DNA of 64,000 nt from Dulcicalothrix desertica PCC 7102 (GTDB lineage: Bacteria; Cyanobacteriota; Cyanobacteriia; Cyanobacteriales; Nostocaceae), in the NCBI RefSeq assembly GCF_003991905.1, contig NZ_RSCL01000011.1, positions 192,984 to 256,983 on the forward strand. The letters run 5' to 3'. The notes beneath the pieces are model-generated. The model saw only the letters and a list, made by a program, of their open reading frames with translations, did no database searches and had not been told where the DNA came from. The position numbers and the translations under genes are program-made. The first letter of the stretch is position 1. Each line of letters begins with the position of its first letter. Positions 1 to 64,000 of the stretch are shown in pieces.

Positions 1-1
1 C

Positions 2-2941
2 ATAGCTGTGGTGTTTGAAAACCAACATTTGACTTATACAGAACTGAATGCCAAAGCAAATCAACTAGCTTCTTACCTCAAGCGATTAGGTGTTGAAAAA
101 GAGAATATAGTAGGGTTATGTGTAGAACGCTCGCTTGATATTATTATTGGAATATTAGCAATCCTTAAAGCGGGTGCTGCTTACCTACCGCTAGAACCAA
201 TATTACCAAAAGCCAATTTAGCTTTTCGCTTGCAGGATGTTCAAGCATCAATTTTGTTAACACAGCAGTCTTTAGTGGAAAAACTTCCTGCTGATGTCGC
301 TCAGATAATCTGCTTAGATACGAGTAGAGAAATTATTGCACAGGAACCTTTTGATAATCTTCAAACAAATGTGCAACCTGAAAACCTTGTTTATGCGCTC
401 TTTACCTCTGGTTCCACAGGTAAACCCAAAGCTGTTGCTGTTGAACATCGGCAACTTGTAAATTACCTATATGCAATTGTGGAAAAATTAAACCTACACC
501 CAGGTGCAAGTTTTGCAACAATTTCTAGTTTTGCAGCAGACTTGGGTAACACAGTAATTTTTCCTGCTTTGTATACGGGTGGATGTTTACATATAATATC
601 TCAAGAACGAGCCGCAGACCCGCAAGCATTAGCAGATTACTTTCTCTTCCATCCAATCGATTGTCTTAAAATTGTCCCCTCTCACCTTGCAACGCTGATG
701 GCATCTTCTCCGACATCATCCATATTGCCTCGACAGTGTTTAGTTTTAGGTGGCGAAGCTAGCAGTTGGGATTTAATTGACATTATCCACCAACAAGCAC
801 CTAACTGCCAAATTCTTAACCATTACGGTCCCACAGAAACAACCGTTGGTGTACTAACTTATCACGTGAATCCAACCCCTTCTTCATCTAATATTTCAAA
901 TCTCGCCTCCAAAACAGTTCCTCTGGGAAAACCCCTTGCAAATGCCCAAGTTTACATATTGGATAATCAACTACAACCTGTACCTTTTGGTGTTGCGGGT
1001 GAACTGTATATTGGTGGCGCCCCTCTAACTAGAGGGTATTTAAACCGACCAGAGTTAACTTTTGAGCGGTTTATTCTCAATCCCTTTACATCGGTTTTAG
1101 GAGAAAAGCTTTACAAAACAGGGGACTTAGCCCGCTATTTAACAGATGGTAATATAGAATTCGTTGGACGCATTGACAACCAAGTCAAAATACGTGGTTT
1201 CCGTATCGAACTAGGAGAGATTGAAACAATATTCAAGCAACACCAAGCTATACAAGAGGTTGTAGTCTTAGCAACACAGGAAGCACAGCGGGATAAGCGC
1301 CTGGTAGCGTATATAGTGACTAGCTCTGAGTTTCGCCGCCATAATCTTCATTCCACACCTATTAATGAACTACTTAAAGAACTACGTAATTTTGGAAAGC
1401 AACACTTACCAGAATACATGGTGCCTTCTGCTTTTGTACTGCTAAAAACCCTACCAAGAACACCGAATGGAAAGGTAGATCGCCAAGCGCTACCAGCACT
1501 CGTGCAAACTCATCTTGATTTAGAAGCGCAATACATGGCGCCACGGACTTCACTAGAAAAACAGTTAGCTTCTATTTGGGCAAATCTTCTGGGTTTAGAA
1601 AAAGTAGGTATTCACGATAACTTCTTTGAATTGGGAGGACATTCTTTACTGATTACCCAGTTGCTTGCTCAAGTAAGGAAAGCATTCCAGATAAATTTGT
1701 CTATAAGCTCTTTATTTGAGGTTCCTACTGTCGCAGGATTAGCTGCAAAAATTGAGAATCAGCAAACACCCTCTAGTAATATCCTTGCAACAGTTATCGC
1801 TGATGCTGTTTTAGACCCGACAATTTGCTCAAATGGGTTCACCTTTAACCATAATATTTTAGAGAATGTTGTTTTATTAACTGGCGCCACAGGTTTTCTG
1901 GGAGCTTTTTTACTTAATGAACTTTTACAACGAACGAGAGCGGATATTTACTGCTTAGTGCGCGCGAACAATATTGAATATGGAAAGCAGAAAATTCAAA
2001 GCAGTTTAGAATCCTACTTGCTTTGGGATGAAAAGTTTAGTCAGCGAATTATTTCTGTGGTTGGAGATTTATCTAAACCGTTGTTAGGTTTGTCTCAAGA
2101 AGAGTTTCAATTACTAGCAAGTAAAGTTGATACTATTTATCATAATGGAGCGTTAGTTAACTTTACTTATCCTTACTCTGCACTCAAAGCGGCTAATGTT
2201 TTAGGAACCCAGGAAATTTTAAGATTAGCAAGTCAAATTAAGCTTAAACCTGTACATTTCATTTCTACTCTTGGTGTTGTTGTAGATGGAGAACAAGATA
2301 GTCAAGTCCCATCTACTGGCTACACACAAAGTAAATGGGTTGCAGAAAAATTAGTTACAATTGCTCGTTCGCGCGGTCTTCCCATCAGCATTTACAGGCC
2401 AGGGCGCATATCAGGAAGCAGCAAAACAGGCGCCTGCAATACAAACGACCATACCTTTAGAACGATTAAAGGTTGTATTCAACTTGGTAAAGTTCCAGAC
2501 CGTAACACTACTGTTAATATTAGCCCTGTAGATTATGTGAGCCAAGCAATTGTTCATTTATCCCGGCAAAAAGAGTCATTGGGAAAAATCTTTCACTTAG
2601 TAAACCCTCAACCTGCACATTGGCGCCAAATAGTGAACTACATACGCTCCTATGGTTATCCACTCGTAGAAATTCCAGAGTCCAAATGGCAAGCAGAACT
2701 ACTTAGTAGTAAGAATTTCGAGGAAAACGCTTTATATCCACTAATATCTATGTTCACTGAAGACACAAATAATGCTACTACGCTCACAAGCGAGTTGGAA
2801 TTAGACTGTCAAGATACACTTGCTGATCTTGCAACAACTTCGATTAATTGTCCACCAGTTAATCAAGAATTATTTAATACGTATTTCTCATATCTGATTA
2901 ACAGTGGTTTTTTACAATCCAAAAATAACTATAAATACTAA
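2..2941 (+). CDS. NRPS module A-PCP-reductase, aspartate code (5' partial)
   Basis: This is a nonribosomal peptide synthetase module that activates an amino acid, loads it on a carrier and releases the chain reductively as an aldehyde. The frame is open through base 2, so the gene starts outside the window. Counting from the GTG at base 8, the adenylation domain spans about residues 1-495 (A3 core LFTSGSTGKPKAV 131-143, NHYGPTE 271-277, NGKVDR near 489), the carrier 510-580 (GGHSL, Ser546), and the NAD(P)H-dependent thioester reductase about 620-970 (GATGFLG 626-632, then YTQSK). Aligned without gaps to GrsA, the pocket residues D178, L179, T182, K221, V246, G248, H272, V280, G281, K489 read DLTKVGHVGK, almost identical to the published Asp code DLTKVGHIGK. 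Substrate Asp is therefore a good prediction; the upstream modules and product are unknown. It lies 4 bases before the aminotransferase gene. Confidence 0.93.
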   Translation: MAVVFENQHLTYTELNAKANQLASYLKRLGVEKENIVGLCVERSLDIIIGILAILKAGAAYLPLEPILPKANLAFRLQDVQASILLTQQSLVEKLPADVAQIICLDTSREIIAQEPFDNLQTNVQPENLVYALFTSGSTGKPKAVAVEHRQLVNYLYAIVEKLNLHPGASFATISSFAADLGNTVIFPALYTGGCLHIISQERAADPQALADYFLFHPIDCLKIVPSHLATLMASSPTSSILPRQCLVLGGEASSWDLIDIIHQQAPNCQILNHYGPTETTVGVLTYHVNPTPSSSNISNLASKTVPLGKPLANAQVYILDNQLQPVPFGVAGELYIGGAPLTRGYLNRPELTFERFILNPFTSVLGEKLYKTGDLARYLTDGNIEFVGRIDNQVKIRGFRIELGEIETIFKQHQAIQEVVVLATQEAQRDKRLVAYIVTSSEFRRHNLHSTPINELLKELRNFGKQHLPEYMVPSAFVLLKTLPRTPNGKVDRQALPALVQTHLDLEAQYMAPRTSLEKQLASIWANLLGLEKVGIHDNFFELGGHSLLITQLLAQVRKAFQINLSISSLFEVPTVAGLAAKIENQQTPSSNILATVIADAVLDPTICSNGFTFNHNILENVVLLTGATGFLGAFLLNELLQRTRADIYCLVRANNIEYGKQKIQSSLESYLLWDEKFSQRIISVVGDLSKPLLGLSQEEFQLLASKVDTIYHNGALVNFTYPYSALKAANVLGTQEILRLASQIKLKPVHFISTLGVVVDGEQDSQVPSTGYTQSKWVAEKLVTIARSRGLPISIYRPGRISGSSKTGACNTNDHTFRTIKGCIQLGKVPDRNTTVNISPVDYVSQAIVHLSRQKESLGKIFHLVNPQPAHWRQIVNYIRSYGYPLVEIPESKWQAELLSSKNFEENALYPLISMFTEDTNNATTLTSELELDCQDTLADLATTSINCPPVNQELFNTYFSYLINSGFLQSKNNYKY

Positions 2942-2945
2942 AAAT

Positions 2946-4391
2946 ATGTCTTCAACAAGCTTAAATTTGCGTCAGAAACAACATTTAGAAGCACTAATCT
3001 CTCGCTTCAATCACCGTACTAATAAATCAAAAAGCTTTGCTCAAACCTACCGTCCATATTTAGCTGACAACAAAGTATTATCTCGCTTTGATTTGCTGAC
3101 CAAAGAAATGTATTATCCCATTGTAAGCGAACGCTCGTTAGGTTCAAAAATATGGGATGTCAATAACAATGAGTACATTGATTTTATTATGGGCTATGGC
3201 ACAAATTTATTCGGGCACAACCCACTATTCATCAAACAAGCTTTATTAGAACAACTTGAAAAAGGCATCCAACTTGGTACTCAACCAGAGTTAATTGGTG
3301 AAGTCGCTGAAGGAATTTATGAACTGACAGGTCTGGAGCGGGTAGCGTTTAGTAACACAGGAACAGAAGCTGTAATGACAGCTATTCGTTTAGCCAGAAC
3401 CGTAACAGGGCGTGATAAAATTGTCATATTCTCAGGTTCTTATCATGGCCATTTTGATGAAAGTTTAGTAGAAGTAAACGGAAAAAATGGCAGTGCAAAA
3501 ATAGTACCAATTTCTCCTGGAATACCAGCCAACTTTGCTACTAATGTTTTAATTTTAGATTATGGCAATGCACAATCACTCGAAGTTATTAAGCAAAATG
3601 CTCAACAAATAGCCGCTGTTTTAGTTGAACCAGTGCAAAGTCGCAGACCAGACTTACAACCCAAAGAATTTCTTCAGCAACTGAGACAATTAACACTAGA
3701 GTTAGGAATCACTTTAATATTTGATGAAATGGTTACTGGGTTCCGAATTCACTCTGGTGGAGCGCAAGCACATTTCGGTGTAAAAGCAGATTTAGCTACC
3801 TACGGCAAGATTATTGGTGGCGGTATGCCAATAAGTATTATTGCTGGCAAATCCGATTATTTAAATACAATTGACGGTGGTACATGGAATTATGGAGATT
3901 TATCCTATCCCCAAGTAAAGACAACATTTTTTGCCGGTACATTTTGTAAACACCCCTTAGCTATAGCTGCTGCAGGCGCCGTAATTAAGCATTTAAAAAA
4001 AGAAACTGCCCTTCATATGCAGTTGAACGAACGTACATCAAAATTTGTCAACAGACTTAATCATTACTTTGAAAAAGAAGAATTACCCGTCCGTATGGTA
4101 AATTTTGGCTCGCTTTTCGGTCGTGCATATGCAGGCAATTCTACATCAGCGGAAGCTAATGCATCTTCATTGAGTTTTGAACTGTTATACTACCAGCTAC
4201 TCGATAGAGGAATTTTATTGCGTGGAGATGGAGGTTTCTTATCCACAGCCCATACCGATGAAGATATTGATTACGTCCTTTCTGCTGTTAAGGATAGTGT
4301 CGAAGAATTACGAAAGGGAGAATTTTTACCTACAAAGAGTCATCAAACAACTCAAGAGAACTTTGAAACCACAACAGTAGCACTAAGTTAA
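2946..4391 (+). CDS. PLP-dependent class III aminotransferase (AMT/GSA-aminomutase type)
   Basis: This is a PLP enzyme of about 481 residues in the glutamate-1-semialdehyde aminomutase fold. It most resembles the internal aminotransferase (AMT) domains of hybrid synthetases such as McyE. Visible marks are the FAQTYRPYLAD entry segment, GTEAVMTAIRLAR, SYHGHFDES, IFDEMVTGFR and the PLP lysine in YGKIIGGGMP. The frame is open upstream to a GTG at 2904 inside the NRPS gene, but the ATG at 2946, just after the NRPS stop, fits the domain start better. Placed right after a reductase-terminated module, it could transaminate the released peptide aldehyde to a terminal amine, as MxcL does in myxochelin biosynthesis. 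That role is inferred from order and family, not from sequence alone. Confidence 0.9.
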   Translation: MSSTSLNLRQKQHLEALISRFNHRTNKSKSFAQTYRPYLADNKVLSRFDLLTKEMYYPIVSERSLGSKIWDVNNNEYIDFIMGYGTNLFGHNPLFIKQALLEQLEKGIQLGTQPELIGEVAEGIYELTGLERVAFSNTGTEAVMTAIRLARTVTGRDKIVIFSGSYHGHFDESLVEVNGKNGSAKIVPISPGIPANFATNVLILDYGNAQSLEVIKQNAQQIAAVLVEPVQSRRPDLQPKEFLQQLRQLTLELGITLIFDEMVTGFRIHSGGAQAHFGVKADLATYGKIIGGGMPISIIAGKSDYLNTIDGGTWNYGDLSYPQVKTTFFAGTFCKHPLAIAAAGAVIKHLKKETALHMQLNERTSKFVNRLNHYFEKEELPVRMVNFGSLFGRAYAGNSTSAEANASSLSFELLYYQLLDRGILLRGDGGFLSTAHTDEDIDYVLSAVKDSVEELRKGEFLPTKSHQTTQENFETTTVALS

Positions 4392-4460
4392 CCTTTTTTA
4401 GCCAAACATACGCTAATTATTTTATTTTCCAGTTCAATATCAACACAGGAGAAACATTTT

Positions 4461-5210
4461 ATGTCTTCCAAAACTCTCTATTCTGAATATAGCAGTTTTG
4501 CCCGGATACTCAATGAAGCTTGGGGACCAGAAAGCAGCGAGACTGCACTACCGCATTTAGAAGAATTATTGCTAAAACATCTGTCTAAAGGGGCAAATAT
4601 TCTTGAGCTATGTTGTGGTACGGGACAATTAGCACAAAAGCTACAAAACAAAGGATATCAAGTTACTGGAATTGATGGTTCCGCAGAGGTTTTACACTAT
4701 GCTCGTGAAAACTCACCTAATAGTAAATTTATTCATGAAGACGCGCGCTTTTTCAAATTCCCATTTAACTTTGATGGAGTTGTTTGCGTAGATTATGGTC
4801 TTAACCATGTCATTAATCATGAAGAATTATCCAGCGTTTTTAAAAACGTATATGCTGCTCTCATAGAAAATGGCTGGTTTATGTTCGACTTACGCTTGGA
4901 TAAAACATATGAAGGAAGTTGGAACAATTCTATGATTGGCGATGTCAAAGATGATTATGCCTGGGCGTTAAAACGCCTCTATAAACCTGAAGAAAAAATC
5001 GGAAACATTCACATTACTATCTTTCAATTAATCGAGGATAACTGGCAGCGTGCAGACAATACTTGGTTAGTCAGAGGTTATGAGCAGGAAGAGATAATTT
5101 CTATGCTCAAAAATGTTGGTTTTACAACAGTAAACTGTTACAGTGTAGAGCGTAATGTTGCAGCCCATGATTTAGATAGAGTTTATTTCGTCTGTATCAA
5201 AAATAATTAG
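4461..5210 (+). CDS. class I SAM-dependent methyltransferase
   Basis: This is a 249-residue class I methyltransferase. The SAM-binding motif I is ILELCCGTGQLAQKL (about residues 46-60), followed by the acidic GIDGS of motif II and a later VCVDYGLNHV segment. A good ribosome site (AGGAG) lies 8-9 bases before the ATG. It follows the aminotransferase by 69 bases on the same strand, so it probably belongs to the same transcript and tailors the NRPS product, for example by N- or O-methylation. The acceptor cannot be read from the sequence. Confidence 0.85.
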   Translation: MSSKTLYSEYSSFARILNEAWGPESSETALPHLEELLLKHLSKGANILELCCGTGQLAQKLQNKGYQVTGIDGSAEVLHYARENSPNSKFIHEDARFFKFPFNFDGVVCVDYGLNHVINHEELSSVFKNVYAALIENGWFMFDLRLDKTYEGSWNNSMIGDVKDDYAWALKRLYKPEEKIGNIHITIFQLIEDNWQRADNTWLVRGYEQEEIISMLKNVGFTTVNCYSVERNVAAHDLDRVYFVCIKNN

Positions 5211-5407
5211 GAGATTAACAATAAATTTATAAGAACAAACTGTTGCTCAATTTGATGGGTCATACCAGAGTAGATAAAGATTGGGCAAGTTTGGAAAGCC
5301 TTTAGCCCAGAAGGTAAACTTGTAGACAAAAAACTTTCTCAAAGATTTGACAATTTGCTCAAAGTTTGGTTGATAATACTCGTAAGCTACGAACAACAAA
5401 TTAGTAG

Positions 5408-5466
5408 GGTGCGTGACGCTATCAAAAAATACAAACGTAGTTATAACATTAGTAGCGTCACGCACC
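5408..5466. repeat. dispersed hairpin repeat, 13-bp perfect arms
   Basis: The arms GGTGCGTGACGCT (5408-5420) and its exact complement (5454-5466) flank a 33-base loop, in the gap between two convergent genes. A second copy lies at 28220-28279. The element looks like a short non-autonomous palindromic repeat and may also end transcription from both sides. Confidence 0.8.
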
Positions 5467-5482
5467 AATTTATCAAAGAATA

Positions 5483-6079
5483 TTATTTTTTATTTTGCAG
5501 TATTTTTAATTGATTGCGAAAATCAGAAACCAAAGGATTATTCGGCTCTATTTTTACAGCTTCTTGATATGCCCACATTGCGTTAGTATTTTCACCTAAA
5601 CGTGTGAGAACAGTCGCTAAACCCATATATCCTTTAAAATGGCGCCGATTTAATTGTACAGTTCTTCGATAAGCTTCTTTTGCTTTCGCATAATCTCCTA
5701 AATTAGCGTTGATATATCCTAAAGCGTATTGGTAATCGGGATTATTAGGGGCAAGCTGAACCGCACGTTGAAAAGCTGTTCGAGCAGCAGCCAAGTTACC
5801 CTGTTTAACATATAGTATACCTATTCCAGAATGAATTGAAGCATTTCTTGGCTGTATAGTTAACGAACGCTGATAATTGTCTATAGCGCCATTATAATCA
5901 CCCATATCAAGCAATCTACGTCCTTCATCAAGCAACTGTTTTAACTCAGCATTGTTATTAATGCTACGTTCTGAGGCAACCTGTGCATTTGATGGTATAA
6001 CTATTGTGGTAATATTTCCAATAAGGACAAAACTTACAACTATTGCCAATTTTGTCATTTTTAGGGATGTGAAATTCAA
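5483..6079 (-). CDS. secreted or periplasmic TPR-repeat protein
   Basis: The protein begins with a hydrophobic export signal (KLAIVVSFVLIGNITTIVIPSNAQ, cut before or near Val-Ala-Ser-Glu). About four tetratricopeptide repeats follow (GDYNGAIDNYQRSLTIQP, GNLAAARTAFQRAVQLAP, GDYAKAKEAYRRTVQLN, GENTNAMWAYQEAVKIEP). TPR domains hold protein partners; no catalytic domain is present. I place the start at a TTG 4 bases after GGAGGT; an ATG at 6058 is the alternative and also keeps the signal peptide. It converges with the methyltransferase before it. No functional link to the NRPS cluster can be shown. Confidence 0.8.
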   Translation of the reverse strand: MNFTSLKMTKLAIVVSFVLIGNITTIVIPSNAQVASERSINNNAELKQLLDEGRRLLDMGDYNGAIDNYQRSLTIQPRNASIHSGIGILYVKQGNLAAARTAFQRAVQLAPNNPDYQYALGYINANLGDYAKAKEAYRRTVQLNRRHFKGYMGLATVLTRLGENTNAMWAYQEAVKIEPNNPLVSDFRNQLKILQNKK

Positions 6080-6303
6080 GGATACCTCCAAGTTAAGCTG
6101 TGTAAGGAAAAGTACATATTCATTGACATAGTAGTTACTAAAATGCCAAGCGTCAAGAGATATGTATAACAGAATTTCCAGTTAATTACAATAATTATAA
6201 AAAGTGCAAAATGGAATACAGTAGATTTAACTGCATCCCATTAAATATAAACACTATTCAATAACCGCATTGACTAGCAAGCGCATTCCTATTAAATTCA
6301 AGC

Positions 6304-7161
6304 CTAAGTTTTAACCAGGCGCCATAATTGAATTTGATAACATAAATGTTTTTCAAAAATATACTTTGCTTGTAATCCTTCAACAATTGGTTTTTCCAGC
6401 CAGCGTTTAAATGCCCAGTTAAAAACTCCGTACAATGGAGGCACCGCAATATTTAAAACGTTTCCAATATATTTACCAGTCGATAACCCAAAAGTCCGAA
6501 AGTTGTCAATACACAAATCAATAGTTGGAGTAATTTTGCTAGAAATATCCTCAGTTTTAACTAGCTCAAATCCAGCTTGCCCTAACGCAGTATTAAGCTC
6601 TGTAACCACATGACAATTAGAAAAAATACCTTCATTATACTTATCGTCAACACGTAACATATCCGCAAGTAACAAATAACCATCAGAGCTAAGTAAACGT
6701 GATGCACACTGAGCAATATCCGAAGCCGCTATGTACTGACTACTTTCGCTAAGAAGAATGAGATTGTAAGAATTTGTTGTCTTAAAATCTTCAAATTTGG
6801 TTAAATGGAATGGTGCTTTACAGTTTGTTTGTTTTAAAAACATTTCCTCCTGAAGTCCATCTGGCGCCAGTCCTTCTACCGTAAAACCACGTTCCAGTAA
6901 ATAACTAGCATTACCTCCTATTCCACAACCGACATCAAGAATAGAATTTACTCCCTCTGGGATAAAGCTTAAAAGTTTATTTGAATAAGCTTCTTGAGCA
7001 ATACGCAGCTGACTAATAGTCAGTTCCTGATTAGCTACTGGTGGTGATTCCCAATACCCGTAATGTAGGAATGGAGAATTTGTTAGTTCTAAATAATATT
7101 GAATCGCTGCATTTTGGTAGCGAGTCGCTGGAGAAATGTTTTTTACGTTGGATTTTTGCAT
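6304..7161 (-). CDS. class I SAM-dependent methyltransferase
   Basis: This is a second small-molecule methyltransferase of 285 residues, not closely similar to the one at 4461-5210. Motif I is ILDVGCGIGGNASYLLERG (about residues 74-92), preceded by FLHYGYWE, a segment common in the tocopherol/sterol-type methyltransferase group. Motif II is VEGLAPDG. It is on the opposite strand to the NRPS genes and shares its strand with the downstream TPR gene and the upstream exporter. A role in tailoring the peptide is plausible from position only. Confidence 0.82.
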   Translation of the reverse strand: MQKSNVKNISPATRYQNAAIQYYLELTNSPFLHYGYWESPPVANQELTISQLRIAQEAYSNKLLSFIPEGVNSILDVGCGIGGNASYLLERGFTVEGLAPDGLQEEMFLKQTNCKAPFHLTKFEDFKTTNSYNLILLSESSQYIAASDIAQCASRLLSSDGYLLLADMLRVDDKYNEGIFSNCHVVTELNTALGQAGFELVKTEDISSKITPTIDLCIDNFRTFGLSTGKYIGNVLNIAVPPLYGVFNWAFKRWLEKPIVEGLQAKYIFEKHLCYQIQLWRLVKT

Positions 7162-7368
7162 GAGTAATTATGGTAATGTTGACTAAAAACTTTGATGAGA
7201 CGGTTTAAAATCCTCCCATCTTCGAGAAATTTGTTTATAAGACTCGACGGGAGAAATTACTAAATTGACTAACATATCTACCTCTAATTCATTACCACAT
7301 TTCAACACCAAAATAATTTTTTTTGCGGATTATAATCATCAACTGCTTTAATAATAGGTATAATGAAG

Positions 7369-8319
7369 TTAATCTGTTTCGACAGTAACTTGGCTAGAGA
7401 CAGCTATATACAAACCGATAAGCAGTATTACAAAACCTATCCAATTTGAAAAACTTAACCTTTCCCAAAATATTACCCAAGCAAAAAGGCTACTAATAAT
7501 TGGCTCTAACAAATGAACCAAGGAAACAACAACCGAGGAAAACTTATTAAGACTATACGTCAATAACCCTTGACCAACAATTTGGCAAACCAAAGCTAGG
7601 CTAATCACCCAAGCCCACCCTGAGAGTGTAGAAGGAAAAATTTCATCTCCACTCAATAAAACCAAGGGTAACATCACTATAACAGAAATTCCACATATCC
7701 ATAATTGTATCGTCACCGAATCGAATTTGGTTCGCAAGTTTTCAACAGTTAGCAAATAAGCAGCAGCAAAAATCGCACTTAAAATTGCGACTGAACTTCC
7801 AACTAAATTGCTGGTAGCAGTAGAGAGTTCCTCGATTTCGATGCCAATCGCTCCGGCAAAAGCGATAATCATTCCAATGACAAATTGGCGGTTGAAGCCT
7901 TGATTAAATAGTAACCATGCTCCTAAGCTAGTAAATATCGGCGCCAAATTATGTAGTACAGTAGAAATAGCAACACTAGTTTGAGTCAGTGACCAAGCGA
8001 TGCAAACTAGATTTAAGGCAAACGAAATTCCAGAAGTTGACAATATTAACAAATTTTGATATGTATAAGGCTGCTGTTGTATTGGCTCCCTTGCTTTAAA
8101 TTGTATTATCACCTTGGCAAACTGCCATAGGGCAAAAAATATAGTAGCTAGCCAAAAGCGATTAAATACAGTAGCATCGGGACTAAGTTCGTTTTCGCTC
8201 CATTTAATAAAGATAGAACCGAATGATAGAGCAACTATACCGATAAATAACAAGGCAGGGGAAGCCATAGCTGATATTTTAGCCAATTGTCGCCCAATAA
8301 AATTCAGTTGATTTTCCAT
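7369..8319 (-). CDS. EamA/DMT-family inner-membrane transporter
   Basis: This 316-residue protein has ten hydrophobic segments in two EamA halves (about residues 20-155 and 175-310), the usual length for the drug/metabolite transporter superfamily. Typical marks are FNRFWLA in the first half and LLEPIISSLFAWVIFWE with the closing GLYIAVSS helix in the second. Members export amino acids, drugs or nucleotide derivatives. Its place beside the biosynthetic genes makes it a candidate exporter of the product, but DMT genes are very common and this is inference. Confidence 0.85.
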   Translation of the reverse strand: MENQLNFIGRQLAKISAMASPALLFIGIVALSFGSIFIKWSENELSPDATVFNRFWLATIFFALWQFAKVIIQFKAREPIQQQPYTYQNLLILSTSGISFALNLVCIAWSLTQTSVAISTVLHNLAPIFTSLGAWLLFNQGFNRQFVIGMIIAFAGAIGIEIEELSTATSNLVGSSVAILSAIFAAAYLLTVENLRTKFDSVTIQLWICGISVIVMLPLVLLSGDEIFPSTLSGWAWVISLALVCQIVGQGLLTYSLNKFSSVVVSLVHLLEPIISSLFAWVIFWERLSFSNWIGFVILLIGLYIAVSSQVTVETD

Positions 8320-8473
8320 CTTTTAGCTCGTTCTCCAAAGGAAAACATTAATAAAAATAATAAAATTTGAATAACACTTCAATAATATACACTTATCTCG
8401 TTTCCTAGCCACTACCAAAATAGAATTTTACCCCTTTCCGATATCGTAATACACTTTTACCACGTTGATAAAC

Positions 8474-8740
8474 TCAACTTGGTAATGTCAGCCGATAAGT
8501 TAATAATGTACTCTTGTTCGGCGCCAAAACTACTTTATTTGCTAACTTAAGTTGCTGTGTATTGAAATTCATTAATCTTTCTTTTAACTTATATAAGATT
8601 TTTATATCTGTAAGGTTTATAGTTCTTTTCACTAATGATTTATTAGTTAAAGTTAGTTGTTTATAATTGCTTGTTGAAGAGTAAAATCGCGTTTTAATCG
8701 AAGATATATTAGGATAGACAGTTAATATATTAAAGTACAA
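8474..8740 (-). CDS. small hypothetical protein or gene fragment
   Basis: This is an open frame of 88 codons with no recognised domain. The carboxyl end (LANKVVLAPNKSTLLTYRLTLP) reads like a beta-strand-rich domain of a larger protein, so it may be the surviving 3' end of a lost gene. It lies beside dispersed repeats. Whether it is expressed is doubtful. Confidence 0.3.
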   Translation of the reverse strand: MYFNILTVYPNISSIKTRFYSSTSNYKQLTLTNKSLVKRTINLTDIKILYKLKERLMNFNTQQLKLANKVVLAPNKSTLLTYRLTLPS

Positions 8741-8857
8741 ACTTTGTAATGCTGCTTAGTGGTAGAGTTATACGCATTAAAAACGCTAAAACCCATTTTC
8801 TCATCTTATCAAATTACTTCTTGAAATTGGAATAACTCACCGGAATGCACCAGTCCG

Positions 8858-8926
8858 AGAAACCGGGCATATGAACGACAAATTAAAGGTACGCACGCAA
8901 AATTTTTCTCAATAAGCCCGGTTTCT
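8858..8926. repeat. inverted repeat, AGAAACCGGGC family
   Basis: Arms AGAAACCGGGC (8858-8868) and GCCCGGTTTCT (8916-8926) match perfectly. A related copy with 15-bp arms is at 43442-43509. The flank GGTGCAAGATATAAGCCTCC (8944-8963) recurs with few changes at 56878-56897. Apart from these repeats I see no supported gene in 8741-9235. Confidence 0.75.
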
Positions 8927-9235
8927 TTGAGCTTGTTGAAAATGGTGCAAGATATAAGCCTCCGACTAGCGGACGGGAGCCACTAGTGATATATGAAAGA
9001 AACACAAGGGGCACTAAGGAAAATTTTAGAGATTACAACTACAATTAGTAGTTACCCTGACAGTCAAAACCGTCTTTACAGTGGTGTTAATTATGCCCGT
9101 ATATAAGCGTGGTTATGAGTGAAAAAGGTGAATTTATTGCTGAAGTGATGGTTGAGCTATCATCTTCCGAATCCTCGACAATGATAATACGTAGGTGGAA
9201 GTTCATGAAAGGCGCCTCGCTACAACATTACTTGG

Positions 9236-9685
9236 CTATAAAGGTGGTACTTCGTTCATTAGTAACCAATACATTCCCAACTGCCGAATTGCATCTGAAA
9301 ACTGCATAAAATCAACAGGTTTACGGATGTAACTGTTGCACCCTAAGCTATAACTATTGAGCAAATCTTGTTCTTCGTTAGAAGTCGTTAAAACCACCAC
9401 TGGTAAAAGCTTAGTACGTTCATCTTCTCGCAAACGTCGCAAAACTTCAAGTCCATCGATGCGGGGCAGTTTTAAATCCAATAAAACCACCGTTGGCTTA
9501 ATATTAATATCGCGTCCTTTATAAATTCCAGTGCCAAAGAGGTAATCTAAAGCCTCGACACCATCATGGGCTACCACAATTTCATTGCCAATGTGATGAC
9601 GCTTGAGCGCGCGAATCGCTAATGCCTCATCATCAGGATTATCCTCAACCAAAAGGATACTTTTGTTACTTGCAATCACATTCAT
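9236..9685 (-). CDS. single-domain response regulator (Rcp1-like)
   Basis: This is a stand-alone receiver domain of 149 residues, without an output domain. The acidic pocket is LLVEDNPDDE, the phospho-acceptor Asp is in VVLLDLKLPRIDG, the Thr in VVVLTTSN, and the Lys in YIRKPVDF. It overlaps the upstream histidine kinase gene by 4 bases (ATGA), so the two are translationally coupled and almost certainly form a pair, like the phytochrome-Rcp1 pairs of cyanobacteria. Such regulators pass the phosphate on or act by protein contact. Confidence 0.92.
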   Translation of the reverse strand: MNVIASNKSILLVEDNPDDEALAIRALKRHHIGNEIVVAHDGVEALDYLFGTGIYKGRDINIKPTVVLLDLKLPRIDGLEVLRRLREDERTKLLPVVVLTTSNEEQDLLNSYSLGCNSYIRKPVDFMQFSDAIRQLGMYWLLMNEVPPL

Positions 9686-11100
9686 GCTCCAGCCTCTTCG
9701 GTTAACGTAAAGTAAAAAGTAGCTCCTTGTTCCACATTCCCCTCAGCCCAAACTCGACCTGAATGTCGGTGTACAATTCTTTGTACAGTGGCAAGCCCAA
9801 TTCCATTACCTGGAAATTCTTGCATCCCGTGCAACCGCTGAAAAGGTCCAAATAATTTATCACTATACGTCATATCAAAGCCGACACCATCATCCCGAAC
9901 AAAGTAAACCTTAGTGCCATCCTCTTTCTGCGTTGCTCCAAACTCAATTTTAGCTTGGGGGTGCTTAGAGGTAAATTTCCAAGAGTTATTAAGTAAGTTT
10001 TCTAATAAAACTTGTAGTAAATTAGTATCCCCAGTAGCTCCCAAGTTATTTTGAATTACAAATTCCACCTGCCGCTCGCTCTGATGTTGTAAATTGGTGC
10101 AGATGCGGCTAGCTAACATACTTAAATCCACAGGTTTTAAATTTATATCGCTGCGCGTCACGCGCGATAGAGTAAGAAGGTCATCAATTAATTGCCCCAT
10201 CCGCTGAGTCGCTGACCGAATACGCCGTAAATAGTCTTGCCCAGTTCCATCCAATTCGTTTAGGCAGTCTTCGAGCAGTGCTAAACTGAAACCATCAATA
10301 CTACGTAAAGGCGCCCGCAGGTCGTGGGAAACTGAGTAGCTAAAAGCTTCGAGTTCTTTGTTAACTACCTTCAAATCAGTAATGGCTTGTTGTAACTCCT
10401 GGTTCAAGCCTTGAACACGTTTCTCAGCTTGCTGTCGTTCTATAATTTCGACTCGTAGCTCTGCTAAAAGCTCTCCGTGGTGGAGCGCAACCCCTAAATG
10501 GTTAGCAATTTGGCCAACAAAATCGATCTCGTTTGAGTGCCAAGTTCGCGCGGCACTACATTGATGAATACAAAGCAATCCCCATAAATTTTGCTCTAAA
10601 AGGAGTGGCACAACCAAATTAGCCCGAACTTGAAATTGGGACAGTATATTAATATGACAATCGCTCAATCCATAATCGTAGATGTCTGCTACTGCCTGAA
10701 CTCGACCATGTTGATAATGAACTGCAAACTGTTCCCCAAAACAGTGGTCATGAATTTTTTGTCCCATCGCTGACCCAAAAGCTGGGTCTACATCTTCAGA
10801 AACAAATTCTCCATCATCCCAACCTGAATTTGGATAAAAGCGGAACATTGCCACCCGATCTGCTTTTAAAAGCTGACGAACCTCAGTAGCAGTAGCTTGA
10901 AAAATTGTTTCCAAATCTAAAGGTTGCCGCAGACGGGTAATTACATGGAATAATGCTTTCTGTTGTTCTATTAAGGAACTCGCTTTTGCGATTTCTTGTT
11001 CGTAGTGCTGGACTTCGCCTGCTAAAATCTGTTTAATCTGCTTGAATGTTGCTTCATCTGGACATAAACTTCGCAATCTTGACAATGTTTCTAGATTCAT
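9682..11100 (-). CDS. cyanobacteriochrome GAF histidine kinase (DXCF type, predicted)
   Basis: This 472-residue protein is a bilin photoreceptor kinase by sequence. After a short coiled N-terminus comes one GAF domain (about 55-210), then a coiled coil, HisKA (EAFSYSVSHDLRAP, His259) and an HATPase with its N and G boxes. The GAF domain has the canonical bilin Cys148 followed by His149 (LSDCHINIL) and also Asp118-His-Cys120-Phe (the DXCF motif), the second cysteine used by blue-absorbing dual-cysteine cyanobacteriochromes. Other family marks are QVRANLVVP and LWGLLCIHQCS. There is no PAS or PHY domain and no membrane segment, so it is cytosolic. It probably signals to the regulator gene it overlaps. 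The spectral range is inferred from the motif. Confidence 0.9.
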   Translation of the reverse strand: MNLETLSRLRSLCPDEATFKQIKQILAGEVQHYEQEIAKASSLIEQQKALFHVITRLRQPLDLETIFQATATEVRQLLKADRVAMFRFYPNSGWDDGEFVSEDVDPAFGSAMGQKIHDHCFGEQFAVHYQHGRVQAVADIYDYGLSDCHINILSQFQVRANLVVPLLLEQNLWGLLCIHQCSAARTWHSNEIDFVGQIANHLGVALHHGELLAELRVEIIERQQAEKRVQGLNQELQQAITDLKVVNKELEAFSYSVSHDLRAPLRSIDGFSLALLEDCLNELDGTGQDYLRRIRSATQRMGQLIDDLLTLSRVTRSDINLKPVDLSMLASRICTNLQHQSERQVEFVIQNNLGATGDTNLLQVLLENLLNNSWKFTSKHPQAKIEFGATQKEDGTKVYFVRDDGVGFDMTYSDKLFGPFQRLHGMQEFPGNGIGLATVQRIVHRHSGRVWAEGNVEQGATFYFTLTEEAGA

Positions 11101-11719
11101 CAGTTTTAGCTACTTAACTTCAAAAATCGCCTCTTTTATCTATCGCGCCTTGGTTACACGCAAATGCATTGTTTCCTAAATACTAAGATAACACTATATG
11201 ATGTTTATTAGCAGCCGAACAGCGTTACAACGTTACGAAAGCGATGGTAAGGGTAACCCTACAAACTTTGCACGCATTTCGCATTTTCATATCGATGAGT
11301 ATTTAATTTGGATATTTAGTACGTGCGCTTACTTTCTCTAACAAGCACAAAATAATTTCTCAATTTTTACTGCAACATACTCAGTAAATTATGAGGAGTG
11401 ATTTTATTCAATACATTGTGAAAGCATCAAAAGTTACCCAATTACAACTGGCATACATCTATACTAACTAAATATGTAGTCGCAGCAAACCTTACTAATT
11501 ATAATCGTAGATGTCTGTAAAAAACTTTTAAGGATTATAGATATTTTTATGGTTATCCATAAGAATTTTATATACATTCGTATTTAGATATGGAAAGAGC
11601 GCGTTTTATTTTTTATAGGCACCAATTTCTTGCTTTGAATACCTAACATAACTTATTCTCAATATTAGTATCTTTTTTGCAAGGTAATTACGGCTAACCC
11701 TACCAAACAGGCAATTCCC
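11101..11719. other. intergenic region between divergent units
   Basis: About 620 bases separate the photoreceptor operon (minus strand) from the antiporter operon (plus strand). The sequence is A+T rich and should hold both promoters. I see no long open frame, no strong hairpin and no copy of the repeats found elsewhere in the window. Confidence 0.6.
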
Positions 11720-12058
11720 GTGTTAGAAGCATTCGTATTCGCTACAGTGTTATGCGGATTTTTTGGCATAATTCTGAAAAAAAATTTGGTGATGAAAATC
11801 ATCTCTATGGATGTAATGAGTACAGGGGTTATTGCCTATTATGTGCTAATTGCATCGCGAGAGGGCTTATTCACGCCAATTGTTTCTTCATCCGTCAAAA
11901 ATGGTGCTTATTCCGACCCAGTTCCCCAAGCAATTATTTTAACTGCGATTGTAATCGGTTTCTCGATTCAGGCGTTAATGCTTGTTGGTGTCATGAAGTT
12001 GGCACGTGATAATCCGACATTAGAAACCAATGAGATTGAGAAGAATAATACACCATGA
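11720..12058 (+). CDS. mrpC: Mrp-type Na+/H+ antiporter subunit C (NuoK-like)
   Basis: This is a 112-residue, three-helix membrane protein of the NuoK/MnhC family. It carries the family segments GFFGIILKKNLVMKIISMDV and DPVPQAIILTAIVIGFSIQAL. It is the first gene of a tightly packed operon whose products form a multi-subunit cation/proton antiporter in the inner membrane, exchanging Na+ (or K+) for H+. Its end overlaps the next gene by 4 bases. Confidence 0.85.
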   Translation: MLEAFVFATVLCGFFGIILKKNLVMKIISMDVMSTGVIAYYVLIASREGLFTPIVSSSVKNGAYSDPVPQAIILTAIVIGFSIQALMLVGVMKLARDNPTLETNEIEKNNTP

Positions 12059-13485
12059 CCACCATTACAATCGCATGGATTGCACTACCGTTTTTTCTGG
12101 GGTTCGTCATTTATCTATTCCCCAAGCTTGACAAATTTCTCGCACTATGCGGTACCGTTATTTCTGGTGCTTATGCGTTAAAGCTATTTGTCGAAAATTC
12201 CCCTATTAAACTACAGCTTGTAGACCATTTCGGTGTCATATTACTAGTCGATCAGCTGACTGGCTACTTTATATTAACCAATGCGCTGGTAACGACTGCT
12301 GTTTTACTCTACTGTTGGCGTACCGATAAATCGACTTTCTTTTACGCACAAACCATCATTTTGCATGGTAGCGTCAATGCCGCCTTTGCTTGTTCTGATT
12401 TTATCAGTTTATATGTGGCGTTAGAAGTCAGTGGTATTGCCGCGTTCCTTCTAATTGCTTATCCCCGCACCGACCGTTCGCTTTGGGTTGGTTTAAGCTA
12501 TTTGTTTGTTAGCAACACGGCGATGTTGTTTTATCTTGTAGGCGCCGCGTTGGTTTACAAAGCAAATCATTCGTTTGATTTTGTTGGGTTGCGTGGGGCG
12601 CCTCCAGAAGCATTAGCCCTGATATTTCTGGGATTATTGATAAAAGGAGGGGTTTTTGTATCGGGATTGTGGCTACCTTTAACCCACTCAGAATCAGAGA
12701 CTCCTGTGTCAGCGTTACTATCGGGAGTTGTCGTTAAAACTGGGATACTTCCATTGCTACGTTGTGCTTTAGTTGTAGAGGAAATCGAGCCAATTGTCAG
12801 AATATTTGGAATTTCGGCAACTCTTTTAGGAGTAATCTACGCCATTTTTGAAAAAGATACCAAGCGTATGCTAGCGCTAAGTACTATTTCGCAGTTAGGC
12901 TGGATTCTCGCTGCACCAGTAGTAGGTGGCTTTTACGCGCTTGCACATGGAATAGTTAAAGCGGCGCTTTTTCTATCAGCAGGCGCCTTGCCAACCCGTG
13001 ATCTCAAGCTACTGCAACAAAAGCCAATTAATACTGGGGTATGGATTGCTCTAGTTATTACCAGCTTATCAATTTCGGGCACTCCCTTGTTGGTTGGCTT
13101 CGGGGCGAAGATGTTAACCATGAAAAATTTATTGCCTTGGCAATCAATCATCATGAATATTGCCGCAGTCGGAACGGCAATTACTTATTCCAGATTTATA
13201 TTTCTGCCGCATAACCGACAAGAAGAGGTACGCTCCAACTTTTTGGTACCAGTAATCTTTCTGATTGGCGCCCTTGTCGTCACAAATCTTTTTTATTACG
13301 AGGCATATACCGTTGCGAATATCGTAAAAGCGCTGGCAATAGTAGGTATTGGCTGTTTGGCGTATGTATTAATTTTCAAACGGACATTTGTGAAACTGCC
13401 GCGTATGCTTGAGCGATTTGAGCATCTTGTTGGTTTTATGAGCTTAACTTTGATTCTGCTGTTCTGGATGAGATTTGCCGCATGA
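12055..13485 (+). CDS. mrpD: Mrp antiporter subunit D (proton-translocating, NuoM/N-like)
   Basis: This 476-residue polytopic protein is homologous to the antiporter-like subunits of complex I. It shows the conserved membrane Glu of the family in LYVALEVSGIAAF and the membrane Lys in LLIKGGVFVSGLWLPLTHSE, plus KRMLALSTISQLG. These are the residues of the proton path. It is somewhat short for a full MrpD (about 490-500). It overlaps both neighbours by an ATGA, a sign of coupled translation and fixed stoichiometry. A separate large MrpA subunit is not encoded here. Confidence 0.88.
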   Translation: MTTITIAWIALPFFLGFVIYLFPKLDKFLALCGTVISGAYALKLFVENSPIKLQLVDHFGVILLVDQLTGYFILTNALVTTAVLLYCWRTDKSTFFYAQTIILHGSVNAAFACSDFISLYVALEVSGIAAFLLIAYPRTDRSLWVGLSYLFVSNTAMLFYLVGAALVYKANHSFDFVGLRGAPPEALALIFLGLLIKGGVFVSGLWLPLTHSESETPVSALLSGVVVKTGILPLLRCALVVEEIEPIVRIFGISATLLGVIYAIFEKDTKRMLALSTISQLGWILAAPVVGGFYALAHGIVKAALFLSAGALPTRDLKLLQQKPINTGVWIALVITSLSISGTPLLVGFGAKMLTMKNLLPWQSIIMNIAAVGTAITYSRFIFLPHNRQEEVRSNFLVPVIFLIGALVVTNLFYYEAYTVANIVKALAIVGIGCLAYVLIFKRTFVKLPRMLERFEHLVGFMSLTLILLFWMRFAA

Positions 13486-13865
13486 TTGGACATTTTGTAC
13501 TACGACTACTAATTTGGTTTTTGCTTACCGCCAATTTTACAGTCGCGAATACTATAATTGGTATTTGCATCGCTGTTTTATTACCACGCACCAACGCGAC
13601 AAGAGAAACATTAAAAGATTGGTTCCCAATGCTGTGGAAAATTATATTAGTAGTTCCACAAGCATATATAGAAGCGTTTGAGTTACTCGTTCGTCCTCAT
13701 AAATATGAAGAAGTAGTTATGGAGCGAGTATTATCAAAACGCTCACCCAGAATGATTTTCTTGGATGTATTTTTAATTACTTTTACACCCAAGACCATTG
13801 TTTTAAAATACCACGAAGAAGGTTGGTACGAAGTTCACCAAATTCGACGCAGGAGAAGTCCATGA
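13482..13865 (+). CDS. mrpE: Mrp antiporter subunit E
   Basis: This is a 127-residue MnhE-family protein with two N-terminal membrane helices (LRLLIWFLLTANF, TIIGICIAVLL) and a soluble tail ending FTPKTIVLKYHEEGWYEVHQI, the diagnostic C-terminal segment of the family. It starts in the ATGA overlap with mrpD and ends in an ATGA overlap with mrpF. Confidence 0.88.
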   Translation: MIGHFVLRLLIWFLLTANFTVANTIIGICIAVLLPRTNATRETLKDWFPMLWKIILVVPQAYIEAFELLVRPHKYEEVVMERVLSKRSPRMIFLDVFLITFTPKTIVLKYHEEGWYEVHQIRRRRSP

Positions 13866-14119
13866 ACTTAAACATAGTATTAATTGCAATGATTTTGGCG
13901 TTACTTATACCATTTTATGAAGCTTGGAGAGACGATGATATCTGGCAAAAAATGCTGGCATTAGCAAGTATTTCTAGCAAAACGGCAATTATAGTATTAG
14001 TCGTTTCTGTTTTACGTGATGATTGGATGATTGGTGTCGTTGCCGCAATTATTTTAAGTGTGGGTAATGCTGGGTTTATGCTGCTAGCAAATGTAATCAA
14101 GAGAATGGGTGATGTATGA
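13862..14119 (+). CDS. mrpF: Mrp antiporter subunit F-like
   Basis: This is an 85-residue, three-helix membrane protein in the F position of the operon. The chosen ATG at 13862 overlaps the mrpE stop; an in-frame GTG further upstream would extend it by a non-hydrophobic segment and is unlikely. It has the length and helix layout of MrpF, though the sequence is not strongly diagnostic. Confidence 0.8.
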   Translation: MNLNIVLIAMILALLIPFYEAWRDDDIWQKMLALASISSKTAIIVLVVSVLRDDWMIGVVAAIILSVGNAGFMLLANVIKRMGDV

Positions 14120-14400
14120 TAAATATCTTAAGTTATACATGTATAACTGTAGGAATTGTCTTCTGGTTTTGGGGAACTTCTTTCTTACTGGGTAATCGCT
14201 CGGTATTATACAAGCTGCACAGTCTTTCGGTTGCAGATACTTTAGGGTCAATTGCTATTCTCGTAGGACTATTGTTAAAAAGACCCAATGAATGGCCACT
14301 ACTTATCCTTGGCATTATCTGTTTGGCAATTTGGAACACCATGTTAGGGTACGTACTAGCATACTGCTCTACAGCACCTAGTGAGGTAAGCAATGACTGA
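14116..14400 (+). CDS. mrpG: Mrp antiporter subunit G
   Basis: This is a 94-residue MnhG-family protein with three membrane helices. The segment VLYKLHSLSVADTLGSIAILVG matches the family motif (KLHA...DTLG). ATGA overlap with mrpF; 8-base overlap with the next gene. Confidence 0.86.
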   Translation: MINILSYTCITVGIVFWFWGTSFLLGNRSVLYKLHSLSVADTLGSIAILVGLLLKRPNEWPLLILGIICLAIWNTMLGYVLAYCSTAPSEVSND

Positions 14401-14950
14401 TACTTATATATATTTCATCATTGCTCTGTTACCTTTGTCTGCTTGCATGTTAGTACTTCAAGCAAATCCTTATAATGCATTGGTCATTCGTGGCATTTTA
14501 GGAGCAATTGCGGCAATGGTGTATGGAATTTTAGGCGCCGCAGATGTTGCGTTGACCGAAGCATTAATGGGCACCATGCTTGCCATTACTTTGTATGCTG
14601 TGGCAGTACGCTCATCAATGGTGATGCGTTTAGGTGTGCTAAAAGGGACAACAGAAACAGATAAAAATACCTCTGAACTGGAAAACGTTATAGCTAACAT
14701 CCGAACAATTTTTAACAAACGCCATATGCGTTTGGAGTTAGTACCATACACTGATACACAAGCATTACATCGCGCGTTGATGGAAAAAGAAGTACATGCG
14801 ACCTGTGTCCACTCACAATTAAATAATGAAGAACCAATACAAACCGTAATCAGACTGCAACGCATCTACGACATCATGCAAGCCGAACTTTCATCACCAG
14901 GGACAACCCTGACTTATGTAAGTGCGTCACATTTGGGGGAACAGCAATGA
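14393..14950 (+). CDS. DUF4040 (MrpB-N/MbhD-like) antiporter subunit
   Basis: This 185-residue protein starts with three membrane helices of the DUF4040/MbhD type (NPYNALVIRGILGAIAAMVYGILGAADVALTEALMGTMLAITLYAVAVRSS, residues about 25-76). The segment DVALTEA is the family signature. A hydrophilic tail of about 100 residues follows. In whole MrpA proteins this helix bundle is the C-terminal part, so here it is a stand-alone piece of MrpA, as in other cyanobacterial mrp operons. Confidence 0.8.
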   Translation: MTDTYIYFIIALLPLSACMLVLQANPYNALVIRGILGAIAAMVYGILGAADVALTEALMGTMLAITLYAVAVRSSMVMRLGVLKGTTETDKNTSELENVIANIRTIFNKRHMRLELVPYTDTQALHRALMEKEVHATCVHSQLNNEEPIQTVIRLQRIYDIMQAELSSPGTTLTYVSASHLGEQQ

Positions 14951-15606
14951 AATGGATTTACGTATTAGCAGGGATAGCATTATATATCAAAATGCTTGTC
15001 ATCGCCAATCCGGCGCCAGACTATCCTATATCTATTGTCGATGCAGTGGTCAAAGATAGTGGTGTATCTAATGCGGTTTCGGGAATCATTTTCAGAAATC
15101 GTTTATATGACACCATCTTCGAGGTGGTAGTATTTACCATCTCCATATTAGGTGCCAACTTTTTACTAGCAACAGAAAAGCCTTCTACTGAAGTCCATCA
15201 TTTCACAGATAAACCATCTGTAATATTAGCACGTTTAGGAGCAACTATTGCAGCATTAGTAGGTATCGAACTAGCAATTCGAGGACACCTCAGTCCCGGT
15301 GGTGGTTTTGCAGCAGGTGTAGCAGGTGGAACCGCTATTGGTCTCGTAGCTATTACCGCACCACCAGAATGGATGCAGGCAATTTATAAACGATGGCACG
15401 CTGCCATATTAGAAAAACTTTCAGTACTCGTTTTCATTGTACTGTCAGTCGTTACTCTAGCAGGCGCCGAACTACCACACGGAGAACTAGGAGCGCTATT
15501 CAGTGGTGGAATTCTCCCCATCCTCAACATCCTAGTAGCAGCAAAAGTAGCACTAGGTTCATGGGCAGTAATCCTAGTCTTCATCCGCTACCGAGGACTA
15601 TTGTAG
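14947..15606 (+). CDS. mrpB: Mrp antiporter subunit B
   Basis: This is a 219-residue MnhB-family protein and the last gene of the operon (4-base overlap with the previous gene). The MnhB signature is ELAIRGHLSPGGGFAAGVAGG (conserved GHxxPGGGF), followed by helices to the end at VFIRYRGLL. An extra N-terminal part with the short YDTIFEVVVFTISILGANFLL helix is also typical. Confidence 0.88.
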   Translation: MKWIYVLAGIALYIKMLVIANPAPDYPISIVDAVVKDSGVSNAVSGIIFRNRLYDTIFEVVVFTISILGANFLLATEKPSTEVHHFTDKPSVILARLGATIAALVGIELAIRGHLSPGGGFAAGVAGGTAIGLVAITAPPEWMQAIYKRWHAAILEKLSVLVFIVLSVVTLAGAELPHGELGALFSGGILPILNILVAAKVALGSWAVILVFIRYRGLL

Positions 15607-15665
15607 GTTGGGTGGAGGCTTTGCGGAACCCAACATATTAAATTTAAATATATTGGGTTTCGTTA
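15604..15665. repeat. hairpin-forming dispersed repeat after the mrp operon
   Basis: The sequence contains GTTGGGTGGAGG, then AACCCAACATATT and a matching AATATATTGGGTT, able to fold into a stem directly after mrpB. This type of TTGGGTTTCGTT repeat is common between cyanobacterial genes. It may end the operon transcript. Confidence 0.55.
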
Positions 15666-15709
15666 AAAATTTTTAATACTAGTGTTCCAAACCGCAACAA
15701 TGAAGGAAA

Positions 15710-17461
15710 ATGAGTTGTGGCTTCCAACACACACCACATCAACTACGAAGAATGAACGACACATACAGCTTCAACTTCAATCCTTCACGAGCCATGACAG
15801 CTCTAAAACAGCGTCAACACGATGACATAAAATACTACAATGCGCGTAACGAACTCTTCAAATTATCACTAATGGCAGACTACGACCAGTTAGTTTGCCT
15901 TCCAGCACTTACCGCAATTGACAAACACTGGTATCAAATAGAAACAGCTAGAAAAGTATTGCGACAATTAGGAGGACGTGCATTACTTGCTGACGAGGTA
16001 GGATTAGGTAAAACTATTGAAGCAGGCTTAATACTTAGTGAATACCTAGCCAGAGGAATGATTCAATCAATATTGATACTAACACCCGCTTCGCTGGTTT
16101 CTCAATGGCAATTAGAACTAGCTTCCAAGTTTGGTATTTCTTCCATCACTACCGATGATGATAGTAGACAACAAAACCCCGAAGAATTTTGGACAGCTAA
16201 TCAAAAAATTGTAGCATCTCTCAATACCGCAAAATCTGCAAAACATTACCCTTTGGTAACATCACGTAGCTGGGATTTAGTTGTAGTTGATGAAGCACAT
16301 CATTTGAAAAACCGCAATACCCTAAACTGGAAAGTTGTTAATGCTTTAAATAAAAGATTTATTCTCATGTTGACCGCAACACCAGTACAAAACTCTTTGG
16401 TGGAACTATTTAATTTACTCACTTTATTAAAACCAGGTTTACTTAAGACTGAAGCGGACTTTAAGCGAGAATACGTTTCCAGCAAAAATGGCAGAGTACC
16501 GAAAAATCAAGAAAAGTTGCGGAGTCTTATGCGTGAAGTCATGATACGCAACACTCGTTCTTTAGTCGATGTCCAGTTACCTAAAAGATTTGCTACTACT
16601 ATTACTGTTACTCCTAGTGACACTGAAAAGAAACTTTACCAAGATTTGAGTAACTTTTTACGTGTACATTCCGAAGACCTTGATAAGTTATCTCGTACAA
16701 ACTTACTTATGCGCGCAGGTTCTAGTATAAATGCGCTATCGGAATCTTTAAAAAATCTTTCCAAGAAGTTAGATAATGAGGAATTAAAGACTTTAATTCG
16801 ACGTGCAGGGCAAATTAAGCAAGTTGAAAAAGCTAAAAGTTTAGTCGAACTATTAAAAAAATCATCACAGAAAACTATAGTCTTTACTACACATCGACCA
16901 ACTTCAGCGTATTTGGCACAAATCTTTACAGAAGCAGGTATTGAGTTTGCTGAGTTTTTGGGAGATATGACATTAAAACAAAAGGATGCAGCAATTGAAG
17001 CGTTTCGGGATACTGTTCATGTTTTGCTCGCATCAGAAACTGGGGGAGAAGGACGCAATATTCAATTTGCCAATTGTATTGTTAATTATGACTTACCCTG
17101 GAACCCAATGAAAATTGAACAACGTATCGGTAGAATTCACCGCATTGGGCAAACTCAGGATGTGTTTATTTTTAACTTTTGTCAGAAAGATAGTATTGAA
17201 GAATATATATTGAGAATATTACATGATAAGATTAATATGTTTGAACTGGTGGTTGGTGAAATTGAGACTATTTTAGGCAACGTTGATGATGATTTCGATT
17301 TTGGTGAGATAATCATGGATATTTGGCTAAAAAATCAGTCGCTTCCTGAGTTAGATACTGCTTTTGAAAATTTAGCTGATAATTTGCTTAAGGCTAAAGA
17401 TAAATATAAAGAGACACAAGAGTTGGATGAGCAAATTTTTGGTGAAGATTTTGAAGCTTAG
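15710..17461 (+). CDS. SNF2/HepA-type superfamily 2 helicase
   Basis: This 583-residue enzyme has both RecA-like halves of a SNF2 ATPase. Motif I is LADEVGLGKTIEAG (about residues 93-106), motif II DEAH in VVVDEAHHLKN, motif III LTATPVQNS, and motif VI QRIGRIHRIGQ. The spacing is that of the RapA/HepA group, but it lacks their extra domains. The ATG at 15710 has GAAGGA just upstream. The next gene follows after 64 bases and probably makes the partner protein. Enzymes of this type remodel protein-DNA complexes; small two-gene helicase modules also occur in DNA repair and phage defence, and the sequence does not decide between these. Confidence 0.88.
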   Translation: MSCGFQHTPHQLRRMNDTYSFNFNPSRAMTALKQRQHDDIKYYNARNELFKLSLMADYDQLVCLPALTAIDKHWYQIETARKVLRQLGGRALLADEVGLGKTIEAGLILSEYLARGMIQSILILTPASLVSQWQLELASKFGISSITTDDDSRQQNPEEFWTANQKIVASLNTAKSAKHYPLVTSRSWDLVVVDEAHHLKNRNTLNWKVVNALNKRFILMLTATPVQNSLVELFNLLTLLKPGLLKTEADFKREYVSSKNGRVPKNQEKLRSLMREVMIRNTRSLVDVQLPKRFATTITVTPSDTEKKLYQDLSNFLRVHSEDLDKLSRTNLLMRAGSSINALSESLKNLSKKLDNEELKTLIRRAGQIKQVEKAKSLVELLKKSSQKTIVFTTHRPTSAYLAQIFTEAGIEFAEFLGDMTLKQKDAAIEAFRDTVHVLLASETGGEGRNIQFANCIVNYDLPWNPMKIEQRIGRIHRIGQTQDVFIFNFCQKDSIEEYILRILHDKINMFELVVGEIETILGNVDDDFDFGEIIMDIWLKNQSLPELDTAFENLADNLLKAKDKYKETQELDEQIFGEDFEA

Positions 17462-17525
17462 ATAAACGAACCGCAAAGTACGCTGCATTTCGCAAAGAAT
17501 AAATATAAAAGAGGAGTGCTATTAT

Positions 17526-18575
17526 ATGATTATTATATCTGACCCAATTATTAATACGTTGGAGAAGGTTGTTTCTGTTTGTGATGGGTTATCTGAAGTT
17601 GTTAATGAGAAAACTATTCAGGTTGTTCTACCAGAAAAGGTTGCAAGCTCTTTGGGTGTTGATGAGGAAACTGTATTTAGCACGGTTATTGATACTCCTA
17701 ACAGTCAATTTGTTAGTTACCACTCTGAGCTTTTAAATAAGTTTTTGGATATTCTTGCTGGTGTTGGTAGTGTTACTGCTTTGGAAGTTAAGTATGAAAG
17801 TTATTTGAAAGCTTCTGGGTTTGAGAAATTAGTTACTCAAAAGATAGTACCACTTAATGGCTTAATGCGTTACGTCGGCGCCGAGCCAAAAACAACTCGT
17901 TATATATTTTGTAATGTAGCATATGTTGCTGAAGCCGATGAAAAAAGAATCGGAATGGTTTCGTTTATTATAAATGAATTTACCGGAGTGGCGCCTGTCG
18001 ATATTGGTGATGCGTTACTATGGGAATCTGATTTAGTTCCAGTCGATGATTGTTTACTTCCAGAAACCACTTCAGATTTAGAATTATCTAATATAATTGA
18101 AACAAAATCAGCAGAGTTAATTAAAACTGATTTAGAAAAATGGTCAGCCAAATTAAATCGAGCTAGAGAAAGAGACGAAGACAGATTAAAAAATTATTAC
18201 GGTACCATTAGCTCAGAAATTGCCACCAAGATAAAAAATAAAAATCTAGAAGGTGAAGATAAAGATAAAGAGTTAGCACGCATTGAAGCAACTAATCGTG
18301 AGCTAGAAAGAAAGCTTGAAGATATCAAAGAACGCTACACACTCAAAGTCTCTGCTGAATTATATAGCGCTATTGTATTACATCTACCAACAGTACATAT
18401 CACCTGCACTCTCCAAAAAAAGAAAGCAAAAAGAGATATAACCTTAGTTTGGAACCCATTTACTAAAATATTGGAACCTTTACGCTGTGAGGTAACAAGA
18501 GAACCAATATACAAATTTTACCTCGATGAGAAAGATGCAAAAATAATAAGCGCCAAACATTGGGAATCTTATTAA
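17526..18575 (+). CDS. uncharacterised coiled-coil protein, putative helicase partner
   Basis: This 349-residue protein has no family I can name. It has an alpha/beta N-terminal half, a charged coiled coil at about residues 200-275 (KLNRARERDEDRLKN onward, rich in Glu, Arg and Lys), and a C-terminal piece with two isolated cysteines (ITCTLQKKK and PLRCEVTREP). It has AGAGGAG before the ATG and follows the helicase gene on the same strand. The pairing of a SNF2 enzyme with a smaller partner recalls the YqhH-YqhG pair of Bacillus, but homology to YqhG is not evident by eye. Confidence 0.7.
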   Translation: MIIISDPIINTLEKVVSVCDGLSEVVNEKTIQVVLPEKVASSLGVDEETVFSTVIDTPNSQFVSYHSELLNKFLDILAGVGSVTALEVKYESYLKASGFEKLVTQKIVPLNGLMRYVGAEPKTTRYIFCNVAYVAEADEKRIGMVSFIINEFTGVAPVDIGDALLWESDLVPVDDCLLPETTSDLELSNIIETKSAELIKTDLEKWSAKLNRARERDEDRLKNYYGTISSEIATKIKNKNLEGEDKDKELARIEATNRELERKLEDIKERYTLKVSAELYSAIVLHLPTVHITCTLQKKKAKRDITLVWNPFTKILEPLRCEVTREPIYKFYLDEKDAKIISAKHWESY

Positions 18576-18616
18576 TGAATTTTAGTGCTATGTGGTAGAT
18601 ATTGTAAAATAATTTT

Positions 18617-18633
18617 TACCAAATTAATTGGTA
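18617..18633. promoter_or_regulatory. palindromic operator upstream of modA
   Basis: TACCAA-ATTAA-TTGGTA is a perfect inverted repeat with 6-base arms, followed by a further TTGGTAA and TTGGTAATATA. It lies about 50 bases before modA and is the likely binding site of a molybdate or nitrogen regulator. The protein is not identified. Confidence 0.55.
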
Positions 18634-18681
18634 TTTTGGTAAAAGGTTGGTAATATACTACTAAGCGTTAATTTTACGACA

Positions 18682-19485
18682 ATGATGAATAGAAGACAGA
18701 TTGTTGCTTTCATTGGTGCTGCGGTTGCGAGTATGTTACTGGCGATAGGGGCTTCGCTATTAATTCCCTCGATATCAACTTTGGTAGCGCAATCTAACCC
18801 TACTTTGTTGGTATCTACAGCAGCTAGCTTAAAGGATGCGATGGAGGAAATAAAGACTAACTACCAACAAAGTCAGTCAGAAGTTATAATTAATTTTAAT
18901 TTTGGCGCCTCTGGTGGTTTGCTGCAACAAATTCAGCAAGGCGCCCCAGCTGATATATTTATCTCTGCTGGGAAAAAGCAGGTAGATACTTTGGAGCAAG
19001 CAGGAAAGTTAGTTCCAGGTACTCGCGACGTTTTAGCAAAGAACCGTTTGGTATTGATTGTCCCTAGAAATAGCACTGGTGTAACAAGTTTCTTTGACCT
19101 TAGCAAAGACAATATTAGAAAAATTGCGATTGGTGAACCTAGGAGTGTACCAGCAGGACAATATGCTGAACAAGTTTTGCAAAAGTTAAAGATTTATGAC
19201 AAATTGAAATCCAAGTTCGTTTACGCTAATAATGTGCGTCAAGTTTTAGCTGCCGTAGAATCTGGTAATGCTGATGCAGGTTTGGTTTATCAAACTGATG
19301 CGGCAATTTCTAACAAAGTTAAAATAGTCGTTGCAGCTTCGGAAACATATCATTCACCTATTGTGTATCCAATGGCAGTGTTGAAACAGAGTAAAAATGT
19401 GAGAGCAGCAACAGAGTTTGTACAGTATTTATCTAGTGAGCAGGCTAAAAGCATTCTCAATAAATACGGATTTATCCTGCCTTAG
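18682..19485 (+). CDS. modA: molybdate ABC transporter substrate-binding protein
   Basis: This is a 267-residue periplasmic binding protein. An N-terminal export signal (helix about residues 8-36, ending LVAQS) precedes the ModA core: LLVSTAASLKDAMEEI, FNFGASGGLLQQI, GAPADIFISAG, and VYQTDA. These segments supply the Ser/Thr and backbone contacts that hold molybdate or tungstate. The permease-ATPase fusion gene starts 17 bases later, so the two form one operon behind the palindrome at 18617. Confidence 0.93.
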   Translation: MMNRRQIVAFIGAAVASMLLAIGASLLIPSISTLVAQSNPTLLVSTAASLKDAMEEIKTNYQQSQSEVIINFNFGASGGLLQQIQQGAPADIFISAGKKQVDTLEQAGKLVPGTRDVLAKNRLVLIVPRNSTGVTSFFDLSKDNIRKIAIGEPRSVPAGQYAEQVLQKLKIYDKLKSKFVYANNVRQVLAAVESGNADAGLVYQTDAAISNKVKIVVAASETYHSPIVYPMAVLKQSKNVRAATEFVQYLSSEQAKSILNKYGFILP

Positions 19486-19502
19486 TAATATTTAAAATAA
19501 CT

Positions 19503-21332
19503 ATGCCTCAAGATTTAACTCCCCTTTGGTTATCAGTAAAAACTTCTTTACTAGCAACATTTATTACCTTCTTTGCTGGTATTGCTGCTGCCTATTGGAT
19601 GCTGAGATATCGCGGTAAAGGCAAATCGTTCATTGAGGGAATATTTGTTTCTCCGTTGATTTTACCTCCTACAGTAGTTGGCTTTTTGCTGTTGATGTTT
19701 TTTGGTAAATATGGAATAGCAGGGCAATTTCTAGATAAATTCGCTGGGTTTAGTGTTGTTTTTAACTGGTACGGCGCCGCAATTGCTGCAACTGTAGTTT
19801 CTTTTCCATTAATGTATCGTACAGCGTTAGGGGCTTTTGAACAAATCGACGAAAATCTTTTATTGGTAGCGAAAACTCTTGGCGCCAAACAATCAACAAT
19901 ATTTTGGCGCATTATATTACCTCTATCGTTACCAGGAGTTTTGGCAGGGACAACATTAGCTTTTGCTCGTGCCTTAGGAGAGTTTGGCGCCACATTAATG
20001 CTAGCAGGTAATATTCCAGGTCAAACTCAAACAATGCCATTAGCGATTTACTTTGCCGTAGAAGGGGGAGCAAATAACGAGGCTTTGTTTTGGTCGCTAG
20101 TAATAATGTGTACATCATTATCAGGAATTATTGGAGCAAATGTTTGGCAAGAAGTACGTAAGAAAAAAGTAAGACCTAAAAAACAAGAAAAATTTACTCA
20201 AGACCAAATAAATTATACAGACGCGATAAATTGTAGAGACGCGATGAATCGCGTCTCTACGAATTCTTGCCTTATCGTTGATATTTATAAACAACTTCCA
20301 GATTTTGAATTACAAGTATCATTCAATGCAGACAACCAACCTTTAGGGTTATTGGGGGGTTCAGGCGCCGGGAAAAGTATGATTTTACGTTGTTTGGCAG
20401 GAGTAGAAACACCAACAGAAGGTAAAATAACTTTGAATGGAAAAGTTCTATTTGACTCTGAACGTAAAATTAATATACCTTCACGCGAGCGCAAGATAGG
20501 TTTTGTAGTTCAAAATTACGCTCTGTTTCCTCATATGACAGTAGCAGAAAATATTGCCTTTGGTTTACAAAAAAAAATTTCTAGTAAAGCAATTAAACAA
20601 CAAGTAGAAGCTCACTTAATAGCTCTACAATTACCAGGACTAGGTAATAGGTATCCCCATCAACTTTCTGGAGGACAACAACAAAGAGTCGCATTAGCAA
20701 GAGCATTAGCTTCGCAACCCGAAGCGCTGCTATTAGATGAACCATTTTCAGCGTTGGACACTTATTTACGAAGCCAACTCGAACAAGAAATGATTGCAAA
20801 ACTTGCTGATTACGGTGGTGTATCTTTATTCGTAACTCATAATATGGAAGAAGCTTATAGAGTTTGTTCAAATTTATTGGTATTAGAGCAAGGCAAAGCT
20901 ATACAATATGGTTATAAACATGAGATTTTTGAACGACCACAAACTGTTACCGTTGCTAAAATTACAGGTTGTAAAAACTTTTCCACAGCAGTTGTTAAAC
21001 AGTTAGAACAAGTAGAAGCTATTGATTGGGGTTGTACATTGCGAGTAATCGAACCAATCCCTTATAATTCTTCTAATATTGCCATTCGCGCGCATCAAAT
21101 TACTTTCACCAACGATTCTAATCAAGAAAATACATTTTCATGTTGGTTAGCAAATAGCATCGAAACACCGCACCGAATGACATTATTTTTAAAATTACAC
21201 AATCCTCCTGAAAGCAAAAGCGATTATCATTTGCAAGCAGAGATATTTAAAGAAAAATGGGTGACACTTAAAGACCGACCCTTGCCTTGGTATGTATGTT
21301 TAGATTCCCTGCGATTGATTTTAATGGAGTAA
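19503..21332 (+). CDS. modBC: molybdate ABC transporter permease-ATPase fusion (ModB-ModC)
   Basis: This 609-residue protein carries both membrane and ATPase parts of the molybdate importer. ModB covers about residues 1-215 (five to six helices, EAA loop LLVAKTLGAKQSTIFWRI, then ALGEFGATLML). ModC covers about 258-609, with Walker A GGSGAGKS, Q loop VVQNYALFPHM, signature LSGGQQQRVALARAL, Walker B ALLLDEPFSALD and switch His in FVTHNM. The end is shorter and more divergent than the MOP domain of E. coli ModC. Fusion of ModB and ModC is normal in cyanobacteria. Unusually, the linker contains a dispersed palindrome (20233-20260) that is read in frame. Confidence 0.93.
   Translation: MPQDLTPLWLSVKTSLLATFITFFAGIAAAYWMLRYRGKGKSFIEGIFVSPLILPPTVVGFLLLMFFGKYGIAGQFLDKFAGFSVVFNWYGAAIAATVVSFPLMYRTALGAFEQIDENLLLVAKTLGAKQSTIFWRIILPLSLPGVLAGTTLAFARALGEFGATLMLAGNIPGQTQTMPLAIYFAVEGGANNEALFWSLVIMCTSLSGIIGANVWQEVRKKKVRPKKQEKFTQDQINYTDAINCRDAMNRVSTNSCLIVDIYKQLPDFELQVSFNADNQPLGLLGGSGAGKSMILRCLAGVETPTEGKITLNGKVLFDSERKINIPSRERKIGFVVQNYALFPHMTVAENIAFGLQKKISSKAIKQQVEAHLIALQLPGLGNRYPHQLSGGQQQRVALARALASQPEALLLDEPFSALDTYLRSQLEQEMIAKLADYGGVSLFVTHNMEEAYRVCSNLLVLEQGKAIQYGYKHEIFERPQTVTVAKITGCKNFSTAVVKQLEQVEAIDWGCTLRVIEPIPYNSSNIAIRAHQITFTNDSNQENTFSCWLANSIETPHRMTLFLKLHNPPESKSDYHLQAEIFKEKWVTLKDRPLPWYVCLDSLRLILME
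20233..20260. repeat. 28-bp palindrome inserted in the modBC linker
   Basis: The arms GTAGAGACGCGAT and ATCGCGTCTCTAC (13 bases each, 2-base centre) lie inside the coding sequence between the two domains. The same GTAGAGACG palindrome family is found between genes at 40631-40660 and 59210-59233. Confidence 0.8.
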
Positions 21333-21443
21333 AACGTAGTAACTTACATTCAAGTTATTATCTACCAACTAAGTAAGTAATGAAAGTGGTTCACATATAT
21401 CTAGATATAGTACAAGAAAACTATATCACTAAGTATAAAATCT

Positions 21444-21463
21444 CCTCACAATTTCCTCAAATT
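21444..21463 (+). promoter_or_regulatory. 11-bp direct-repeat element, site A
   Basis: CCTCACAATTTCCTCAAATT, two TCA-centred half-sites one helical turn apart, 61 bases before the gene at 21524. A reversed partial copy (21502-21515) lies between it and the ATG. Confidence 0.7.
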
Positions 21464-21523
21464 AATCACTTATAACCGAGATATAGCGTAACGCCAAGCG
21501 GGAGAAATTGTGAGGTAGCAACT

Positions 21524-22159
21524 ATGAAACGGCGCCGTATAAGCCATTGGAATAGCTTAATTTTGTGGGAACGTTGGGTGCTAGCAACATCGATTGCTTC
21601 TTTAATGAATTTAGCGATAGTAACTGTAGTAGGTATTGTAATCAGTCGTGTTGGTTACATTCAGGGTACTTTTACTTTACTTGGCGCCTTAGAGGGAATA
21701 ATTTTAGGGTCTGCCCAATGGCTTGTTCTTCGTCGTTATATTCAACATTCTGCTCAATGGATTGTAGCTACATTAATTGGCTCTTTGTTGGCTTGGTTTA
21801 CTGGGCTAACTATTAGTACTTTGATGGCACTTGCTTATGCTGGCACCTCGAATATAACAGTATTTATCCAAGGATTAGTTTTGGTTGGTGCTGGTTTAGG
21901 AGTAGTGCTAGGATTCTGCCAATGGCTTGTACTAAGGACTCAAATTCGTTTTTCAATTTGGTGGGTAGGTGTAAATGCTCTTGCTTGGGCTTTGGGTTTA
22001 GTAATAGCATTTGTTGGCGCCGGGATGGTAAGGGATAGTTTAAGTGTTCTAACTACTCTTATCACCGCTGCGACTGGAGCAACAATGGGCGCCGTGATTG
22101 GTGGAATAACAGGTATTGCTTTAGTTTGGTTGTTAAAACTACAAAAAGCACAGATTTAA
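21524..22159 (+). CDS. polytopic membrane protein with repeated QWLVLR motif
   Basis: This 211-residue protein has six or so membrane helices. It is an internal duplication: GSAQWLVLRRYI (about residues 65-76) is repeated as GFCQWLVLRTQI (about 128-139), each at the end of a helix. Proteins of this pattern are common in cyanobacteria, but I know of no assigned function. It has a copy of the 11-bp direct-repeat element upstream, which places it in the putative regulon. Confidence 0.75.
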   Translation: MKRRRISHWNSLILWERWVLATSIASLMNLAIVTVVGIVISRVGYIQGTFTLLGALEGIILGSAQWLVLRRYIQHSAQWIVATLIGSLLAWFTGLTISTLMALAYAGTSNITVFIQGLVLVGAGLGVVLGFCQWLVLRTQIRFSIWWVGVNALAWALGLVIAFVGAGMVRDSLSVLTTLITAATGATMGAVIGGITGIALVWLLKLQKAQI

Positions 22160-22175
22160 CTAAAAATTTTAAATT

Positions 22176-22195
22176 CCTCACAAATTCCTCAAATT
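22176..22195 (+). promoter_or_regulatory. 11-bp direct-repeat element, site B
   Basis: CCTCACAAATTCCTCAAATT, a near-perfect copy of the consensus, 90 bases before the start at 22285. Confidence 0.72.
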
Positions 22196-22284
22196 ATTTT
22201 TTTAATCTCAAAAAATCTCTAGAAAACCGCAGCAGGCGTTTGACTAGTAGGTAAATTATAAAACTAACACTGAGGGCTATATCA

Positions 22285-23520
22285 ATGGCATCTATTAATT
22301 TATTAGCCGTTTTTAACCCATCGAATTATTGGCGAAGCGGTTTTATTACCCTTCCTTGGCAACCCATTTATCAACAATTTCAAATTCCACCAGAAGAACT
22401 AGTATTAAGTGACTTACGTGACCTTTCACACGCACCAATAAAAGCCCAAGTTGACCACGTTGACCCAGAGAGCTTGGAGCGTGATACTTTAATTTTCTCT
22501 CTATCAAAGCCGATTCCGCCAGGTTCAGAAGATGATATGTTTGTTTCGGGCTTTATTAAACTAGACCGAGGAAAGCCAATGCCTCAAAATTCGGGTGAGC
22601 CATTTGTGGAAGTGGTTTATGGAGCAGACGGACGCGAACGTGGAGTTAGACTGTCAAACAGTCGTCTGATTGTCTGGTTTAATTTAATACCTGCGCCTGA
22701 AGATAATGAGCGGAATTGGTTTTCTGGTTCAGCAACGAGTATTCAGCTAGACCACCAAGAAATTTTAGACCCTTTCCCTGCGGCAAGGGGTGAATGGTTA
22801 GGTCAAGACCCAGAGAAACGGTGTATGCAGGTGGCTGCACTTCAATTACCAGGTGTTTCTGATCCAAAATTACCTTACTATCAAGTTCATTTGTACAACC
22901 ATTCGTATAGTTTAGTATCGCAATCGAGCGGTTGTGTACGAGCTAGTATTACTATTGCTTCGGAGCCTTTCAATTATATGGGTGCAGACCCAGTTACAGG
23001 CCATAATCGGCATTTAATATGTAAACTATACCGAGTAATTAGTTTATACGCAGGCGCCGACTATCTAATTGAAGAGTTATTTGTCAAAGGAAAACCAAAG
23101 GCAGAAGAAGATCGGATTATAGATAGTCCAGAAGTTGTTTATCTCAACTTTGGGTTGCACTATTTTGCTCACATGAATATGGGACATACACAAGATATAC
23201 AGCAAGTATTTCCTGTACCTGATTGGTTTGCATTAGGTTCTACTGAACCGCCTTACCCTGCTTATGGTTTAACTACTAATTTACATATCGAGTCTTTGGT
23301 ACACCCTTATGAGGGAAACCCTAGCAATTTCTCATGCCAGTTGTTACCTGGTAAGTTTGCCAAATGCCTGCATTTGTTTATGCGAAATCAACCAAACGAA
23401 TTTGATACACGAGTCGGACATTTTTGGTACGAAATGATTTATAGTCCACTTCGGGCTGAAATTTATCAGGATACTGAGCTTAAATACCAAATTCAAAATC
23501 AAGTTTTTGCTACTGTGTAA
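22285..23520 (+). CDS. hypothetical cytosolic protein, unrecognised
   Basis: This is a well-formed 411-residue gene with no family I can name. The protein has no signal peptide or membrane helix. It is rich in aromatic residues, proline and beta-prone stretches, and has a histidine- and methionine-rich segment (LHYFAHMNMGHTQD, about residue 288) that could bind a metal. The codon use matches its neighbours. It stands alone between two copies of the direct-repeat element and has the best-conserved upstream copy on this strand, so it is a good candidate for a regulated, undescribed function. Confidence 0.7.
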   Translation: MASINLLAVFNPSNYWRSGFITLPWQPIYQQFQIPPEELVLSDLRDLSHAPIKAQVDHVDPESLERDTLIFSLSKPIPPGSEDDMFVSGFIKLDRGKPMPQNSGEPFVEVVYGADGRERGVRLSNSRLIVWFNLIPAPEDNERNWFSGSATSIQLDHQEILDPFPAARGEWLGQDPEKRCMQVAALQLPGVSDPKLPYYQVHLYNHSYSLVSQSSGCVRASITIASEPFNYMGADPVTGHNRHLICKLYRVISLYAGADYLIEELFVKGKPKAEEDRIIDSPEVVYLNFGLHYFAHMNMGHTQDIQQVFPVPDWFALGSTEPPYPAYGLTTNLHIESLVHPYEGNPSNFSCQLLPGKFAKCLHLFMRNQPNEFDTRVGHFWYEMIYSPLRAEIYQDTELKYQIQNQVFATV

Positions 23521-23597
23521 TTAGTATTTTGAGAATAGGGTTTTGGGAGAAGGTAGGAAGTAATAATTTTATTTAATCTTCCAACCTTTTTTCATTT

Positions 23598-23687
23598 TTA
23601 ACTTACTGGCATTGTTATCCATTGGCAAAAACTACCCCATAATTTGCCAAAATCCAACTCTGGACGAGGTTGAATAACAGTACTCAT
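23598..23687 (-). CDS. 29-residue small protein
   Basis: The short frame (MSTVIQPRPELDFGKLWGS then FCQWITMPVS) is preceded by a perfect ribosome site, AGGAGG, 7 bases before the ATG, and by a direct-repeat element about 20 bases further upstream. The strong translation signals argue that it is real. It has two Trp, one Cys and no membrane helix. No family recognised. Confidence 0.5.
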   Translation of the reverse strand: MSTVIQPRPELDFGKLWGSFCQWITMPVS

Positions 23688-23708
23688 TGCTTATACCTCC
23701 TATCGAAT

Positions 23709-23727
23709 AATCAAGAAAGTTGTGAGG
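23709..23727 (-). promoter_or_regulatory. 11-bp direct-repeat element, site C (degenerate)
   Basis: On the minus strand CCTCACAACTTTCTTGATT: the first half-site is perfect and the second is weak. It points at the 29-residue gene, 22 bases away. Confidence 0.45.
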
Positions 23728-23772
23728 AAATTTTTCAACAACTAGCAGATAGCTTTTCTAGTTGATTAAATT

Positions 23773-23886
23773 TTAAATAACAGGGATAGCAGTAAAAATG
23801 CCCAAAAGTAACAGCAGCACAATAAACAAGCTGATTTTGAGAATAATGTACGTAATAATTTCAGGTATTGAAGTATCAAACATCAT
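23773..23886 (-). CDS. 37-residue single-helix membrane peptide
   Basis: The frame begins MMFDTSIPEIITYIILKISL and continues as one hydrophobic helix to the end (FIVLLLLLGIFTAIPVI). GGAGGTGG lies just before the tandem ATG codons. It resembles small membrane peptides that sit in transporter or respiratory complexes, but no partner is visible. It is the same size class as the peptides at 27654 and 56631. Confidence 0.5.
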   Translation of the reverse strand: MMFDTSIPEIITYIILKISLFIVLLLLLGIFTAIPVI

Positions 23887-23989
23887 ATTCCACCTCCATG
23901 TGTAGCCTTAGAATAGTGATGTGAGGTATCTACTAAGATCGAAACATATTATATTCAGCTTTTGTTTCCTATCTTAAAGCTAAAATCAG

Positions 23990-24009
23990 AATGTGAAAAA
24001 CTTGTGAGC
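23990..24009 (-). promoter_or_regulatory. 11-bp direct-repeat element, site D (degenerate)
   Basis: On the minus strand GCTCACAAGTTTTTCACATT. Half-site spacing is kept; the second half resembles that of sites H and I. It lies 104 bases before the 37-residue gene. Confidence 0.45.
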
Positions 24010-24040
24010 AAGTAAAATAATTGATAAAACTTAACAACTA

Positions 24041-24235
24041 CTATACAACTTTGGACTTCACGATTTCATAAGCAGGAGTTGTAGTTATAAATACCTTTTT
24101 ATCCTCATAGCAAATTTGCTGAATTATATTACGTCCAGACATAGCAACAATCGGCACACTACCACCAACTTCAACCCATTGCCCAATCATGTAAAAATTG
24201 TCTAGACCTGGCAGTATCTTATCTATACCAGATTC
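24041..24235 (-). pseudogene. 3' remnant of a phytoene-desaturase-like FAD enzyme
   Basis: Only the C-terminal 60-odd residues survive, reading PGLDNFYMIGQWVEVGGSVP, then AMSGRNIIQQIC and ITTTPAYE. This is the closing FAD-binding segment of CrtI/CrtH-like desaturases and related NAD(P)/FAD oxidoreductases. An in-frame stop (24236-24238) and the absence of any dinucleotide-binding domain upstream show that the gene is broken. It is not a piece of the intact FAD enzymes at 33.9-36.7 kb. Confidence 0.7.
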
Positions 24236-24362
24236 TTAGGGAACACATCCCCAGAGCAGTAGATTTGGTATGGTGGGCAGTGCCCACTTACTTAATTTAA
24301 AGGTATTATTCTATACTATTGCTAAATTTTGATGGCTATAATTCTACCCATGCTTTAACTTT

Positions 24363-24382
24363 CCTCACAAGTTCCTCAAAAT
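24363..24382 (+). promoter_or_regulatory. 11-bp direct-repeat element, site E
   Basis: CCTCACAAGTTCCTCAAAAT, nearly consensus. It precedes the adhE remnant by about 100 bases and the acyl-CoA synthetase gene by about 415. Confidence 0.72.
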
Positions 24383-24484
24383 ATTTGCCTATAACTCAAA
24401 GTAAGAGCAAATGTGTGCAACGCGCGCTTCTTACTATTTACAAAGCTATGTTAAACCAAAAATCCCACATGAGTATGGTATGGG

Positions 24485-24777
24485 CAAATCGCCGACTTTC
24501 TACATTTAGGTGGCGATACGCCAGATGAAAAGTAGAACGGTTAGTGGAAGTAGTGGAAAATCTCAAGCATCAAGTTGATATTCCCCAAACGATAAAAGAA
24601 GCTTTGGGTCTGGAGGAAAAAGAGTTTTTTAATCTTGTTGAAAAAATGGCAGACCAAGCTTTTGATGACCAATGTACAGGCGCCAATCCCCGCTATCCAT
24701 TGATTAGCGATTTGAAAGAATTGTATGTTCTTGCTTATCGCGGCTGTTATACAGATGCAGCAGCTTTTAATTTTTAA
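24485..24777 (+). pseudogene. adhE: 3' remnant of bifunctional aldehyde/alcohol dehydrogenase
   Basis: The text reads QIADFLHLGGDTPDE, then after a one-base frameshift near 24530 KVERLVEVVENLKHQVDIPQ, and ends DDQCTGANPRYPLISDLKEL with a short tail. This is the iron-type alcohol dehydrogenase C-terminus of AdhE (typical text FDDQCTGANPRYPLISE). The other 750 or so residues are missing. AdhE makes ethanol from acetyl-CoA in fermentation. It lies between a direct-repeat element and the acyl-CoA synthetase gene. Confidence 0.8.
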
Positions 24778-24798
24778 TTTTTTACTTAGTGAGAAGCT

Positions 24799-27564
24799 AT
24801 GAAGTCGATACAAATGGCAAGTGACCGCGCTTATGATATTTTTCGAGAAGAACATCATCCCCTCGATGTTATCTTTGCTCCCAAAACTATCGCTGTTATT
24901 GGTGCAAGCGAAAGAGAAAATAGTGTTGGACGTACTGTCCTTTGGAATCTAATTAGCAACTCCTTTGGCGGTACAGTGTTTCCAGTCAATCCTAAACATC
25001 ACAGTATTCTCGGTATTCAAACTTACCCAAATATTGCCACCGTTCCAGAAGCTGTAGATTTAGCAATTATTGCGACACCATCTGTAACTGTCCCATCTGT
25101 AATTGCTGAGTGTGTTGATGTAGGTGTTAAAGGGGCAATTATTCTTTCGGCAGGTTTTAAGGAAACGGGTATACAAGGCGCCTTTTTAGAACAGCAGGTG
25201 TTAGAACAAGTGCGTCGAAGCAAAATGCGGTTGATTGGACCAAATTGTTTAGGTATAATTAACACCCATACTGGTTTAAATGCTACCTTTGCCAGTAGTA
25301 TGGCGTTACCTGGTAAAGTTGGATTTATTAGCCAAAGTGGCGCCTTGTGTACGGCAATATTGGACTGGAGTTTTCGTGAGAATGTTGGGTTTAGCTCGTT
25401 TATTTCAATTGGCTCTATGCTTGATGTTGGTTGGGGGGATTTAATTTATTACTTAAGTGAAGACCCAAATACAGAAAGTATTTTGATTTACATGGAATCG
25501 ATTGGTGATGCCCGCTCATTTCTTTCTGCCGCGCGGGAAGTTGCCTTGACCAAGCCGATAATTTTAATCAAAGCTGGACGTACAGAAGCTGCAGCAAAAG
25601 CCGCAACCTCCCATACAGGGGCATTAGTGGGAAGTGACGCAGTATTCGATGCTGCATTGCGGCGATGTGGAGTATTGCGCGTTAATAGCATCTCCGACTT
25701 ATTCGACATGGCAGAAGTGTTAGCAAAACAACCTCGTCCCAAGGGTTCAAAATTGACAATTATTACCAATGCTGGAGGTCCAGGAGTTTTGGCAACTGAT
25801 GCACTAATAACAAATGGTGGGGAGTTGGCGGAATTATCAAAGCAAACTTATGATGCGCTTAATCAAATATTGCCTACTCATGGCAACCACAGTAATCCTA
25901 TAGATTTATTAGGGGATGCCGACCCCAATCGCTATATTCAAGCAGTTGAAATTGCAGCCAAAGACCCAAATAGTGACGGGTTGCTAGTAATTCTTACACC
26001 CCAAGCAATGACCAACCCAACCCAAACCGCGCGTCTATTAAAACCTTATGCCAAAATTGGTAAACCTATACTTGCGAGTTGGATGGGTGATGCTGATGTA
26101 CAAGCGGGAGCAGAAATTCTCAATCAAGCTTCGATTCCTACATTTCTATTTCCCGATACAGCAGCACGGGTATTTAACTATATGTGGCGTTATAGCTATA
26201 ACCTGCGTTCTTTGTACGAAACCCCCATACTAATTGGCTGTGAAAATACAGATACATCCGTATGCAGCCGTGTCGTAGCAGAAACGATTATTCAAAAAGC
26301 AAGGCAAGCTGGGAGAACTTTACTTACAGAGGTGGAATCAAAACAAGTTCTTGCTGCTTATGATATTCCCACAGTTGAAACATATATTGCAACAACTCCA
26401 CAGCAAACAGTTGAATTAGCCGAAAAAATAGGTTATCCTGTTGTTATCAAGATATTTTCTGAAAATATTACCCATAAAAAAGATGTGGGTGGAGTACATT
26501 TGAATTTGCAAAATGCAGAAGCTGTAAAAAATGCGTATTACCAAATTCAAGAAATCAATACTCAAAACTTTTTAGGCGTTACCGTCCAACCAATGGTAGA
26601 CCTAAAAAATAGTTACGAACTAATTCTTGGTAGCAGTATAGACTTACAATTTGGGCCAGTATTACTATTTGGTTCTGGTGGACAGTTAGTTGAAATATTT
26701 CAAGATACTGCGTTAGGACTTCCCCCACTCAACACTACCCTGGCACGGCTCTTAATGGAGCAAACCCATATATATAAAGCCCTTAAAGGCGTTCGCGGTA
26801 GAAAACCCATCAACATAGAAGCTTTAGAACAGATTTTAGTCCAGTTTAGTCAACTTGTGGTCGAGCAACCTTGGATTAAAGAAATTGATATTAACCCTCT
26901 TTTAGCAAAATCAGAAATCAATTTAACCAAAAAAGAAACAATTCAAAACTCTTTAGTAGCCCTTGATGCTCGTATTGTCCTCCACGATTTAAATACAAGC
27001 GAAACCCAATTACCAAAACTCGCAATTCGTCCCTACCCCACACAATATGTCTCACCCTGGACAATGAAAAACGGTATGTCCGTGACAATTCGTCCTATTC
27101 GTCCTGAAGATGAGCCGTTAATGATTCAATTTCATAAAACTTTATCCGAAGAAAGTGTTTATTTTCGGTACTTTCATTTGATTAAACTGACTCAGCGTAT
27201 AGCCCACGAACGTCTCACACGGATTTGTTTTATTGATTATGACCGAGAAATGGTACTTGTAGCTGACTATAAAAATCCAAAAACTCAACAACACGAAATT
27301 TTAGCAGTCGGGCGCCTGAGTAAAATACACGGCAGCAATACAGCAGAGTTTGCCATGTTAGTTAGCGACCGCTTTCAATACCAAGGATTAGGAACAGAAT
27401 TACTCAAGCGACTGCTGCAAATTGGACGTGATGAAAATTTAACTGGAATTGGCGCCTCTATTCTGCTTGAGAATAGAGGAATGCAACGGATTTGTGAAAA
27501 ACTTGGCTTTCTAAAATATAACAGTGATGATAATTCTGTCGTCAAAGTCGAAATTAATTTGTAG
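24799..27564 (+). CDS. ADP-forming acyl-CoA synthetase fused to GNAT acetyltransferase
   Basis: This is a 921-residue four-part protein. The CoA-binding domain is at about 25-135 ([14 protein letters not shown]), the succinyl-CoA-synthetase-like ligase domains at 150-460 with the active-site His272 ([10 protein letters not shown]), an ATP-grasp domain at about 485-710 ([21 protein letters not shown]), and a GNAT domain at about 745-915 ([18 protein letters not shown]). The full enzyme interconverts acetyl-CoA + ADP + Pi with acetate + ATP, giving ATP during fermentation. Protein acetyltransferases of the Pat/YfiQ type have the same layout but lack the catalytic His, which is present here, so ligase activity is likely. 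The adhE remnant directly upstream fits a fermentation context. Confidence 0.9.
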
Positions 27565-27570
27565 AAATAT

Positions 27571-27635
27571 CTTGTGGAATGGGCATCCTTGCCCGTTCCA
27601 GAATTGAGGCGAGCGAGGACGCTCACCCCCACAAG
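27571..27635. repeat. nested hairpin repeat after the acyl-CoA synthetase gene
   Basis: TGGAATGGGC and GCCCGTTCCA (27575-27600) form a 10-base stem with one G-T pair; an outer CTTGTGG/CCACAAG pair (27571-27577, 27629-27635) encloses it. It may end transcription, although no T-run follows. Confidence 0.6.
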
Positions 27636-27653
27636 AAAAGTTTGAGTATTCAT

Positions 27654-27761
27654 TTAATTGAAAGTCCCTCTAACTTCTTGGTTGTTCCTTGCCTCGACTA
27701 TGACTAACGCTAACAATACACTTGTCAGCAATGCACCAAGCGCAAGTAGAATTTTTGCCAT
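27654..27761 (-). CDS. 35-residue single-helix membrane peptide
   Basis: MAKILLALGALLTSVLLALV is one membrane helix, followed by a short polar tail (IVEARNNQEVRGTFN). AGGTGGTG precedes the ATG. It follows the 63-residue gene by 85 bases on the same strand and is probably co-transcribed from the element at 28117. Function unknown. Confidence 0.5.
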   Translation of the reverse strand: MAKILLALGALLTSVLLALVIVEARNNQEVRGTFN

Positions 27762-27846
27762 AATTTTATCACCACCTAATTATTTTGTACAAAAATAAAT
27801 AAGAAAAAAACATAGAGTAAGTCACGGCAAGTGGTGTTGCTGATAG

Positions 27847-28038
27847 CTAAATATCAACATTTATTTGTTCAATTTGTCTTGCAGCTTTCTCCCATAATTT
27901 TGCCAAAGCCTCATCTTCCCAATTATTTCTGAGATTTTCTGCCTTTTTATGGCATATCCGCTCTAGCAACTCTAAAATGGCACCCAATGTAAACTTATCA
28001 ACTAATGCTTCTAAAGCATCCATTGCTTCTCTTTTCAT
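27847..28038 (-). CDS. small conserved helical protein (63 residues)
   Basis: The protein MKREAMDALEALVDKFTLGA onward is all-helical and charged, with LLERICHKKAEN and a final KAARQIEQINVDI. Similar small proteins occur in cyanobacteria without assigned function. I prefer the ATG at 28038; the frame continues to an earlier start at 28071. A perfect direct-repeat element lies 79 bases upstream. Confidence 0.65.
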   Translation of the reverse strand: MKREAMDALEALVDKFTLGAILELLERICHKKAENLRNNWEDEALAKLWEKAARQIEQINVDI

Positions 28039-28116
28039 AACAGATACCGCGCTTCTTTGGATGTGCTGCAATTACTTAAACTTAATTAAGTAGCCATATT
28101 TATGTTATACAAAAAT

Positions 28117-28136
28117 AATTTGAGGAACTTGTGAGG
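28117..28136 (-). promoter_or_regulatory. 11-bp direct-repeat element, site F (perfect)
   Basis: On the minus strand CCTCACAAGTTCCTCAAATT, identical to the consensus; 79 bases before the 63-residue gene. Confidence 0.75.
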
Positions 28137-28219
28137 GAAGCAGGTAGTTAGGGTGCGGGCGCTATTACAATCTTCAATAAAATAAAAAATCATCTACTTT
28201 GACGCATCATCGACTAGTC

Positions 28220-28279
28220 GGTGCGTGACGCTACAAGTCTTTTCATAAGAAGTGGAATTTTTCCGTAGCGTCACACACC
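28220..28279. repeat. dispersed hairpin repeat, second copy
   Basis: GGTGCGTGACGCTAC (28220-28234) pairs with GTAGCGTCACACACC (28265-28279), 14 of 15 bases, around a 30-base loop. Same family as 5408-5466. A broken third arm, GGGTGCGGGCGCTATTAC, lies at 28151-28168. Confidence 0.78.
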
Positions 28280-28382
28280 CTACTATACCGTCACGGCAGG
28301 CGCCAACACACCAAAACTATTGACACGAACCAATAGCTTTTGAAACAACCAGCTTTTTTAGAGCAGCAAGAGCTTTCTGCTT

Positions 28383-29027
28383 TTAATGTGTATTCGTTCG
28401 CCTAAATTGTTTAATTTTTGGCAATGGTAGGAACATAGAAGTTCTACGCTTATATTCGATGTACTCCCTGCCAAATTCTCGCTCCATATCCCTCTCTTCT
28501 TTTTTGGCAAGTCGATAATATAAAACTATCAGGATAGGATACATAATTAACAAGGGAATTGTTACCCATTCTACCAGCATTCCCAAGGTAATTAGAAGAA
28601 AACCTGTATATTGTGGGTGGCGAATGTATGCATAAATACCTTTTGTTACTAGTCTTCCTCTTCCCTCTTTTTTACTCCAATAGCGTCTATAAATTTCCTT
28701 CCAACCGAGAATTACCATTAAGGCGCCGATTGCACTCAATAAAAGTCCAACATACATTCCCCAAAATCCAATATATTTAACAAGGGTATGTCCCCACAAA
28801 AATCCTTCGGGAAGTGTGAAACCAAATAACCAAGTCACGAAGTACAAGCTCATTGGTATTCCAAACATTTCTAAGGCAAAGGCTACAATAAAGGCAAGAT
28901 AAACACTTGCTGGTTTACTCTGACTCTTTTTATAAAAAGGGATAAAAGCCAAGAATAAACCATACATAATTATCCAAACAATTACAGCCCACCATCTGCC
29001 ATAATGAGTCCAAACATTTTCTACCAT
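28383..29027 (-). CDS. isoprenylcysteine/phospholipid methyltransferase-family membrane protein
   Basis: This is a 214-residue membrane protein with about five helices. It ends with the ICMT/PEMT family core: YIRHPQYTGFLLITLGMLVE, then EERDMEREFGREYIEYKRRT. These residues bind SAM and a lipid-like acceptor at the membrane. AAGGAGG precedes the ATG. It begins 27 bases after the M28-like gene, so both are probably on one transcript. The acceptor is unknown. Confidence 0.82.
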   Translation of the reverse strand: MVENVWTHYGRWWAVIVWIIMYGLFLAFIPFYKKSQSKPASVYLAFIVAFALEMFGIPMSLYFVTWLFGFTLPEGFLWGHTLVKYIGFWGMYVGLLLSAIGALMVILGWKEIYRRYWSKKEGRGRLVTKGIYAYIRHPQYTGFLLITLGMLVEWVTIPLLIMYPILIVLYYRLAKKEERDMEREFGREYIEYKRRTSMFLPLPKIKQFRRTNTH

Positions 29028-29054
29028 AAATTCCTCCTTTAGCTCCCGTTTTAT

Positions 29055-31508
29055 TTATGTTAATTTAAAAGACTTAGTAACAATAGTTGGGTCTGCAAAG
29101 TCAAATGGTGCGGGTATCATATCAGCAGAACGCGGTTTAATTGACATTCCTGGTATTTGCGGTAGCCCGTAGGAATAATCTGTTACCTTAATATTTATTG
29201 CTTTCTTAGACTTTATCGATAGTGTTAGCTCAACACCGTCATTGGGAATTGCAAAGTAAATGAATCTCAAATTTCGGCGTAAGTTATTTGGAACCTGATT
29301 CCAAGCAACAGATTTGCCATTAACTGTCACTGCTATAATATCTCCTGGCGCCGATACATCGACTATTGCATTGGATGCTTGGCGTTGTGAACTGACGCTC
29401 GCTTGCAATTCTCGTACTCCATTATTAGTAGTATCTTTCAGCACAGTAACTTGAGGTACAGGTAATTTAATTTTGGGTGCAGTTGCCTCGAATGCAACCC
29501 AAGTTCTTCCTGGGAAGTAGCTGGGCATAGCTTCAAACTGAATTTGCTTGGCGCCTTTTGAGAAAAATTGCTGTGTCCAAGTGTCTAATTTTTCACCAGC
29601 ACTTACCCAAGTCGCTTTTCCTTTGTCGGCATCAAGTATGTAAGCTATATGGTTAGTTCGTGGCTGTTCTGCACTAAAGCCAGAATTTACCATCCCAAAT
29701 CCGAGGAGTAATACACATGAAAGTGCGGCCATAGCAGGTAGTGACCAACGATGCAACCCAAGAGTGCGAAAGTTGGTAAGTAGAAAAAGTAAATGTGGCA
29801 GAAGTATACCTATAATTAGCCCGACAAACAGGATGGGAATGCCAATCAAAGGTATATTTAATACTGCCTCCATCCTACCTGTAGTCATGATGAAAAGCAG
29901 GTATATCACAGGTGTGAGTAAAACTAAGGTTACTGCTGCATTCAACACCAACGCGATAATTTGCAGCCAAGGATGCATTCCAATAGTTGGTGCAAAAAAC
30001 ACCCAAGCCAAAATTAATAAACTCAACAGCAACGGCAAGGTAAACAAATAACTCGTAGCTGGCATCGCGAAGCTAGTTAAGCAAGTTAGCAGCAACCACC
30101 ACAATAGTGCCCCCACAACTAAATTAAAAGCGCTATGCCTTTTATGTAATCTTACCCGTACAAGGTTATAGAGAGTAGCCATCACCGCTACAGTAAAGGC
30201 AATGAAGGCAATTAGATAAAGTTCGCCATCATAAATTCCTATCAACCAAATGTGAAATTTAGGGTTAAATTGCTTGATTGCCGACCACAGCAAACTTGTT
30301 AGTATAACTATAGTGAATAAGTTGGCTAAAAATAAAACAGCGCTAACAAAAATTCCACCAACAGTAAGTTGCCGACGACGCAAACCCATCACAACCACAG
30401 TAATAAATAGTATTATCGCCAGTCCTGCCAGTGGCATAACCAAAGTCTCAGGATAAACAATTACTAAATTAGGCAAGATGTTAAAGGTGATTAATTGCGG
30501 CGCCCGAATTGGGTTTGTTAATGGTAAATTGCCAAGATGTCGCGTTAGAGCCAATGCATAGGAACCGTTATGTTGGACGCTACGTTCTTCAACTCTTTGC
30601 GGGTTATCTAAGGCACTGTGATTGACAAAAATATCGATAAAATAAGCAAAGCTTAATCCGGCAGTATTGCCCTTAAGGAATTCTGATAAGTCACCTGCTC
30701 CTGTCAGCTTACTCAAATCCGTAACAAAAGAATATAGCAGTGGATGGGGTGCAACTTTTAGGGTTTGCTCTACTAACCAACCATTTTCTGGTGTCGTGTA
30801 ATACAACACTGAGGCGCCATGAGTGCCGTGACTAATAAAACTCATTGCGACTGCATAATCTTTTGCCCAAGGATGTTCTTTGATAAAAGCTTTGGGTCCA
30901 AGCAACCCATTTACATCAGCGTCACCAAGGTAAATAATGATATCGTTTTTCAAGGGTTGTCCTGCCAAAATTGCCCGCACTGTTTCCAAAATTACTGCCA
31001 CCCCAGAGGCGCCGTCACCTGCACCAGGTGTAGTGGGCATAGCATCGTACCAACCTGTTAGTAAAATGGCACGGGTGTTTGCCGTTCCAGGTATCCTGAC
31101 AAGAATGTTACGAACATTACCAGCCCACACATAATTAGCTGGCATTCCTTCACCTACCCATTCTTGTCCCGAAGTCCAGCTAGTTGTGCTTTGCACTTGG
31201 GGTTTTAGTCCCATCGCCTTCAGTTGATTAACTAAGTATTGTTCAACGGCTTGGTGTTGTGGAGTACCCATCGGGTGGGGTTCTTTAGCTATGACCCGTA
31301 AATGCTCCATTGCCCGCACAGCAGAAAATTCAGTTATTAGGTCATTGGCTGAGACTACAGATGGTGGTGTAATTAATGGTACTAATCCTAACCAAACGGC
31401 AGCAAAACACGCTAAAATTAATACCAAGCAGTGTAATATATTTGCACGGTAAGAGCGCGCGATATATGGGCGATTGTCTAAAAAAGGAAATAATACACTC
31501 CTGCTCAC
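29055..31508 (-). CDS. M28-like membrane peptidase with altered active site
   Basis: This is an 817-residue membrane protein resembling the ER-metallopeptidase (Fxna) branch of M28. One N-terminal helix (about 25-45) leads to an extracytoplasmic M28 domain (about 60-330); eight or nine helices (about 350-600) and a beta-rich tail follow. The dizinc site is damaged. The first His ligand is Trp153 (LTGWYDAM), the bridging Asp165 (GAGDGASG) is kept, the catalytic Glu-Glu pair is Asp198-Val199 (GDADVNGLLG), and the last His (FVNHSALDNP) is kept. The GTG at 31508 has AAAGGAG upstream and is preferred over an ATG 15 codons earlier. It is probably a non-catalytic binding or transport protein, co-transcribed with the genes on either side. 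Confidence 0.8.
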   Translation of the reverse strand: MSRSVLFPFLDNRPYIARSYRANILHCLVLILACFAAVWLGLVPLITPPSVVSANDLITEFSAVRAMEHLRVIAKEPHPMGTPQHQAVEQYLVNQLKAMGLKPQVQSTTSWTSGQEWVGEGMPANYVWAGNVRNILVRIPGTANTRAILLTGWYDAMPTTPGAGDGASGVAVILETVRAILAGQPLKNDIIIYLGDADVNGLLGPKAFIKEHPWAKDYAVAMSFISHGTHGASVLYYTTPENGWLVEQTLKVAPHPLLYSFVTDLSKLTGAGDLSEFLKGNTAGLSFAYFIDIFVNHSALDNPQRVEERSVQHNGSYALALTRHLGNLPLTNPIRAPQLITFNILPNLVIVYPETLVMPLAGLAIILFITVVVMGLRRRQLTVGGIFVSAVLFLANLFTIVILTSLLWSAIKQFNPKFHIWLIGIYDGELYLIAFIAFTVAVMATLYNLVRVRLHKRHSAFNLVVGALLWWLLLTCLTSFAMPATSYLFTLPLLLSLLILAWVFFAPTIGMHPWLQIIALVLNAAVTLVLLTPVIYLLFIMTTGRMEAVLNIPLIGIPILFVGLIIGILLPHLLFLLTNFRTLGLHRWSLPAMAALSCVLLLGFGMVNSGFSAEQPRTNHIAYILDADKGKATWVSAGEKLDTWTQQFFSKGAKQIQFEAMPSYFPGRTWVAFEATAPKIKLPVPQVTVLKDTTNNGVRELQASVSSQRQASNAIVDVSAPGDIIAVTVNGKSVAWNQVPNNLRRNLRFIYFAIPNDGVELTLSIKSKKAINIKVTDYSYGLPQIPGMSIKPRSADMIPAPFDFADPTIVTKSFKLT

Positions 31509-31593
31509 AACACTATCTCCTTTGAATTTTTTAACTAGATACAACCTCATCAACTGAACATTGTGAAGTCCTCATTACTTACTTATTGCAATA

Positions 31594-32121
31594 TTAGACA
31601 GAGGCTGTTTGTACTTGTTGGAGTTCTTCTGTATTAAGTTTTATTGGTTGTTGTACTGTTAGAACAGAACAAGGAGCATGATGCAATACATAATTACTAA
31701 CGCTACCCAAGAGTAACTCACTCAAACCAGTATGACCACGACGACCAAGAATAATTAAATCAGCGTTCCAATTACGAGCTAATTCGCAAATCATTCGACT
31801 GGGGTCGCCAAGGTGCTGTGTAAATTCTGCATTGACACCCATATCTCTTGCTTGTTGACAACGTTGACTTAAAAAATTAATTCCGTCTTGTTTAAGTTTT
31901 TCCCATTCTCCCATATATTCTTTCATCGCTTCTTCATGCAAATTTAGGGCAATGAAATTACCGTTAATATAAGCAGGGTAAGGATATTGTTCGTCGAAGG
32001 GTGATATGACATTGAACAACATTAGATGAGCATCTGCTAATTTTGCAAGCGATACAGCTTTTTCAAAAACGGGCTGGCAAATATCAGAGTTATCAATTGC
32101 AACTAAAATTTTGTGAAACAT
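31594..32121 (-). CDS. universal stress protein (UspA family)
   Basis: This is a 175-residue single-domain Usp. The fold starts KILVAIDNSD and carries the ATP-binding motif GRRGHTGLSELLLGSVSNYV (G-2x-G-9x-G-S). It is a paralogue of the protein at 38992-39525, sharing ISPFDEQYP, LGSVSNYVLHHAPCSVLTVQQ and most of the fold. It lies in a minus-strand series with the CBS, GerMN, M28-like and methyltransferase genes. Usp proteins accumulate in arrest, starvation and low oxygen. Confidence 0.92.
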   Translation of the reverse strand: MFHKILVAIDNSDICQPVFEKAVSLAKLADAHLMLFNVISPFDEQYPYPAYINGNFIALNLHEEAMKEYMGEWEKLKQDGINFLSQRCQQARDMGVNAEFTQHLGDPSRMICELARNWNADLIILGRRGHTGLSELLLGSVSNYVLHHAPCSVLTVQQPIKLNTEELQQVQTASV

Positions 32122-32164
32122 ATTTCAAATTCCTTAGTTATCAGCCTAGGGCAATTGTTAAAAA

Positions 32165-32920
32165 TTAATTAATCGAAAAATCTTCAGCTAACTGTTGTCG
32201 AGTTAAAGGCTCAGTTAAAACTAGTCCTTCACCACCAAGTGGATGATTCTCATCAAGCAATTGTCCTTCTACATAAATATACACTTTTGCTTTAGGGTCA
32301 ATACTTGAAGCTGTGTAAATGACCTGAGCTACTCTATATATCATTGAGTCACTACCACCACCATCTGTAAATTCTGTTGAGAGATTGACATGAATCTTAT
32401 TTTTGTCAATTTTTAAACTCAATAGCTTAGTATTTTGGGGAATAGTCGTAGTTAGTTCTGTAGTTTGATAATTAGTAAGAAGACTATTAAATGCTTGTTT
32501 TATTGCAATCTCTCTAGAAACTCCTTCTTTCAGAACCACTTTTTGTGATACTAACTTAATTTGTTCTCCTTCAAATTTTAGCCAGTAAGCTTCTGGTTCC
32601 AGTCGATTAATAGCTACCTTGGGTTTTTGAGTTACCTTTATAAAAGGTACAGTAACTTGAACTTGATTAGTTGGTTGATTAATTGCAGGATGGTTAACTT
32701 TAGGTGCTTGTGTAGGATTAGTTAGTGCGGGAGGTTGAATGCTTTGATTTTTAGTACTTGGCATTTTTTTAACTTGCGAAGCAATAGGTTGTTGACTATT
32801 AATATCTTGTAGTGTATAGTTTCTAGCCCACAATATTGCTCCTGCTAATGCTGTTAAAAGAATAACAACATAAATTTTAAAAATGTCTTGCTCAATTGAA
32901 AAATTATATTTAGATTTCAT
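32165..32920 (-). CDS. membrane-anchored GerMN-domain protein
   Basis: This is a 251-residue protein with one N-terminal membrane helix (VVILLTALAGAILWA), a Pro/Asn/Gln-rich linker (about 45-105) and a C-terminal GerMN domain (about 120-245): EIAIKQAFNSLLTN, KIHVNLSTEFTDGGGSDSM and VYIYVEGQ. The domain occurs in spore-germination and cell-envelope proteins and binds partners in the periplasm. It lies 106 bases after the CBS gene and 43 before the Usp gene. Confidence 0.82.
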   Translation of the reverse strand: MKSKYNFSIEQDIFKIYVVILLTALAGAILWARNYTLQDINSQQPIASQVKKMPSTKNQSIQPPALTNPTQAPKVNHPAINQPTNQVQVTVPFIKVTQKPKVAINRLEPEAYWLKFEGEQIKLVSQKVVLKEGVSREIAIKQAFNSLLTNYQTTELTTTIPQNTKLLSLKIDKNKIHVNLSTEFTDGGGSDSMIYRVAQVIYTASSIDPKAKVYIYVEGQLLDENHPLGGEGLVLTEPLTRQQLAEDFSIN

Positions 32921-33026
32921 AGCCCCTCCTAAAAGATAATCATTGTTAGCACATCTATCTTGCTAACTAATAATTATTTTGCTTTTTCGAGATACATAAC
33001 TGTATTTTTACGTATTTTAAACACTA

Positions 33027-33653
33027 TCAACCACTACACCAATCATCAAACTGTCTTTCTCTATAAGCTTCTGGAAACTCCTCACAAAATTCTTCAAATG
33101 CTGTTTTATGAAGTTGTTTTGCTTCTTGATGGGCAATTTCAGCTTGAAGCTCATCAACCACATCCCAAGCCGCAGCACATTCCTCTGAGCGTGGAGAAGT
33201 GTTTGCACAAATTTCACGAGATTTTTTTATTGCTTCTTGTAGTTCTTGTTCAAGTACAAGTGTCCGGGGCAGCTCTATGAACTCGCTTTTGCAAATAATA
33301 TCAGAAGCCGAAATTATACCGATTAATTCTCCTTGAATAACAGGTGCTTGCAACAAATGATTATCTGCAAATAAACGGGCTACATATTCTACTCCTAAAT
33401 CAGGATTGACAGTAATACATGGCTTTGTCATAATTTCATATACTCGTACTTTAGAAGGGTTTTTACCATAGGCAATTACCTTACTAATAATATCTGAATT
33501 AGTGATAATTCCATATGCGTCTTGAGGATGACGGCGTTCTACGATTAACGCTCTCCAATCGCGCGCTCTCATCAATTTTACAGCTTCACTCACTGTTGCC
33601 GAACTGCGTATTGTGGCAACATCATTTGTCATGATATCGGCTGCTTTTAACAT
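33027..33653 (-). CDS. tandem CBS-domain protein
   Basis: This is a 208-residue protein made of one CBS pair (about residues 1-125: MLKAADIMTNDVATIRSSAT, VYEIMTKPCITVNPDLGVEY) and a helical, acidic, cysteine-containing tail (CEEFPEAYRERQFDDWCSG). CBS pairs bind AMP, ATP or SAM and sense energy state. GAGGAG lies 7 bases before the ATG at 33653; an upstream start at 33668 would overlap it. It is the first gene behind site G. Confidence 0.88.
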   Translation of the reverse strand: MLKAADIMTNDVATIRSSATVSEAVKLMRARDWRALIVERRHPQDAYGIITNSDIISKVIAYGKNPSKVRVYEIMTKPCITVNPDLGVEYVARLFADNHLLQAPVIQGELIGIISASDIICKSEFIELPRTLVLEQELQEAIKKSREICANTSPRSEECAAAWDVVDELQAEIAHQEAKQLHKTAFEEFCEEFPEAYRERQFDDWCSG

Positions 33654-33725
33654 ATAAATGCTCCTCAATTTATTGGTATTTACCCACGGGTTTTAATTCC
33701 CTTATATTTTTACTTATAGAGGAAT

Positions 33726-33745
33726 AAGTTGAGGATTTTGTGAGG
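33726..33745 (-). promoter_or_regulatory. 11-bp direct-repeat element, site G
   Basis: On the minus strand CCTCACAAAATCCTCAACTT, 73 bases before the CBS gene. Confidence 0.72.
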
Positions 33746-33816
33746 ACTGTTTAGAGATGAGGTATATATATTTTGTTTGCCCTGGCTCGTTAATAGATAA
33801 CGGTAGCTCTAGAAGC

Positions 33817-33836
33817 ACTCACAACATCCTCACATT
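33817..33836 (+). promoter_or_regulatory. 11-bp direct-repeat element, site H
   Basis: ACTCACAACATCCTCACATT on the plus strand, identical to site I at 38801-38820, in the opposite orientation to site G and 71 bases further from the CBS gene. Confidence 0.62.
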
Positions 33837-33886
33837 TATCATCTAATCTCAAAGTATAAAACTCACCTCTGTATATGGGTTCATAA

Positions 33887-35104
33887 CTAATAACCGATGG
33901 CATTTGCAACCCGAATTGCAGATGTAACGGCGCCTTCATGTAATCCATCTGCTAAGTATGCTCCCACATGGTAAGTATTATTTTCACCATTAGTCATGAC
34001 TACTTCATCTCTATATTTGAAAGAATCTACGGTATATAGTGGTGTATGATGGTCGAAAATATGGATGGTTTTATTTGGTACAATAATACTATCTAAGTTA
34101 AATGCCAAGCTGTATTTTTGGTCTGATGTTACCCCACAAAGCTGGTTAAGGTAGGCATTATATCCCCACCCACTTTCAGTTTCAAAAAAATCAAATTCCG
34201 AAAATTTATTAATCTCGTATCGATGGTACATAGATGTATCTGTATGTAATATAGTTTGCGCTTCATTTTTCTTCCATTGGGAAAATCTTTTGATTTCGTC
34301 ATCTGTTGGGTCGGATAATAATTTCATTACTTGGTCAGGTGGTGTGGCAAACACAATCTTATCAAAGGTATATGCTTCTCCATCAACTAGTTCGATTTTA
34401 ACAATATCCGATTTTCTGGAGATATTCGCAACTTCGACATTTAGTAAGATATCACCATTAAATTTATCTAATATTTTTTCAATGTATGAATATACCCCTC
34501 CTTTAATTCTGACCCATCCTGTATACATGTAATCTCTAAGAACAGGAATTGCTAATTCTGCGGGAAAATTGTCTATGAGTTCAAACGGCATCGAATAACT
34601 ATACATTGCTAGCAATTTTACCCAAGTATTCCGAATGCATGAAGATTTCAAATAATAAGACATTGGCTTGTCGTATAAATCTGGAATTTGGGCAAGATGT
34701 GTTTTTAGCCAGAAACCAGTAGAGCGAGCATAAATGGTATCGAGTCTTAGAAATTCGATTAGTCTCTGGAACCCAGTATAATTTTTACGGATTGCAGAAC
34801 CAGAAAGAAAGTGTCTTCCATCTTTGAGAAACAATGACGAGCCAATATCAACGGATTCTAGCTCTACCTCTAGTTCTTTCATTAAATTGAAGAAGTTATA
34901 AAACTTTAAAGGGAATTCGATTACACCACCTTCTAAAAATAAGTTATTTGGAAATTGATGAGATTTAACATTTTTATTGATTGTCCGAATATGTCCACCC
35001 AAAACAGGTTGTCTCTCGAACACTGTTACATGATGTCCATTTTTATTGAGTAAGTATGCTGTCACCATACCACTGGCGCCACCACCAATAATTGCAATTT
35101 TCAT
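33887..35104 (-). CDS. FAD-dependent amine-oxidase-like oxidoreductase
   Basis: This is a 405-residue flavoprotein with the N-terminal dinucleotide-binding motif KIAIIGGGASGMVTAYLLN and the following VFERQPVLGGHIRT, as in NAD(P)-binding amine oxidase/protoporphyrinogen oxidase-like proteins. A C-terminal FAD contact is HVGAYLADGLHEGAVTSA. I place the start at the ATG at 35104; upstream codons would overlap the preceding gene. It follows the next FAD enzyme by 17 bases, and both follow EF-G, so they share a transcript. The substrate is unknown. Confidence 0.82.
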   Translation of the reverse strand: MKIAIIGGGASGMVTAYLLNKNGHHVTVFERQPVLGGHIRTINKNVKSHQFPNNLFLEGGVIEFPLKFYNFFNLMKELEVELESVDIGSSLFLKDGRHFLSGSAIRKNYTGFQRLIEFLRLDTIYARSTGFWLKTHLAQIPDLYDKPMSYYLKSSCIRNTWVKLLAMYSYSMPFELIDNFPAELAIPVLRDYMYTGWVRIKGGVYSYIEKILDKFNGDILLNVEVANISRKSDIVKIELVDGEAYTFDKIVFATPPDQVMKLLSDPTDDEIKRFSQWKKNEAQTILHTDTSMYHRYEINKFSEFDFFETESGWGYNAYLNQLCGVTSDQKYSLAFNLDSIIVPNKTIHIFDHHTPLYTVDSFKYRDEVVMTNGENNTYHVGAYLADGLHEGAVTSAIRVANAIGY

Positions 35105-35121
35105 GACTAATATCCTATTTA

Positions 35122-36654
35122 TTATGGTAAAAACCAATCATTCGATAATCGTTGGTACAACATCGCCCCAGTCCAAAAAGTAGGAGCAAATCCTGGGTAT
35201 CCAGATGAAGCATTACAGAAATAGAAGCGGTTTAATGATGTCTTATAAGTTAATCTACCAATGCCCATATTTTGAGGTGTTAAATTAGAACCATAAGAAT
35301 TACCTTGGGGACACCAACAGAATCGCTCGTTTGTAGTCGGAGTACCTGTAATGTGAAAAACTATATATTTCCGGAAATTTGGAATGTAGTTCTTTTCAAC
35401 CACATCAAGTATATGGTCTAAAATTTCTTGTTTTTTTTGGCGATATGCTTTTTTATCATTATCTTTCAGGTTTTTAAAATAATTATAGTTAGCAACAGTT
35501 AAAAATTCGACAATTTGGCAATCTTCTGGGCAGTCGCGTTCGTGTTCGGTTAACAGTGTCGGTGTGGTAATAGCAAAACTAGGATTAGAATAGTCATGCT
35601 TTTCATACATTTGATAAAAGGCTTCGTTCAAGTCGCGATGTCCACAATAGAATCTATTCCAATTGCCAAAATCATAATTTCGTAAATCGATATCTTTAAC
35701 AACGCAATAAGCCATGAAATTAGAAGGAGAATATTCATAATCTAGTTTTTTTTGCACTGCCAAAGAAAATTTATTTATCCCAATCATGCGAGCAGCCTTT
35801 TTGGGGTCAATATTACAAATAGTCGTTTCGGCAATAAATTCATGGTTTTGATGGGTTATTCGATTAATTGCATTAACTCCTGTCACTGTTTGCTTATCAA
35901 CTAAAAAATTTGTAACTTCATAATTAAGAAGAACTTTACCTTCATTGTCTTCAATTACTTTTACTAATGAGTTAATTACATGTTCAAAATGTTTTGTGGG
36001 GTAAAAGGCGCCTTGTTGGTATCCAGTAAATAAAATTACCCAGGCATAAAACGAGAGTTGGTCTGGTGGTAATAAAAAATCAACCCATTGCAGTGCTAGT
36101 AATGTTTGTGCTTCTTGAGGTAATTTAAATTTATTGAAAGCATCTTGGAGTGTACTATTTAAATACTTTAAAGCGCATAATGCTTCATCAAAGTTTTTAA
36201 TTAGCTTCATAAAATTGATTGGAAAAGTTAAGCTACGTAACCCTTCTCTGACTTTTTGTATTTCCAAAATAAATCTTTTGTTGTTATCTGCATCGTTAGG
36301 GAAAAGAACAGCAAGTCTTTTGATTAACTCATTATTATCTGAGGGTATATCGAGCAAGTAACCTGGCATCATCATCTGGTCAAATCCGTTTGGATTATAC
36401 TGTTCAAAAGTTACTTCTTTATCCATGTTCAACCTTTTTAAAATTCTATTTACAGTCTGTCCTTCACCACAATCCCAAACATAATGCAGTTGTGCATTAA
36501 ACCTATACTTATTTGCCAATTCAAATGTGTGTCCAAATCCACCTGGATGCTCATGCGCTTCCAAAACTAAAACCTTTTTACCAGATTTTGCCATTAGTGC
36601 AGCAAATACTAATGCTGATAAACCACTACCCGCGATTAAATAATCTATTTTCAT
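35122..36654 (-). CDS. phytoene-desaturase/retinol-saturase-like FAD oxidoreductase
   Basis: This is a 510-residue flavoprotein of the CrtI/retinol-saturase group. It begins YLIAGSGLSALVFAALMAKSG and VLEAHEHPGGFGHTFE and ends PGFAPTFWTGAMLYQRL. The family acts on polyenes, carotenoids or related lipids, but many members have unknown substrates. It lies 41 bases after the EF-G gene and 17 before the second FAD enzyme. The pair may act on one substrate in sequence. Confidence 0.82.
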   Translation of the reverse strand: MKIDYLIAGSGLSALVFAALMAKSGKKVLVLEAHEHPGGFGHTFELANKYRFNAQLHYVWDCGEGQTVNRILKRLNMDKEVTFEQYNPNGFDQMMMPGYLLDIPSDNNELIKRLAVLFPNDADNNKRFILEIQKVREGLRSLTFPINFMKLIKNFDEALCALKYLNSTLQDAFNKFKLPQEAQTLLALQWVDFLLPPDQLSFYAWVILFTGYQQGAFYPTKHFEHVINSLVKVIEDNEGKVLLNYEVTNFLVDKQTVTGVNAINRITHQNHEFIAETTICNIDPKKAARMIGINKFSLAVQKKLDYEYSPSNFMAYCVVKDIDLRNYDFGNWNRFYCGHRDLNEAFYQMYEKHDYSNPSFAITTPTLLTEHERDCPEDCQIVEFLTVANYNYFKNLKDNDKKAYRQKKQEILDHILDVVEKNYIPNFRKYIVFHITGTPTTNERFCWCPQGNSYGSNLTPQNMGIGRLTYKTSLNRFYFCNASSGYPGFAPTFWTGAMLYQRLSNDWFLP

Positions 36655-36695
36655 AAAACCTCATTAATTTTGTATCTGTTGATAATTTTCCATAT

Positions 36696-38738
36696 TCATA
36701 AAATTTGACCCATTAAATTCTCAGCTAATTGCCGATACTCAAAAAATTCCATCGAAAAAGTAGCCATCCCTTGGGAAAGCGAGCGTACCTCAGTAGAATA
36801 TCCAAACATTTCTGCTAAAGGAACTTCTGCATGTATAACCACATCGTTATCTAAAGTGTCCGAACCGAGCAATAATGCACGACGAGCTAGCAATTTACCT
36901 TGAATTCTACCTAAAAATTGGCTCGGTGTCTGCACTTCCAATAGCATCATTGGTTCTAAAAGTATTGGTTTAGCTTTCGCAAATGCTTCTTCAAAACCTT
37001 GTCTTGCTGCGAATCTAAAAGCCATTTCATGAGAATCAATTGAATGGTAAGAACCTCCTGACAAAATCACCTTCACCCCCATAATCGGATAACCTTTCAA
37101 CCATCCTGTTTTCAAAGCATCTTCAAACCCTTGTTCGCAAGCATAAATAAATTGTTGGGGAATTTCATCTCCAATAACTCGGTTTTCAAAAATAAAAGCT
37201 TCCTCACATGGTTCCAATCTACCCACCACATGGGCAAATTGTCCGGCGCCACCTGTTTGCCTTTTGAAAGTAAAATCAAAGTTTGCTGCTTGGGTAATCG
37301 TTTCTCGATATGCAACCGCAGGGGCGCCCACATAAACCTCTGTGTGATATTCCCTTTTCATTCTTTCTAAATATATTTCTAGATGCAGTTCTCCCATCCC
37401 CGACATCAGGGTTTTATGAGATTCGGGGTCTGTGGTAACATGCAAAGTCGGGTCTTCGCTCGTAAAGCGCTGCAAAGCTTTGCTAATTTTTTCGATATCT
37501 TCCTGGCTCTTGGGAGTTATAGCAATTGTCATTACTGGTTCCGGAATAAATATTCCTTCCAGAGACATCTTCGTTCCAAGGGAACACAACGTATCTCCCG
37601 AAGCACAATTTACACCAATTAGACCAACTATTTCTCCAGGTTCGGCAATTTCTAACTCTTGACGTTTATCAACTTCTATTCTCACCAAGCGATTAACACG
37701 AACTTGCTTTTGAGTACGACTATTATATAATTTGTCACCCGGTTTCAAAACTCCCGAATAAAGTCGGGTATAAGTTAACTGCCCAAATTCATCATCAATA
37801 AGTTTAAATGCCATTGCGACAACCGCAGCATCCTGAACGGGATAAACTTGTACTTGTTTATTTGCTGCCAAATCTGTCACCGTAACTCCACCCCGCTCAA
37901 TCGGGGAAGGTAAATATAGTGCGATGGCATCAAGTAAATTTTGCACACCCTTGTTCTTAACAGCAGAACCCATTAACACTGGTGTAAATTCTAGTGTCAA
38001 GGTTCCCTGACGAATTGCATCCCAAATCATTTGTTGGGGAATCTCTTCACCTGCAAGCAATTTTGCCATCATTGCTTCCGAATGGATAGAAATAGTATCC
38101 AAAAGTTTGTCTCGTGCAATTTGTGCTGGTTGTTGCAATTCAAAAGGAATTGGTCGTTTCTGCCAAATCTCTCCGTTATCCCCTTGAAAATAATTGGCAG
38201 TCATCTCAATTAAATCGATAACTCCCACAAACTCATCTTCCAAGCCAATTGGATATTGTAGTACAACCGGATTTAAGCCCAATTTTCCCCGTAATGCATC
38301 CACAACCCGGAAAGGATTGGCGCCAAGGCGATCAAGTTTATTGATAAAAGCGATACGGGGTACTTGGTAGCGCTTCATTTGTCTATCGATGGTAATAGAT
38401 TGTGACTGTACACCTGCAACCCCACACAACACCATAATTGCTCCATCTAAAACCCGTAAAGAGCGCTCGACTTCAATTGTGAAATCCACATGACCAGGTG
38501 TATCAATTAAATTAATCTGCTTATCACCCCAAAAACAGGTAACAGCAGCAGAGGTAATAGTAATACCCTTTTCTCGCTCTAATTCCATATAATCCATCGT
38601 TGCACCACCACTATCCACCTCTTCAATCTTGTGGATTTTTCCGGTATAGTATAAAATCCGTTCTGAAAGGGTAGTTTTACCTGCGTCGATATGAGCAGAA
38701 ATACCGATATTGCGGATGTTGCAGCGAGGAATCATCAT
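36696..38738 (-). CDS. elongation factor G paralogue
   Basis: This is a 680-residue, full-length translational GTPase: G1 AHIDAGKT, G2 region KGITITSAA, G3 DTPGHVDF, G4 NKLD, then domains II-V through the end. It is slightly shorter and more divergent than housekeeping EF-G, as are the extra copies most cyanobacteria carry. Ribosome translocation or recycling under special conditions is likely. It is expressed from its own direct-repeat element (site I) and leads the two FAD enzymes. The main fusA is not in the window. Confidence 0.92.
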   Translation of the reverse strand: MMIPRCNIRNIGISAHIDAGKTTLSERILYYTGKIHKIEEVDSGGATMDYMELEREKGITITSAAVTCFWGDKQINLIDTPGHVDFTIEVERSLRVLDGAIMVLCGVAGVQSQSITIDRQMKRYQVPRIAFINKLDRLGANPFRVVDALRGKLGLNPVVLQYPIGLEDEFVGVIDLIEMTANYFQGDNGEIWQKRPIPFELQQPAQIARDKLLDTISIHSEAMMAKLLAGEEIPQQMIWDAIRQGTLTLEFTPVLMGSAVKNKGVQNLLDAIALYLPSPIERGGVTVTDLAANKQVQVYPVQDAAVVAMAFKLIDDEFGQLTYTRLYSGVLKPGDKLYNSRTQKQVRVNRLVRIEVDKRQELEIAEPGEIVGLIGVNCASGDTLCSLGTKMSLEGIFIPEPVMTIAITPKSQEDIEKISKALQRFTSEDPTLHVTTDPESHKTLMSGMGELHLEIYLERMKREYHTEVYVGAPAVAYRETITQAANFDFTFKRQTGGAGQFAHVVGRLEPCEEAFIFENRVIGDEIPQQFIYACEQGFEDALKTGWLKGYPIMGVKVILSGGSYHSIDSHEMAFRFAARQGFEEAFAKAKPILLEPMMLLEVQTPSQFLGRIQGKLLARRALLLGSDTLDNDVVIHAEVPLAEMFGYSTEVRSLSQGMATFSMEFFEYRQLAENLMGQIL

Positions 38739-38800
38739 GGTTCTTCCTTTGTATGGGAATAACTTCTGTATTTTGATTTCTAAGTCGATATTAAAAAATA

Positions 38801-38820
38801 AATGTGAGGATGTTGTGAGT
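38801..38820 (-). promoter_or_regulatory. 11-bp direct-repeat element, site I
   Basis: On the minus strand ACTCACAACATCCTCACATT, 62 bases before the EF-G start and identical to site H. Confidence 0.7.
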
Positions 38821-38850
38821 AAATTGTAGAGGCGCCATATTTGTTAATTT

Positions 38851-38870
38851 CCTCACGATTGCCTCAATTT
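38851..38870 (+). promoter_or_regulatory. 11-bp direct-repeat element, site J
   Basis: CCTCACGATTGCCTCAATTT on the plus strand, 30 bases beyond site I and in opposite orientation, repeating the arrangement of sites G and H. Confidence 0.6.
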
Positions 38871-38991
38871 CAAGGCTGCGTTTGAACAATACCAATAAAG
38901 GCATTTTCAGAGAAAATGGAATCGCACGCAATGATTTAATCTTAAAATTCGCCGACTCTAACACTTTAGAAACTTTTGGTAATTTCTGGTG

Positions 38992-39525
38992 TTACACTTG
39001 CAGAGAATTAGCAGCTTTTACTTGTTGCAATTCTTGACTATTGGCTTGAACTGATTGTTGTACTGTTAGAACAGAGCAAGGAGCATGGTGCAAAACATAA
39101 TTACTAACACTACCCAAAAAGAACTCGCTTAATCCAGTTCTGCCGCGACGACCTATAATAATTAAATCAGCATTCCAAGTCTGAGCTATTTCACAAATAA
39201 CTCGGCTTGGGTCACCAAACAAAATTTTAAATTCTGCATCTATACCTAAGTCTATTGCTTGCTGACAAAGTTGCCTTAAAAACTTAATTTTATCTTGTTT
39301 AATGTTTTCTGATTGCTGAATGTATTCCTTCACAACTTCTCCGTATAAAGCTGGAACAGCAGTATTAGGATAAGCATATATCGGGGGATACTGTTCATCA
39401 AAGGGTGATATTACGTTGACCAACATCAAATTTGAAGCAGTCAACTGTGCTAGCAATAAAGCTTTATCCACAACTGGCTGGCAAGTATCATGAGTATCGA
39501 CTGCAACCAAAATTTTATTAAACAT
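38992..39525 (-). CDS. universal stress protein (UspA family), second copy
   Basis: This is a 177-residue Usp with KILVAVDTHD at the start and the ATP-binding motif GRRGRTGLSEFFLGSVSNYV. It is clearly a duplicate of the gene at 31594-32121. It stands alone on the minus strand, 125 bases from site K. The Usp copies of this region are the kind usually induced together with Hsp20 and PEP synthase under energy limitation. Confidence 0.92.
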   Translation of the reverse strand: MFNKILVAVDTHDTCQPVVDKALLLAQLTASNLMLVNVISPFDEQYPPIYAYPNTAVPALYGEVVKEYIQQSENIKQDKIKFLRQLCQQAIDLGIDAEFKILFGDPSRVICEIAQTWNADLIIIGRRGRTGLSEFFLGSVSNYVLHHAPCSVLTVQQSVQANSQELQQVKAANSLQV

Positions 39526-39649
39526 ACTTAAAACCTCTGAGTGTTAATATGCACGCCCAAGCGGAAAGGTATTGAGGTAAGTTCCTGCTGTTCTCTGAAA
39601 CTAGCATTAGCTAAATCTTCAATACTTCACAATTATGTTATAGACAAAT

Positions 39650-39669
39650 AATTTGAGGAAGTTGTGAAG
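39650..39669 (-). promoter_or_regulatory. 11-bp direct-repeat element, site K
   Basis: On the minus strand CTTCACAACTTCCTCAAATT, one base off consensus at each of two positions; 125 bases before the second Usp gene. Confidence 0.7.
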
Positions 39670-39691
39670 AATGCCAATTTGCAAATATTTG

Positions 39692-39931
39692 TTAAAAAAG
39701 ACCAACTTTATCTGTCATTTCCCACGGCAAGCGGATATCCATCCTACCCACATGACCATAAGCGGCTAATTTTTCATAAAAACCATCTTTTCTCAACAAA
39801 GGTAAGAATCTCAAATTAAACTGCTTGATAATACCAGCTAAACGGAAATCAAAATGCTTCTCTAATATTTGCACAATTTCCTCGTCATCTAGTTTACCTG
39901 TACCAAATGTTTCTACTTGAATATCTTTGCT
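39692..39931 (-). pseudogene. metK: 3' remnant of S-adenosylmethionine synthetase
   Basis: The surviving 80 codons read [18 protein letters not shown], then [20 protein letters not shown] and AAYGHVGR, and end [11 protein letters not shown]. This is the MetK C-terminus (typical text VDTFGTGK, AAYGHFGR, PWE-TDKV). A stop (39932-39934) precedes the fragment and the other 330 residues are gone. Several family positions have also drifted. Confidence 0.8.
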
Positions 39932-40257
39932 TCAGGGTTAATACTTAATAATATCGGTAGAATCCAGTACAGGCGCCTCTAATTACTAAAGTCGATGGGC
40001 GTTCGCGTTTTTTAAGCGAATGAATAATCTTTTCTGACTGGCTTTCTGTGAAATAGCCAATGCCTTTTTCTCCCTGAATGTAGTAATATAATATTTGGCA
40101 TAAGAAACTTCTCGGCTTTCCACAAGTAAAGGTTTGTGCGTAAAATCTTGTTATTGTATCACGCGACAAGTAGCGCGATGGTAATGATTTGGCCTCGTTG
40201 ACGCTATAAGTCACGAGTCAGTTTTATATCAAGCGGTTTCATGTTATAAAACCTAAA
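39932..40257. other. region without a supported gene
   Basis: An open frame of 89 codons on the minus strand here shows no domain, no ribosome site and an odd composition. I regard it as chance. The stretch may be more decayed sequence of the lost metK neighbourhood. Confidence 0.5.
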
Positions 40258-40506
40258 CTAGGGATTTATAAGTCTGTCACCTAACTTAGCCCAAGTTTTG
40301 GCGCCGACTATTCCATCTGCCACCAAGCCAAAAGTAGTTTGGTATCTTTTTACTGCTTGCTCTGTTTTTGAACCAAACTTTCCGTCAACTCCACCTGTGC
40401 GATAGCTTTGAGATTCCAACAGTTCCTGTAGAAGTGTTACAGCCCCACCTTCGCTGCCGATACGTATAACTGGTAATTCAGCTGCGTCTTGTGTTTCAAC
40501 TGGCAT
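40258..40506 (-). CDS. small peptidoglycan-binding-domain protein
   Basis: This 82-residue protein is one PG_binding_1 domain: VTLLQELLESQSYRTGGVDG, KFGSKTEQAVKRYQTTFGLV and ADGIVGAKTWAKL. There is no signal peptide visible, which is unusual for a wall-binding domain and also seen in several small cyanobacterial members. Site L is 51 bases upstream. Confidence 0.85.
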   Translation of the reverse strand: MPVETQDAAELPVIRIGSEGGAVTLLQELLESQSYRTGGVDGKFGSKTEQAVKRYQTTFGLVADGIVGAKTWAKLGDRLINP

Positions 40507-40556
40507 AATTTGTTTCCTCTAACGGTAAGGGCATATATTATATAGGTTATAAAAAG

Positions 40557-40576
40557 ATGTTGAGGAGATTGTGAGG
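40557..40576 (-). promoter_or_regulatory. 11-bp direct-repeat element, site L
   Basis: On the minus strand CCTCACAATCTCCTCAACAT, 51 bases before the peptidoglycan-binding gene. Confidence 0.72.
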
Positions 40577-40630
40577 TTAGCCAAGCAACAAGGAAGTAAA
40601 ATACAGCGGATTTAGTGTACGTGCGGTGCA

Positions 40631-40660
40631 TGTAGAGACGCGACATGTCGCGTCTCTACA
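40631..40660. repeat. 30-bp perfect palindrome, GTAGAGACG family
   Basis: TGTAGAGACGCGACA followed by its exact complement, with no loop. It is the longest member of the family also found inside modBC and at 59210. Confidence 0.85.
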
Positions 40661-40704
40661 AGGTTTTGGGCATTATTATGTACCTCATATACCTGAAATT
40701 TGCT

Positions 40705-40797
40705 GTATTGCTTGTTACTCACGATAGCCGTATTTTAGATATTGCCGACCGTATTTTGCGTATGGAAGACGGACGAGTAACTATTCGCTCATTTTGA
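40705..40797 (+). pseudogene. 3' remnant of a DevA/MacB-type ABC ATPase
   Basis: Thirty codons read VLLVTHDSRILDIADRILRM and EDGRVTIRSF, then stop. This is the switch-His loop and C-terminus of LolD/MacB/DevA-type ATPases (typical text VTHDNRILDVADRI). No Walker motifs remain upstream. Its stop codon abuts the end of the convergent regulator gene. Confidence 0.7.
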
Positions 40798-43062
40798 TTA
40801 ACTTGATTGGAACAACTTCTCGATTTTCTTCAATTCTGATAAAGCTTGTTTATGTTTGGTAATATCACGTGTAATCAAGACTGCTACTATGCTTTTATCA
40901 GGTTGCTGCATAGGTACAGCGTGAGTTTGCAGCCATCGATGGTTTCCTTTACAAGTAATTATCTCAAATTCCAAAGTTCCAGAACCGCCTGCAAATACTT
41001 TTTGATTTAGTTTTTCAAATGCATCGCGATATTCTGGGGTGATTAAAGAGTAAATATTGCGACCAATTACATCATCAGCTTTTTCTGCTTCAATCATCGC
41101 AAATCCTGCTGGATTGATTTCTAGTAAAGTCCCATCGGGAGCAAGTACTTTTACGCATTCTGGTTCCGCATCAAATATAGTACGCCAGTATAAACAAGAA
41201 TTGCGGTCTACAGAAGATTGGCTTTGTGCTACACGTCGCAATAATTTATTACGTTCCAAACGGTTAAGAATGCAAGCGATAAGTTCAGTACCTACAATTG
41301 GCTTGCTCACAAAATCATCGGCGCCTACGGTAAATACTTGATTTATAATATCAGAAACAGTATGAGCCGTTAAAAAAACAATTGGCAAATCACCCCAATA
41401 AGGGTCATTACGAACTACTTGACAAAGCTCAATACCGTTGATATCTGGCATTTCTACATCCAAGATAAGTAAATGTGGCTTCGTTGCTTCTAATACTTCC
41501 CAAAAGTTTTTGGGATTATCCAAAGTATGTACTTTTAATCCCCAAGGTGACAGTAAAACTTGTAAAAGTTCTAGAATTTTGGGGTCATCATCGACGGCTA
41601 AAATATTAGTCTCAAAATTTTCATCTTGCTCTAATACTTGTGCTACAACTTCTAAGACTTTGGTTGGCGTAGTCGGTTTCTGCAAAAAAGTATTTCCACC
41701 CTTACGAGCGGCTTGCAAACGACTAGCAAAATCGGTCTTCTCTGTAAAAATTACAGCAGGTACAGGTGGTTTAAGTTGTTTAAGGTCTGTCAGTAAGCTA
41801 CTAACATCCTCCCAACTTCCGCAAACAGTCGGGTCAAGCAAAACAATACTTGGATGTGTACTATAAAGTTTAGCACGGGCTGTATTAATATCGGTTGCAC
41901 CAATAACTTGTAAACCTTTATTTATTGCTTGATTCCGCAGTTCCGCAACTACTGACTCATTATCAAGAACTAACACTAATGGAAGTTCGTTTTGTACTTT
42001 TTGCCCTAAGTGTAGTGTGAGTGGTGAAAACTGCCCAATTTCTTGTACTAAAGCTTTTACTAATTCATTAATTTTTGCTGTATCGTATGTATCTAAATCA
42101 TTTTCAAACTGTAAGAGTTTCTCAATCTTATGGGCAATTTGAGAACCTTCGTCCAAGCCAATACTTCCTAGAAAGCCAGCAAAAGTATGCGCCACGTTTT
42201 GTGCGGATGAACGTAAATTTGAATTTAAATTGTTAGCCTTCAAAGCCTCAGCAGCTTCTACTAAAATATTGACTTGTTCAACAACATTAGAGCTATATTT
42301 ATGCCATAATAGAGCAATTGTTGAAATATTTTTTTGTTTAAAAGAAGTAGTTTTAACTTGAGAGGTAGATTTTTCAGTTTTTTGGTGTTGTGATATTTTT
42401 AATCGATAACCAATTCCATAAACGGTTTCAACTAAATCGCTAGATGCCCCTGCTGCTTTTAATTTTTGTCGTAACCCTTTAATATGAGTACGAACAGCTT
42501 CTTCGCCTGGAGCTTCTTCATAAGACCATAAATGCTCTAAAATCATTCCGCAACTAAATATCCGCTTACTATTTCGCATTAACAGTTCTAAAAGCGCATA
42601 TTCTTTTGGGGTTAAATTTAAGATTTCATCACCATAAGTAACTTGACAGGTAGTCGGGTCAAGTTTTAATTCTCCAGCTGTTAATACAGGCTGTGAAGAC
42701 ACTTTACCACGACGTAAAAGAGCATGTACCCTTGCTATCAACTCTTCTTGGTCGAAAGGTTTAACAAGATAATCATCTGCACCTGCATTTAAACCGACTG
42801 CTTTCTCGTGACTACTATCGCGTCCTGTTAATAATAAGATTGGGGTTTGTAAACCTAAGTCACGAATTTGACGGCAAAGGCTAATACCATCCAACTTTGG
42901 TATTATAACATCAAGTAGTATTAAATCATATTCGTAAGTTTGAATTAAATCTTTAGCCGCCTCACCATCTGCTGCTGTCTCAACTGCATAGTTTTGATTG
43001 CTAAGGATGAGCTTTAGCACTTCACAAACAAGCAGGTCATCCTCGATAACTAAAATTTTCAT
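40798..43062 (-). CDS. multi-receiver OmpR/PhoB-type hybrid response regulator
   Basis: This 754-residue regulator has, in order: receiver 1 (about 1-120; Asp in LILLDVIIPKLDG, Lys in YLVKPF), an OmpR/PhoB winged helix (about 130-225; LTPKEYALLELLMRN, VRTHIKGLRQKL, VYGIGYRL), an Hpt-like helical domain (about 255-340; AHTFAGFLGSIG), receiver 2 (about 355-475; Asp in IVLLDPTVCG, context degenerate), receiver 3 (about 485-605; LLILDVEMPDING) and one PAS domain (about 625-735). It ends soon after the PAS domain (KKIEKLFQSS), so a following kinase or output domain may have been lost. No partner kinase lies nearby. Proteins with this wing type bind direct repeats with an 11-base period, the geometry of the element scattered around it. 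Confidence 0.9.
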   Translation of the reverse strand: MKILVIEDDLLVCEVLKLILSNQNYAVETAADGEAAKDLIQTYEYDLILLDVIIPKLDGISLCRQIRDLGLQTPILLLTGRDSSHEKAVGLNAGADDYLVKPFDQEELIARVHALLRRGKVSSQPVLTAGELKLDPTTCQVTYGDEILNLTPKEYALLELLMRNSKRIFSCGMILEHLWSYEEAPGEEAVRTHIKGLRQKLKAAGASSDLVETVYGIGYRLKISQHQKTEKSTSQVKTTSFKQKNISTIALLWHKYSSNVVEQVNILVEAAEALKANNLNSNLRSSAQNVAHTFAGFLGSIGLDEGSQIAHKIEKLLQFENDLDTYDTAKINELVKALVQEIGQFSPLTLHLGQKVQNELPLVLVLDNESVVAELRNQAINKGLQVIGATDINTARAKLYSTHPSIVLLDPTVCGSWEDVSSLLTDLKQLKPPVPAVIFTEKTDFASRLQAARKGGNTFLQKPTTPTKVLEVVAQVLEQDENFETNILAVDDDPKILELLQVLLSPWGLKVHTLDNPKNFWEVLEATKPHLLILDVEMPDINGIELCQVVRNDPYWGDLPIVFLTAHTVSDIINQVFTVGADDFVSKPIVGTELIACILNRLERNKLLRRVAQSQSSVDRNSCLYWRTIFDAEPECVKVLAPDGTLLEINPAGFAMIEAEKADDVIGRNIYSLITPEYRDAFEKLNQKVFAGGSGTLEFEIITCKGNHRWLQTHAVPMQQPDKSIVAVLITRDITKHKQALSELKKIEKLFQSS

Positions 43063-43301
43063 TATCTAAATTTTTAGCGATGGTAACTACACTTTTATAG
43101 TTGATGATCGTAAAAATAAACTATATCGTTTATAGATACAGTTAGCCAGCGGGATGCAAGCTTTATTTGTATAACTCTGAGCTTTTAGTTTCAGGGGAAC
43201 GTATTTTGCATAAAATTATTATGTATTTCCATATTGATAATACAAAGTAGCCCGCCACATAGTTGAATTTTCTTCACATATCTTAACTCTTCTTCAACAT
43301 T
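43063..43301. other. upstream region of the regulator gene
   Basis: A+T-rich sequence with no open frame or strong hairpin. It should contain the regulator's promoter. No good copy of the direct-repeat element lies within 200 bases of the start codon. Confidence 0.5.
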
Positions 43302-43320
43302 TCTCACAAGCCCATCAAAT
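43302..43320 (+). promoter_or_regulatory. 11-bp direct-repeat element, site M (weak)
   Basis: TCTCACAAGCCCATCAAAT on the plus strand. The spacing is kept but four positions differ from consensus. It precedes the P-type ATPase remnant by about 200 bases. Confidence 0.4.
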
Positions 43321-43441
43321 TTAAAATTTAACCTGAACCTAAAACTACCCGACAACCACTCCCCAAGGGCTGAGTGATGCTGAAGCTAATCTACTTATTA
43401 AACAATACCTCACCAGAATGCATCATTCTCAATAAGCTTAA

Positions 43442-43509
43442 AGAAACCGGGCTTCTGTACGAAAAATCAACGTTTTCTAGCAAAGTATTTGTCAAGAAGC
43501 CCGGTTTCT
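43442..43509. repeat. inverted repeat with 15-bp arms, AGAAACCGGGC family
   Basis: AGAAACCGGGCTTCT (43442-43456) and its perfect complement (43495-43509). It ends a few bases before the P-type ATPase remnant and is followed by the same GGTGCAAGAT text seen at 8944 and 56878. Confidence 0.82.
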
Positions 43510-43516
43510 GGGCCTG

Positions 43517-43959
43517 GTGCAAGATGTAAGATACGGGTATAATGAACTACCACCAAGTCAAAGACATCCTTTATTATTACGCTTTGTTAACCAATTAACT
43601 CACTTCATGGCGCTTTTATTATGGGTCGCAGGAACGTTGCCTTTTATTTCACAAACCCACCCCAGAACCTGGCTGGGCAATCTGGGCAGTAATTTTGATC
43701 AACGCAATTTTTAGTTTTTGGCTGCCGTTCCGAAAGAATTTCGATATTTCGCTTGGGAATTGCAGTCGAATGGGTATTAATTTTATCAATTATTTACTCT
43801 CCCACCTTGCAACAAATCTTTATGACTGCACCTTTACAACCTTTACAATTGTTAACTTTGCTAATATGTCCGCCATTAGTTTTAATCGCCGATGAGGGGA
43901 GCAAACGGTTTATAAGGCGCCTTATTGCGGTTGCTTTTGAAAATCCTATTTTCCATTAA
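43517..43959 (+). pseudogene. internally deleted, frameshifted P-type cation ATPase
   Basis: The N-terminal segment reads RYGYNELPPSQRHPLLLRFV and LTHFMALLLWVAG. It continues in another frame as GWAIWAVILINAIFSFW and then jumps to the last membrane helices (VEWVLILSIIYSPTLQQIF, then LLTLLICPPLVLIADEGSK). The phosphorylation and nucleotide-binding domains (about 700 residues) are missing. The intact gene would be a Ca2+/Mg2+- or cation-transporting ATPase of the PMA/CtpF kind. Confidence 0.78.
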
Positions 43960-43963
43960 AATC

Positions 43964-44011
43964 AGGACTTACGCAAAAATCCTAGAAACCAGGTTTTTGT
44001 GCGTAAGTCCT
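43964..44011. repeat. inverted repeat with 12-bp arms
   Basis: AGGACTTACGCA (43964-43975) and TGCGTAAGTCCT (44000-44011), a common cyanobacterial intergenic hairpin type; it lies between the ATPase remnant and the hsp20 promoter. Confidence 0.75.
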
Positions 44012-44035
44012 AAAAATATTTAACTTCATCGCAAT

Positions 44036-44055
44036 CCTCACAACTTCCTCAAATT
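44036..44055 (+). promoter_or_regulatory. 11-bp direct-repeat element, site N
   Basis: CCTCACAACTTCCTCAAATT followed by TTTAT; 77 bases before the hsp20 start. Confidence 0.75.
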
Positions 44056-44131
44056 TTTATCTTAACTTGATAGTAGAGCCAATATCAGGCTCTACTATGA
44101 AAAAGTAAAAGCGTATTTGAGGAATATAAAT

Positions 44132-44710
44132 ATGTCTTTAATACACTGGGAACCATTGAAAGAGTTGAATGCTTTACGTCAAAACGTAAATCGCTTGTTT
44201 GATGAAATTATGCATCCAGAACAAATGCATAAAGTCTTCCCTACACTTGATGGTCTAAATTGGAACCCGGCTATTGAGCTTAAAGAATTAGATCAAGAGA
44301 TTATCCTTAAAGTACAAGTACCGGGAATAGATGCTAAAGATTTAGACATTCAAGTCAGTGAAAATGCAGTTGCAGTTGCAGGTGAATATCAAGAGGAAAA
44401 AACGAGCGATAGTAAAGGATTTTATCGCTCTGAATTTAGTTACGGAAAATTTCAACGCATTATCCCATTACCAGCAAATGTCAAACACGAGGAAGTAAAA
44501 GCAGAAGTAAAAGATGGTGTGGTGACTTTAACTTTACCAAAAGCTCAAACATCTCAACGTAATGTTGTCAAAGTTGATTTGACATTCCAAGAAAAAGCAC
44601 GGGAGGCAATGACTGAAGAACGTTTGCATGAAAAACATGTTCAAGATACAATGCGAGGACGTGCCAGCGAAGAATTAGACAAAAGCACAGTTGATTACGT
44701 TGCCCAATAA
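44132..44710 (+). CDS. Hsp20/alpha-crystallin small heat-shock protein
   Basis: This is a 192-residue holdase chaperone. The N-terminal part LIHWEPLKELNALRQNVNRL is typical of bacterial class A sHsps. The alpha-crystallin domain covers about residues 43-145 (NPAIELKELDQEI to DGVVTLTLPKA). The C-terminal tail is about 35 residues longer than usual and strongly charged (EKAREAMTEERLHEKHVQDT). GAGGA precedes the ATG at 44132; an upstream TTG is less likely. It is monocistronic and controlled by site N. Confidence 0.93.
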   Translation: MSLIHWEPLKELNALRQNVNRLFDEIMHPEQMHKVFPTLDGLNWNPAIELKELDQEIILKVQVPGIDAKDLDIQVSENAVAVAGEYQEEKTSDSKGFYRSEFSYGKFQRIIPLPANVKHEEVKAEVKDGVVTLTLPKAQTSQRNVVKVDLTFQEKAREAMTEERLHEKHVQDTMRGRASEELDKSTVDYVAQ

Positions 44711-44768
44711 GCAAGAACTGCAACGGTAGAACCAAGGCTTCACGAAGAACACAACCGCGTAAAATGGT

Positions 44769-44788
44769 AGGGTGGCTTAAGCCACCCT
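44769..44788. terminator. perfect 20-bp palindrome after hsp20
   Basis: AGGGTGGCTTAAGCCACCCT lies 59 bases after the hsp20 stop. It can form a strong hairpin but has no T-run, so it may be a dispersed repeat used as a terminator. Confidence 0.5.
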
Positions 44789-44792
44789 GCCT

Positions 44793-44972
44793 TTAGACCG
44801 TAGAAAATCTCGAATCGAACTGTTCAACTAAACAACGAACCTGCTCATCAGTCACTTGAGAGAAATCTTCGTATCTAAATCCAACATTATAAAAAGGTTC
44901 TGGAGTTAACAAGCATACAACAGAAGAAACCAGAGTTTGCAACTGCTGATAAACTTTAATTGGCGCCTTCAC
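44793..44972 (-). CDS. doubtful 59-residue frame
   Basis: A GTG-started frame (VKAPIKVYQQLQTLVSSVVC onward, ending CLVEQFDSRFSTV) with protein-like composition but no recognised family. Its start lies inside direct-repeat site O, so it may be a fragment of a lost gene. Confidence 0.25.
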   Translation of the reverse strand: MKAPIKVYQQLQTLVSSVVCLLTPEPFYNVGFRYEDFSQVTDEQVRCLVEQFDSRFSTV

Positions 44973-44986
44973 AAGTTCCTCAAATT
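44967..44986 (+). promoter_or_regulatory. 11-bp direct-repeat element, site O
   Basis: CTTCACAAGTTCCTCAAATT followed by TTTAA, 13 bases before the pfk remnant. Confidence 0.7.
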
Positions 44987-44999
44987 TTTAACATTTTAG

Positions 45000-45194
45000 T
45001 TGCAACTGAAGAATGGTAAAGCTGCTGTAGATTTAATTGCACAAGGCGATACAGGTAAGATGGTTGGATGGCACAATGGAAAAGTTGAAGCCATACCTCT
45101 TTCTAATGTTCTTGCTCAAAGTCCCTTGCTTGTAAGCGCGAATAGTTATTTAGTCGAAACAGCACGCGCGTTAGGTATTTATGTAGGAAAATAA
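45000..45194 (+). pseudogene. pfkA: 3' remnant of 6-phosphofructokinase
   Basis: The 64 codons (MQLKNGKAAVDLIAQGDTGK, MVGWHNGKVEAIPLSNV, LVETARALGIYVGK) match the C-terminus of bacterial PfkA, where the segment G-AAVDL-A-G and the closing LV-TAR-LGI-LG are conserved. The ATP and fructose-phosphate sites are absent, so it is not functional. A copy of the regulatory element remains 13 bases in front of it. Confidence 0.72.
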
Positions 45195-45223
45195 CCAGCA
45201 AAAGTTATCACAGTTATCAACTT

Positions 45224-45243
45224 CCTCACAAGTTCCTCAACTT
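45224..45243 (+). promoter_or_regulatory. 11-bp direct-repeat element, site P
   Basis: CCTCACAAGTTCCTCAACTT, 105 bases before ppsA. Confidence 0.74.
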
Positions 45244-45347
45244 ATTTAAGTACAAATAACAATGTCAGGTCTAATTCAAGAGCCTTCTCAATAAATGTAG
45301 CTTTTTTAAGTTCCCAGCTTCCATCACTTTAAAAAGGATATTGTCTC

Positions 45348-47777
45348 ATGGTATCAACATCCGTAAATCCACAAACAGTAAATCAAAATTCGCTACATGC
45401 ACTGGTTCTACCGTTTGAAACTGTTAATATTGCAGATGTCTCTATTGTTGGAGGTAAGAATGCATCATTGGGAGAGATGATTCAGCAACTAGCGCAGAAA
45501 GGTGTGAAAGTTCCTACTGGTTTTGCAACTACTGCTTATGCTTATCGTTACTTCATAGAAAATGCCGATTTAGAGAAAAAATTACGAGACATTTTTGCCG
45601 ATTTAAATGTTGAAGATGTTAATAATCTGTGCCAAAGGGGTAAGCAAGCACGTGCATTAATGCTCTCTACTCCATTTCCAAAAGAATTAGAAAATGCAAT
45701 AACCGAAGCATATCAACAATTATGCGAGAAATATGGCTCGGATACAGATGTTGCAGTACGTTCGAGTGCCACTGCGGAAGATTTACCCGATGCGAGTTTT
45801 GCAGGGCAGCAAGAAACTTACCTTAATGTCCACGGATTGAAAGCAGTACTTGAAGCATGTCATAAATGCTTTGCATCAATATTTACCAACCGGGCAATTT
45901 CTTATCGCCAAATTAAGGGTTTTGATCATTTTAATGTTGCACTTTCGGTAGGTGTGCAAAAAATGGTGCGTTCAGACTTAGCCGCATCAGGTGTAATGTT
46001 CTCTATCGATACTGAGACGGGTTTCAAAGATGCAGCATTAATCACAGCAGCTTACGGGTTGGGTGAAAACGTTGTTCAAGGCGCCGTTAACCCCGACGAG
46101 TATTTAGTCTTCAAACCCACACTTAAACAAGGATATCGCCCAATAATCAAGAAGCAATTAGGAACCAAAGAAATTAAGATGGTTTATGATTTAAGTGGTT
46201 CTAAGCTGACTAAAAATATACCTGTATCGCAATGTGACCGAGCGGCATTTGCTTTGACTAATGATGAAATTCTCCAACTAGCACATTGGGCTTGTTTAAT
46301 TGAAGAACATTACTCAAAAGTTCGGGGTATTTACACTCCAATGGATATTGAATGGGCAAAAGATGGAATTACCCACGAGTTATTTATTGTTCAAGCACGC
46401 CCAGAAACAGTACAGTCACAAAAATCACAGAATATTTTACGTACTTATAAATTACGAGAAAAAGGTTTGGAACTAGTAACTGGTCGTGCTGTTGGTGAAA
46501 TGATTGGACAAGGTAAAGCCCGAATTATTTTAGACATACGTCAAATTAATCAATTCCAAGAGGGTGAAGTATTGGTAACAAATCGTACTGACCCCGATTG
46601 GGAACCAATTATGAAGCGCGCAAGTGCAATTGTTACAAACACAGGTGGGAGAGTATGTCACGCTGCAATAATAGCACGAGAGATGGGAATTCCAGCAATA
46701 GTTGGTTGTGGTAATGCGACAAAAGTAATTCAGTCTGGGCAAGAGATAACCGTAAGTTGTGCAAACGGTGAAACTGGTAGAGTTTATCAAGGTTTAATAC
46801 CTTATGAAGTCGAAGAAATAGCCTTAGAAAAACTTCCCATTACCCAAACAAAAATCATGATGAATGTGGGAAACCCCGAAGAAGCATTTACTTTTAGTGC
46901 AATACCAAATGATGGTGTAGGGTTAGCACGGATGGAATTTATTATTGCCAATCAAATTAAAGTACATCCTTTGGCATTGGTAAATTTTGATAAATTAGAT
47001 GATAAATTTGTAGCAGATAAAATCGCTGTACTAACTTCTCAATATGAAGATAAAACGCAATTTTTTATTGATAAATTAGCTGCTGGTATTGCTACAATTG
47101 CAGCGGCATTTTATCCCAAACCCGTAATCGTCCGCTTAAGCGATTTTAAGAGTAATGAGTATGCCAATCTCTTGGGAGGAAACCAATTTGAACCCAAAGA
47201 AGAAAACCCAATGATTGGTTGGCGTGGAGCATCGCGCTACTATGACGAACGTTATCGCGAAGGATTTGCACTTGAATGTCAAGCAATGAAGAAAGTACGC
47301 GACGAAATGGGTTTAACGAACGTAATTTTAATGGTACCATTTTGCCGAACCCCAGAAGAAGGACGGCGTGTACTTGCTGAAATGGCTCTTCATGGCTTAG
47401 TGCGAGGAGAAAACGATTTACAAGTCTACGTGATGTGTGAGTTACCAAGTAATGTATTACTAGCTGGGGAATTTAGTGAAATATTTGATGGTTTCTCAAT
47501 TGGTTCTAATGATTTAACACAATTAACTTTGGGACTCGATAGAGATTCTGAGTTAGTAGCGCATTTATTTGACGAACGTAACGAAGCCGTGAAACGAATG
47601 ATTGCAAATGCTATACACACCGTTAAACGACACGGACGTAAGATTGGTATTTGTGGACAGGCGCCTAGCGATTATCCTGAATTCGCGCGATTCTTAATAA
47701 ATGAAGGCATTGATTCGATTAGTCTCAATCCAGATTCTGTACTTAAGACGCGATTAGAAGTAACTAAACACTCTTAA
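45348..47777 (+). CDS. ppsA: phosphoenolpyruvate synthase
   Basis: This is an 809-residue, full-length pyruvate, water dikinase. It makes PEP from pyruvate and ATP with release of AMP and phosphate. The ATP-grasp domain is at about 20-355 (VRSSATAEDLPDASFAGQQETYL), the phosphohistidine domain at about 385-480 with His438 (GGRVCHAAIIAREMGIPA), and the PEP-binding barrel at about 500-805 (MVPFCRTPEEGRRVL, IGSNDLTQLTLG). AAAAGGA precedes the ATG and a strong terminator follows. Site P lies upstream. It belongs functionally with the acetate and fermentation genes of the region. Confidence 0.95.
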   Translation: MVSTSVNPQTVNQNSLHALVLPFETVNIADVSIVGGKNASLGEMIQQLAQKGVKVPTGFATTAYAYRYFIENADLEKKLRDIFADLNVEDVNNLCQRGKQARALMLSTPFPKELENAITEAYQQLCEKYGSDTDVAVRSSATAEDLPDASFAGQQETYLNVHGLKAVLEACHKCFASIFTNRAISYRQIKGFDHFNVALSVGVQKMVRSDLAASGVMFSIDTETGFKDAALITAAYGLGENVVQGAVNPDEYLVFKPTLKQGYRPIIKKQLGTKEIKMVYDLSGSKLTKNIPVSQCDRAAFALTNDEILQLAHWACLIEEHYSKVRGIYTPMDIEWAKDGITHELFIVQARPETVQSQKSQNILRTYKLREKGLELVTGRAVGEMIGQGKARIILDIRQINQFQEGEVLVTNRTDPDWEPIMKRASAIVTNTGGRVCHAAIIAREMGIPAIVGCGNATKVIQSGQEITVSCANGETGRVYQGLIPYEVEEIALEKLPITQTKIMMNVGNPEEAFTFSAIPNDGVGLARMEFIIANQIKVHPLALVNFDKLDDKFVADKIAVLTSQYEDKTQFFIDKLAAGIATIAAAFYPKPVIVRLSDFKSNEYANLLGGNQFEPKEENPMIGWRGASRYYDERYREGFALECQAMKKVRDEMGLTNVILMVPFCRTPEEGRRVLAEMALHGLVRGENDLQVYVMCELPSNVLLAGEFSEIFDGFSIGSNDLTQLTLGLDRDSELVAHLFDERNEAVKRMIANAIHTVKRHGRKIGICGQAPSDYPEFARFLINEGIDSISLNPDSVLKTRLEVTKHS

Positions 47778-47785
47778 AAACCAAA

Positions 47786-47818
47786 TATCCCCGACAACTT
47801 CTGTTTTCGTCGGGGATA
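47786..47818 (+). terminator. rho-independent terminator of ppsA
   Basis: Stem TATCCCCGAC (47786-47795) with its exact complement GTCGGGGATA (47809-47818), 13-base loop, 8 bases after the stop codon. It is followed by an A-rich stretch and probably serves the convergent small gene too. Confidence 0.8.
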
Positions 47819-47843
47819 TAAACAAAAAACAGAAAAAACACAA

Positions 47844-48035
47844 TTAGTTATTATTATCCCATTCTTCGTTACCAAATAAATCAATAATTTTATCGCGGAG
47901 GAGAAAATCATTTTCTTCTAACTCAAGCTCTATGCAAACCCAATCACGACCAGGAATAAATTTACACAATGTATAAATTGGCTCGTTACGCTGAACTTTT
48001 CCTTTTTGAACAAGTTGACGTGCTTCTTCTTTCAA
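47844..48035 (-). CDS. DUF4327-like small cyanobacterial protein, N-terminus short
   Basis: EEARQLVQKGKVQRNEPIYT, CKFIPGRDWVCIELELEEND and FLLRDKIIDLFGNEEWDNNN match what I recall of DUF4327, a cyanobacteria-specific family of about 70 residues with no known function. The only start is a TTG at 48035, and an in-frame stop lies two codons further upstream, so the usual first residues are missing. It may be a functional short form or an early pseudogene. Confidence 0.6.
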   Translation of the reverse strand: MKEEARQLVQKGKVQRNEPIYTLCKFIPGRDWVCIELELEENDFLLRDKIIDLFGNEEWDNNN

Positions 48036-48195
48036 AACTTCTTAGTTGTTCGGTTTTTACTACTCTTTATTCCAGAGAACCGAATCAAAGATAAAGAGTG
48101 CAAATCAATAGCTTCTTCTGAAGCGCCTGGTAATGGTAATGATTTTATAGGTTATTACCAGTTTTTATCAGGTTTTTTAGTAGGTCCTCCACCCG

Positions 48196-48294
48196 TTATG
48201 CGGTTGCGAAAACTTGCTGTAGACCAATGATATCAAGTGCCGTCATGCCAGGATAAAATACCAAGCCAATGATGTGCTTTGGTGTTTCATTCAT
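48196..48294 (-). pseudogene. 5' remnant of a DJ-1/PfpI-family gene
   Basis: The 32 codons MNETPKHIIGLVFYPGMTAL plus DIIGLQQVFATA are the N-terminus of a PfpI/isonitrile-hydratase-like protein (typical text LV-YPGMTALD--GP--VF). A good ribosome site (GAGGAGAA) precedes the ATG. The frame then stops, with no nucleophile-elbow cysteine. Confidence 0.65.
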
Positions 48295-48491
48295 AAATTA
48301 GTTCTCCTCGTAACGATTGCCGTGAAATCTATGCTTATACTAAAACTGGTAATTCATCACGCCTAGTCCTCGTTCGAGTACTCTTTGCGCTTCAATCAAT
48401 TTTAAAAGTGAATAAACTGAGTGACTGATACATATTATATATTAAGAGGCTATTTTGAAAGCAAATCTAAATTATATTAGTGAACAAAGTC

Positions 48492-48818
48492 ATGAGTACT
48501 GAAAATAAACGCGAAAGTATCGGGTATAAAATTATAATTCCTGCATTAAAAGATAAAGCTTTCAAGCAAGAACTAATTAGTAATTCTGCGGTTGCCAAGG
48601 TAGAATTTGAAAAAGAATTAGGAAAATTACTGCCTGAAGACTTTAGCATTAATGTAGTTGAAGAAACCCCCAACATTGCTTATATAGTTTTACCTTACAT
48701 GCCATCAAATGAAGGCTTGACTCCTGAACAGCTAGAAGCTATTGCAGGTGGTATTAATTTTAAAATACCTTGCCATTTTGGTTCAGCAACTATCACAAAT
48801 GGTTTGAGAATTCATTAA
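48492..48818 (+). CDS. lanthipeptide precursor with NHLP-type leader
   Basis: This is a 108-residue RiPP precursor. Residues 1-87 are a nitrile-hydratase-like (NHLP) leader: KDKAFKQELISNSAVAKVEF, LGKLLPEDFSINVVEETPN, AYIVLP, and GLTPEQLEAIAGG ending in the Gly-Gly cleavage site. The core is residues 88-108 with one Cys (C94, in KIPCHFG), Ser98, Thr100 and Thr102. With one cysteine at most one lanthionine or methyllanthionine ring can form, and the Ser/Thr donors are on the C-terminal side of the Cys. The LanM gene follows after a hairpin. I prefer the ATG at 48492 to a GTG four codons earlier. Confidence 0.88.
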   Translation: MSTENKRESIGYKIIIPALKDKAFKQELISNSAVAKVEFEKELGKLLPEDFSINVVEETPNIAYIVLPYMPSNEGLTPEQLEAIAGGINFKIPCHFGSATITNGLRIH

Positions 48819-48822
48819 TCCC

Positions 48823-48849
48823 CTTAACCCCCATTAATAAGGGGTTAAG
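48823..48849 (+). terminator. hairpin attenuator between precursor and LanM
   Basis: CTTAACCCC (48823-48831) pairs perfectly with GGGGTTAAG (48841-48849) around 9 bases, followed by AGAGTTTTTA. It starts 5 bases after the precursor stop and 34 bases before the LanM start, so partial termination would give more precursor than enzyme. Confidence 0.7.
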
Positions 48850-48882
48850 AGAGTTTTTACGTATATTAGGGTATAATATGAT

Positions 48883-51800
48883 ATGTTAGTGACTCATGAA
48901 TGGCTGGTTAAAGTTGTAGAGAAATCAAGTACGATTAGTGAAAGATTAGGAGATGATTTTTGGTACAATGTACATGCTGACAGCGATGTTGATGTTACGC
49001 TGTCTCAAATTGCAAAATGGCGCCAGCTTATAGCAGGAGACAATGAAGCAAAGTTTGAAAAAAGGTTATCGTGGGATAATATAGATTTACACACTGTTGG
49101 CAAAGCTATTAGTTGTGCATGTTTAGTTAATGAAAATAAGTTACCTACTTGGACAGAAACTTTAAAAGGAGTATTATCAGCTAGCAAGGCGCCTTTGTCA
49201 AGTCAGTATTTATTAGATGCTGAAAATTTATTGCCCTTTGAGGAAATATTTTTACCCTTTATATATATTGCTCGACAAAAGTTAGAAGTCAAGTTGGGTT
49301 TTTATTATCCGATGCTGTCAGCAAAATCTTATGGTCAACTTGAACGTAACTTGCTTGAGTATTTAACTGAACTTTGTGACCAAACATTAGCTATAGAATT
49401 TCATATATTTCAAACTTATAAACAACCTTCTTTGGTTTCTCGTCTTGGAAAAATACAAAATTCTCATTCACGAGAGCAGTACAATAGATTTGTTGAAAAA
49501 ATGCTATCAGGAGGATTATTAGATTTTTTTGAGGAATATAGCGTTTTGGCTAGGATGGTAGCTACAGTAACAGATTACTGGGTCGATAATACATGTGAGT
49601 TTATATATAGATTAGCAACCGACTGGTCTGATATTCAGCAAACTTTTCAGAATAATAGTCAGCTTGGACAAGTTGTTGATATTCGACCTGGTATATCAGA
49701 TAGACACAATAAGGGACGTTCGGTTTATGCTATTACTTTTTCTTCTGGTTTAAAGTTAATTTATAAACCTAAAGACTTGGGTTTAGAAGAAACTTTTTTT
49801 GAATTACTTGCTTATTTAAATTATAAAGGCATTGCTTTAGATTTACAAGTATTAAAAATTATTAACCGTTTTCAGTATGGATGGGTTGAATATGTAGATT
49901 ATACTGCTTTAAAACATTCTGGAAGTGCTATACGCTATTATCAACGCTCAGGAATGCTATTGTGTATATTATATGCACTTTCCGGCGCCGATTTTCATCA
50001 AGAAAATATTATTGCATGTGGAGAGCAACCTGTTGCAATCGACCTAGAAATGTTGATGTCTGCAATTGTTCGCTTAGAAGAGACTCCAGAAGATATGCAA
50101 GACGCTTTCTTTTTAGCCAATTTGCAATTTAGTCAATCTGTACTTAGTACAAGCTTTCTGCCAAAATGGGAAGTAGGACGAAATGGTGAAGTATATGACC
50201 TAAGTGCTTTAGGTGGAGTTGGAGGACAAGAAACTTCCAAGAGCTTACTTATATGGCAGAATATCAATACTGACGGAATGGTTTTAAGCAATGAGTATGT
50301 AGAAATCGAACCATGCCACAATATACCTATATTAAATGGTACTTATCTATCGGCGAACGATTATACCGAGGAAGTGGTCGATGGCTTTCGCCAAATGTAC
50401 CAATTTTTAATGGCACATAGAGATACACTCTTAATAGATAGTCCACTGACAAAGTTGCAGAAGCAACAAGTCCGTGCTATCTACCGTCCGAGACAAGTTT
50501 ACGCTTCATTGCTTCAAGAAGCGTTACAACCGAAGAACCTGCGAGACGGTGCTGACTTGAGTATTGCGTTGGATGTTTTATGCAAAGCATTTTTAGAACA
50601 TGAACACAGACCATTACACTGGGACATTATTGCAGCAGAGAAACAAGCTTTAGTGCATCTAGATATACCATTTTTTGTAACTAGCAGCAATAGTGATAAG
50701 TTACAAATCAACCCTCATCAATATATAGAAAGATATTTTATTGAACCTAGCTATAAGCTTGTTGTCAATCGTCTGCATCAGTTATGTGAAGATAATTTAG
50801 AACAGCAAATTGTCTATATTCGTACTTCAATGTACGCACGCAACGCTAGTGATATTAAGTCCATAGCATTATCAACTCCAGCAGTAGGACAGAACCTTGA
50901 GAAAAATCCACTGTTCAAGGAAGTTTTTGTGTATCAAGCAGTTAAAATTGCTCAAGAAATGCAACACCGTGCAGTGCGTGCAGGAACGGGTAGTGTCTGC
51001 TGGATGGGGATAGATTATTTACCCGAATCTGGGCAAATACAACCTAAACCTATGGGTTATGATTTATATAATGGTAGTTCTGGTGTTGCTTTGTTTCTAG
51101 CTGCATTAACAAAAGTCACTAATAATCAAGAATTTCGTGATTTAGCTAATGCTGCTTTACAACCAATAAATCATCTTTTACAAAACTCGGTTGTACGTAA
51201 GCAAAAGTTAATTAGACAAATTGGTATTGGTGCAGGTAAAGGAATAGGTTCGATTGTTTACACGTTAGTACGGTGTAGTCAGTTTTTAAAAGAACCTCAA
51301 ATTATCAATTATGCTCTTACGCTTGTAAAACTAATTTCTCCTGAAGATATATACCGTGACCAAAAGTTTGATATTGTATCCGGCGCCGCTGGTTGTATTT
51401 TAGGGTTAATAACTTTATACAAAGCTACTGGTCATGCATTACCTTTTAAACTGGCAAAAATTTGTGGCGACCATTTAGTAAATAGTGGTGTAACTAGTAG
51501 CACGGGTCATTTAACTACAGGTATTGCTCACGGCACCGCTGGTATTGCTTATGCTTTACTGCGACTACATGATGTGACTAATAACTCAGTGTACTTAGAG
51601 GCAGCTGCTGAAGCAATAGCTTATGAACGCAGCGTTTACTCATTACAGGAATTATCAATTAGTTGGTGTGATGGCGCCCCAGGTATTGCTTTAGCTCGTT
51701 TAGGTTGTTTACCAATATTAAACAATGAAGAAATTCACAATGATATTGAAAAAACCTTAGAAACAACACAAAAAATCGGCTTACAGAATATAGACAATCT

Positions 51801-52077
51801 GTGCTACGGTAACTTTGGTCGGATTGAAACGCTATTAGTAGCAGCCCAAAGGAGTAATTTATCAAAAATAGTTTCACAAGGGCAACTTAACGAAATAATC
51901 CAAAAGCAAGTAGCAACTCTGATTGAAAATGCAGAAAAAACAGGTTTGTTTCAAATTTTCCCTGGATATCAAAGTCTTTACAATCCTGGCTTTTTTCAAG
52001 GAACTGCGGGAATCGGTTATCAATTATTACGATTAGCATATCCAGAAATGTTTCCTTCTGTATTGCTATGGAATTAA
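48883..52077 (+). CDS. class II lanthipeptide synthetase (LanM)
   Basis: This is a 1064-residue bifunctional enzyme that dehydrates Ser/Thr of the precursor core and couples them to Cys. The N-terminal dehydratase (about 60-650) shows the kinase-like residues KPKDLGLEETFFELLAYLN and DFHQENII followed by VAIDLE. The C-terminal LanC-like cyclase (about 715-1060) has GIAHGTAGIAYALLRL, SWCDGAPGI (Cys929) and NLCYGNFGR (Cys974, Tyr975). LanC enzymes hold zinc with Cys in the first motif and Cys-His, or Cys-Cys in the ProcM-like clade, in the second. Here the third ligand position is Tyr. Dehydration should work; cyclisation may be weak or altered. No exporter-protease gene lies in the window. Confidence 0.93.
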   Translation: MLVTHEWLVKVVEKSSTISERLGDDFWYNVHADSDVDVTLSQIAKWRQLIAGDNEAKFEKRLSWDNIDLHTVGKAISCACLVNENKLPTWTETLKGVLSASKAPLSSQYLLDAENLLPFEEIFLPFIYIARQKLEVKLGFYYPMLSAKSYGQLERNLLEYLTELCDQTLAIEFHIFQTYKQPSLVSRLGKIQNSHSREQYNRFVEKMLSGGLLDFFEEYSVLARMVATVTDYWVDNTCEFIYRLATDWSDIQQTFQNNSQLGQVVDIRPGISDRHNKGRSVYAITFSSGLKLIYKPKDLGLEETFFELLAYLNYKGIALDLQVLKIINRFQYGWVEYVDYTALKHSGSAIRYYQRSGMLLCILYALSGADFHQENIIACGEQPVAIDLEMLMSAIVRLEETPEDMQDAFFLANLQFSQSVLSTSFLPKWEVGRNGEVYDLSALGGVGGQETSKSLLIWQNINTDGMVLSNEYVEIEPCHNIPILNGTYLSANDYTEEVVDGFRQMYQFLMAHRDTLLIDSPLTKLQKQQVRAIYRPRQVYASLLQEALQPKNLRDGADLSIALDVLCKAFLEHEHRPLHWDIIAAEKQALVHLDIPFFVTSSNSDKLQINPHQYIERYFIEPSYKLVVNRLHQLCEDNLEQQIVYIRTSMYARNASDIKSIALSTPAVGQNLEKNPLFKEVFVYQAVKIAQEMQHRAVRAGTGSVCWMGIDYLPESGQIQPKPMGYDLYNGSSGVALFLAALTKVTNNQEFRDLANAALQPINHLLQNSVVRKQKLIRQIGIGAGKGIGSIVYTLVRCSQFLKEPQIINYALTLVKLISPEDIYRDQKFDIVSGAAGCILGLITLYKATGHALPFKLAKICGDHLVNSGVTSSTGHLTTGIAHGTAGIAYALLRLHDVTNNSVYLEAAAEAIAYERSVYSLQELSISWCDGAPGIALARLGCLPILNNEEIHNDIEKTLETTQKIGLQNIDNLCYGNFGRIETLLVAAQRSNLSKIVSQGQLNEIIQKQVATLIENAEKTGLFQIFPGYQSLYNPGFFQGTAGIGYQLLRLAYPEMFPSVLLWN

Positions 52078-52201
52078 ATCAAGATTAACTTATTCATACC
52101 ACAATTACTTGTAGTTATGCATCTTGCGTAACTACATTTTTGCGATAAATACTTATTTTTAAATACACTTAGTAATAATAATGACTTTTGTTTATCTGCT
52201 G

Positions 52202-52525
52202 TCATGCCGCTGTACTGTGTCGATTACCATCTTTATGAGAACGGCTGCCTCGCATGTAAATCATAGCATTAATCGAACTGATACCACTGAGTACTTTTCC
52301 GTGCGGGTGGTAAATTTTATGATTATTGAGGTATGGTTCGGTTTCAGTAGAATACCACGAGTCTATCTCAGTACTCCATAATTTAGGCTATTCTACAGGA
52401 ACCTGGATTTCTGGCAAAGTATCGGAACCACCAGCTTCGAGTAGCAATACTTTTGTTTTACCGTCTTCGGTTAGACGATTGATAACAACACAGCCTGCTG
52501 AAGCGGCACCGATGATAATATAACC
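52202..52525 (-). pseudogene. 5' remnant of a GMC-family oxidoreductase
   Basis: In one frame, interrupted by a stop at 52388-52390, the text reads [40 protein letters not shown], then EPYLNNHKIYHPHGKVLSGI and SSINAMIYMRGS. This is the FAD-binding N-terminus of choline-dehydrogenase-like enzymes (GAGSAGCV, GKVLGGTSSIN). The glycine of GAGSAGC is already Ala, and some 400 residues are missing. Outside it, 52526-52846 holds nothing I recognise. Confidence 0.75.
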
Positions 52526-52846
52526 TTATTGATGAATGGCACTTACTTTAGCATTGCGGACAAGGTAAATGTATTGGTTTGATAGGGTGTACGCTCTGGT
52601 TATGGCGATTCACACACGGTCGGCGCTTACATCAATAGCAATACATATTAACTACGCATCAACGTGAATTAAATTAATTTATAGGTAGTGAACAACAATT
52701 TATCACATTATATAAACCTAACTATCAATTACAGAATCTCAATCAATACTTAAGTACTGCTTAGTACTTCCTAACAAAACCGACATAAAACATTTATGTC
52801 TTTAAATGCCAAATTTAGAGGAGGTCAGGCTGTGGAAACAGATGCA

Positions 52847-52950
52847 TTAGTCTTATTGTGGCAAAATTAACTGGTACGCTGACGCCATGCCATTGAATAA
52901 AAAGTTAGATTGAGACCAATTAATAAGTAGAAGCCCGACGTTGCTCACAA
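52847..52950 (+). promoter_or_regulatory. duplicated leader, copy 1 (before the sigma factor)
   Basis: Two blocks, TTAGTCTTATTGTGGCAAAA (from 52847) and a 57-base block (52894-52950) containing GACCAATTAATAAGTAGAAG and GCTCACAA, recur upstream of the amino-acid-binding protein gene. Shared regulation is suggested. Confidence 0.6.
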
Positions 52951-52959
52951 GTAAAAACT

Positions 52960-53904
52960 ATGACTAGTAAAACAAGTAAATCATCTCAATCCAAAACTGA
53001 CTTAGTACAAGTATATCTTAAAGAAATTGGAAAAATTCCTTTGCTAACATATGAGCAAGAAGTTTTACTTGCACAGCAAGTTCAGCAGATGATGTTTATA
53101 CTTGCTGCTGAAGAACAACTTGCTATTGAATTAGAGCGTACACCTACATTAGAAGAATGGGCAAACAAAATAAATGTTGATAAAAAAATATTACTTCAAC
53201 AACTAAAATTAGGGAAAAAAGCCAAGCAAAAAATGATTTTATCTAACCTGCGTTTAGTAGTAACGATTGCTAAGAAATATCAACAACGTAACTTAGAATT
53301 TTTAGATTTAATACAAGAAGGAACTTTAGGTTTAGAAAGAGGTGTTAAAAAATATGACCCAAGTCTAGGGTATAAGTTTTCAACCTATGCTTATTGGTGG
53401 ATTCGTCAAGGAATTACGCGCGCTATTAGCCAAAAAGGACGTACAATTCGCTTACCAGTTCACGTTCATGAGACACTAAACAAGGTAAAGCGCGCGCAAC
53501 ATGAATTATCACAACAACTCGGTCGTATTCCTAGCACCAACGAAATTGCTGATGCGCTTTCTTTACAACCCACTCAAATTCGAGAGTGTTTGCTGTTAAA
53601 TCGTCAATCCATCTCTCTAGACATTCGAGTTGGAATGGAACAAGATACATTATTACACGATTTAATCGAAGATAGTAGACCTTCTCCCGAAAATCACCTT
53701 CTGAAAGAATCTAACTATCAAGATATTAAAAACTTATTATCACGTCTGTCTCATCAACAACAGGAAGTACTAACCTTACGCTTCGGTTTGGTAGATGGAC
53801 GTGAACTCAGTCTAGCACAAATTGGTAAGCATTTGGGTCTTAGTAGAGAGCGAATTCGACAAATAGAACAAAAAGCGCTTACCGTTCTACGACAACATCT
53901 ATAG
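52960..53904 (+). CDS. group 2 sigma-70 family sigma factor
   Basis: This is a 314-residue primary-like sigma factor. Region 1.2 is DLVQVYLKEIGKIPLLTYEQ, region 2 is LRLVVTIAKKYQQRNLEFLD with the promoter-melting YAYWWIRQGITRAI, region 3 is VHETLNKVKRAQHELSQQLG, and region 4 ends SLAQIGKHLGLSRERIRQIE. No region 1.1 is present. It is similar to the SigB-SigE group of cyanobacteria, which respond to carbon, nitrogen, dark and stress; the exact orthologue cannot be named from here. The gene is monocistronic and shares its leader with the next gene. Confidence 0.92.
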   Translation: MTSKTSKSSQSKTDLVQVYLKEIGKIPLLTYEQEVLLAQQVQQMMFILAAEEQLAIELERTPTLEEWANKINVDKKILLQQLKLGKKAKQKMILSNLRLVVTIAKKYQQRNLEFLDLIQEGTLGLERGVKKYDPSLGYKFSTYAYWWIRQGITRAISQKGRTIRLPVHVHETLNKVKRAQHELSQQLGRIPSTNEIADALSLQPTQIRECLLLNRQSISLDIRVGMEQDTLLHDLIEDSRPSPENHLLKESNYQDIKNLLSRLSHQQQEVLTLRFGLVDGRELSLAQIGKHLGLSRERIRQIEQKALTVLRQHL

Positions 53905-53964
53905 AGATATATATAAAGATAGTAAAAAAATATTAATACTTCGTATAATCAATCATGAAACATT

Positions 53965-54172
53965 TTAGTCTTATCGTGGCGAAATGAACTACTTAGTTTC
54001 TACTCCCAAAGCTTCGCGGTTGAGCGTTGAACCAGAAAGATTTTGAGCTAGACCATAGCAGCAGAAGCTGATTACCTTATTACCAAGCGCTTCTGCTAGC
54101 TTTGATAACATCCGATGAATAAAAAATTTAATTGGCACCAATTAATAATCAGAAGCTTTACGTTACTCACAA
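53965..54172 (+). promoter_or_regulatory. duplicated leader, copy 2 (before the binding protein)
   Basis: TTAGTCTTATCGTGGCGAAA (from 53965) and a 57-base block (54116-54172), aligning without gaps to 52894-52950. The spacer between the blocks is longer than in copy 1. The second block ends at the ATG I prefer for the binding protein. Confidence 0.6.
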
Positions 54173-55476
54173 TGTCATACATGAAAAAAACAAGTCTTAA
54201 CAATCGTATTAAGTCAAAACAAGCAGTTATTCGGTTCAGTACACTGTTCATCACTGTTTATAGTCTTGGATTCTTTTTAACTGGATGTGGTGGTACAAAC
54301 GCTAATAGTCCTGGTGCCTCTAATCAACCTGCTTCCGGAAATACCATTAAAATTATTTCCAGCTTTCCCTTAACAGGTAGTGCAGTTGGTCAAAGCCAAA
54401 CAATGGTAAACGGTATCAAACAAGCACTCGATGAAACTAACTCAGCAGCTTGTGACGGTAAGCTCAAGATTGAATATGAATCTTTAGACGATGCAACTGC
54501 GGCAACAGGAAAATGGGATGCTGCAAGAGAAGCTGAAAATGCAAATAAAGCTGTTGCAGACCCGAATGTAGTCGCGTATATCGGCACCTATAACTCTGGC
54601 GCCGCTAAAATTGCGATTCCTATTCTCAACCAAGCTAACTTAGTCATGGTCAGTCCAGCGAATACGGCTGTTGGCTTAACCAAAGCAGGTGGAGAACCAG
54701 GAGAACCCGAAAAATACTACCCAAATGGCAAACGTAACTATGCGCGCGTAGTTCCTGCTGATGATTTACAAGGTTCTGCGGCAGCGAATTGGGCGAAATC
54801 ACTTGGAGCCAAAAAAGTTTATATTCTAGATGACCAAGAAGTTTACGGTAAAGGATTAGCTGACGTATTTAAAGCTACAAGTAAAAAAATTGGGCTTCAA
54901 GTTTTAGGACACGAAGGTATTGACCCTAAAGCCACAGACTACAAAGCTTTGATGAATAAAGTTAAAGCGCTCAATCCAGACATGATTTATTTTGGTGGCA
55001 TTACCCAAAATAACGCTGGGCAGTTGATTAAAGACATGCGTAATGTTGGGATGACAGCGGATAAAGTTAAATTTATGAGTCCTGATGGTACATATGAACA
55101 AGCTTTGATTGATGCAGCAGGTAAAGATGCAGAAGGTGTTTTAGCAACTTTTGGTGGTGTTCCACCTAAACAGTTGACAGGTGCTGGTAAAACTTGGTAT
55201 GACAGCTACAAAAAGAAATATAACATCGAACCAGAAGCTTATGCTGCCTATGGTTATGAAGCTGCCAGAGTAGTTATTAATACTATTAACAAAGTTTGTA
55301 AAAATGACCGCGTGGCAATTCGTGATGCTGTTTTAGGTACTAAAAATTACCAAGGTATACTTGGTACTTGGAGTTTTGATGCGAATGGTGATACAAGCTT
55401 AACCGCAATGTCAGGAAATACCGTTAAAAACAATAAATGGGAATTTGTTACTGTGTTAGATGCTAAAGCTAAATAA
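54172..55476 (+). CDS. branched-chain/neutral amino-acid ABC binding lipoprotein (NatB/LivJ-like)
   Basis: This is a type I periplasmic binding protein of about 434 residues. A lipoprotein signal ends in the lipobox LTGC. The mature part reads IKIISSFPLTGSAVGQSQTM, IGTYNSGAAKIAIPILNQAN and VMVSPANTA, the amino-acid-binding Leu/Ile/Val-type fold. It resembles NatB of the cyanobacterial N-I neutral amino-acid system. I place the start at the ATG at 54172, because the preceding 57 bases are a copy of a non-coding leader; an ATG at 54115 is in frame. The permease gene starts 5 bases after the stop. Confidence 0.85.
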   Translation: MSYMKKTSLNNRIKSKQAVIRFSTLFITVYSLGFFLTGCGGTNANSPGASNQPASGNTIKIISSFPLTGSAVGQSQTMVNGIKQALDETNSAACDGKLKIEYESLDDATAATGKWDAAREAENANKAVADPNVVAYIGTYNSGAAKIAIPILNQANLVMVSPANTAVGLTKAGGEPGEPEKYYPNGKRNYARVVPADDLQGSAAANWAKSLGAKKVYILDDQEVYGKGLADVFKATSKKIGLQVLGHEGIDPKATDYKALMNKVKALNPDMIYFGGITQNNAGQLIKDMRNVGMTADKVKFMSPDGTYEQALIDAAGKDAEGVLATFGGVPPKQLTGAGKTWYDSYKKKYNIEPEAYAAYGYEAARVVINTINKVCKNDRVAIRDAVLGTKNYQGILGTWSFDANGDTSLTAMSGNTVKNNKWEFVTVLDAKAK

Positions 55477-55481
55477 TTCCT

Positions 55482-56612
55482 ATGATAAAATCACTGCAAA
55501 AAGTATCTAAAACTAACTTACAAGGGAAAAATTTACTAAATGAATGGCAAAAAATACTATTATATATAGTTATTGCTTATTTAGTTTTATTATTGGTGCC
55601 AATTGCAGGATTGGATATATCAAGGATTGTTGGCGAAATCAAAAGTAATCCTGCTCTTTTAGTTCAACAATTATTAATTGGTCTGGTTAACGGCGCCATT
55701 ATTGCAATTATTGCATTAGGCTATACAATGGTTTACGGCATTATCGAATTGATTAATTTCGCTCACGGTGATTTATACATGTTAGGAGCTTTTGCCTCAC
55801 TAACTATTATAGGTGCTTTTGGTATTAGCGATGGTGCATCATTTCAATCAAGCATAGGCGCCATCATTGTTGCTTTGATTGTTAGCACTATCTTATGCGC
55901 TGGCTTAAATATATTAACTGAAAAATATGCATACCGACCGTTACGAAACGCTCCACGACTGGCGCCTTTAATCTCGGCAATTGGAGTATCATTTATTTTT
56001 CAAAATATGGGGCTGTTTTGGGGTGGTTTAAAGTCATTTATCCCCGTAATGGGTGTAAACGCAGCAGCACCAAAAAGTTTTCCAGATTTATTACCGCGCG
56101 TTGATATTCTCAAAGCACTTGGAATTCAAAGCAGTATTCAATTCACGGCTAAAGATTTAATCGTTTTGGTGACAGCGCTGGTTTTAATGGTAGGACTACA
56201 CTTATTTGTACAGTATACATCTTGGGGCAAAGCAATGCGTGCGACTGCTCAAAATCGTGATGCAGCTAAAATGATGGGCATTGATGTCGATGGGATTATA
56301 TTACTAACGTTTTTAATTGGTGGTTGTTTAGCTGGCGCCGCAGGTTTATTAGTCGGACTTTATAATAATACTATTGTGTTTACAATGGGTTTTACAGCGG
56401 GTTTACGAGCATTTACAGCCGCAGTATTAGGAGGTATTGGTAATATTTTAGGAGCAATGTTAGGGGGAGTATTTATTGGATTACTTTCTGCTTTAAGCGA
56501 CCAATACTTTTCAAGTCGATGGACAAACGCTTGGGTGTTCGCGGTTTTAGTAATAATTTTGGCGTTCCGACCAGGTGGTTTACTTGGTGATAACGCACAG
56601 GAAAAAGTTTAA
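55482..56612 (+). CDS. branched-chain/neutral amino-acid ABC permease (LivH/NatD-like)
   Basis: This is a 376-residue permease with eight or so helices. Family text includes LVNGAIIAIIALGYTMVYGI, IELINFAHGDLYMLGAFASL, the EAA-like loop GKAMRATAQNRDAAKMMGID, and AFTAAVLGGIGNILGAMLGG. About 60 N-terminal residues before the core form an extra helix and are typical of cyanobacterial members. It is 5 bases after the binding protein. The usual second permease (LivM/NatC) and first ATPase (LivG/NatA) are not in the window. Confidence 0.9.
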   Translation: MIKSLQKVSKTNLQGKNLLNEWQKILLYIVIAYLVLLLVPIAGLDISRIVGEIKSNPALLVQQLLIGLVNGAIIAIIALGYTMVYGIIELINFAHGDLYMLGAFASLTIIGAFGISDGASFQSSIGAIIVALIVSTILCAGLNILTEKYAYRPLRNAPRLAPLISAIGVSFIFQNMGLFWGGLKSFIPVMGVNAAAPKSFPDLLPRVDILKALGIQSSIQFTAKDLIVLVTALVLMVGLHLFVQYTSWGKAMRATAQNRDAAKMMGIDVDGIILLTFLIGGCLAGAAGLLVGLYNNTIVFTMGFTAGLRAFTAAVLGGIGNILGAMLGGVFIGLLSALSDQYFSSRWTNAWVFAVLVIILAFRPGGLLGDNAQEKV

Positions 56613-56630
56613 TATCCACAAGTAATCACA

Positions 56631-56768
56631 ATGAAAAAAATACTAAACCAAATAATAAAATCGGTTGGAGTATTGGAAATAGTCGCTGTCATTACTGTTC
56701 TTACCTTTGGTGGTTGGAGCGGCGCCATAATTAGTTGGCTACTTGGCGCCGCAATAGGATTGTATTAA
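56631..56768 (+). CDS. 45-residue hydrophobic membrane peptide
   Basis: MKKILNQIIKSVGVLEIVAV leads into one or two membrane helices (VITVLTFGGWSGAIISW, LLGAAIGLY). It starts 18 bases after the permease gene. Two GGCGCC hexamers sit in the second helix, each encoding Gly-Ala. It stands where the second permease gene would be expected; whether it is an accessory peptide of the transporter is unknown. Confidence 0.45.
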   Translation: MKKILNQIIKSVGVLEIVAVITVLTFGGWSGAIISWLLGAAIGLY

Positions 56769-57060
56769 TATGGTGTCTTATAGTTAAAAATATATTCATG
56801 TATACTTAGATAATTAAATTATCTTTTGGTTATAGTTTTACCATCTCTAATTGGCTTTATACGGGTTTTTACGTTAGGTGCAAGATATGAGCCTCTGACT
56901 GGCGCCCTTCGCGCACCAGTAAAATATAGAACTAGCACATTTATTTGAAACCCTTGCTATATATAGGATTTTGGAATGTGCAAGTTAGGAGCTAGGCAAA
57001 GAGTAAGGTGGGCACTGCCAGTCCTACCATCTACTATCTATCAAAATTCAAAATTTACTA
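56769..57060. repeat. spacer with dispersed-repeat fragments
   Basis: This spacer contains GGTGCAAGATATGAGCCTCT (from 56878), a relative of the text at 8944, with GGCGCCCTTCGCGCACCAGT after it, and GGTGGGCACTGCCAG (from 57009), related to GGTGGGCAGTGCCCAC near 24274. No gene is seen. Confidence 0.6.
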
Positions 57061-57774
57061 ATGTTAGAAGTTAAAAACATCCACACATACTACGGAAACA
57101 TCCAAGCCCTAAAAGGTGTATCAATTTATATTAAAAGAGGCGAAATCTGTACCCTTATTGGAAGTAACGGCGCCGGAAAGACCACTCTTTTACGAACCAT
57201 CCAAGGGCTAATACGTCCACATCAGGGTACAATATTATTCGAGGGAATACCAATAGAAACAGTATCAGCAAAAAAAATTGTTCGTCAATTACACATAGCT
57301 CAAAGTCCAGAAGGACGGATGATTTTTCCTCGGATGACAGTCCTAGAAAACCTACAAATGGGCGCCTTTTCTCGGAAAGATAAAATTGGTATAAAATTCG
57401 ATTTAGAATACGTTCTGAACTTATTTCCCCGTTTGCGAGAACGAATAAGTCAAAAAGGTGGAACACTTAGCGGCGGTGAACAACAAATGCTAGCAATTGC
57501 ACGCGCGTTAATGGCAAAACCTCGCTTATTGTTACTAGATGAACCAAGCATGGGTTTAGCTCCAAACTTGGTACAAGAAATATTCTCTCTTATCAAGCAA
57601 ATAAATAAAGAACGAGGAACAACAATATTATTAGTGGAACAAAATGCTCGTCAAGCATTAGATGTTGCTACGCGCGGTTATGTGCTACGAACAGGGAAAA
57701 TTGAAATTGAAGGTCGAGCGAGTGATTTACAAACAAACGAAGAAGTTCGTAAAGCGTATTTAGGTGAAGATTAA
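57061..57774 (+). CDS. branched-chain/neutral amino-acid ABC ATPase (LivF/NatE-like)
   Basis: This is a 237-residue ATPase: Walker A GSNGAGKTTLL, Q loop IAQSPEGRMIFPRMTV, signature LSGGEQQMLAIARAL, Walker B LLLLDEPSMGLAP and the switch His position replaced by Gln (LLVEQNARQAL), as is normal in LivF. It is separated from the permease by 448 bases of small peptide and repeats, so it may have its own promoter. Confidence 0.92.
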   Translation: MLEVKNIHTYYGNIQALKGVSIYIKRGEICTLIGSNGAGKTTLLRTIQGLIRPHQGTILFEGIPIETVSAKKIVRQLHIAQSPEGRMIFPRMTVLENLQMGAFSRKDKIGIKFDLEYVLNLFPRLRERISQKGGTLSGGEQQMLAIARALMAKPRLLLLDEPSMGLAPNLVQEIFSLIKQINKERGTTILLVEQNARQALDVATRGYVLRTGKIEIEGRASDLQTNEEVRKAYLGED

Positions 57775-57787
57775 TAAACCAATCTTG

Positions 57788-57814
57788 AAAAAAGTGAACA
57801 AAAAGTGATATTGC
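57788..57814 (+). promoter_or_regulatory. conserved upstream element of the AAA genes, copy 1
   Basis: AAAAAAGTGAACAAAAAGTG followed by ATATTGC matches the copy at 62835-62861 in 25 of 27 positions. It lies 55 bases before the start at 57870. Confidence 0.6.
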
Positions 57815-57869
57815 TGTTTATATACAGTAGCTTTTATATTAAGTAGTTGTATTGATAAAGGAGATCAGC

Positions 57870-59171
57870 GTGCGGACTCTGAAAGCTTCAACTCAAGGAC
57901 TTGAAAAGATTAAATACGCTAGGGAACAAAAAGGTTTGGTAATCGAAGACTTTAAATGGCTGCTGGAAGCCAGTAAAGTATTAGAACCTAATATAGACTG
58001 GGAGGAAAGAGGATGCTTCGCAGATGGAGTATCATTAAGTACATTTCGACGCTTTTTGTACGGAATTAAACCAATAAAGGCGCCTGCATTTCAAGCTTAC
58101 TCTCAGGTTTTAGGGTTGAATTGCGAAGATATTATTGAAAATAATAATCAAAATCCTGTTGAATCTCCCTTTTACGTTGAACGTAAATCAATCGAAAATC
58201 CCGAATATCTCGAAGCGAGATGTTATGAAGAAATACAAAAACCAGGGTCTTTAACTCGAATTAAGGCGCCTGAACAAATGGGTAAAACCTGGCTTTTGGA
58301 AAAAGTTTTAGGTCATGCGAGAGAAAAAGGATATCAGACAGTTAAGTTAGATTTTCGGCTGGCTGATAGTACTATTTTTAGCGATTATGATACATTTTTA
58401 CAATGGATGTGTGTGCATGTCGGTGAAGAATTGGATATAGAAGAAAATATAGACCAATATTGGAAAAAAATGTATGGATTGAATAAAAATTGTACTCGTT
58501 ATTTTCAAAAACATTTATTAAGTAATATTAATGCTCCTCTGGTTTTCGGATTGGATAATGTGGATTTAGTATTTGAACAACCAGAAATTTTTAATAACTT
58601 TTGTAAATTAATTAGGTATTGGTACGACCAAGCAAAGTCAACTGACAATATTGGTGAGATTTGGAAGAAAATTCGGTTTGTTATCGTTCATTCCACCGAA
58701 GTGTACCGAGCAATGGATATTAACTCCTCTCCTCTTGGTGGTGTTGGACTAACAGTGGAACCACCAGATTTTAAGCCCGAACAAGTGCTTTCTTTAGCAC
58801 AGCAGCATCAACTTAGTTGGAATTCTTCTGATATTGAAAAATTGATGTTGTTTATAGGTGGAAATCCAGCATTAATACATAAAGCGTTTGATAGCGCAAA
58901 GCAACAAAATCTTTCGGTTGAAGAATTACTAAAATCAGCAGCAACCGAATCCGGAATATTTAGAGACCATTTAGGAAAACACTTACACAACTTGCGGCAA
59001 TATCCAGAACTAGCATCAGCATTTTTATTATGTGTAAATTCCCAAGAACCTGTAGATATAGACTCTCAGCTTGCATTTAAATTGCACCGAATGGGACTTG
59101 TAAAGCTGCAAGAAAATTGCGTTACTCCTAGTTGCAATTTATATCGTCAGTACTTCAGTTTGCGTTTATGA
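57870..59171 (+). CDS. AAA-like ATPase with N-terminal helical/HTH-like domain
   Basis: This is a 433-residue protein of the cyanobacterial AAA-like (AAA_35-type) group. Residues about 1-95 form a helical adaptor (TLKASTQGLEKIKYAREQKG, LSTFRRFLYGIKPIKAPAFQ) like those at the front of cyanobacterial CHAT, AAA and WD40 signalling proteins. The ATPase follows: IKAPEQMGKTWLLEKV (Walker A variant with GKT), FGLDNVDLVF (Walker B) and a winged-helix-like end. I choose the GTG at 57870, 6 bases after AAAGGAGA, over a TTG six codons upstream. Such ATPases behave like STAND/NLR-type switches. The effector is not evident. Confidence 0.8.
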   Translation: MRTLKASTQGLEKIKYAREQKGLVIEDFKWLLEASKVLEPNIDWEERGCFADGVSLSTFRRFLYGIKPIKAPAFQAYSQVLGLNCEDIIENNNQNPVESPFYVERKSIENPEYLEARCYEEIQKPGSLTRIKAPEQMGKTWLLEKVLGHAREKGYQTVKLDFRLADSTIFSDYDTFLQWMCVHVGEELDIEENIDQYWKKMYGLNKNCTRYFQKHLLSNINAPLVFGLDNVDLVFEQPEIFNNFCKLIRYWYDQAKSTDNIGEIWKKIRFVIVHSTEVYRAMDINSSPLGGVGLTVEPPDFKPEQVLSLAQQHQLSWNSSDIEKLMLFIGGNPALIHKAFDSAKQQNLSVEELLKSAATESGIFRDHLGKHLHNLRQYPELASAFLLCVNSQEPVDIDSQLAFKLHRMGLVKLQENCVTPSCNLYRQYFSLRL

Positions 59172-59209
59172 TTCAAATTTAATACCAATTTTTGTTTTAC
59201 GCATATTGT

Positions 59210-59233
59210 AGAGACGTGACATGTCACGTCTCT
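59210..59233. repeat. 24-bp perfect palindrome, GTAGAGACG family
   Basis: AGAGACGTGACA and its exact complement, between the convergent AAA and WD40 genes. It probably serves as a two-way terminator. Confidence 0.8.
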
Positions 59234-59254
59234 GTCTCTATATGTATACAATTT

Positions 59255-60277
59255 TTACAATTCATTAGTCATTTTCCACAGTCTCACTATATTGTCACTG
59301 CAACCAGAAGCAATAGTTTTGCCATCGGGTGAGAATATTACGTGATTAACCGAGTATGTAAGTCCAGTAAGTGTATAAATTAGTTCGCCAGTATTTACAT
59401 TCCACAGTTTCGTCGTTTTGTCAGTACTTGTAGAAGCAACTATTCTGCTATCGGGTGAGAATATGACGCTCCAAACTAACTTTGTATGTCCAGTGAGTGT
59501 ATGAATTAGTTCGCCAGTTTGTACATTCCACAGTTTCACCGTTTTGTCATCACTGGCAGAAGCGAGTATTTTACCATCTGGTGAAAATATCACGCTTTCA
59601 ACTTCATCTGTATGTCCGGTGAGTGCATAAATTAGTTTACCAGTATTTGCATTCCACAGTTTCACTGTTCCAAAAGAAGTAGAAGCAATCATTTTGCCAT
59701 CTGGTGAGAATTCCGCATTCCTAACTATACCTGTATGCCCGGTGAGTGTATGAATTAGTTTGCCAGTATGTACATCCCACAGTTTCATCGTTTCGCCAGA
59801 AACAGTAAACATGACTATTTTGCCATCTGGTAAGAATATCACGCTATCATCTTCGTCTGCATATTTAGCAACAATTGTATTAATTAGTTTTCCAGTATTA
59901 ACGTCCCAAAATTTTACTGTACAGTCACGGCTATTAGAAGCGACTGTTCTGCCATCTGGTAAAAATACCACGCTCCAAATTGTATCTGTATGTCCAGTGA
60001 GTGTATTAATTAATTTGCCACTCGTTGCATCCCACAGTTTCACCGTTTTATCTAAACTAGCAGAAGCGACTGTTCTGCCATCTGATGAAAATACCACGCT
60101 CCAAACTTGGTCTGTATGTCCAGTGAGTGTATGAATTAGTTTGCCACTCGTTGCATCCCACAGTTTCACCGTTTTGTCATAACTAGCAGAAGCAACTGTT
60201 TGACCATCTTGTGAGAATATCAAGTTTGTGGCTAACTCTGTATGTCCTTCGAGGGTTGTAACTTCAAAGTTGTACAT
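59255..60277 (-). CDS. eight-bladed WD40 propeller protein, no signal peptide
   Basis: This is a 340-residue protein made only of eight WD40 repeats (unit [19 protein letters not shown] then DKTVKLWD). Blade 4 (YADEDDSVIFLPDGKIVMF) is degenerate. It is blade-for-blade paralogous to the protein at 61566-62609, down to the odd blade 4 and the GLTYS start of blade 8. Upstream of the ATG lie non-coding traces of a longer N-terminus. It is likely a cytosolic protein-protein scaffold. Confidence 0.85.
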   Translation of the reverse strand: MYNFEVTTLEGHTELATNLIFSQDGQTVASASYDKTVKLWDATSGKLIHTLTGHTDQVWSVVFSSDGRTVASASLDKTVKLWDATSGKLINTLTGHTDTIWSVVFLPDGRTVASNSRDCTVKFWDVNTGKLINTIVAKYADEDDSVIFLPDGKIVMFTVSGETMKLWDVHTGKLIHTLTGHTGIVRNAEFSPDGKMIASTSFGTVKLWNANTGKLIYALTGHTDEVESVIFSPDGKILASASDDKTVKLWNVQTGELIHTLTGHTKLVWSVIFSPDSRIVASTSTDKTTKLWNVNTGELIYTLTGLTYSVNHVIFSPDGKTIASGCSDNIVRLWKMTNEL

Positions 60278-60335
60278 GTCAAGAGTGTTGATTTAAAATT
60301 GTTTATATTTTGGTTTGAGATGTTATCCAAGGCGC

Positions 60336-61496
60336 CTAATTAATTCTAATCAAACGTCTTATCTCACTTGCTTTCCAAAGTTTTACCGTAGTTTCATTAC
60401 CAGTAGAAGCGATTGTTTTGCCATCTGGTGAGAAAATTACGCTATAAACTTGGCATGTATCATTAGAGAGTATACTAATAAGTTTACCACTCGTTGCATC
60501 CCACAGTTTCACCGTTTTGTCAGAACTAGCAGAAGCGACTGTTTTACTATCTGGTGAGAAACTTACGCTCCAAACTGGGTCTGTATGCCCAGTAAGTGTA
60601 TTAATAAGTTTACCAGTCGAACCACCCCAAAGTTTCACCGTTCTGTCTACACTCGCAGAAGCAACTATTTTACTATCTGGTGAAAATGCTACGCTCGAAA
60701 CTGAGTTTGTATGTCCAGCAAGCGTATTAATTAATTTACCCGTATTTACATCCCACAGTTTCGCCGTTTTATCATAATTAGCAGAAGCAACTGTTTTGCC
60801 ATCTGGTGAAAATATTACGCTTGTAACTAGACCTGTATGTCCAGTAAGCGTATTAATTAATTTACCAGTATTTACATCCCAAAGTTTTACTGTTCTATCT
60901 ATACTAGCAGAAGCAACTGTTCTCCCTAGGGGTGAGAATATCACACTCAAAACTCCAGATTTATGCCCAGTGAGTGTATTAATTAGTTTACCACTCGTTG
61001 CATCCCACAGTTTTACCGTATTATCTAAACTAGCAGAAGCGACTGTTTTGCCATCTTTAGAGAATATCACACTAAAAACTTGGTTTGTATGTCCAGTGAG
61101 TGTATTAATTAGTTTGCCACTCGTTGTATCCCATAGTTTAACCGTTTTGTCATTACTTGTAGAAGCGACTGTTTTACCATCTGGTGAGAATATTACGCTT
61201 CTAACTAAGTCTGTATGTCCGGTAAGTGTATTAATTAGTTTACCACTACTTGCATCCCACAGTTTTACCGTATTGTCAGCACTTGCAGAAGCGACCGTTT
61301 TGCCATCTTTAGAAAATTTTATATTTGTAACTAAGTCTGTATGTCCTTTTAGGGTTGTAAGTTGAAAGCTGTGTACTACCTCTTGTTGATTTGACAATAT
61401 TTGCATGGGGGTTTGGGATACTATCGAAGGCTTAAATTCGTTAGTTCCTGCAAAAAATGAAATGGCTACAAAAGCAACTGCTGACCTCATAATCAT
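60336..61496 (-). CDS. exported eight-bladed WD40 propeller protein
   Basis: This is a 386-residue protein with a short N-terminal hydrophobic signal (MRSAVAFVAISFFAGTNEFK) and eight regular WD40 blades (from QLTTLKGHTDLVTNIKFSKD). It is the only one of the three neighbours with an intact signal peptide, so it should lie outside the cytoplasm or be membrane-anchored. Consecutive blades share long near-identical stretches, a sign of recent blade duplication or gene conversion. The genes on either side are its paralogues. Confidence 0.86.
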   Translation of the reverse strand: MIMRSAVAFVAISFFAGTNEFKPSIVSQTPMQILSNQQEVVHSFQLTTLKGHTDLVTNIKFSKDGKTVASASADNTVKLWDASSGKLINTLTGHTDLVRSVIFSPDGKTVASTSNDKTVKLWDTTSGKLINTLTGHTNQVFSVIFSKDGKTVASASLDNTVKLWDATSGKLINTLTGHKSGVLSVIFSPLGRTVASASIDRTVKLWDVNTGKLINTLTGHTGLVTSVIFSPDGKTVASANYDKTAKLWDVNTGKLINTLAGHTNSVSSVAFSPDSKIVASASVDRTVKLWGGSTGKLINTLTGHTDPVWSVSFSPDSKTVASASSDKTVKLWDATSGKLISILSNDTCQVYSVIFSPDGKTIASTGNETTVKLWKASEIRRLIRIN

Positions 61497-61565
61497 ATTT
61501 CCTCCTATAAGATTAATAGGGTATGAAAAATTAAAATATTCATCTCCAAAAAATTTGATGTAAAC

Positions 61566-62609
61566 TTAATTTGCCCACAGTCTTACTGTATAGTCACGAC
61601 AAGAGGAAGCGATTGTTTTGCCATCGGGTGAGAATATCACGTTTATATTCGAGTATCTTAGTCCAGTGAGTGTATCAATTAGTTCACTACTCTTTGCATC
61701 CCACAGTTTTATTGTTTTATCATTACTAGTAGAAGCAACTATTCTGCTATCTAGTGAGAATATAACACTCCAAACTGACTCTGTATGTCCAGTGAGTGTA
61801 TTAATTAGTCTGCCACTGGTTGCATCCCATAGTTTCACCGTTTTGTCACTACTGGCAGAAGCAACTGTTTTGCCATCTTGAGAGAATATCACGTCCCAAA
61901 CTTCGCCTGTATGTCCAGTGAGTGTATTAATTAGTTTACCACTGGTTGCATCCCACAGTTTCACCGTTTTGTCATTACTAGTAGAAGCAACCATTTTAAA
62001 ATCTGGTGAGAATACCGCACTCCCAACTGTGTCTGTATGTCCAGTGAGTGTATGAATCAGTTCGCTAGTATGCACATCCCAAAGTTTCACAGTGGCGCCA
62101 GAAGCAGTAGAAGCAACTATTTTGCATAAGGGTAAGGATATCCAGTCACTAACTAAGTTTTCATATCCATAAATAAATGTATTAACTAAGTTGCCAGTAT
62201 TTACATCCCACAATTTTATTGTATAGTCACGACTATTAGAAGCGACTATTTGACCATTTAGTGAGAATATCACGTATAAAACCGAATCTGTATGTCCAGT
62301 AAGTGTGTTAATTAATTTGCCACTCGTTGCATCCCACAGTTTCACCGTTCTGTCATCACTGGCAGAAGCAACTGTTTTGCCATCGGGTGAAAATACCGCA
62401 CTCCAAACTTGGTTTGTATGTCCGGTGAGTGTATGAATTAGTTCGCCACTCGCTGTATCCCACAGTTTCACCGTTTTGTCCTCACTGGCAGAAGCAACTG
62501 TTTTGCGATTGGGTGAGAATACCACGCTTCTAACCCAGCTTTTATGTCCTGCAAGGGTTGTAACTTCAAAGTTATACATATAATCTTGTTGATTTGACAT
62601 AATTTGCAT
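61566..62609 (-). CDS. eight-bladed WD40 propeller protein, signal peptide lost
   Basis: This is a 347-residue protein of eight WD40 blades beginning EVTTLAGHKSWVRSVVFSPN. Blade 4 (YENLVSDWISLPLCKIVAST) is degenerate, as in the paralogue at 59255. The N-terminus MQIMSNQQDYMYNFEV aligns with MQILSNQQEVVHSFQL of the exported paralogue. Upstream DNA still resembles the signal-peptide codons of that gene but now has stops. It is probably cytosolic. Confidence 0.85.
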   Translation of the reverse strand: MQIMSNQQDYMYNFEVTTLAGHKSWVRSVVFSPNRKTVASASEDKTVKLWDTASGELIHTLTGHTNQVWSAVFSPDGKTVASASDDRTVKLWDATSGKLINTLTGHTDSVLYVIFSLNGQIVASNSRDYTIKLWDVNTGNLVNTFIYGYENLVSDWISLPLCKIVASTASGATVKLWDVHTSELIHTLTGHTDTVGSAVFSPDFKMVASTSNDKTVKLWDATSGKLINTLTGHTGEVWDVIFSQDGKTVASASSDKTVKLWDATSGRLINTLTGHTESVWSVIFSLDSRIVASTSNDKTIKLWDAKSSELIDTLTGLRYSNINVIFSPDGKTIASSCRDYTVRLWAN

Positions 62610-62976
62610 CGGGTTTGAAATGTTATTTAAAGCTTAAATTGGCTTTTATCCTGCAAAAAATAAAAAGATGCAATATGTCAGGTTAAAAATTTCATTATAA
62701 ATAGACAATTCAGTACCAAACAAGTAATTATTTTTAAAATACGTGTAGTGAAATTGTATTATTTATTTTGCGTAGGGTTGCCACTGGCGACCTTACGCTT
62801 GTTGAGAAAGTGCATTTTGGTCAGCTTAACCAATAAAAAAGTGAACAAAAAATGAGATTGCGTTAGATACGCTGTAACCTTTACCTTTAATGGTATGACT
62901 GCTTTGTTATAGAGCGTACCGCGCGTCTAAAATCTATTTCCAAATGTAAACGTAATATTAATAACAAGCTGGAGTA
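62610..62976. other. divergent promoter region of the WD40 and second AAA genes
   Basis: This 367-base region holds the decayed signal-peptide codons (about 62625-62690) and a copy of the AAA-gene upstream element. The rest shows no gene. Confidence 0.55.
62835..62861 (+). promoter_or_regulatory. conserved upstream element of the AAA genes, copy 2
   Basis: AAAAAAGTGAACAAAAAATG followed by AGATTGC; 25 of 27 positions match 57788-57814. It lies 115 bases before the start at 62977. Confidence 0.6.
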
Positions 62977-64000
62977 ATGAACATACAAATACCATACGAA
63001 TACATATATTCCGGTACTTTAAGCCTTGATTCTCCTACTTACACGAAGCGTAAAGCTGATACTGAACTGTATGAGAGTTTAAAGGCTGGTAAATTTTGTT
63101 ACGTTTTTAACTCGCGTAAAACAGGTAAGTCAAGCTTACGTGTGCAAGTAATGCATCGTTTACAAAATGACGGTATTGCTTGTGCTGCAATTGACTTATC
63201 GATGAATGCTACTAATTATGTAACTCATGACCAGTGGTATGCGGATATTATTGATACACTTATAGAGATATTTCACTTAGATATAGATTTAGATTCTTGG
63301 TGGTTAGAGCAGGAATTATTATCTCCCGTGAAGCGCTTTAGTAAGTTTATTGATATTTTACTAGCACAGGTAGCACAAAATAATCGAAAGATAGTTATTT
63401 TTATCGATGAGATTGATAGCATTCTAAGTTTAAAGCATAAAAGCGATGATTTCTTTGCATTGATTCGCGCGTGTTACAATCAACGGGCAGATAATCCTGT
63501 ATATAATAATTTGACATTTTGTTTATTAGGGGTTACAACTCCTTCGGACTTAATGACTGATAAAACTAGAACACCATTCAATATTGGTGAGGCAATCGAG
63601 TTAACAGGCTTTACTATAGAAGAAGCAAGATTATCTTTAGCTCCAGGTTTAGCTGGCAAAGTAGATAATTCAGAAATTGTATTACAAGAAGTCTTAAATT
63701 GGACGGGAGGACAACCTTTTTTAACTCAAAAGGTTTGTAACTATCTCGTTAAATCTCGCACTGCACCGCAAAATAATGGCGAAGCGCAATGGGTAGAAGA
63801 AATAGTTACAAACCGATTTATTACCAATTGGGAATCTCAGGATGAACCCGAACATTTACGAACAATACTAAATAGAATAATTTCTAAGAAGAATGAGACA
63901 TATAGAAGCCGTCTTTTAGGACTTTATCAACGTATATTACTTTCAAATGATACAAATAACAGGCGCCAAGAAGTTGTAGCAGACGAAAGTACAGAGCAGG
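62977..64000 (+). CDS. AAA-like ATPase domain protein (3' partial)
   Basis: The frame stays open to the window end (341 codons visible). It begins MNIQIPYEYIYSGTLSLDSP and shows Walker A-like FNSRKTGKSSLRVQVMHRL (about 44-62), Walker B IVIFIDEIDSI (about 148-158), sensor LTFCLLGVTTPSDLM and the LNWTGGQPFLTQKVCNYL segment. These are diagnostic of AAA-like proteins that in cyanobacteria usually continue into WD40, CHAT or other effector domains. It lacks the N-terminal adaptor of the protein at 57870. GGAG precedes the ATG. The C-terminal domain outside the window would define its role. Confidence 0.85.
   Translation, partial: MNIQIPYEYIYSGTLSLDSPTYTKRKADTELYESLKAGKFCYVFNSRKTGKSSLRVQVMHRLQNDGIACAAIDLSMNATNYVTHDQWYADIIDTLIEIFHLDIDLDSWWLEQELLSPVKRFSKFIDILLAQVAQNNRKIVIFIDEIDSILSLKHKSDDFFALIRACYNQRADNPVYNNLTFCLLGVTTPSDLMTDKTRTPFNIGEAIELTGFTIEEARLSLAPGLAGKVDNSEIVLQEVLNWTGGQPFLTQKVCNYLVKSRTAPQNNGEAQWVEEIVTNRFITNWESQDEPEHLRTILNRIISKKNETYRSRLLGLYQRILLSNDTNNRRQEVVADESTEQ

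Follow-up and report, generated by a model that had tools for sequence, protein, structure and literature searches.

The closest described parallels to the promoter architecture considered here come from regulators of the OmpR/PhoB class, in which the Pho box forms an 11-base direct repeat that overlaps the -35 region and lies about 10 bases before the -10 box. The cyanobacterial version of this box (SphR) has a consensus of CTTAACCT-type repeats, and the HLR1 box of RpaB one of TTACA-type repeats. The mycobacterial dormancy regulon is governed by DosR, which is of the NarL type and has a box that is palindromic, and ‘hybrid’ two-component systems combine a sensor and a DNA-binding regulator in one chain. 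To our knowledge, none of the proteins CyAbrB1/2, SigE, LexA and RpaA has the domain make-up of the candidate regulator described below. In the available parts of two accounts, control of hox and nifJ is attributed to CyAbrB1/2, SigE and LexA (Synechocystis) and to RpaA (PCC 7942), and the -10 sequence of SigE is given as TANNNT (PMC13421787, PMC11368403). What these regulators share with the present system is the pair of target operons; an 11-base CCTCA repeat is absent from those same parts of the accounts.

The element that concerns us recurs between 21.4 and 45.2 kb of a window of 64,000 nucleotides from Dulcicalothrix desertica PCC 7102, the window being the whole stretch of DNA analysed (Table 1). 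Alignment of the sites found in this genome gives two 11-base repeats in direct orientation, CCTCACAAnTT-CCTCAAATT, within a conserved part 20 bases long; the consensus derived from all 23 of them is CCTCACAAnTTCCTCAAATT. We think it likely that the element is an OmpR/PhoB-type site that takes the place of the -35 region and would be bound by a clade of receiver-winged-helix-Hpt-receiver proteins, serving a programme of fermentation or excess-reductant metabolism together with dormancy.

Table 1. Elements and candidate regulator in the window; bits refer to a 38-column matrix built from all 23 sites of the genome unless marked held-out.
Feature	Position	Strand	Remarks
Element before ORF 21524-22159 (211 aa, without Pfam match)	21444..21463	+	41.2 bits; TA at +27
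Element before ORF 22285-23520 (411 aa, without Pfam match)	22176..22195	+	46.2 bits
Weak copy, at chance level	23708..23727	-	12.8 bits held-out
Weak copy, at chance level	23990..24009	-	14.5 bits held-out; shuffle maximum 19.0
Element 416 bases upstream of ADP-forming acyl-CoA ligase-GNAT gene 24799-27564	24363..24382	+	47.3 bits; gene scores slightly under the cut-off of acetate-CoA ligase alpha model TIGR02717
Element before small ORF 27847-28071	28117..28136	-	45.7 bits
Element heading operon-like run	33726..33745	-	38.2 bits; run: CBS-CP12 (33027-33668), Germane (32165), Usp (31594), M28 peptidase (29055), ICMT/PEMT (28383)
Element divergent from 33726, without co-oriented gene close by	33817..33836	+	33.6 bits; 19.8 held-out
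Element before EF-G (36696-38738)	38801..38820	-	38.1 bits; two flavin amine-oxidase-like genes (35122, 33887) behind EF-G
Doubtful divergent element, no -10, no close co-oriented ORF	38851..38870	+	16.2 bits held-out; GC for TA
Element before Usp 38992-39525	39650..39669	-	44.9 bits
Element before peptidoglycan-binding protein 40258-40506	40557..40576	-	33.8 bits
Candidate activator, 754 aa: receiver - Trans_reg_C winged helix - Hpt - receiver - receiver - PAS	40798..43062	-	domains, tree, co-occurrence, adjacency
Weak element, divergent from regulator gene 40798-43062	43302..43321	+	14.3 bits held-out; 15.2 with 28-column matrix
Element before Hsp20 44117-44710	44036..44055	+	42.6 bits
Element before phosphofructokinase C-terminal remnant 45000-45194	44967..44986	+	33.3 bits; TT for TA
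Element before PEP synthase 45348-47777	45224..45243	+	40.8 bits; kept before ppsA in relatives

A first-pass annotation had listed 16 copies, 13 of them clear, with TCA cores always 11 bases apart. All 13 clear copies were recovered where it had placed them, with the 11-base spacing in every one; the set as a whole shrinks to these 13 (the copy at 38851 being doubtful), since the weak sites at 23708, 23990 and 43302 reach 12.8-14.5 bits with a ‘held-out’ matrix, built from the 10 sites of the genome that lie beyond the window, and are not individually above chance (shuffle maximum 19.0). By that same matrix the 13 clear sites score 16.2-42.3 bits, and all except 38851 exceed the highest value in 100 shuffles. 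With the 38-column matrix from all 23 sites, 12 of the 13 reach at least 33 bits, with 15.1 as the highest value from 100 order-2 shuffles of the window, and a loose pattern with up to three mismatches finds 31 matches in the window, where 14.5 +/- 3.8 are expected and the top of 100 shuffles is 21. The statement that the other 40 kb hold no clear copy was also borne out, the single match of at least 10 bits outside the 21.4-45.2 kb region lying at 7212 (10.1 bits, held-out); a second cluster occurs on another contig of the genome, along with outlying sites. At the position equivalent to 43302 a strong site is found in several relatives, of which the weak copy may be the degenerate counterpart.

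Of the 388 genomes that represent the order, 130 contain the 16-mer YTCACAANTTCCTCAA and 10 its reversed control, once each; together with the shuffles, this control rules out a chance repeat. A Pho box (SphR) or an RpaB HLR1 box was likewise rejected, the consensus being unlike the repeats of either type. The 25 commonest families both of 81 and of 80 genes behind sites, which were the ones listed, include no phosphate-acquisition genes. The overall picture is of a 20-base ‘switch’ at a fixed promoter position before hydrogen, fermentation and stress-survival genes of many cyanobacteria, probably worked by the type of regulator that co-occurs with it in the closest test.

That regulator is represented in the window by the gene at 40798-43062, which, with its paralogue C18, falls in a clade of 26 rows (support 95/81), every one from a motif-bearing genome. 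The recognition helix AVRT(H/Q)IKGLR is invariant in all 18 aligned members, as are the receiver Asp/Lys (receivers 1 and 3) and the Hpt His, and the helix is retained in L180 and L181 at an overall identity of just 52-54%. Six scanned relatives carry PAS (GAF in some), HisKA and HATPase domains in the same chain as the DNA-binding domain; the window copy lacks the kinase domains.

The link between this clade and the element rests on co-occurrence and on adjacency. Within the family of the window’s genome (f1), close relatives of the regulator are found in 19 of 19 motif-rich genomes and in one of 19 motif-free ones, this last possessing a near-match site; 27 f1 genomes with one to three copies were left out of this comparison, one more (G094) figured in a separate regulator search and, because the genomes are mutually related, p-values overstate the association. 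Sites lie no more than 1.5 kb from 19 of 41 clade regulator genes (the other 22 having none in that distance), as against none of 62 loci of more distant homologues; these control loci take in L151, which the tree places in the clade, and L415 and L416, whose helix is close.

Co-occurrence and adjacency cannot prove binding, and the element could instead be the site of some other transcription factor that travels with the same gene islands, with the clade regulator a mere passenger. One site island is indeed carried on a conjugative plasmid, and in 11 of the motif-bearing genomes examined a clade member was not found: G045, G065, G068 and G103 by regulator search and tree, and G120, G135, G149, G233, G268, G304 and G316 by search only (best E values 8e-91 to 5e-80), the tree not including them; family f20 accounts for seven of the 11, and as its three known clade members diverge too far to pass the cut-off used, others may have escaped there. 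Such a passenger role is nevertheless rather improbable, given that co-occurrence persists in five f18 genomes where a search of the 20 kb surrounding the regulator gave no site, that it holds within genus g73, which contains both states, and that an 11-base direct repeat at such a spacing suits an OmpR-type protein.

The copies had been described as lying mostly 50-125 bases before a start codon and facing the gene, and this holds for nine of the 13 clear sites (46-125 bases), with 44967 and 24363 at 13 and 416 bases and with 33817 and 38851 lacking a close co-oriented ORF. When the 16-mer was the sole criterion of choice, 39 sites were obtained, a set that includes one locus of the window’s own genome and several near-identical homologous sites and is thus not wholly independent; 36 of them are intergenic, and in 33 the TA of the -10 box comes at exactly +27. 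The same TA is found in 122 of 126 sites of relatives, many of which were picked using it. Conservation is limited to the element and the -10 box, with the columns beyond them varying. Judged from its sequence and placement, the element is a promoter element. That the fixed spacing reflects an extended -35 region for a special sigma factor, with no activator site, is very unlikely, since the -10 box is an ordinary TAnnnT, the 20 conserved bases with their internal repeat extend far beyond a -35 hexamer, and an OmpR-type regulator co-occurs. A dispersed mobile or structural (MITE-like) repeat without regulatory role, to which the clustering of copies in islands (one of them plasmid-borne) might point, is scarcely credible for sites that precede the starts of unrelated genes at a fixed -10 distance amid varying surroundings.

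Gene content was compiled for strong sites, the regions being taken from the strongest among the matches listed and from regulator matches, with sites below 24 bits excluded; the control set comprised 80 of 130 genes sampled from 565, without regulator genes, and it includes island genes that perhaps belong to site operons (hydrogenase, phosphoketolase, phosphofructokinase). Among the families behind sites are PEP synthase, Usp, Hsp20, PFOR, hoxEF, hypA, PTOX and adhE. The theme that the first-pass annotation gave as genes ‘of one physiological kind’ is better put as fermentation or excess reductant, with stress proteins in addition; the 64-aa ORF behind 44967 proved by blastp to longer ORFs in relatives to be a phosphofructokinase tail. 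The element also precedes the G094 homologue of the 411-aa ORF, Usp genes of the 38992-39525 group in 9 genomes and Hsp20 genes of the 44117-44710 group in 5. At 22 bits, a site stands before a ppsA copy in 13 of 15 regulator-positive f1 genomes (12 of 15 if it must be directed at ppsA, the best site in G387 pointing away) and in none of 15 negative ones, each sample being drawn from 19 and a 60-aa ppsA fragment of G298 being left out; the fetched ppsA of G306 and G384 has no site in front. In the eight two-copy genomes for which both ppsA genes were fetched, just one copy has the element. None of the outcomes named in the first-pass annotation as refuting was seen: the spread is neither random nor mostly inside genes, and the element is conserved before orthologues. 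With the fixed -10 box, the intergenic placement and the co-occurring, often adjacent OmpR-type regulator, this supports the original reading of a regulon with an OmpR/PhoB-type repeat.

Four of the families found behind sites form a strongly co-regulated set in Nostoc PCC 7120, where ppsA (-107x), hox (-74x), ptox (-65x) and nifJ (-42x) fall together after a CO2 step-down (PMC7699953). The proposed regulon could explain this joint 42- to 107-fold change; the response was to CO2, so that lack of oxygen is unproved as the signal. In the available parts of two further studies, making the gas phase anoxic under illumination altered almost nothing in Chlorogloeopsis fritschii (PMC10830646), and the only link from the oxygen levels applied to Acaryochloris marina is a plasmid ATPase set slightly up under microoxic conditions (PMC5295598). 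The accessible part of a paper on the PCC 7120 hyp operon makes no mention of such an element (PMC2408588). A description of element or regulator was not found among the listed titles or abstract openings of the open-access literature (a subscription paper could exist), where the exact motif strings returned unrelated papers only.

In the mechanism that we favour, two subunits of a regulator from the clade of 40798-43062 and its C18 paralogue would sit head to tail on the two repeats, on the same face of the DNA, beside an RNA polymerase positioned at a TAnnnT beginning 27 bases after the element start, and would thereby turn the gene on; direct binding, and activation instead of repression, are inferred. 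The half-sites are direct and one helical turn apart, and the box takes the place of -35 at a fixed -10 distance. As in PhoB/OmpR class II promoters, an 11-base direct repeat thus lies over -35 and is associated, by co-occurrence and adjacency, with a receiver plus Trans_reg_C regulator; unlike in those systems, the element has its own sequence and targets, and the candidate adds an Hpt, more receivers, a PAS domain and, in six relatives, a kinase. Those six resemble hybrid two-component systems in joining kinase and DNA-binding domain in one polypeptide, from which they differ in a winged helix that follows a receiver close to the N-terminus, and in an Hpt that would make a phosphorelay within the chain possible. 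One protein may thus combine sensing, phosphorelay and DNA binding, and the window copy would depend on a kinase acting in trans. The regulon would take in PEP synthase, PFOR, AdhE, acyl-CoA ligase, hydrogenase (Hox/Hyp), PTOX, Usp, Hsp20 and CBS proteins, with low oxygen or over-reduction as the presumed signal. Usp, Hsp20 and CBS genes lie behind sites here, and their grouping with nitroreductase-type genes in one regulon recalls the DosR system; a DosR-type regulon was rejected, the candidate having Trans_reg_C and a direct repeat where DosR is NarL-type with a palindrome, so that the two are alike in working only.

We lean, by a narrow margin, towards a still broader reading: a dedicated, horizontally moving anoxia or over-reduction regulon under a one-chain phosphorelay activator, in which hydrogenase, PFOR, AdhE, PTOX, a second PEP synthase, a special psbA and dormancy proteins would share one promoter ‘code’, and which would supply the positive regulator that fermentation and hydrogen metabolism have so far lacked, in cyanobacteria that form heterocysts and in many others. 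Genes whose control in heterocystous cyanobacteria is little described in the literature consulted (those for bidirectional hydrogenase, PFOR, ethanol and acetate fermentation, PTOX and the second PEP synthase) would thereby gain a candidate regulator, a regulon readable from sequence and a testable promoter code, and hydrogen and ethanol work a possible switch.

Variant motifs (TCACAA, TCATAA, TCAAAA) occur beside sister regulators, and out-of-clade regulators adjoin variant sites in G065 and G004. The idea that recognition helix and the base following TCA are tightly linked was not upheld: these two share the helix core AVSTQIKGLR and have A and T at that base, and Nostoc C052 and Leptolyngbya NIES-3755 combine the clade helix with TCATAA sites. 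The variants found next to sister regulators offer a natural case for the study of specificity change in such proteins.

The 20-base element (two direct half-sites with TCA cores 11 bases apart, upstream of a -10 sequence) and the regulon that it marks are real and conserved. All 13 positions assigned to clear copies in the first-pass annotation were confirmed, and when these were scored with a 38-column matrix (covering the element and the -10, and built from the 23 sites of the D. desertica genome), 12 of the 13 reached at least 33 bits, as compared to a maximum of 15.1 over 100 order-2 shuffles of the window. With a held-out matrix, for which only the genome's 10 sites beyond the window were used, the shuffle maximum of 19.0 was exceeded by all but one of the 13 copies, that at 38851, which fell below it. 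The same matrix gave 12.8-14.5 bits for three weaker copies proposed in that annotation, which by score are indistinguishable from chance. Outside 21.4-45.2 kb, where the annotation had reported no clear copy, it found a single match of at least 10 bits (10.1). An extra match within the regulator gene (16.7 bits) is under the shuffle maximum. The window belongs to contig C11; elsewhere in the 11.4 Mb genome, a second dense cluster is found on contig C18, lone strong sites on contigs C14 and C1, and weaker sites in other places. The genes of the C18 cluster encode, among others, a nitroreductase-like protein, OsmC, Usp, a peptidoglycan-binding protein, a flavin amine-oxidase-like protein, an HlyD/FtsX/ABC set and a paralogue of the regulator whose receiver-winged-helix part is 73% identical to that of the window's copy.

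These sites are promoter elements. In the frame of the element, T occupies position 27 in 22 of the 23 own sites, and A position 28 in 21. When loci were chosen by the bare 16-mer YTCACAANTTCCTCAA alone, as a guard against circularity, TA was found at 27 in 33 of 39 (next commonest offset, 12), a set that includes one locus from the window's own genome and some homologous copies; 36 of the 39 are intergenic, and none of the three that fall within genes has the TA. The 40 fetched regions, despite being 77% coding, have just 3 sites within ORFs as against 63 between genes; resampled sequence of three times the size contained 1 site, versus 66 in the real regions. A mainly genic distribution, which the first-pass annotation had named as an outcome speaking against a regulon, was looked for and not found. 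Given a spacer of 17 bases, any -35 box would be located within the first half-site, which is unlike TTGACA. This is the layout of promoters, such as those with a Pho box, at which an activator has to sit over -35.

A sequence-only model of the 23 sites gave matches in 86 of 120 genomes of the order at a loose cut (E <= 0.1), with five or more in 24 of those 86. The exact 16-mer is present in 130 of 388 genomes of the order, while a reversed-pattern control was matched in 10 of 388, once each. In a draw of 292 genomes across the phylum it occurs in 29. Five of these are not from the order: two belong to family f38 and have 5 and 3 copies, and each of the other three has one copy.

Coordinates of features discussed in the text
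Feature	Sequence	Position	Remark
GAF-HisKA-HATPase kinase	window	9682-11100	possible partner of the regulator
Regulator gene	window	40798-43062 (-)	candidate activator
Extra element match	window	41808	
64-residue ORF	window	45000-45194	behind site 44967
LanM-like lanthipeptide synthetase (DUF4135 + LANC_like)	window	48883-52077	adjoins the island of element-bearing genes
Second dense element cluster	C18	13.9-30.5 kb	
Small Cys-rich (zinc-ribbon-like) protein	L035	4459-4653	behind element
Small Cys-rich (zinc-ribbon-like) protein	L184	12115-12375	behind element, second genome
Long PEP synthase frame	L188 (G058)	4971-8588	
Protein partly resembling regulator	L192 (G090)	11238-12947	about 2 kb from site

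Encoded between the window's sites is a protein of 754 residues (receiver - Trans_reg_C - Hpt - receiver - receiver - PAS), whose receiver-winged-helix part has 32 matches in its own genome; its association with the element therefore needed testing. A close member (E <= 1.5e-93, at least 64% identical) was found in 16 of 24 motif-bearing genomes and in 0 of 12 motif-poor controls (best match 2e-89, 61%), the gap being narrow at this edge. A tree built from 61 receiver-winged-helix rows contains one clade of 26 rows (support 95/81), all of them from motif-bearing genomes and including three divergent f20 members that adjoin sites. Within the window's family, genomes with four or more exact copies were compared with genomes that have none: all 19 of the former have a clade member (E <= 2.9e-102), whereas 18 of the 19 latter have no match better than 4e-75 (Fisher p 1e-9, overstated because the genomes are related). 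The exception, G220, has a one-change site adjoining its regulator, and in genus g73 both motif states occur, each on the expected side. Of the 41 clade loci, 19 have a site of at least 22 bits within 1.5 kb; none of the 62 loci encoding more distant homologues does. All 18 aligned members share the recognition helix AVRT(H/Q)IKGLR, and other homologues carry helices such as TVRSHIKGLR and TVKAHIRGLR. The protein is a well-supported candidate for the regulator that would act on the element.

Eleven motif-bearing genomes (G045, G065, G068, G103, G120, G135, G149, G233, G268, G304 and G316) yielded no clade member; seven of these belong to family f20, whose three known members are only 52-56% identical and would escape the cut-off used. 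Homologues in G304 and G316 have a close helix (AVRTHIKELR), and in G065 and G004 regulators outside the clade adjoin variant sites (CCTCAAAATT... and CCTCATAACTT...). Variant motifs differ in the base after the first TCA (TCACAA, TCATAA or TCAAAA), and are adjoined by related regulators at L202 of G065, L102/L125 of G004, L383-L384, L386, L388 and L389. The helix as sole predictor of the variant was rejected, as Nostoc C052 and Leptolyngbya NIES-3755 combine the clade helix with TCATAA sites. A protein of G090 is similar to the regulator along its first 132 residues; the BLAST that showed this gave no winged-helix match.

In six scanned relatives the protein is 1080-1770 residues long, with PAS (three also GAF), HisKA and HATPase domains, and in five of the six it has four or five receivers; frames are 684-793 residues long in the remaining 12 of the 18 aligned members. 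The phospho-acceptor Asp and the Lys of receivers one and three, and the Hpt His, are invariant in all 18, and the middle receiver is variable. The simplest reading would be a multistep phosphorelay, within one chain where the kinase is fused, that would end on the N-terminal receiver and thereby drive binding. The window's copy is without a kinase and would need one in trans. A GAF-HisKA-HATPase kinase is also encoded in the window.

Regulators of this type are also found on plasmids. The conjugative plasmid pSTA7437.01 of Stanieria cyanosphaera PCC 7437 carries one (STA7437_RS23000) amid genes for Hsp20, two Usp, Dps, OsmC, a Rieske protein, psbA, ppsA, and lactate and alcohol dehydrogenases, several of which are preceded by sites, mostly with TCATAA instead of TCACAA. 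On pMB02 of Acaryochloris sp. 'Moss Beach', a regulator with the clade helix adjoins ppsA, a second ATPase set, and hoxE/U, hydrogenase, hyp and Usp genes; a single strong site precedes Hsp20, others being under 20 bits. Related regulators on plasmids of Nostoc sp. C052, Chroococcidiopsis and two Leptolyngbya have as neighbours Usp-type or DUF1269, phosphoketolase or glucan phosphorylase, and oxidoreductase genes, with one or two sites each, mostly weaker.

Among 81 first genes behind sites, the families include PPDK_N (PEP synthase; 9), Usp (9), Hsp20 (5), PFOR (3) and CBS (2), and among 80 further genes (first and following genes at other sites) Usp (8), PPDK_N (6), and AOX/PTOX, photosystem reaction-centre and HoxF-like proteins (2 each); 80 control genes from the same regions included 2 Usp, with PPDK_N outside the 25 commonest families. 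By BLAST groups, Usp and PEP synthase each lie behind sites in 9 genomes (one of the PEP synthases being a short piece), and Hsp20 does so in 5. Also behind sites are HoxE followed by a HoxF-type protein; HypA and a HypB-type protein (second and third genes); a radical-SAM protein, labelled here as of PFL-activase type, followed by AdhE; a dihydroorotate-dehydrogenase-like protein with PFOR; a Rieske protein; and an ADP-forming acyl-CoA ligase (in the window, and as second gene in G094). In a gene-centred test of the DNA upstream of 38 ppsA genes, a site was present in 13 of 15 regulator-positive genomes (pointing at ppsA in 12) and, at 22 bits, in 0 of 15 regulator-negative ones; in eight genomes with two fetched copies, just one copy has the site. 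In G235 (L452), where no close regulator was found, a degenerate site, CCTCGCAACATCCTCAAACT, lies at the usual place before ppsA (21.8 bits), and has perhaps decayed after loss of the regulator.

When Nostoc sp. PCC 7120 is shifted from 3% to 0.04% CO2, ppsA falls 107-fold, ptox 65-fold, hox 74-fold on average and nifJ 42-fold, and the parts of that study bearing on these four name no common regulator (PMC7699953); the link of these data to the element runs through relatives' genomes. Control of hox is attributed, in the relevant parts of a 2026 review (PMC13421787) and of PMC11368403, to CyAbrB1/2, SigE, LexA and RpaA.

The 64-residue ORF matches (38-63% identity) the C-terminal end of ORFs of 364-416 residues in relatives' islands, which are taken for phosphofructokinase (one control gene is annotated as PFK), and would thus be a gene remnant keeping its element. 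PEP synthase frames about 390 residues longer than usual occur in G058 and, with lengths of 1212-1228 residues, in G387, G385, G365, G128, G154, G261 and G289; the extra stretch in G058, near residues 438-830 at the mobile-domain active site, is possibly an intein.
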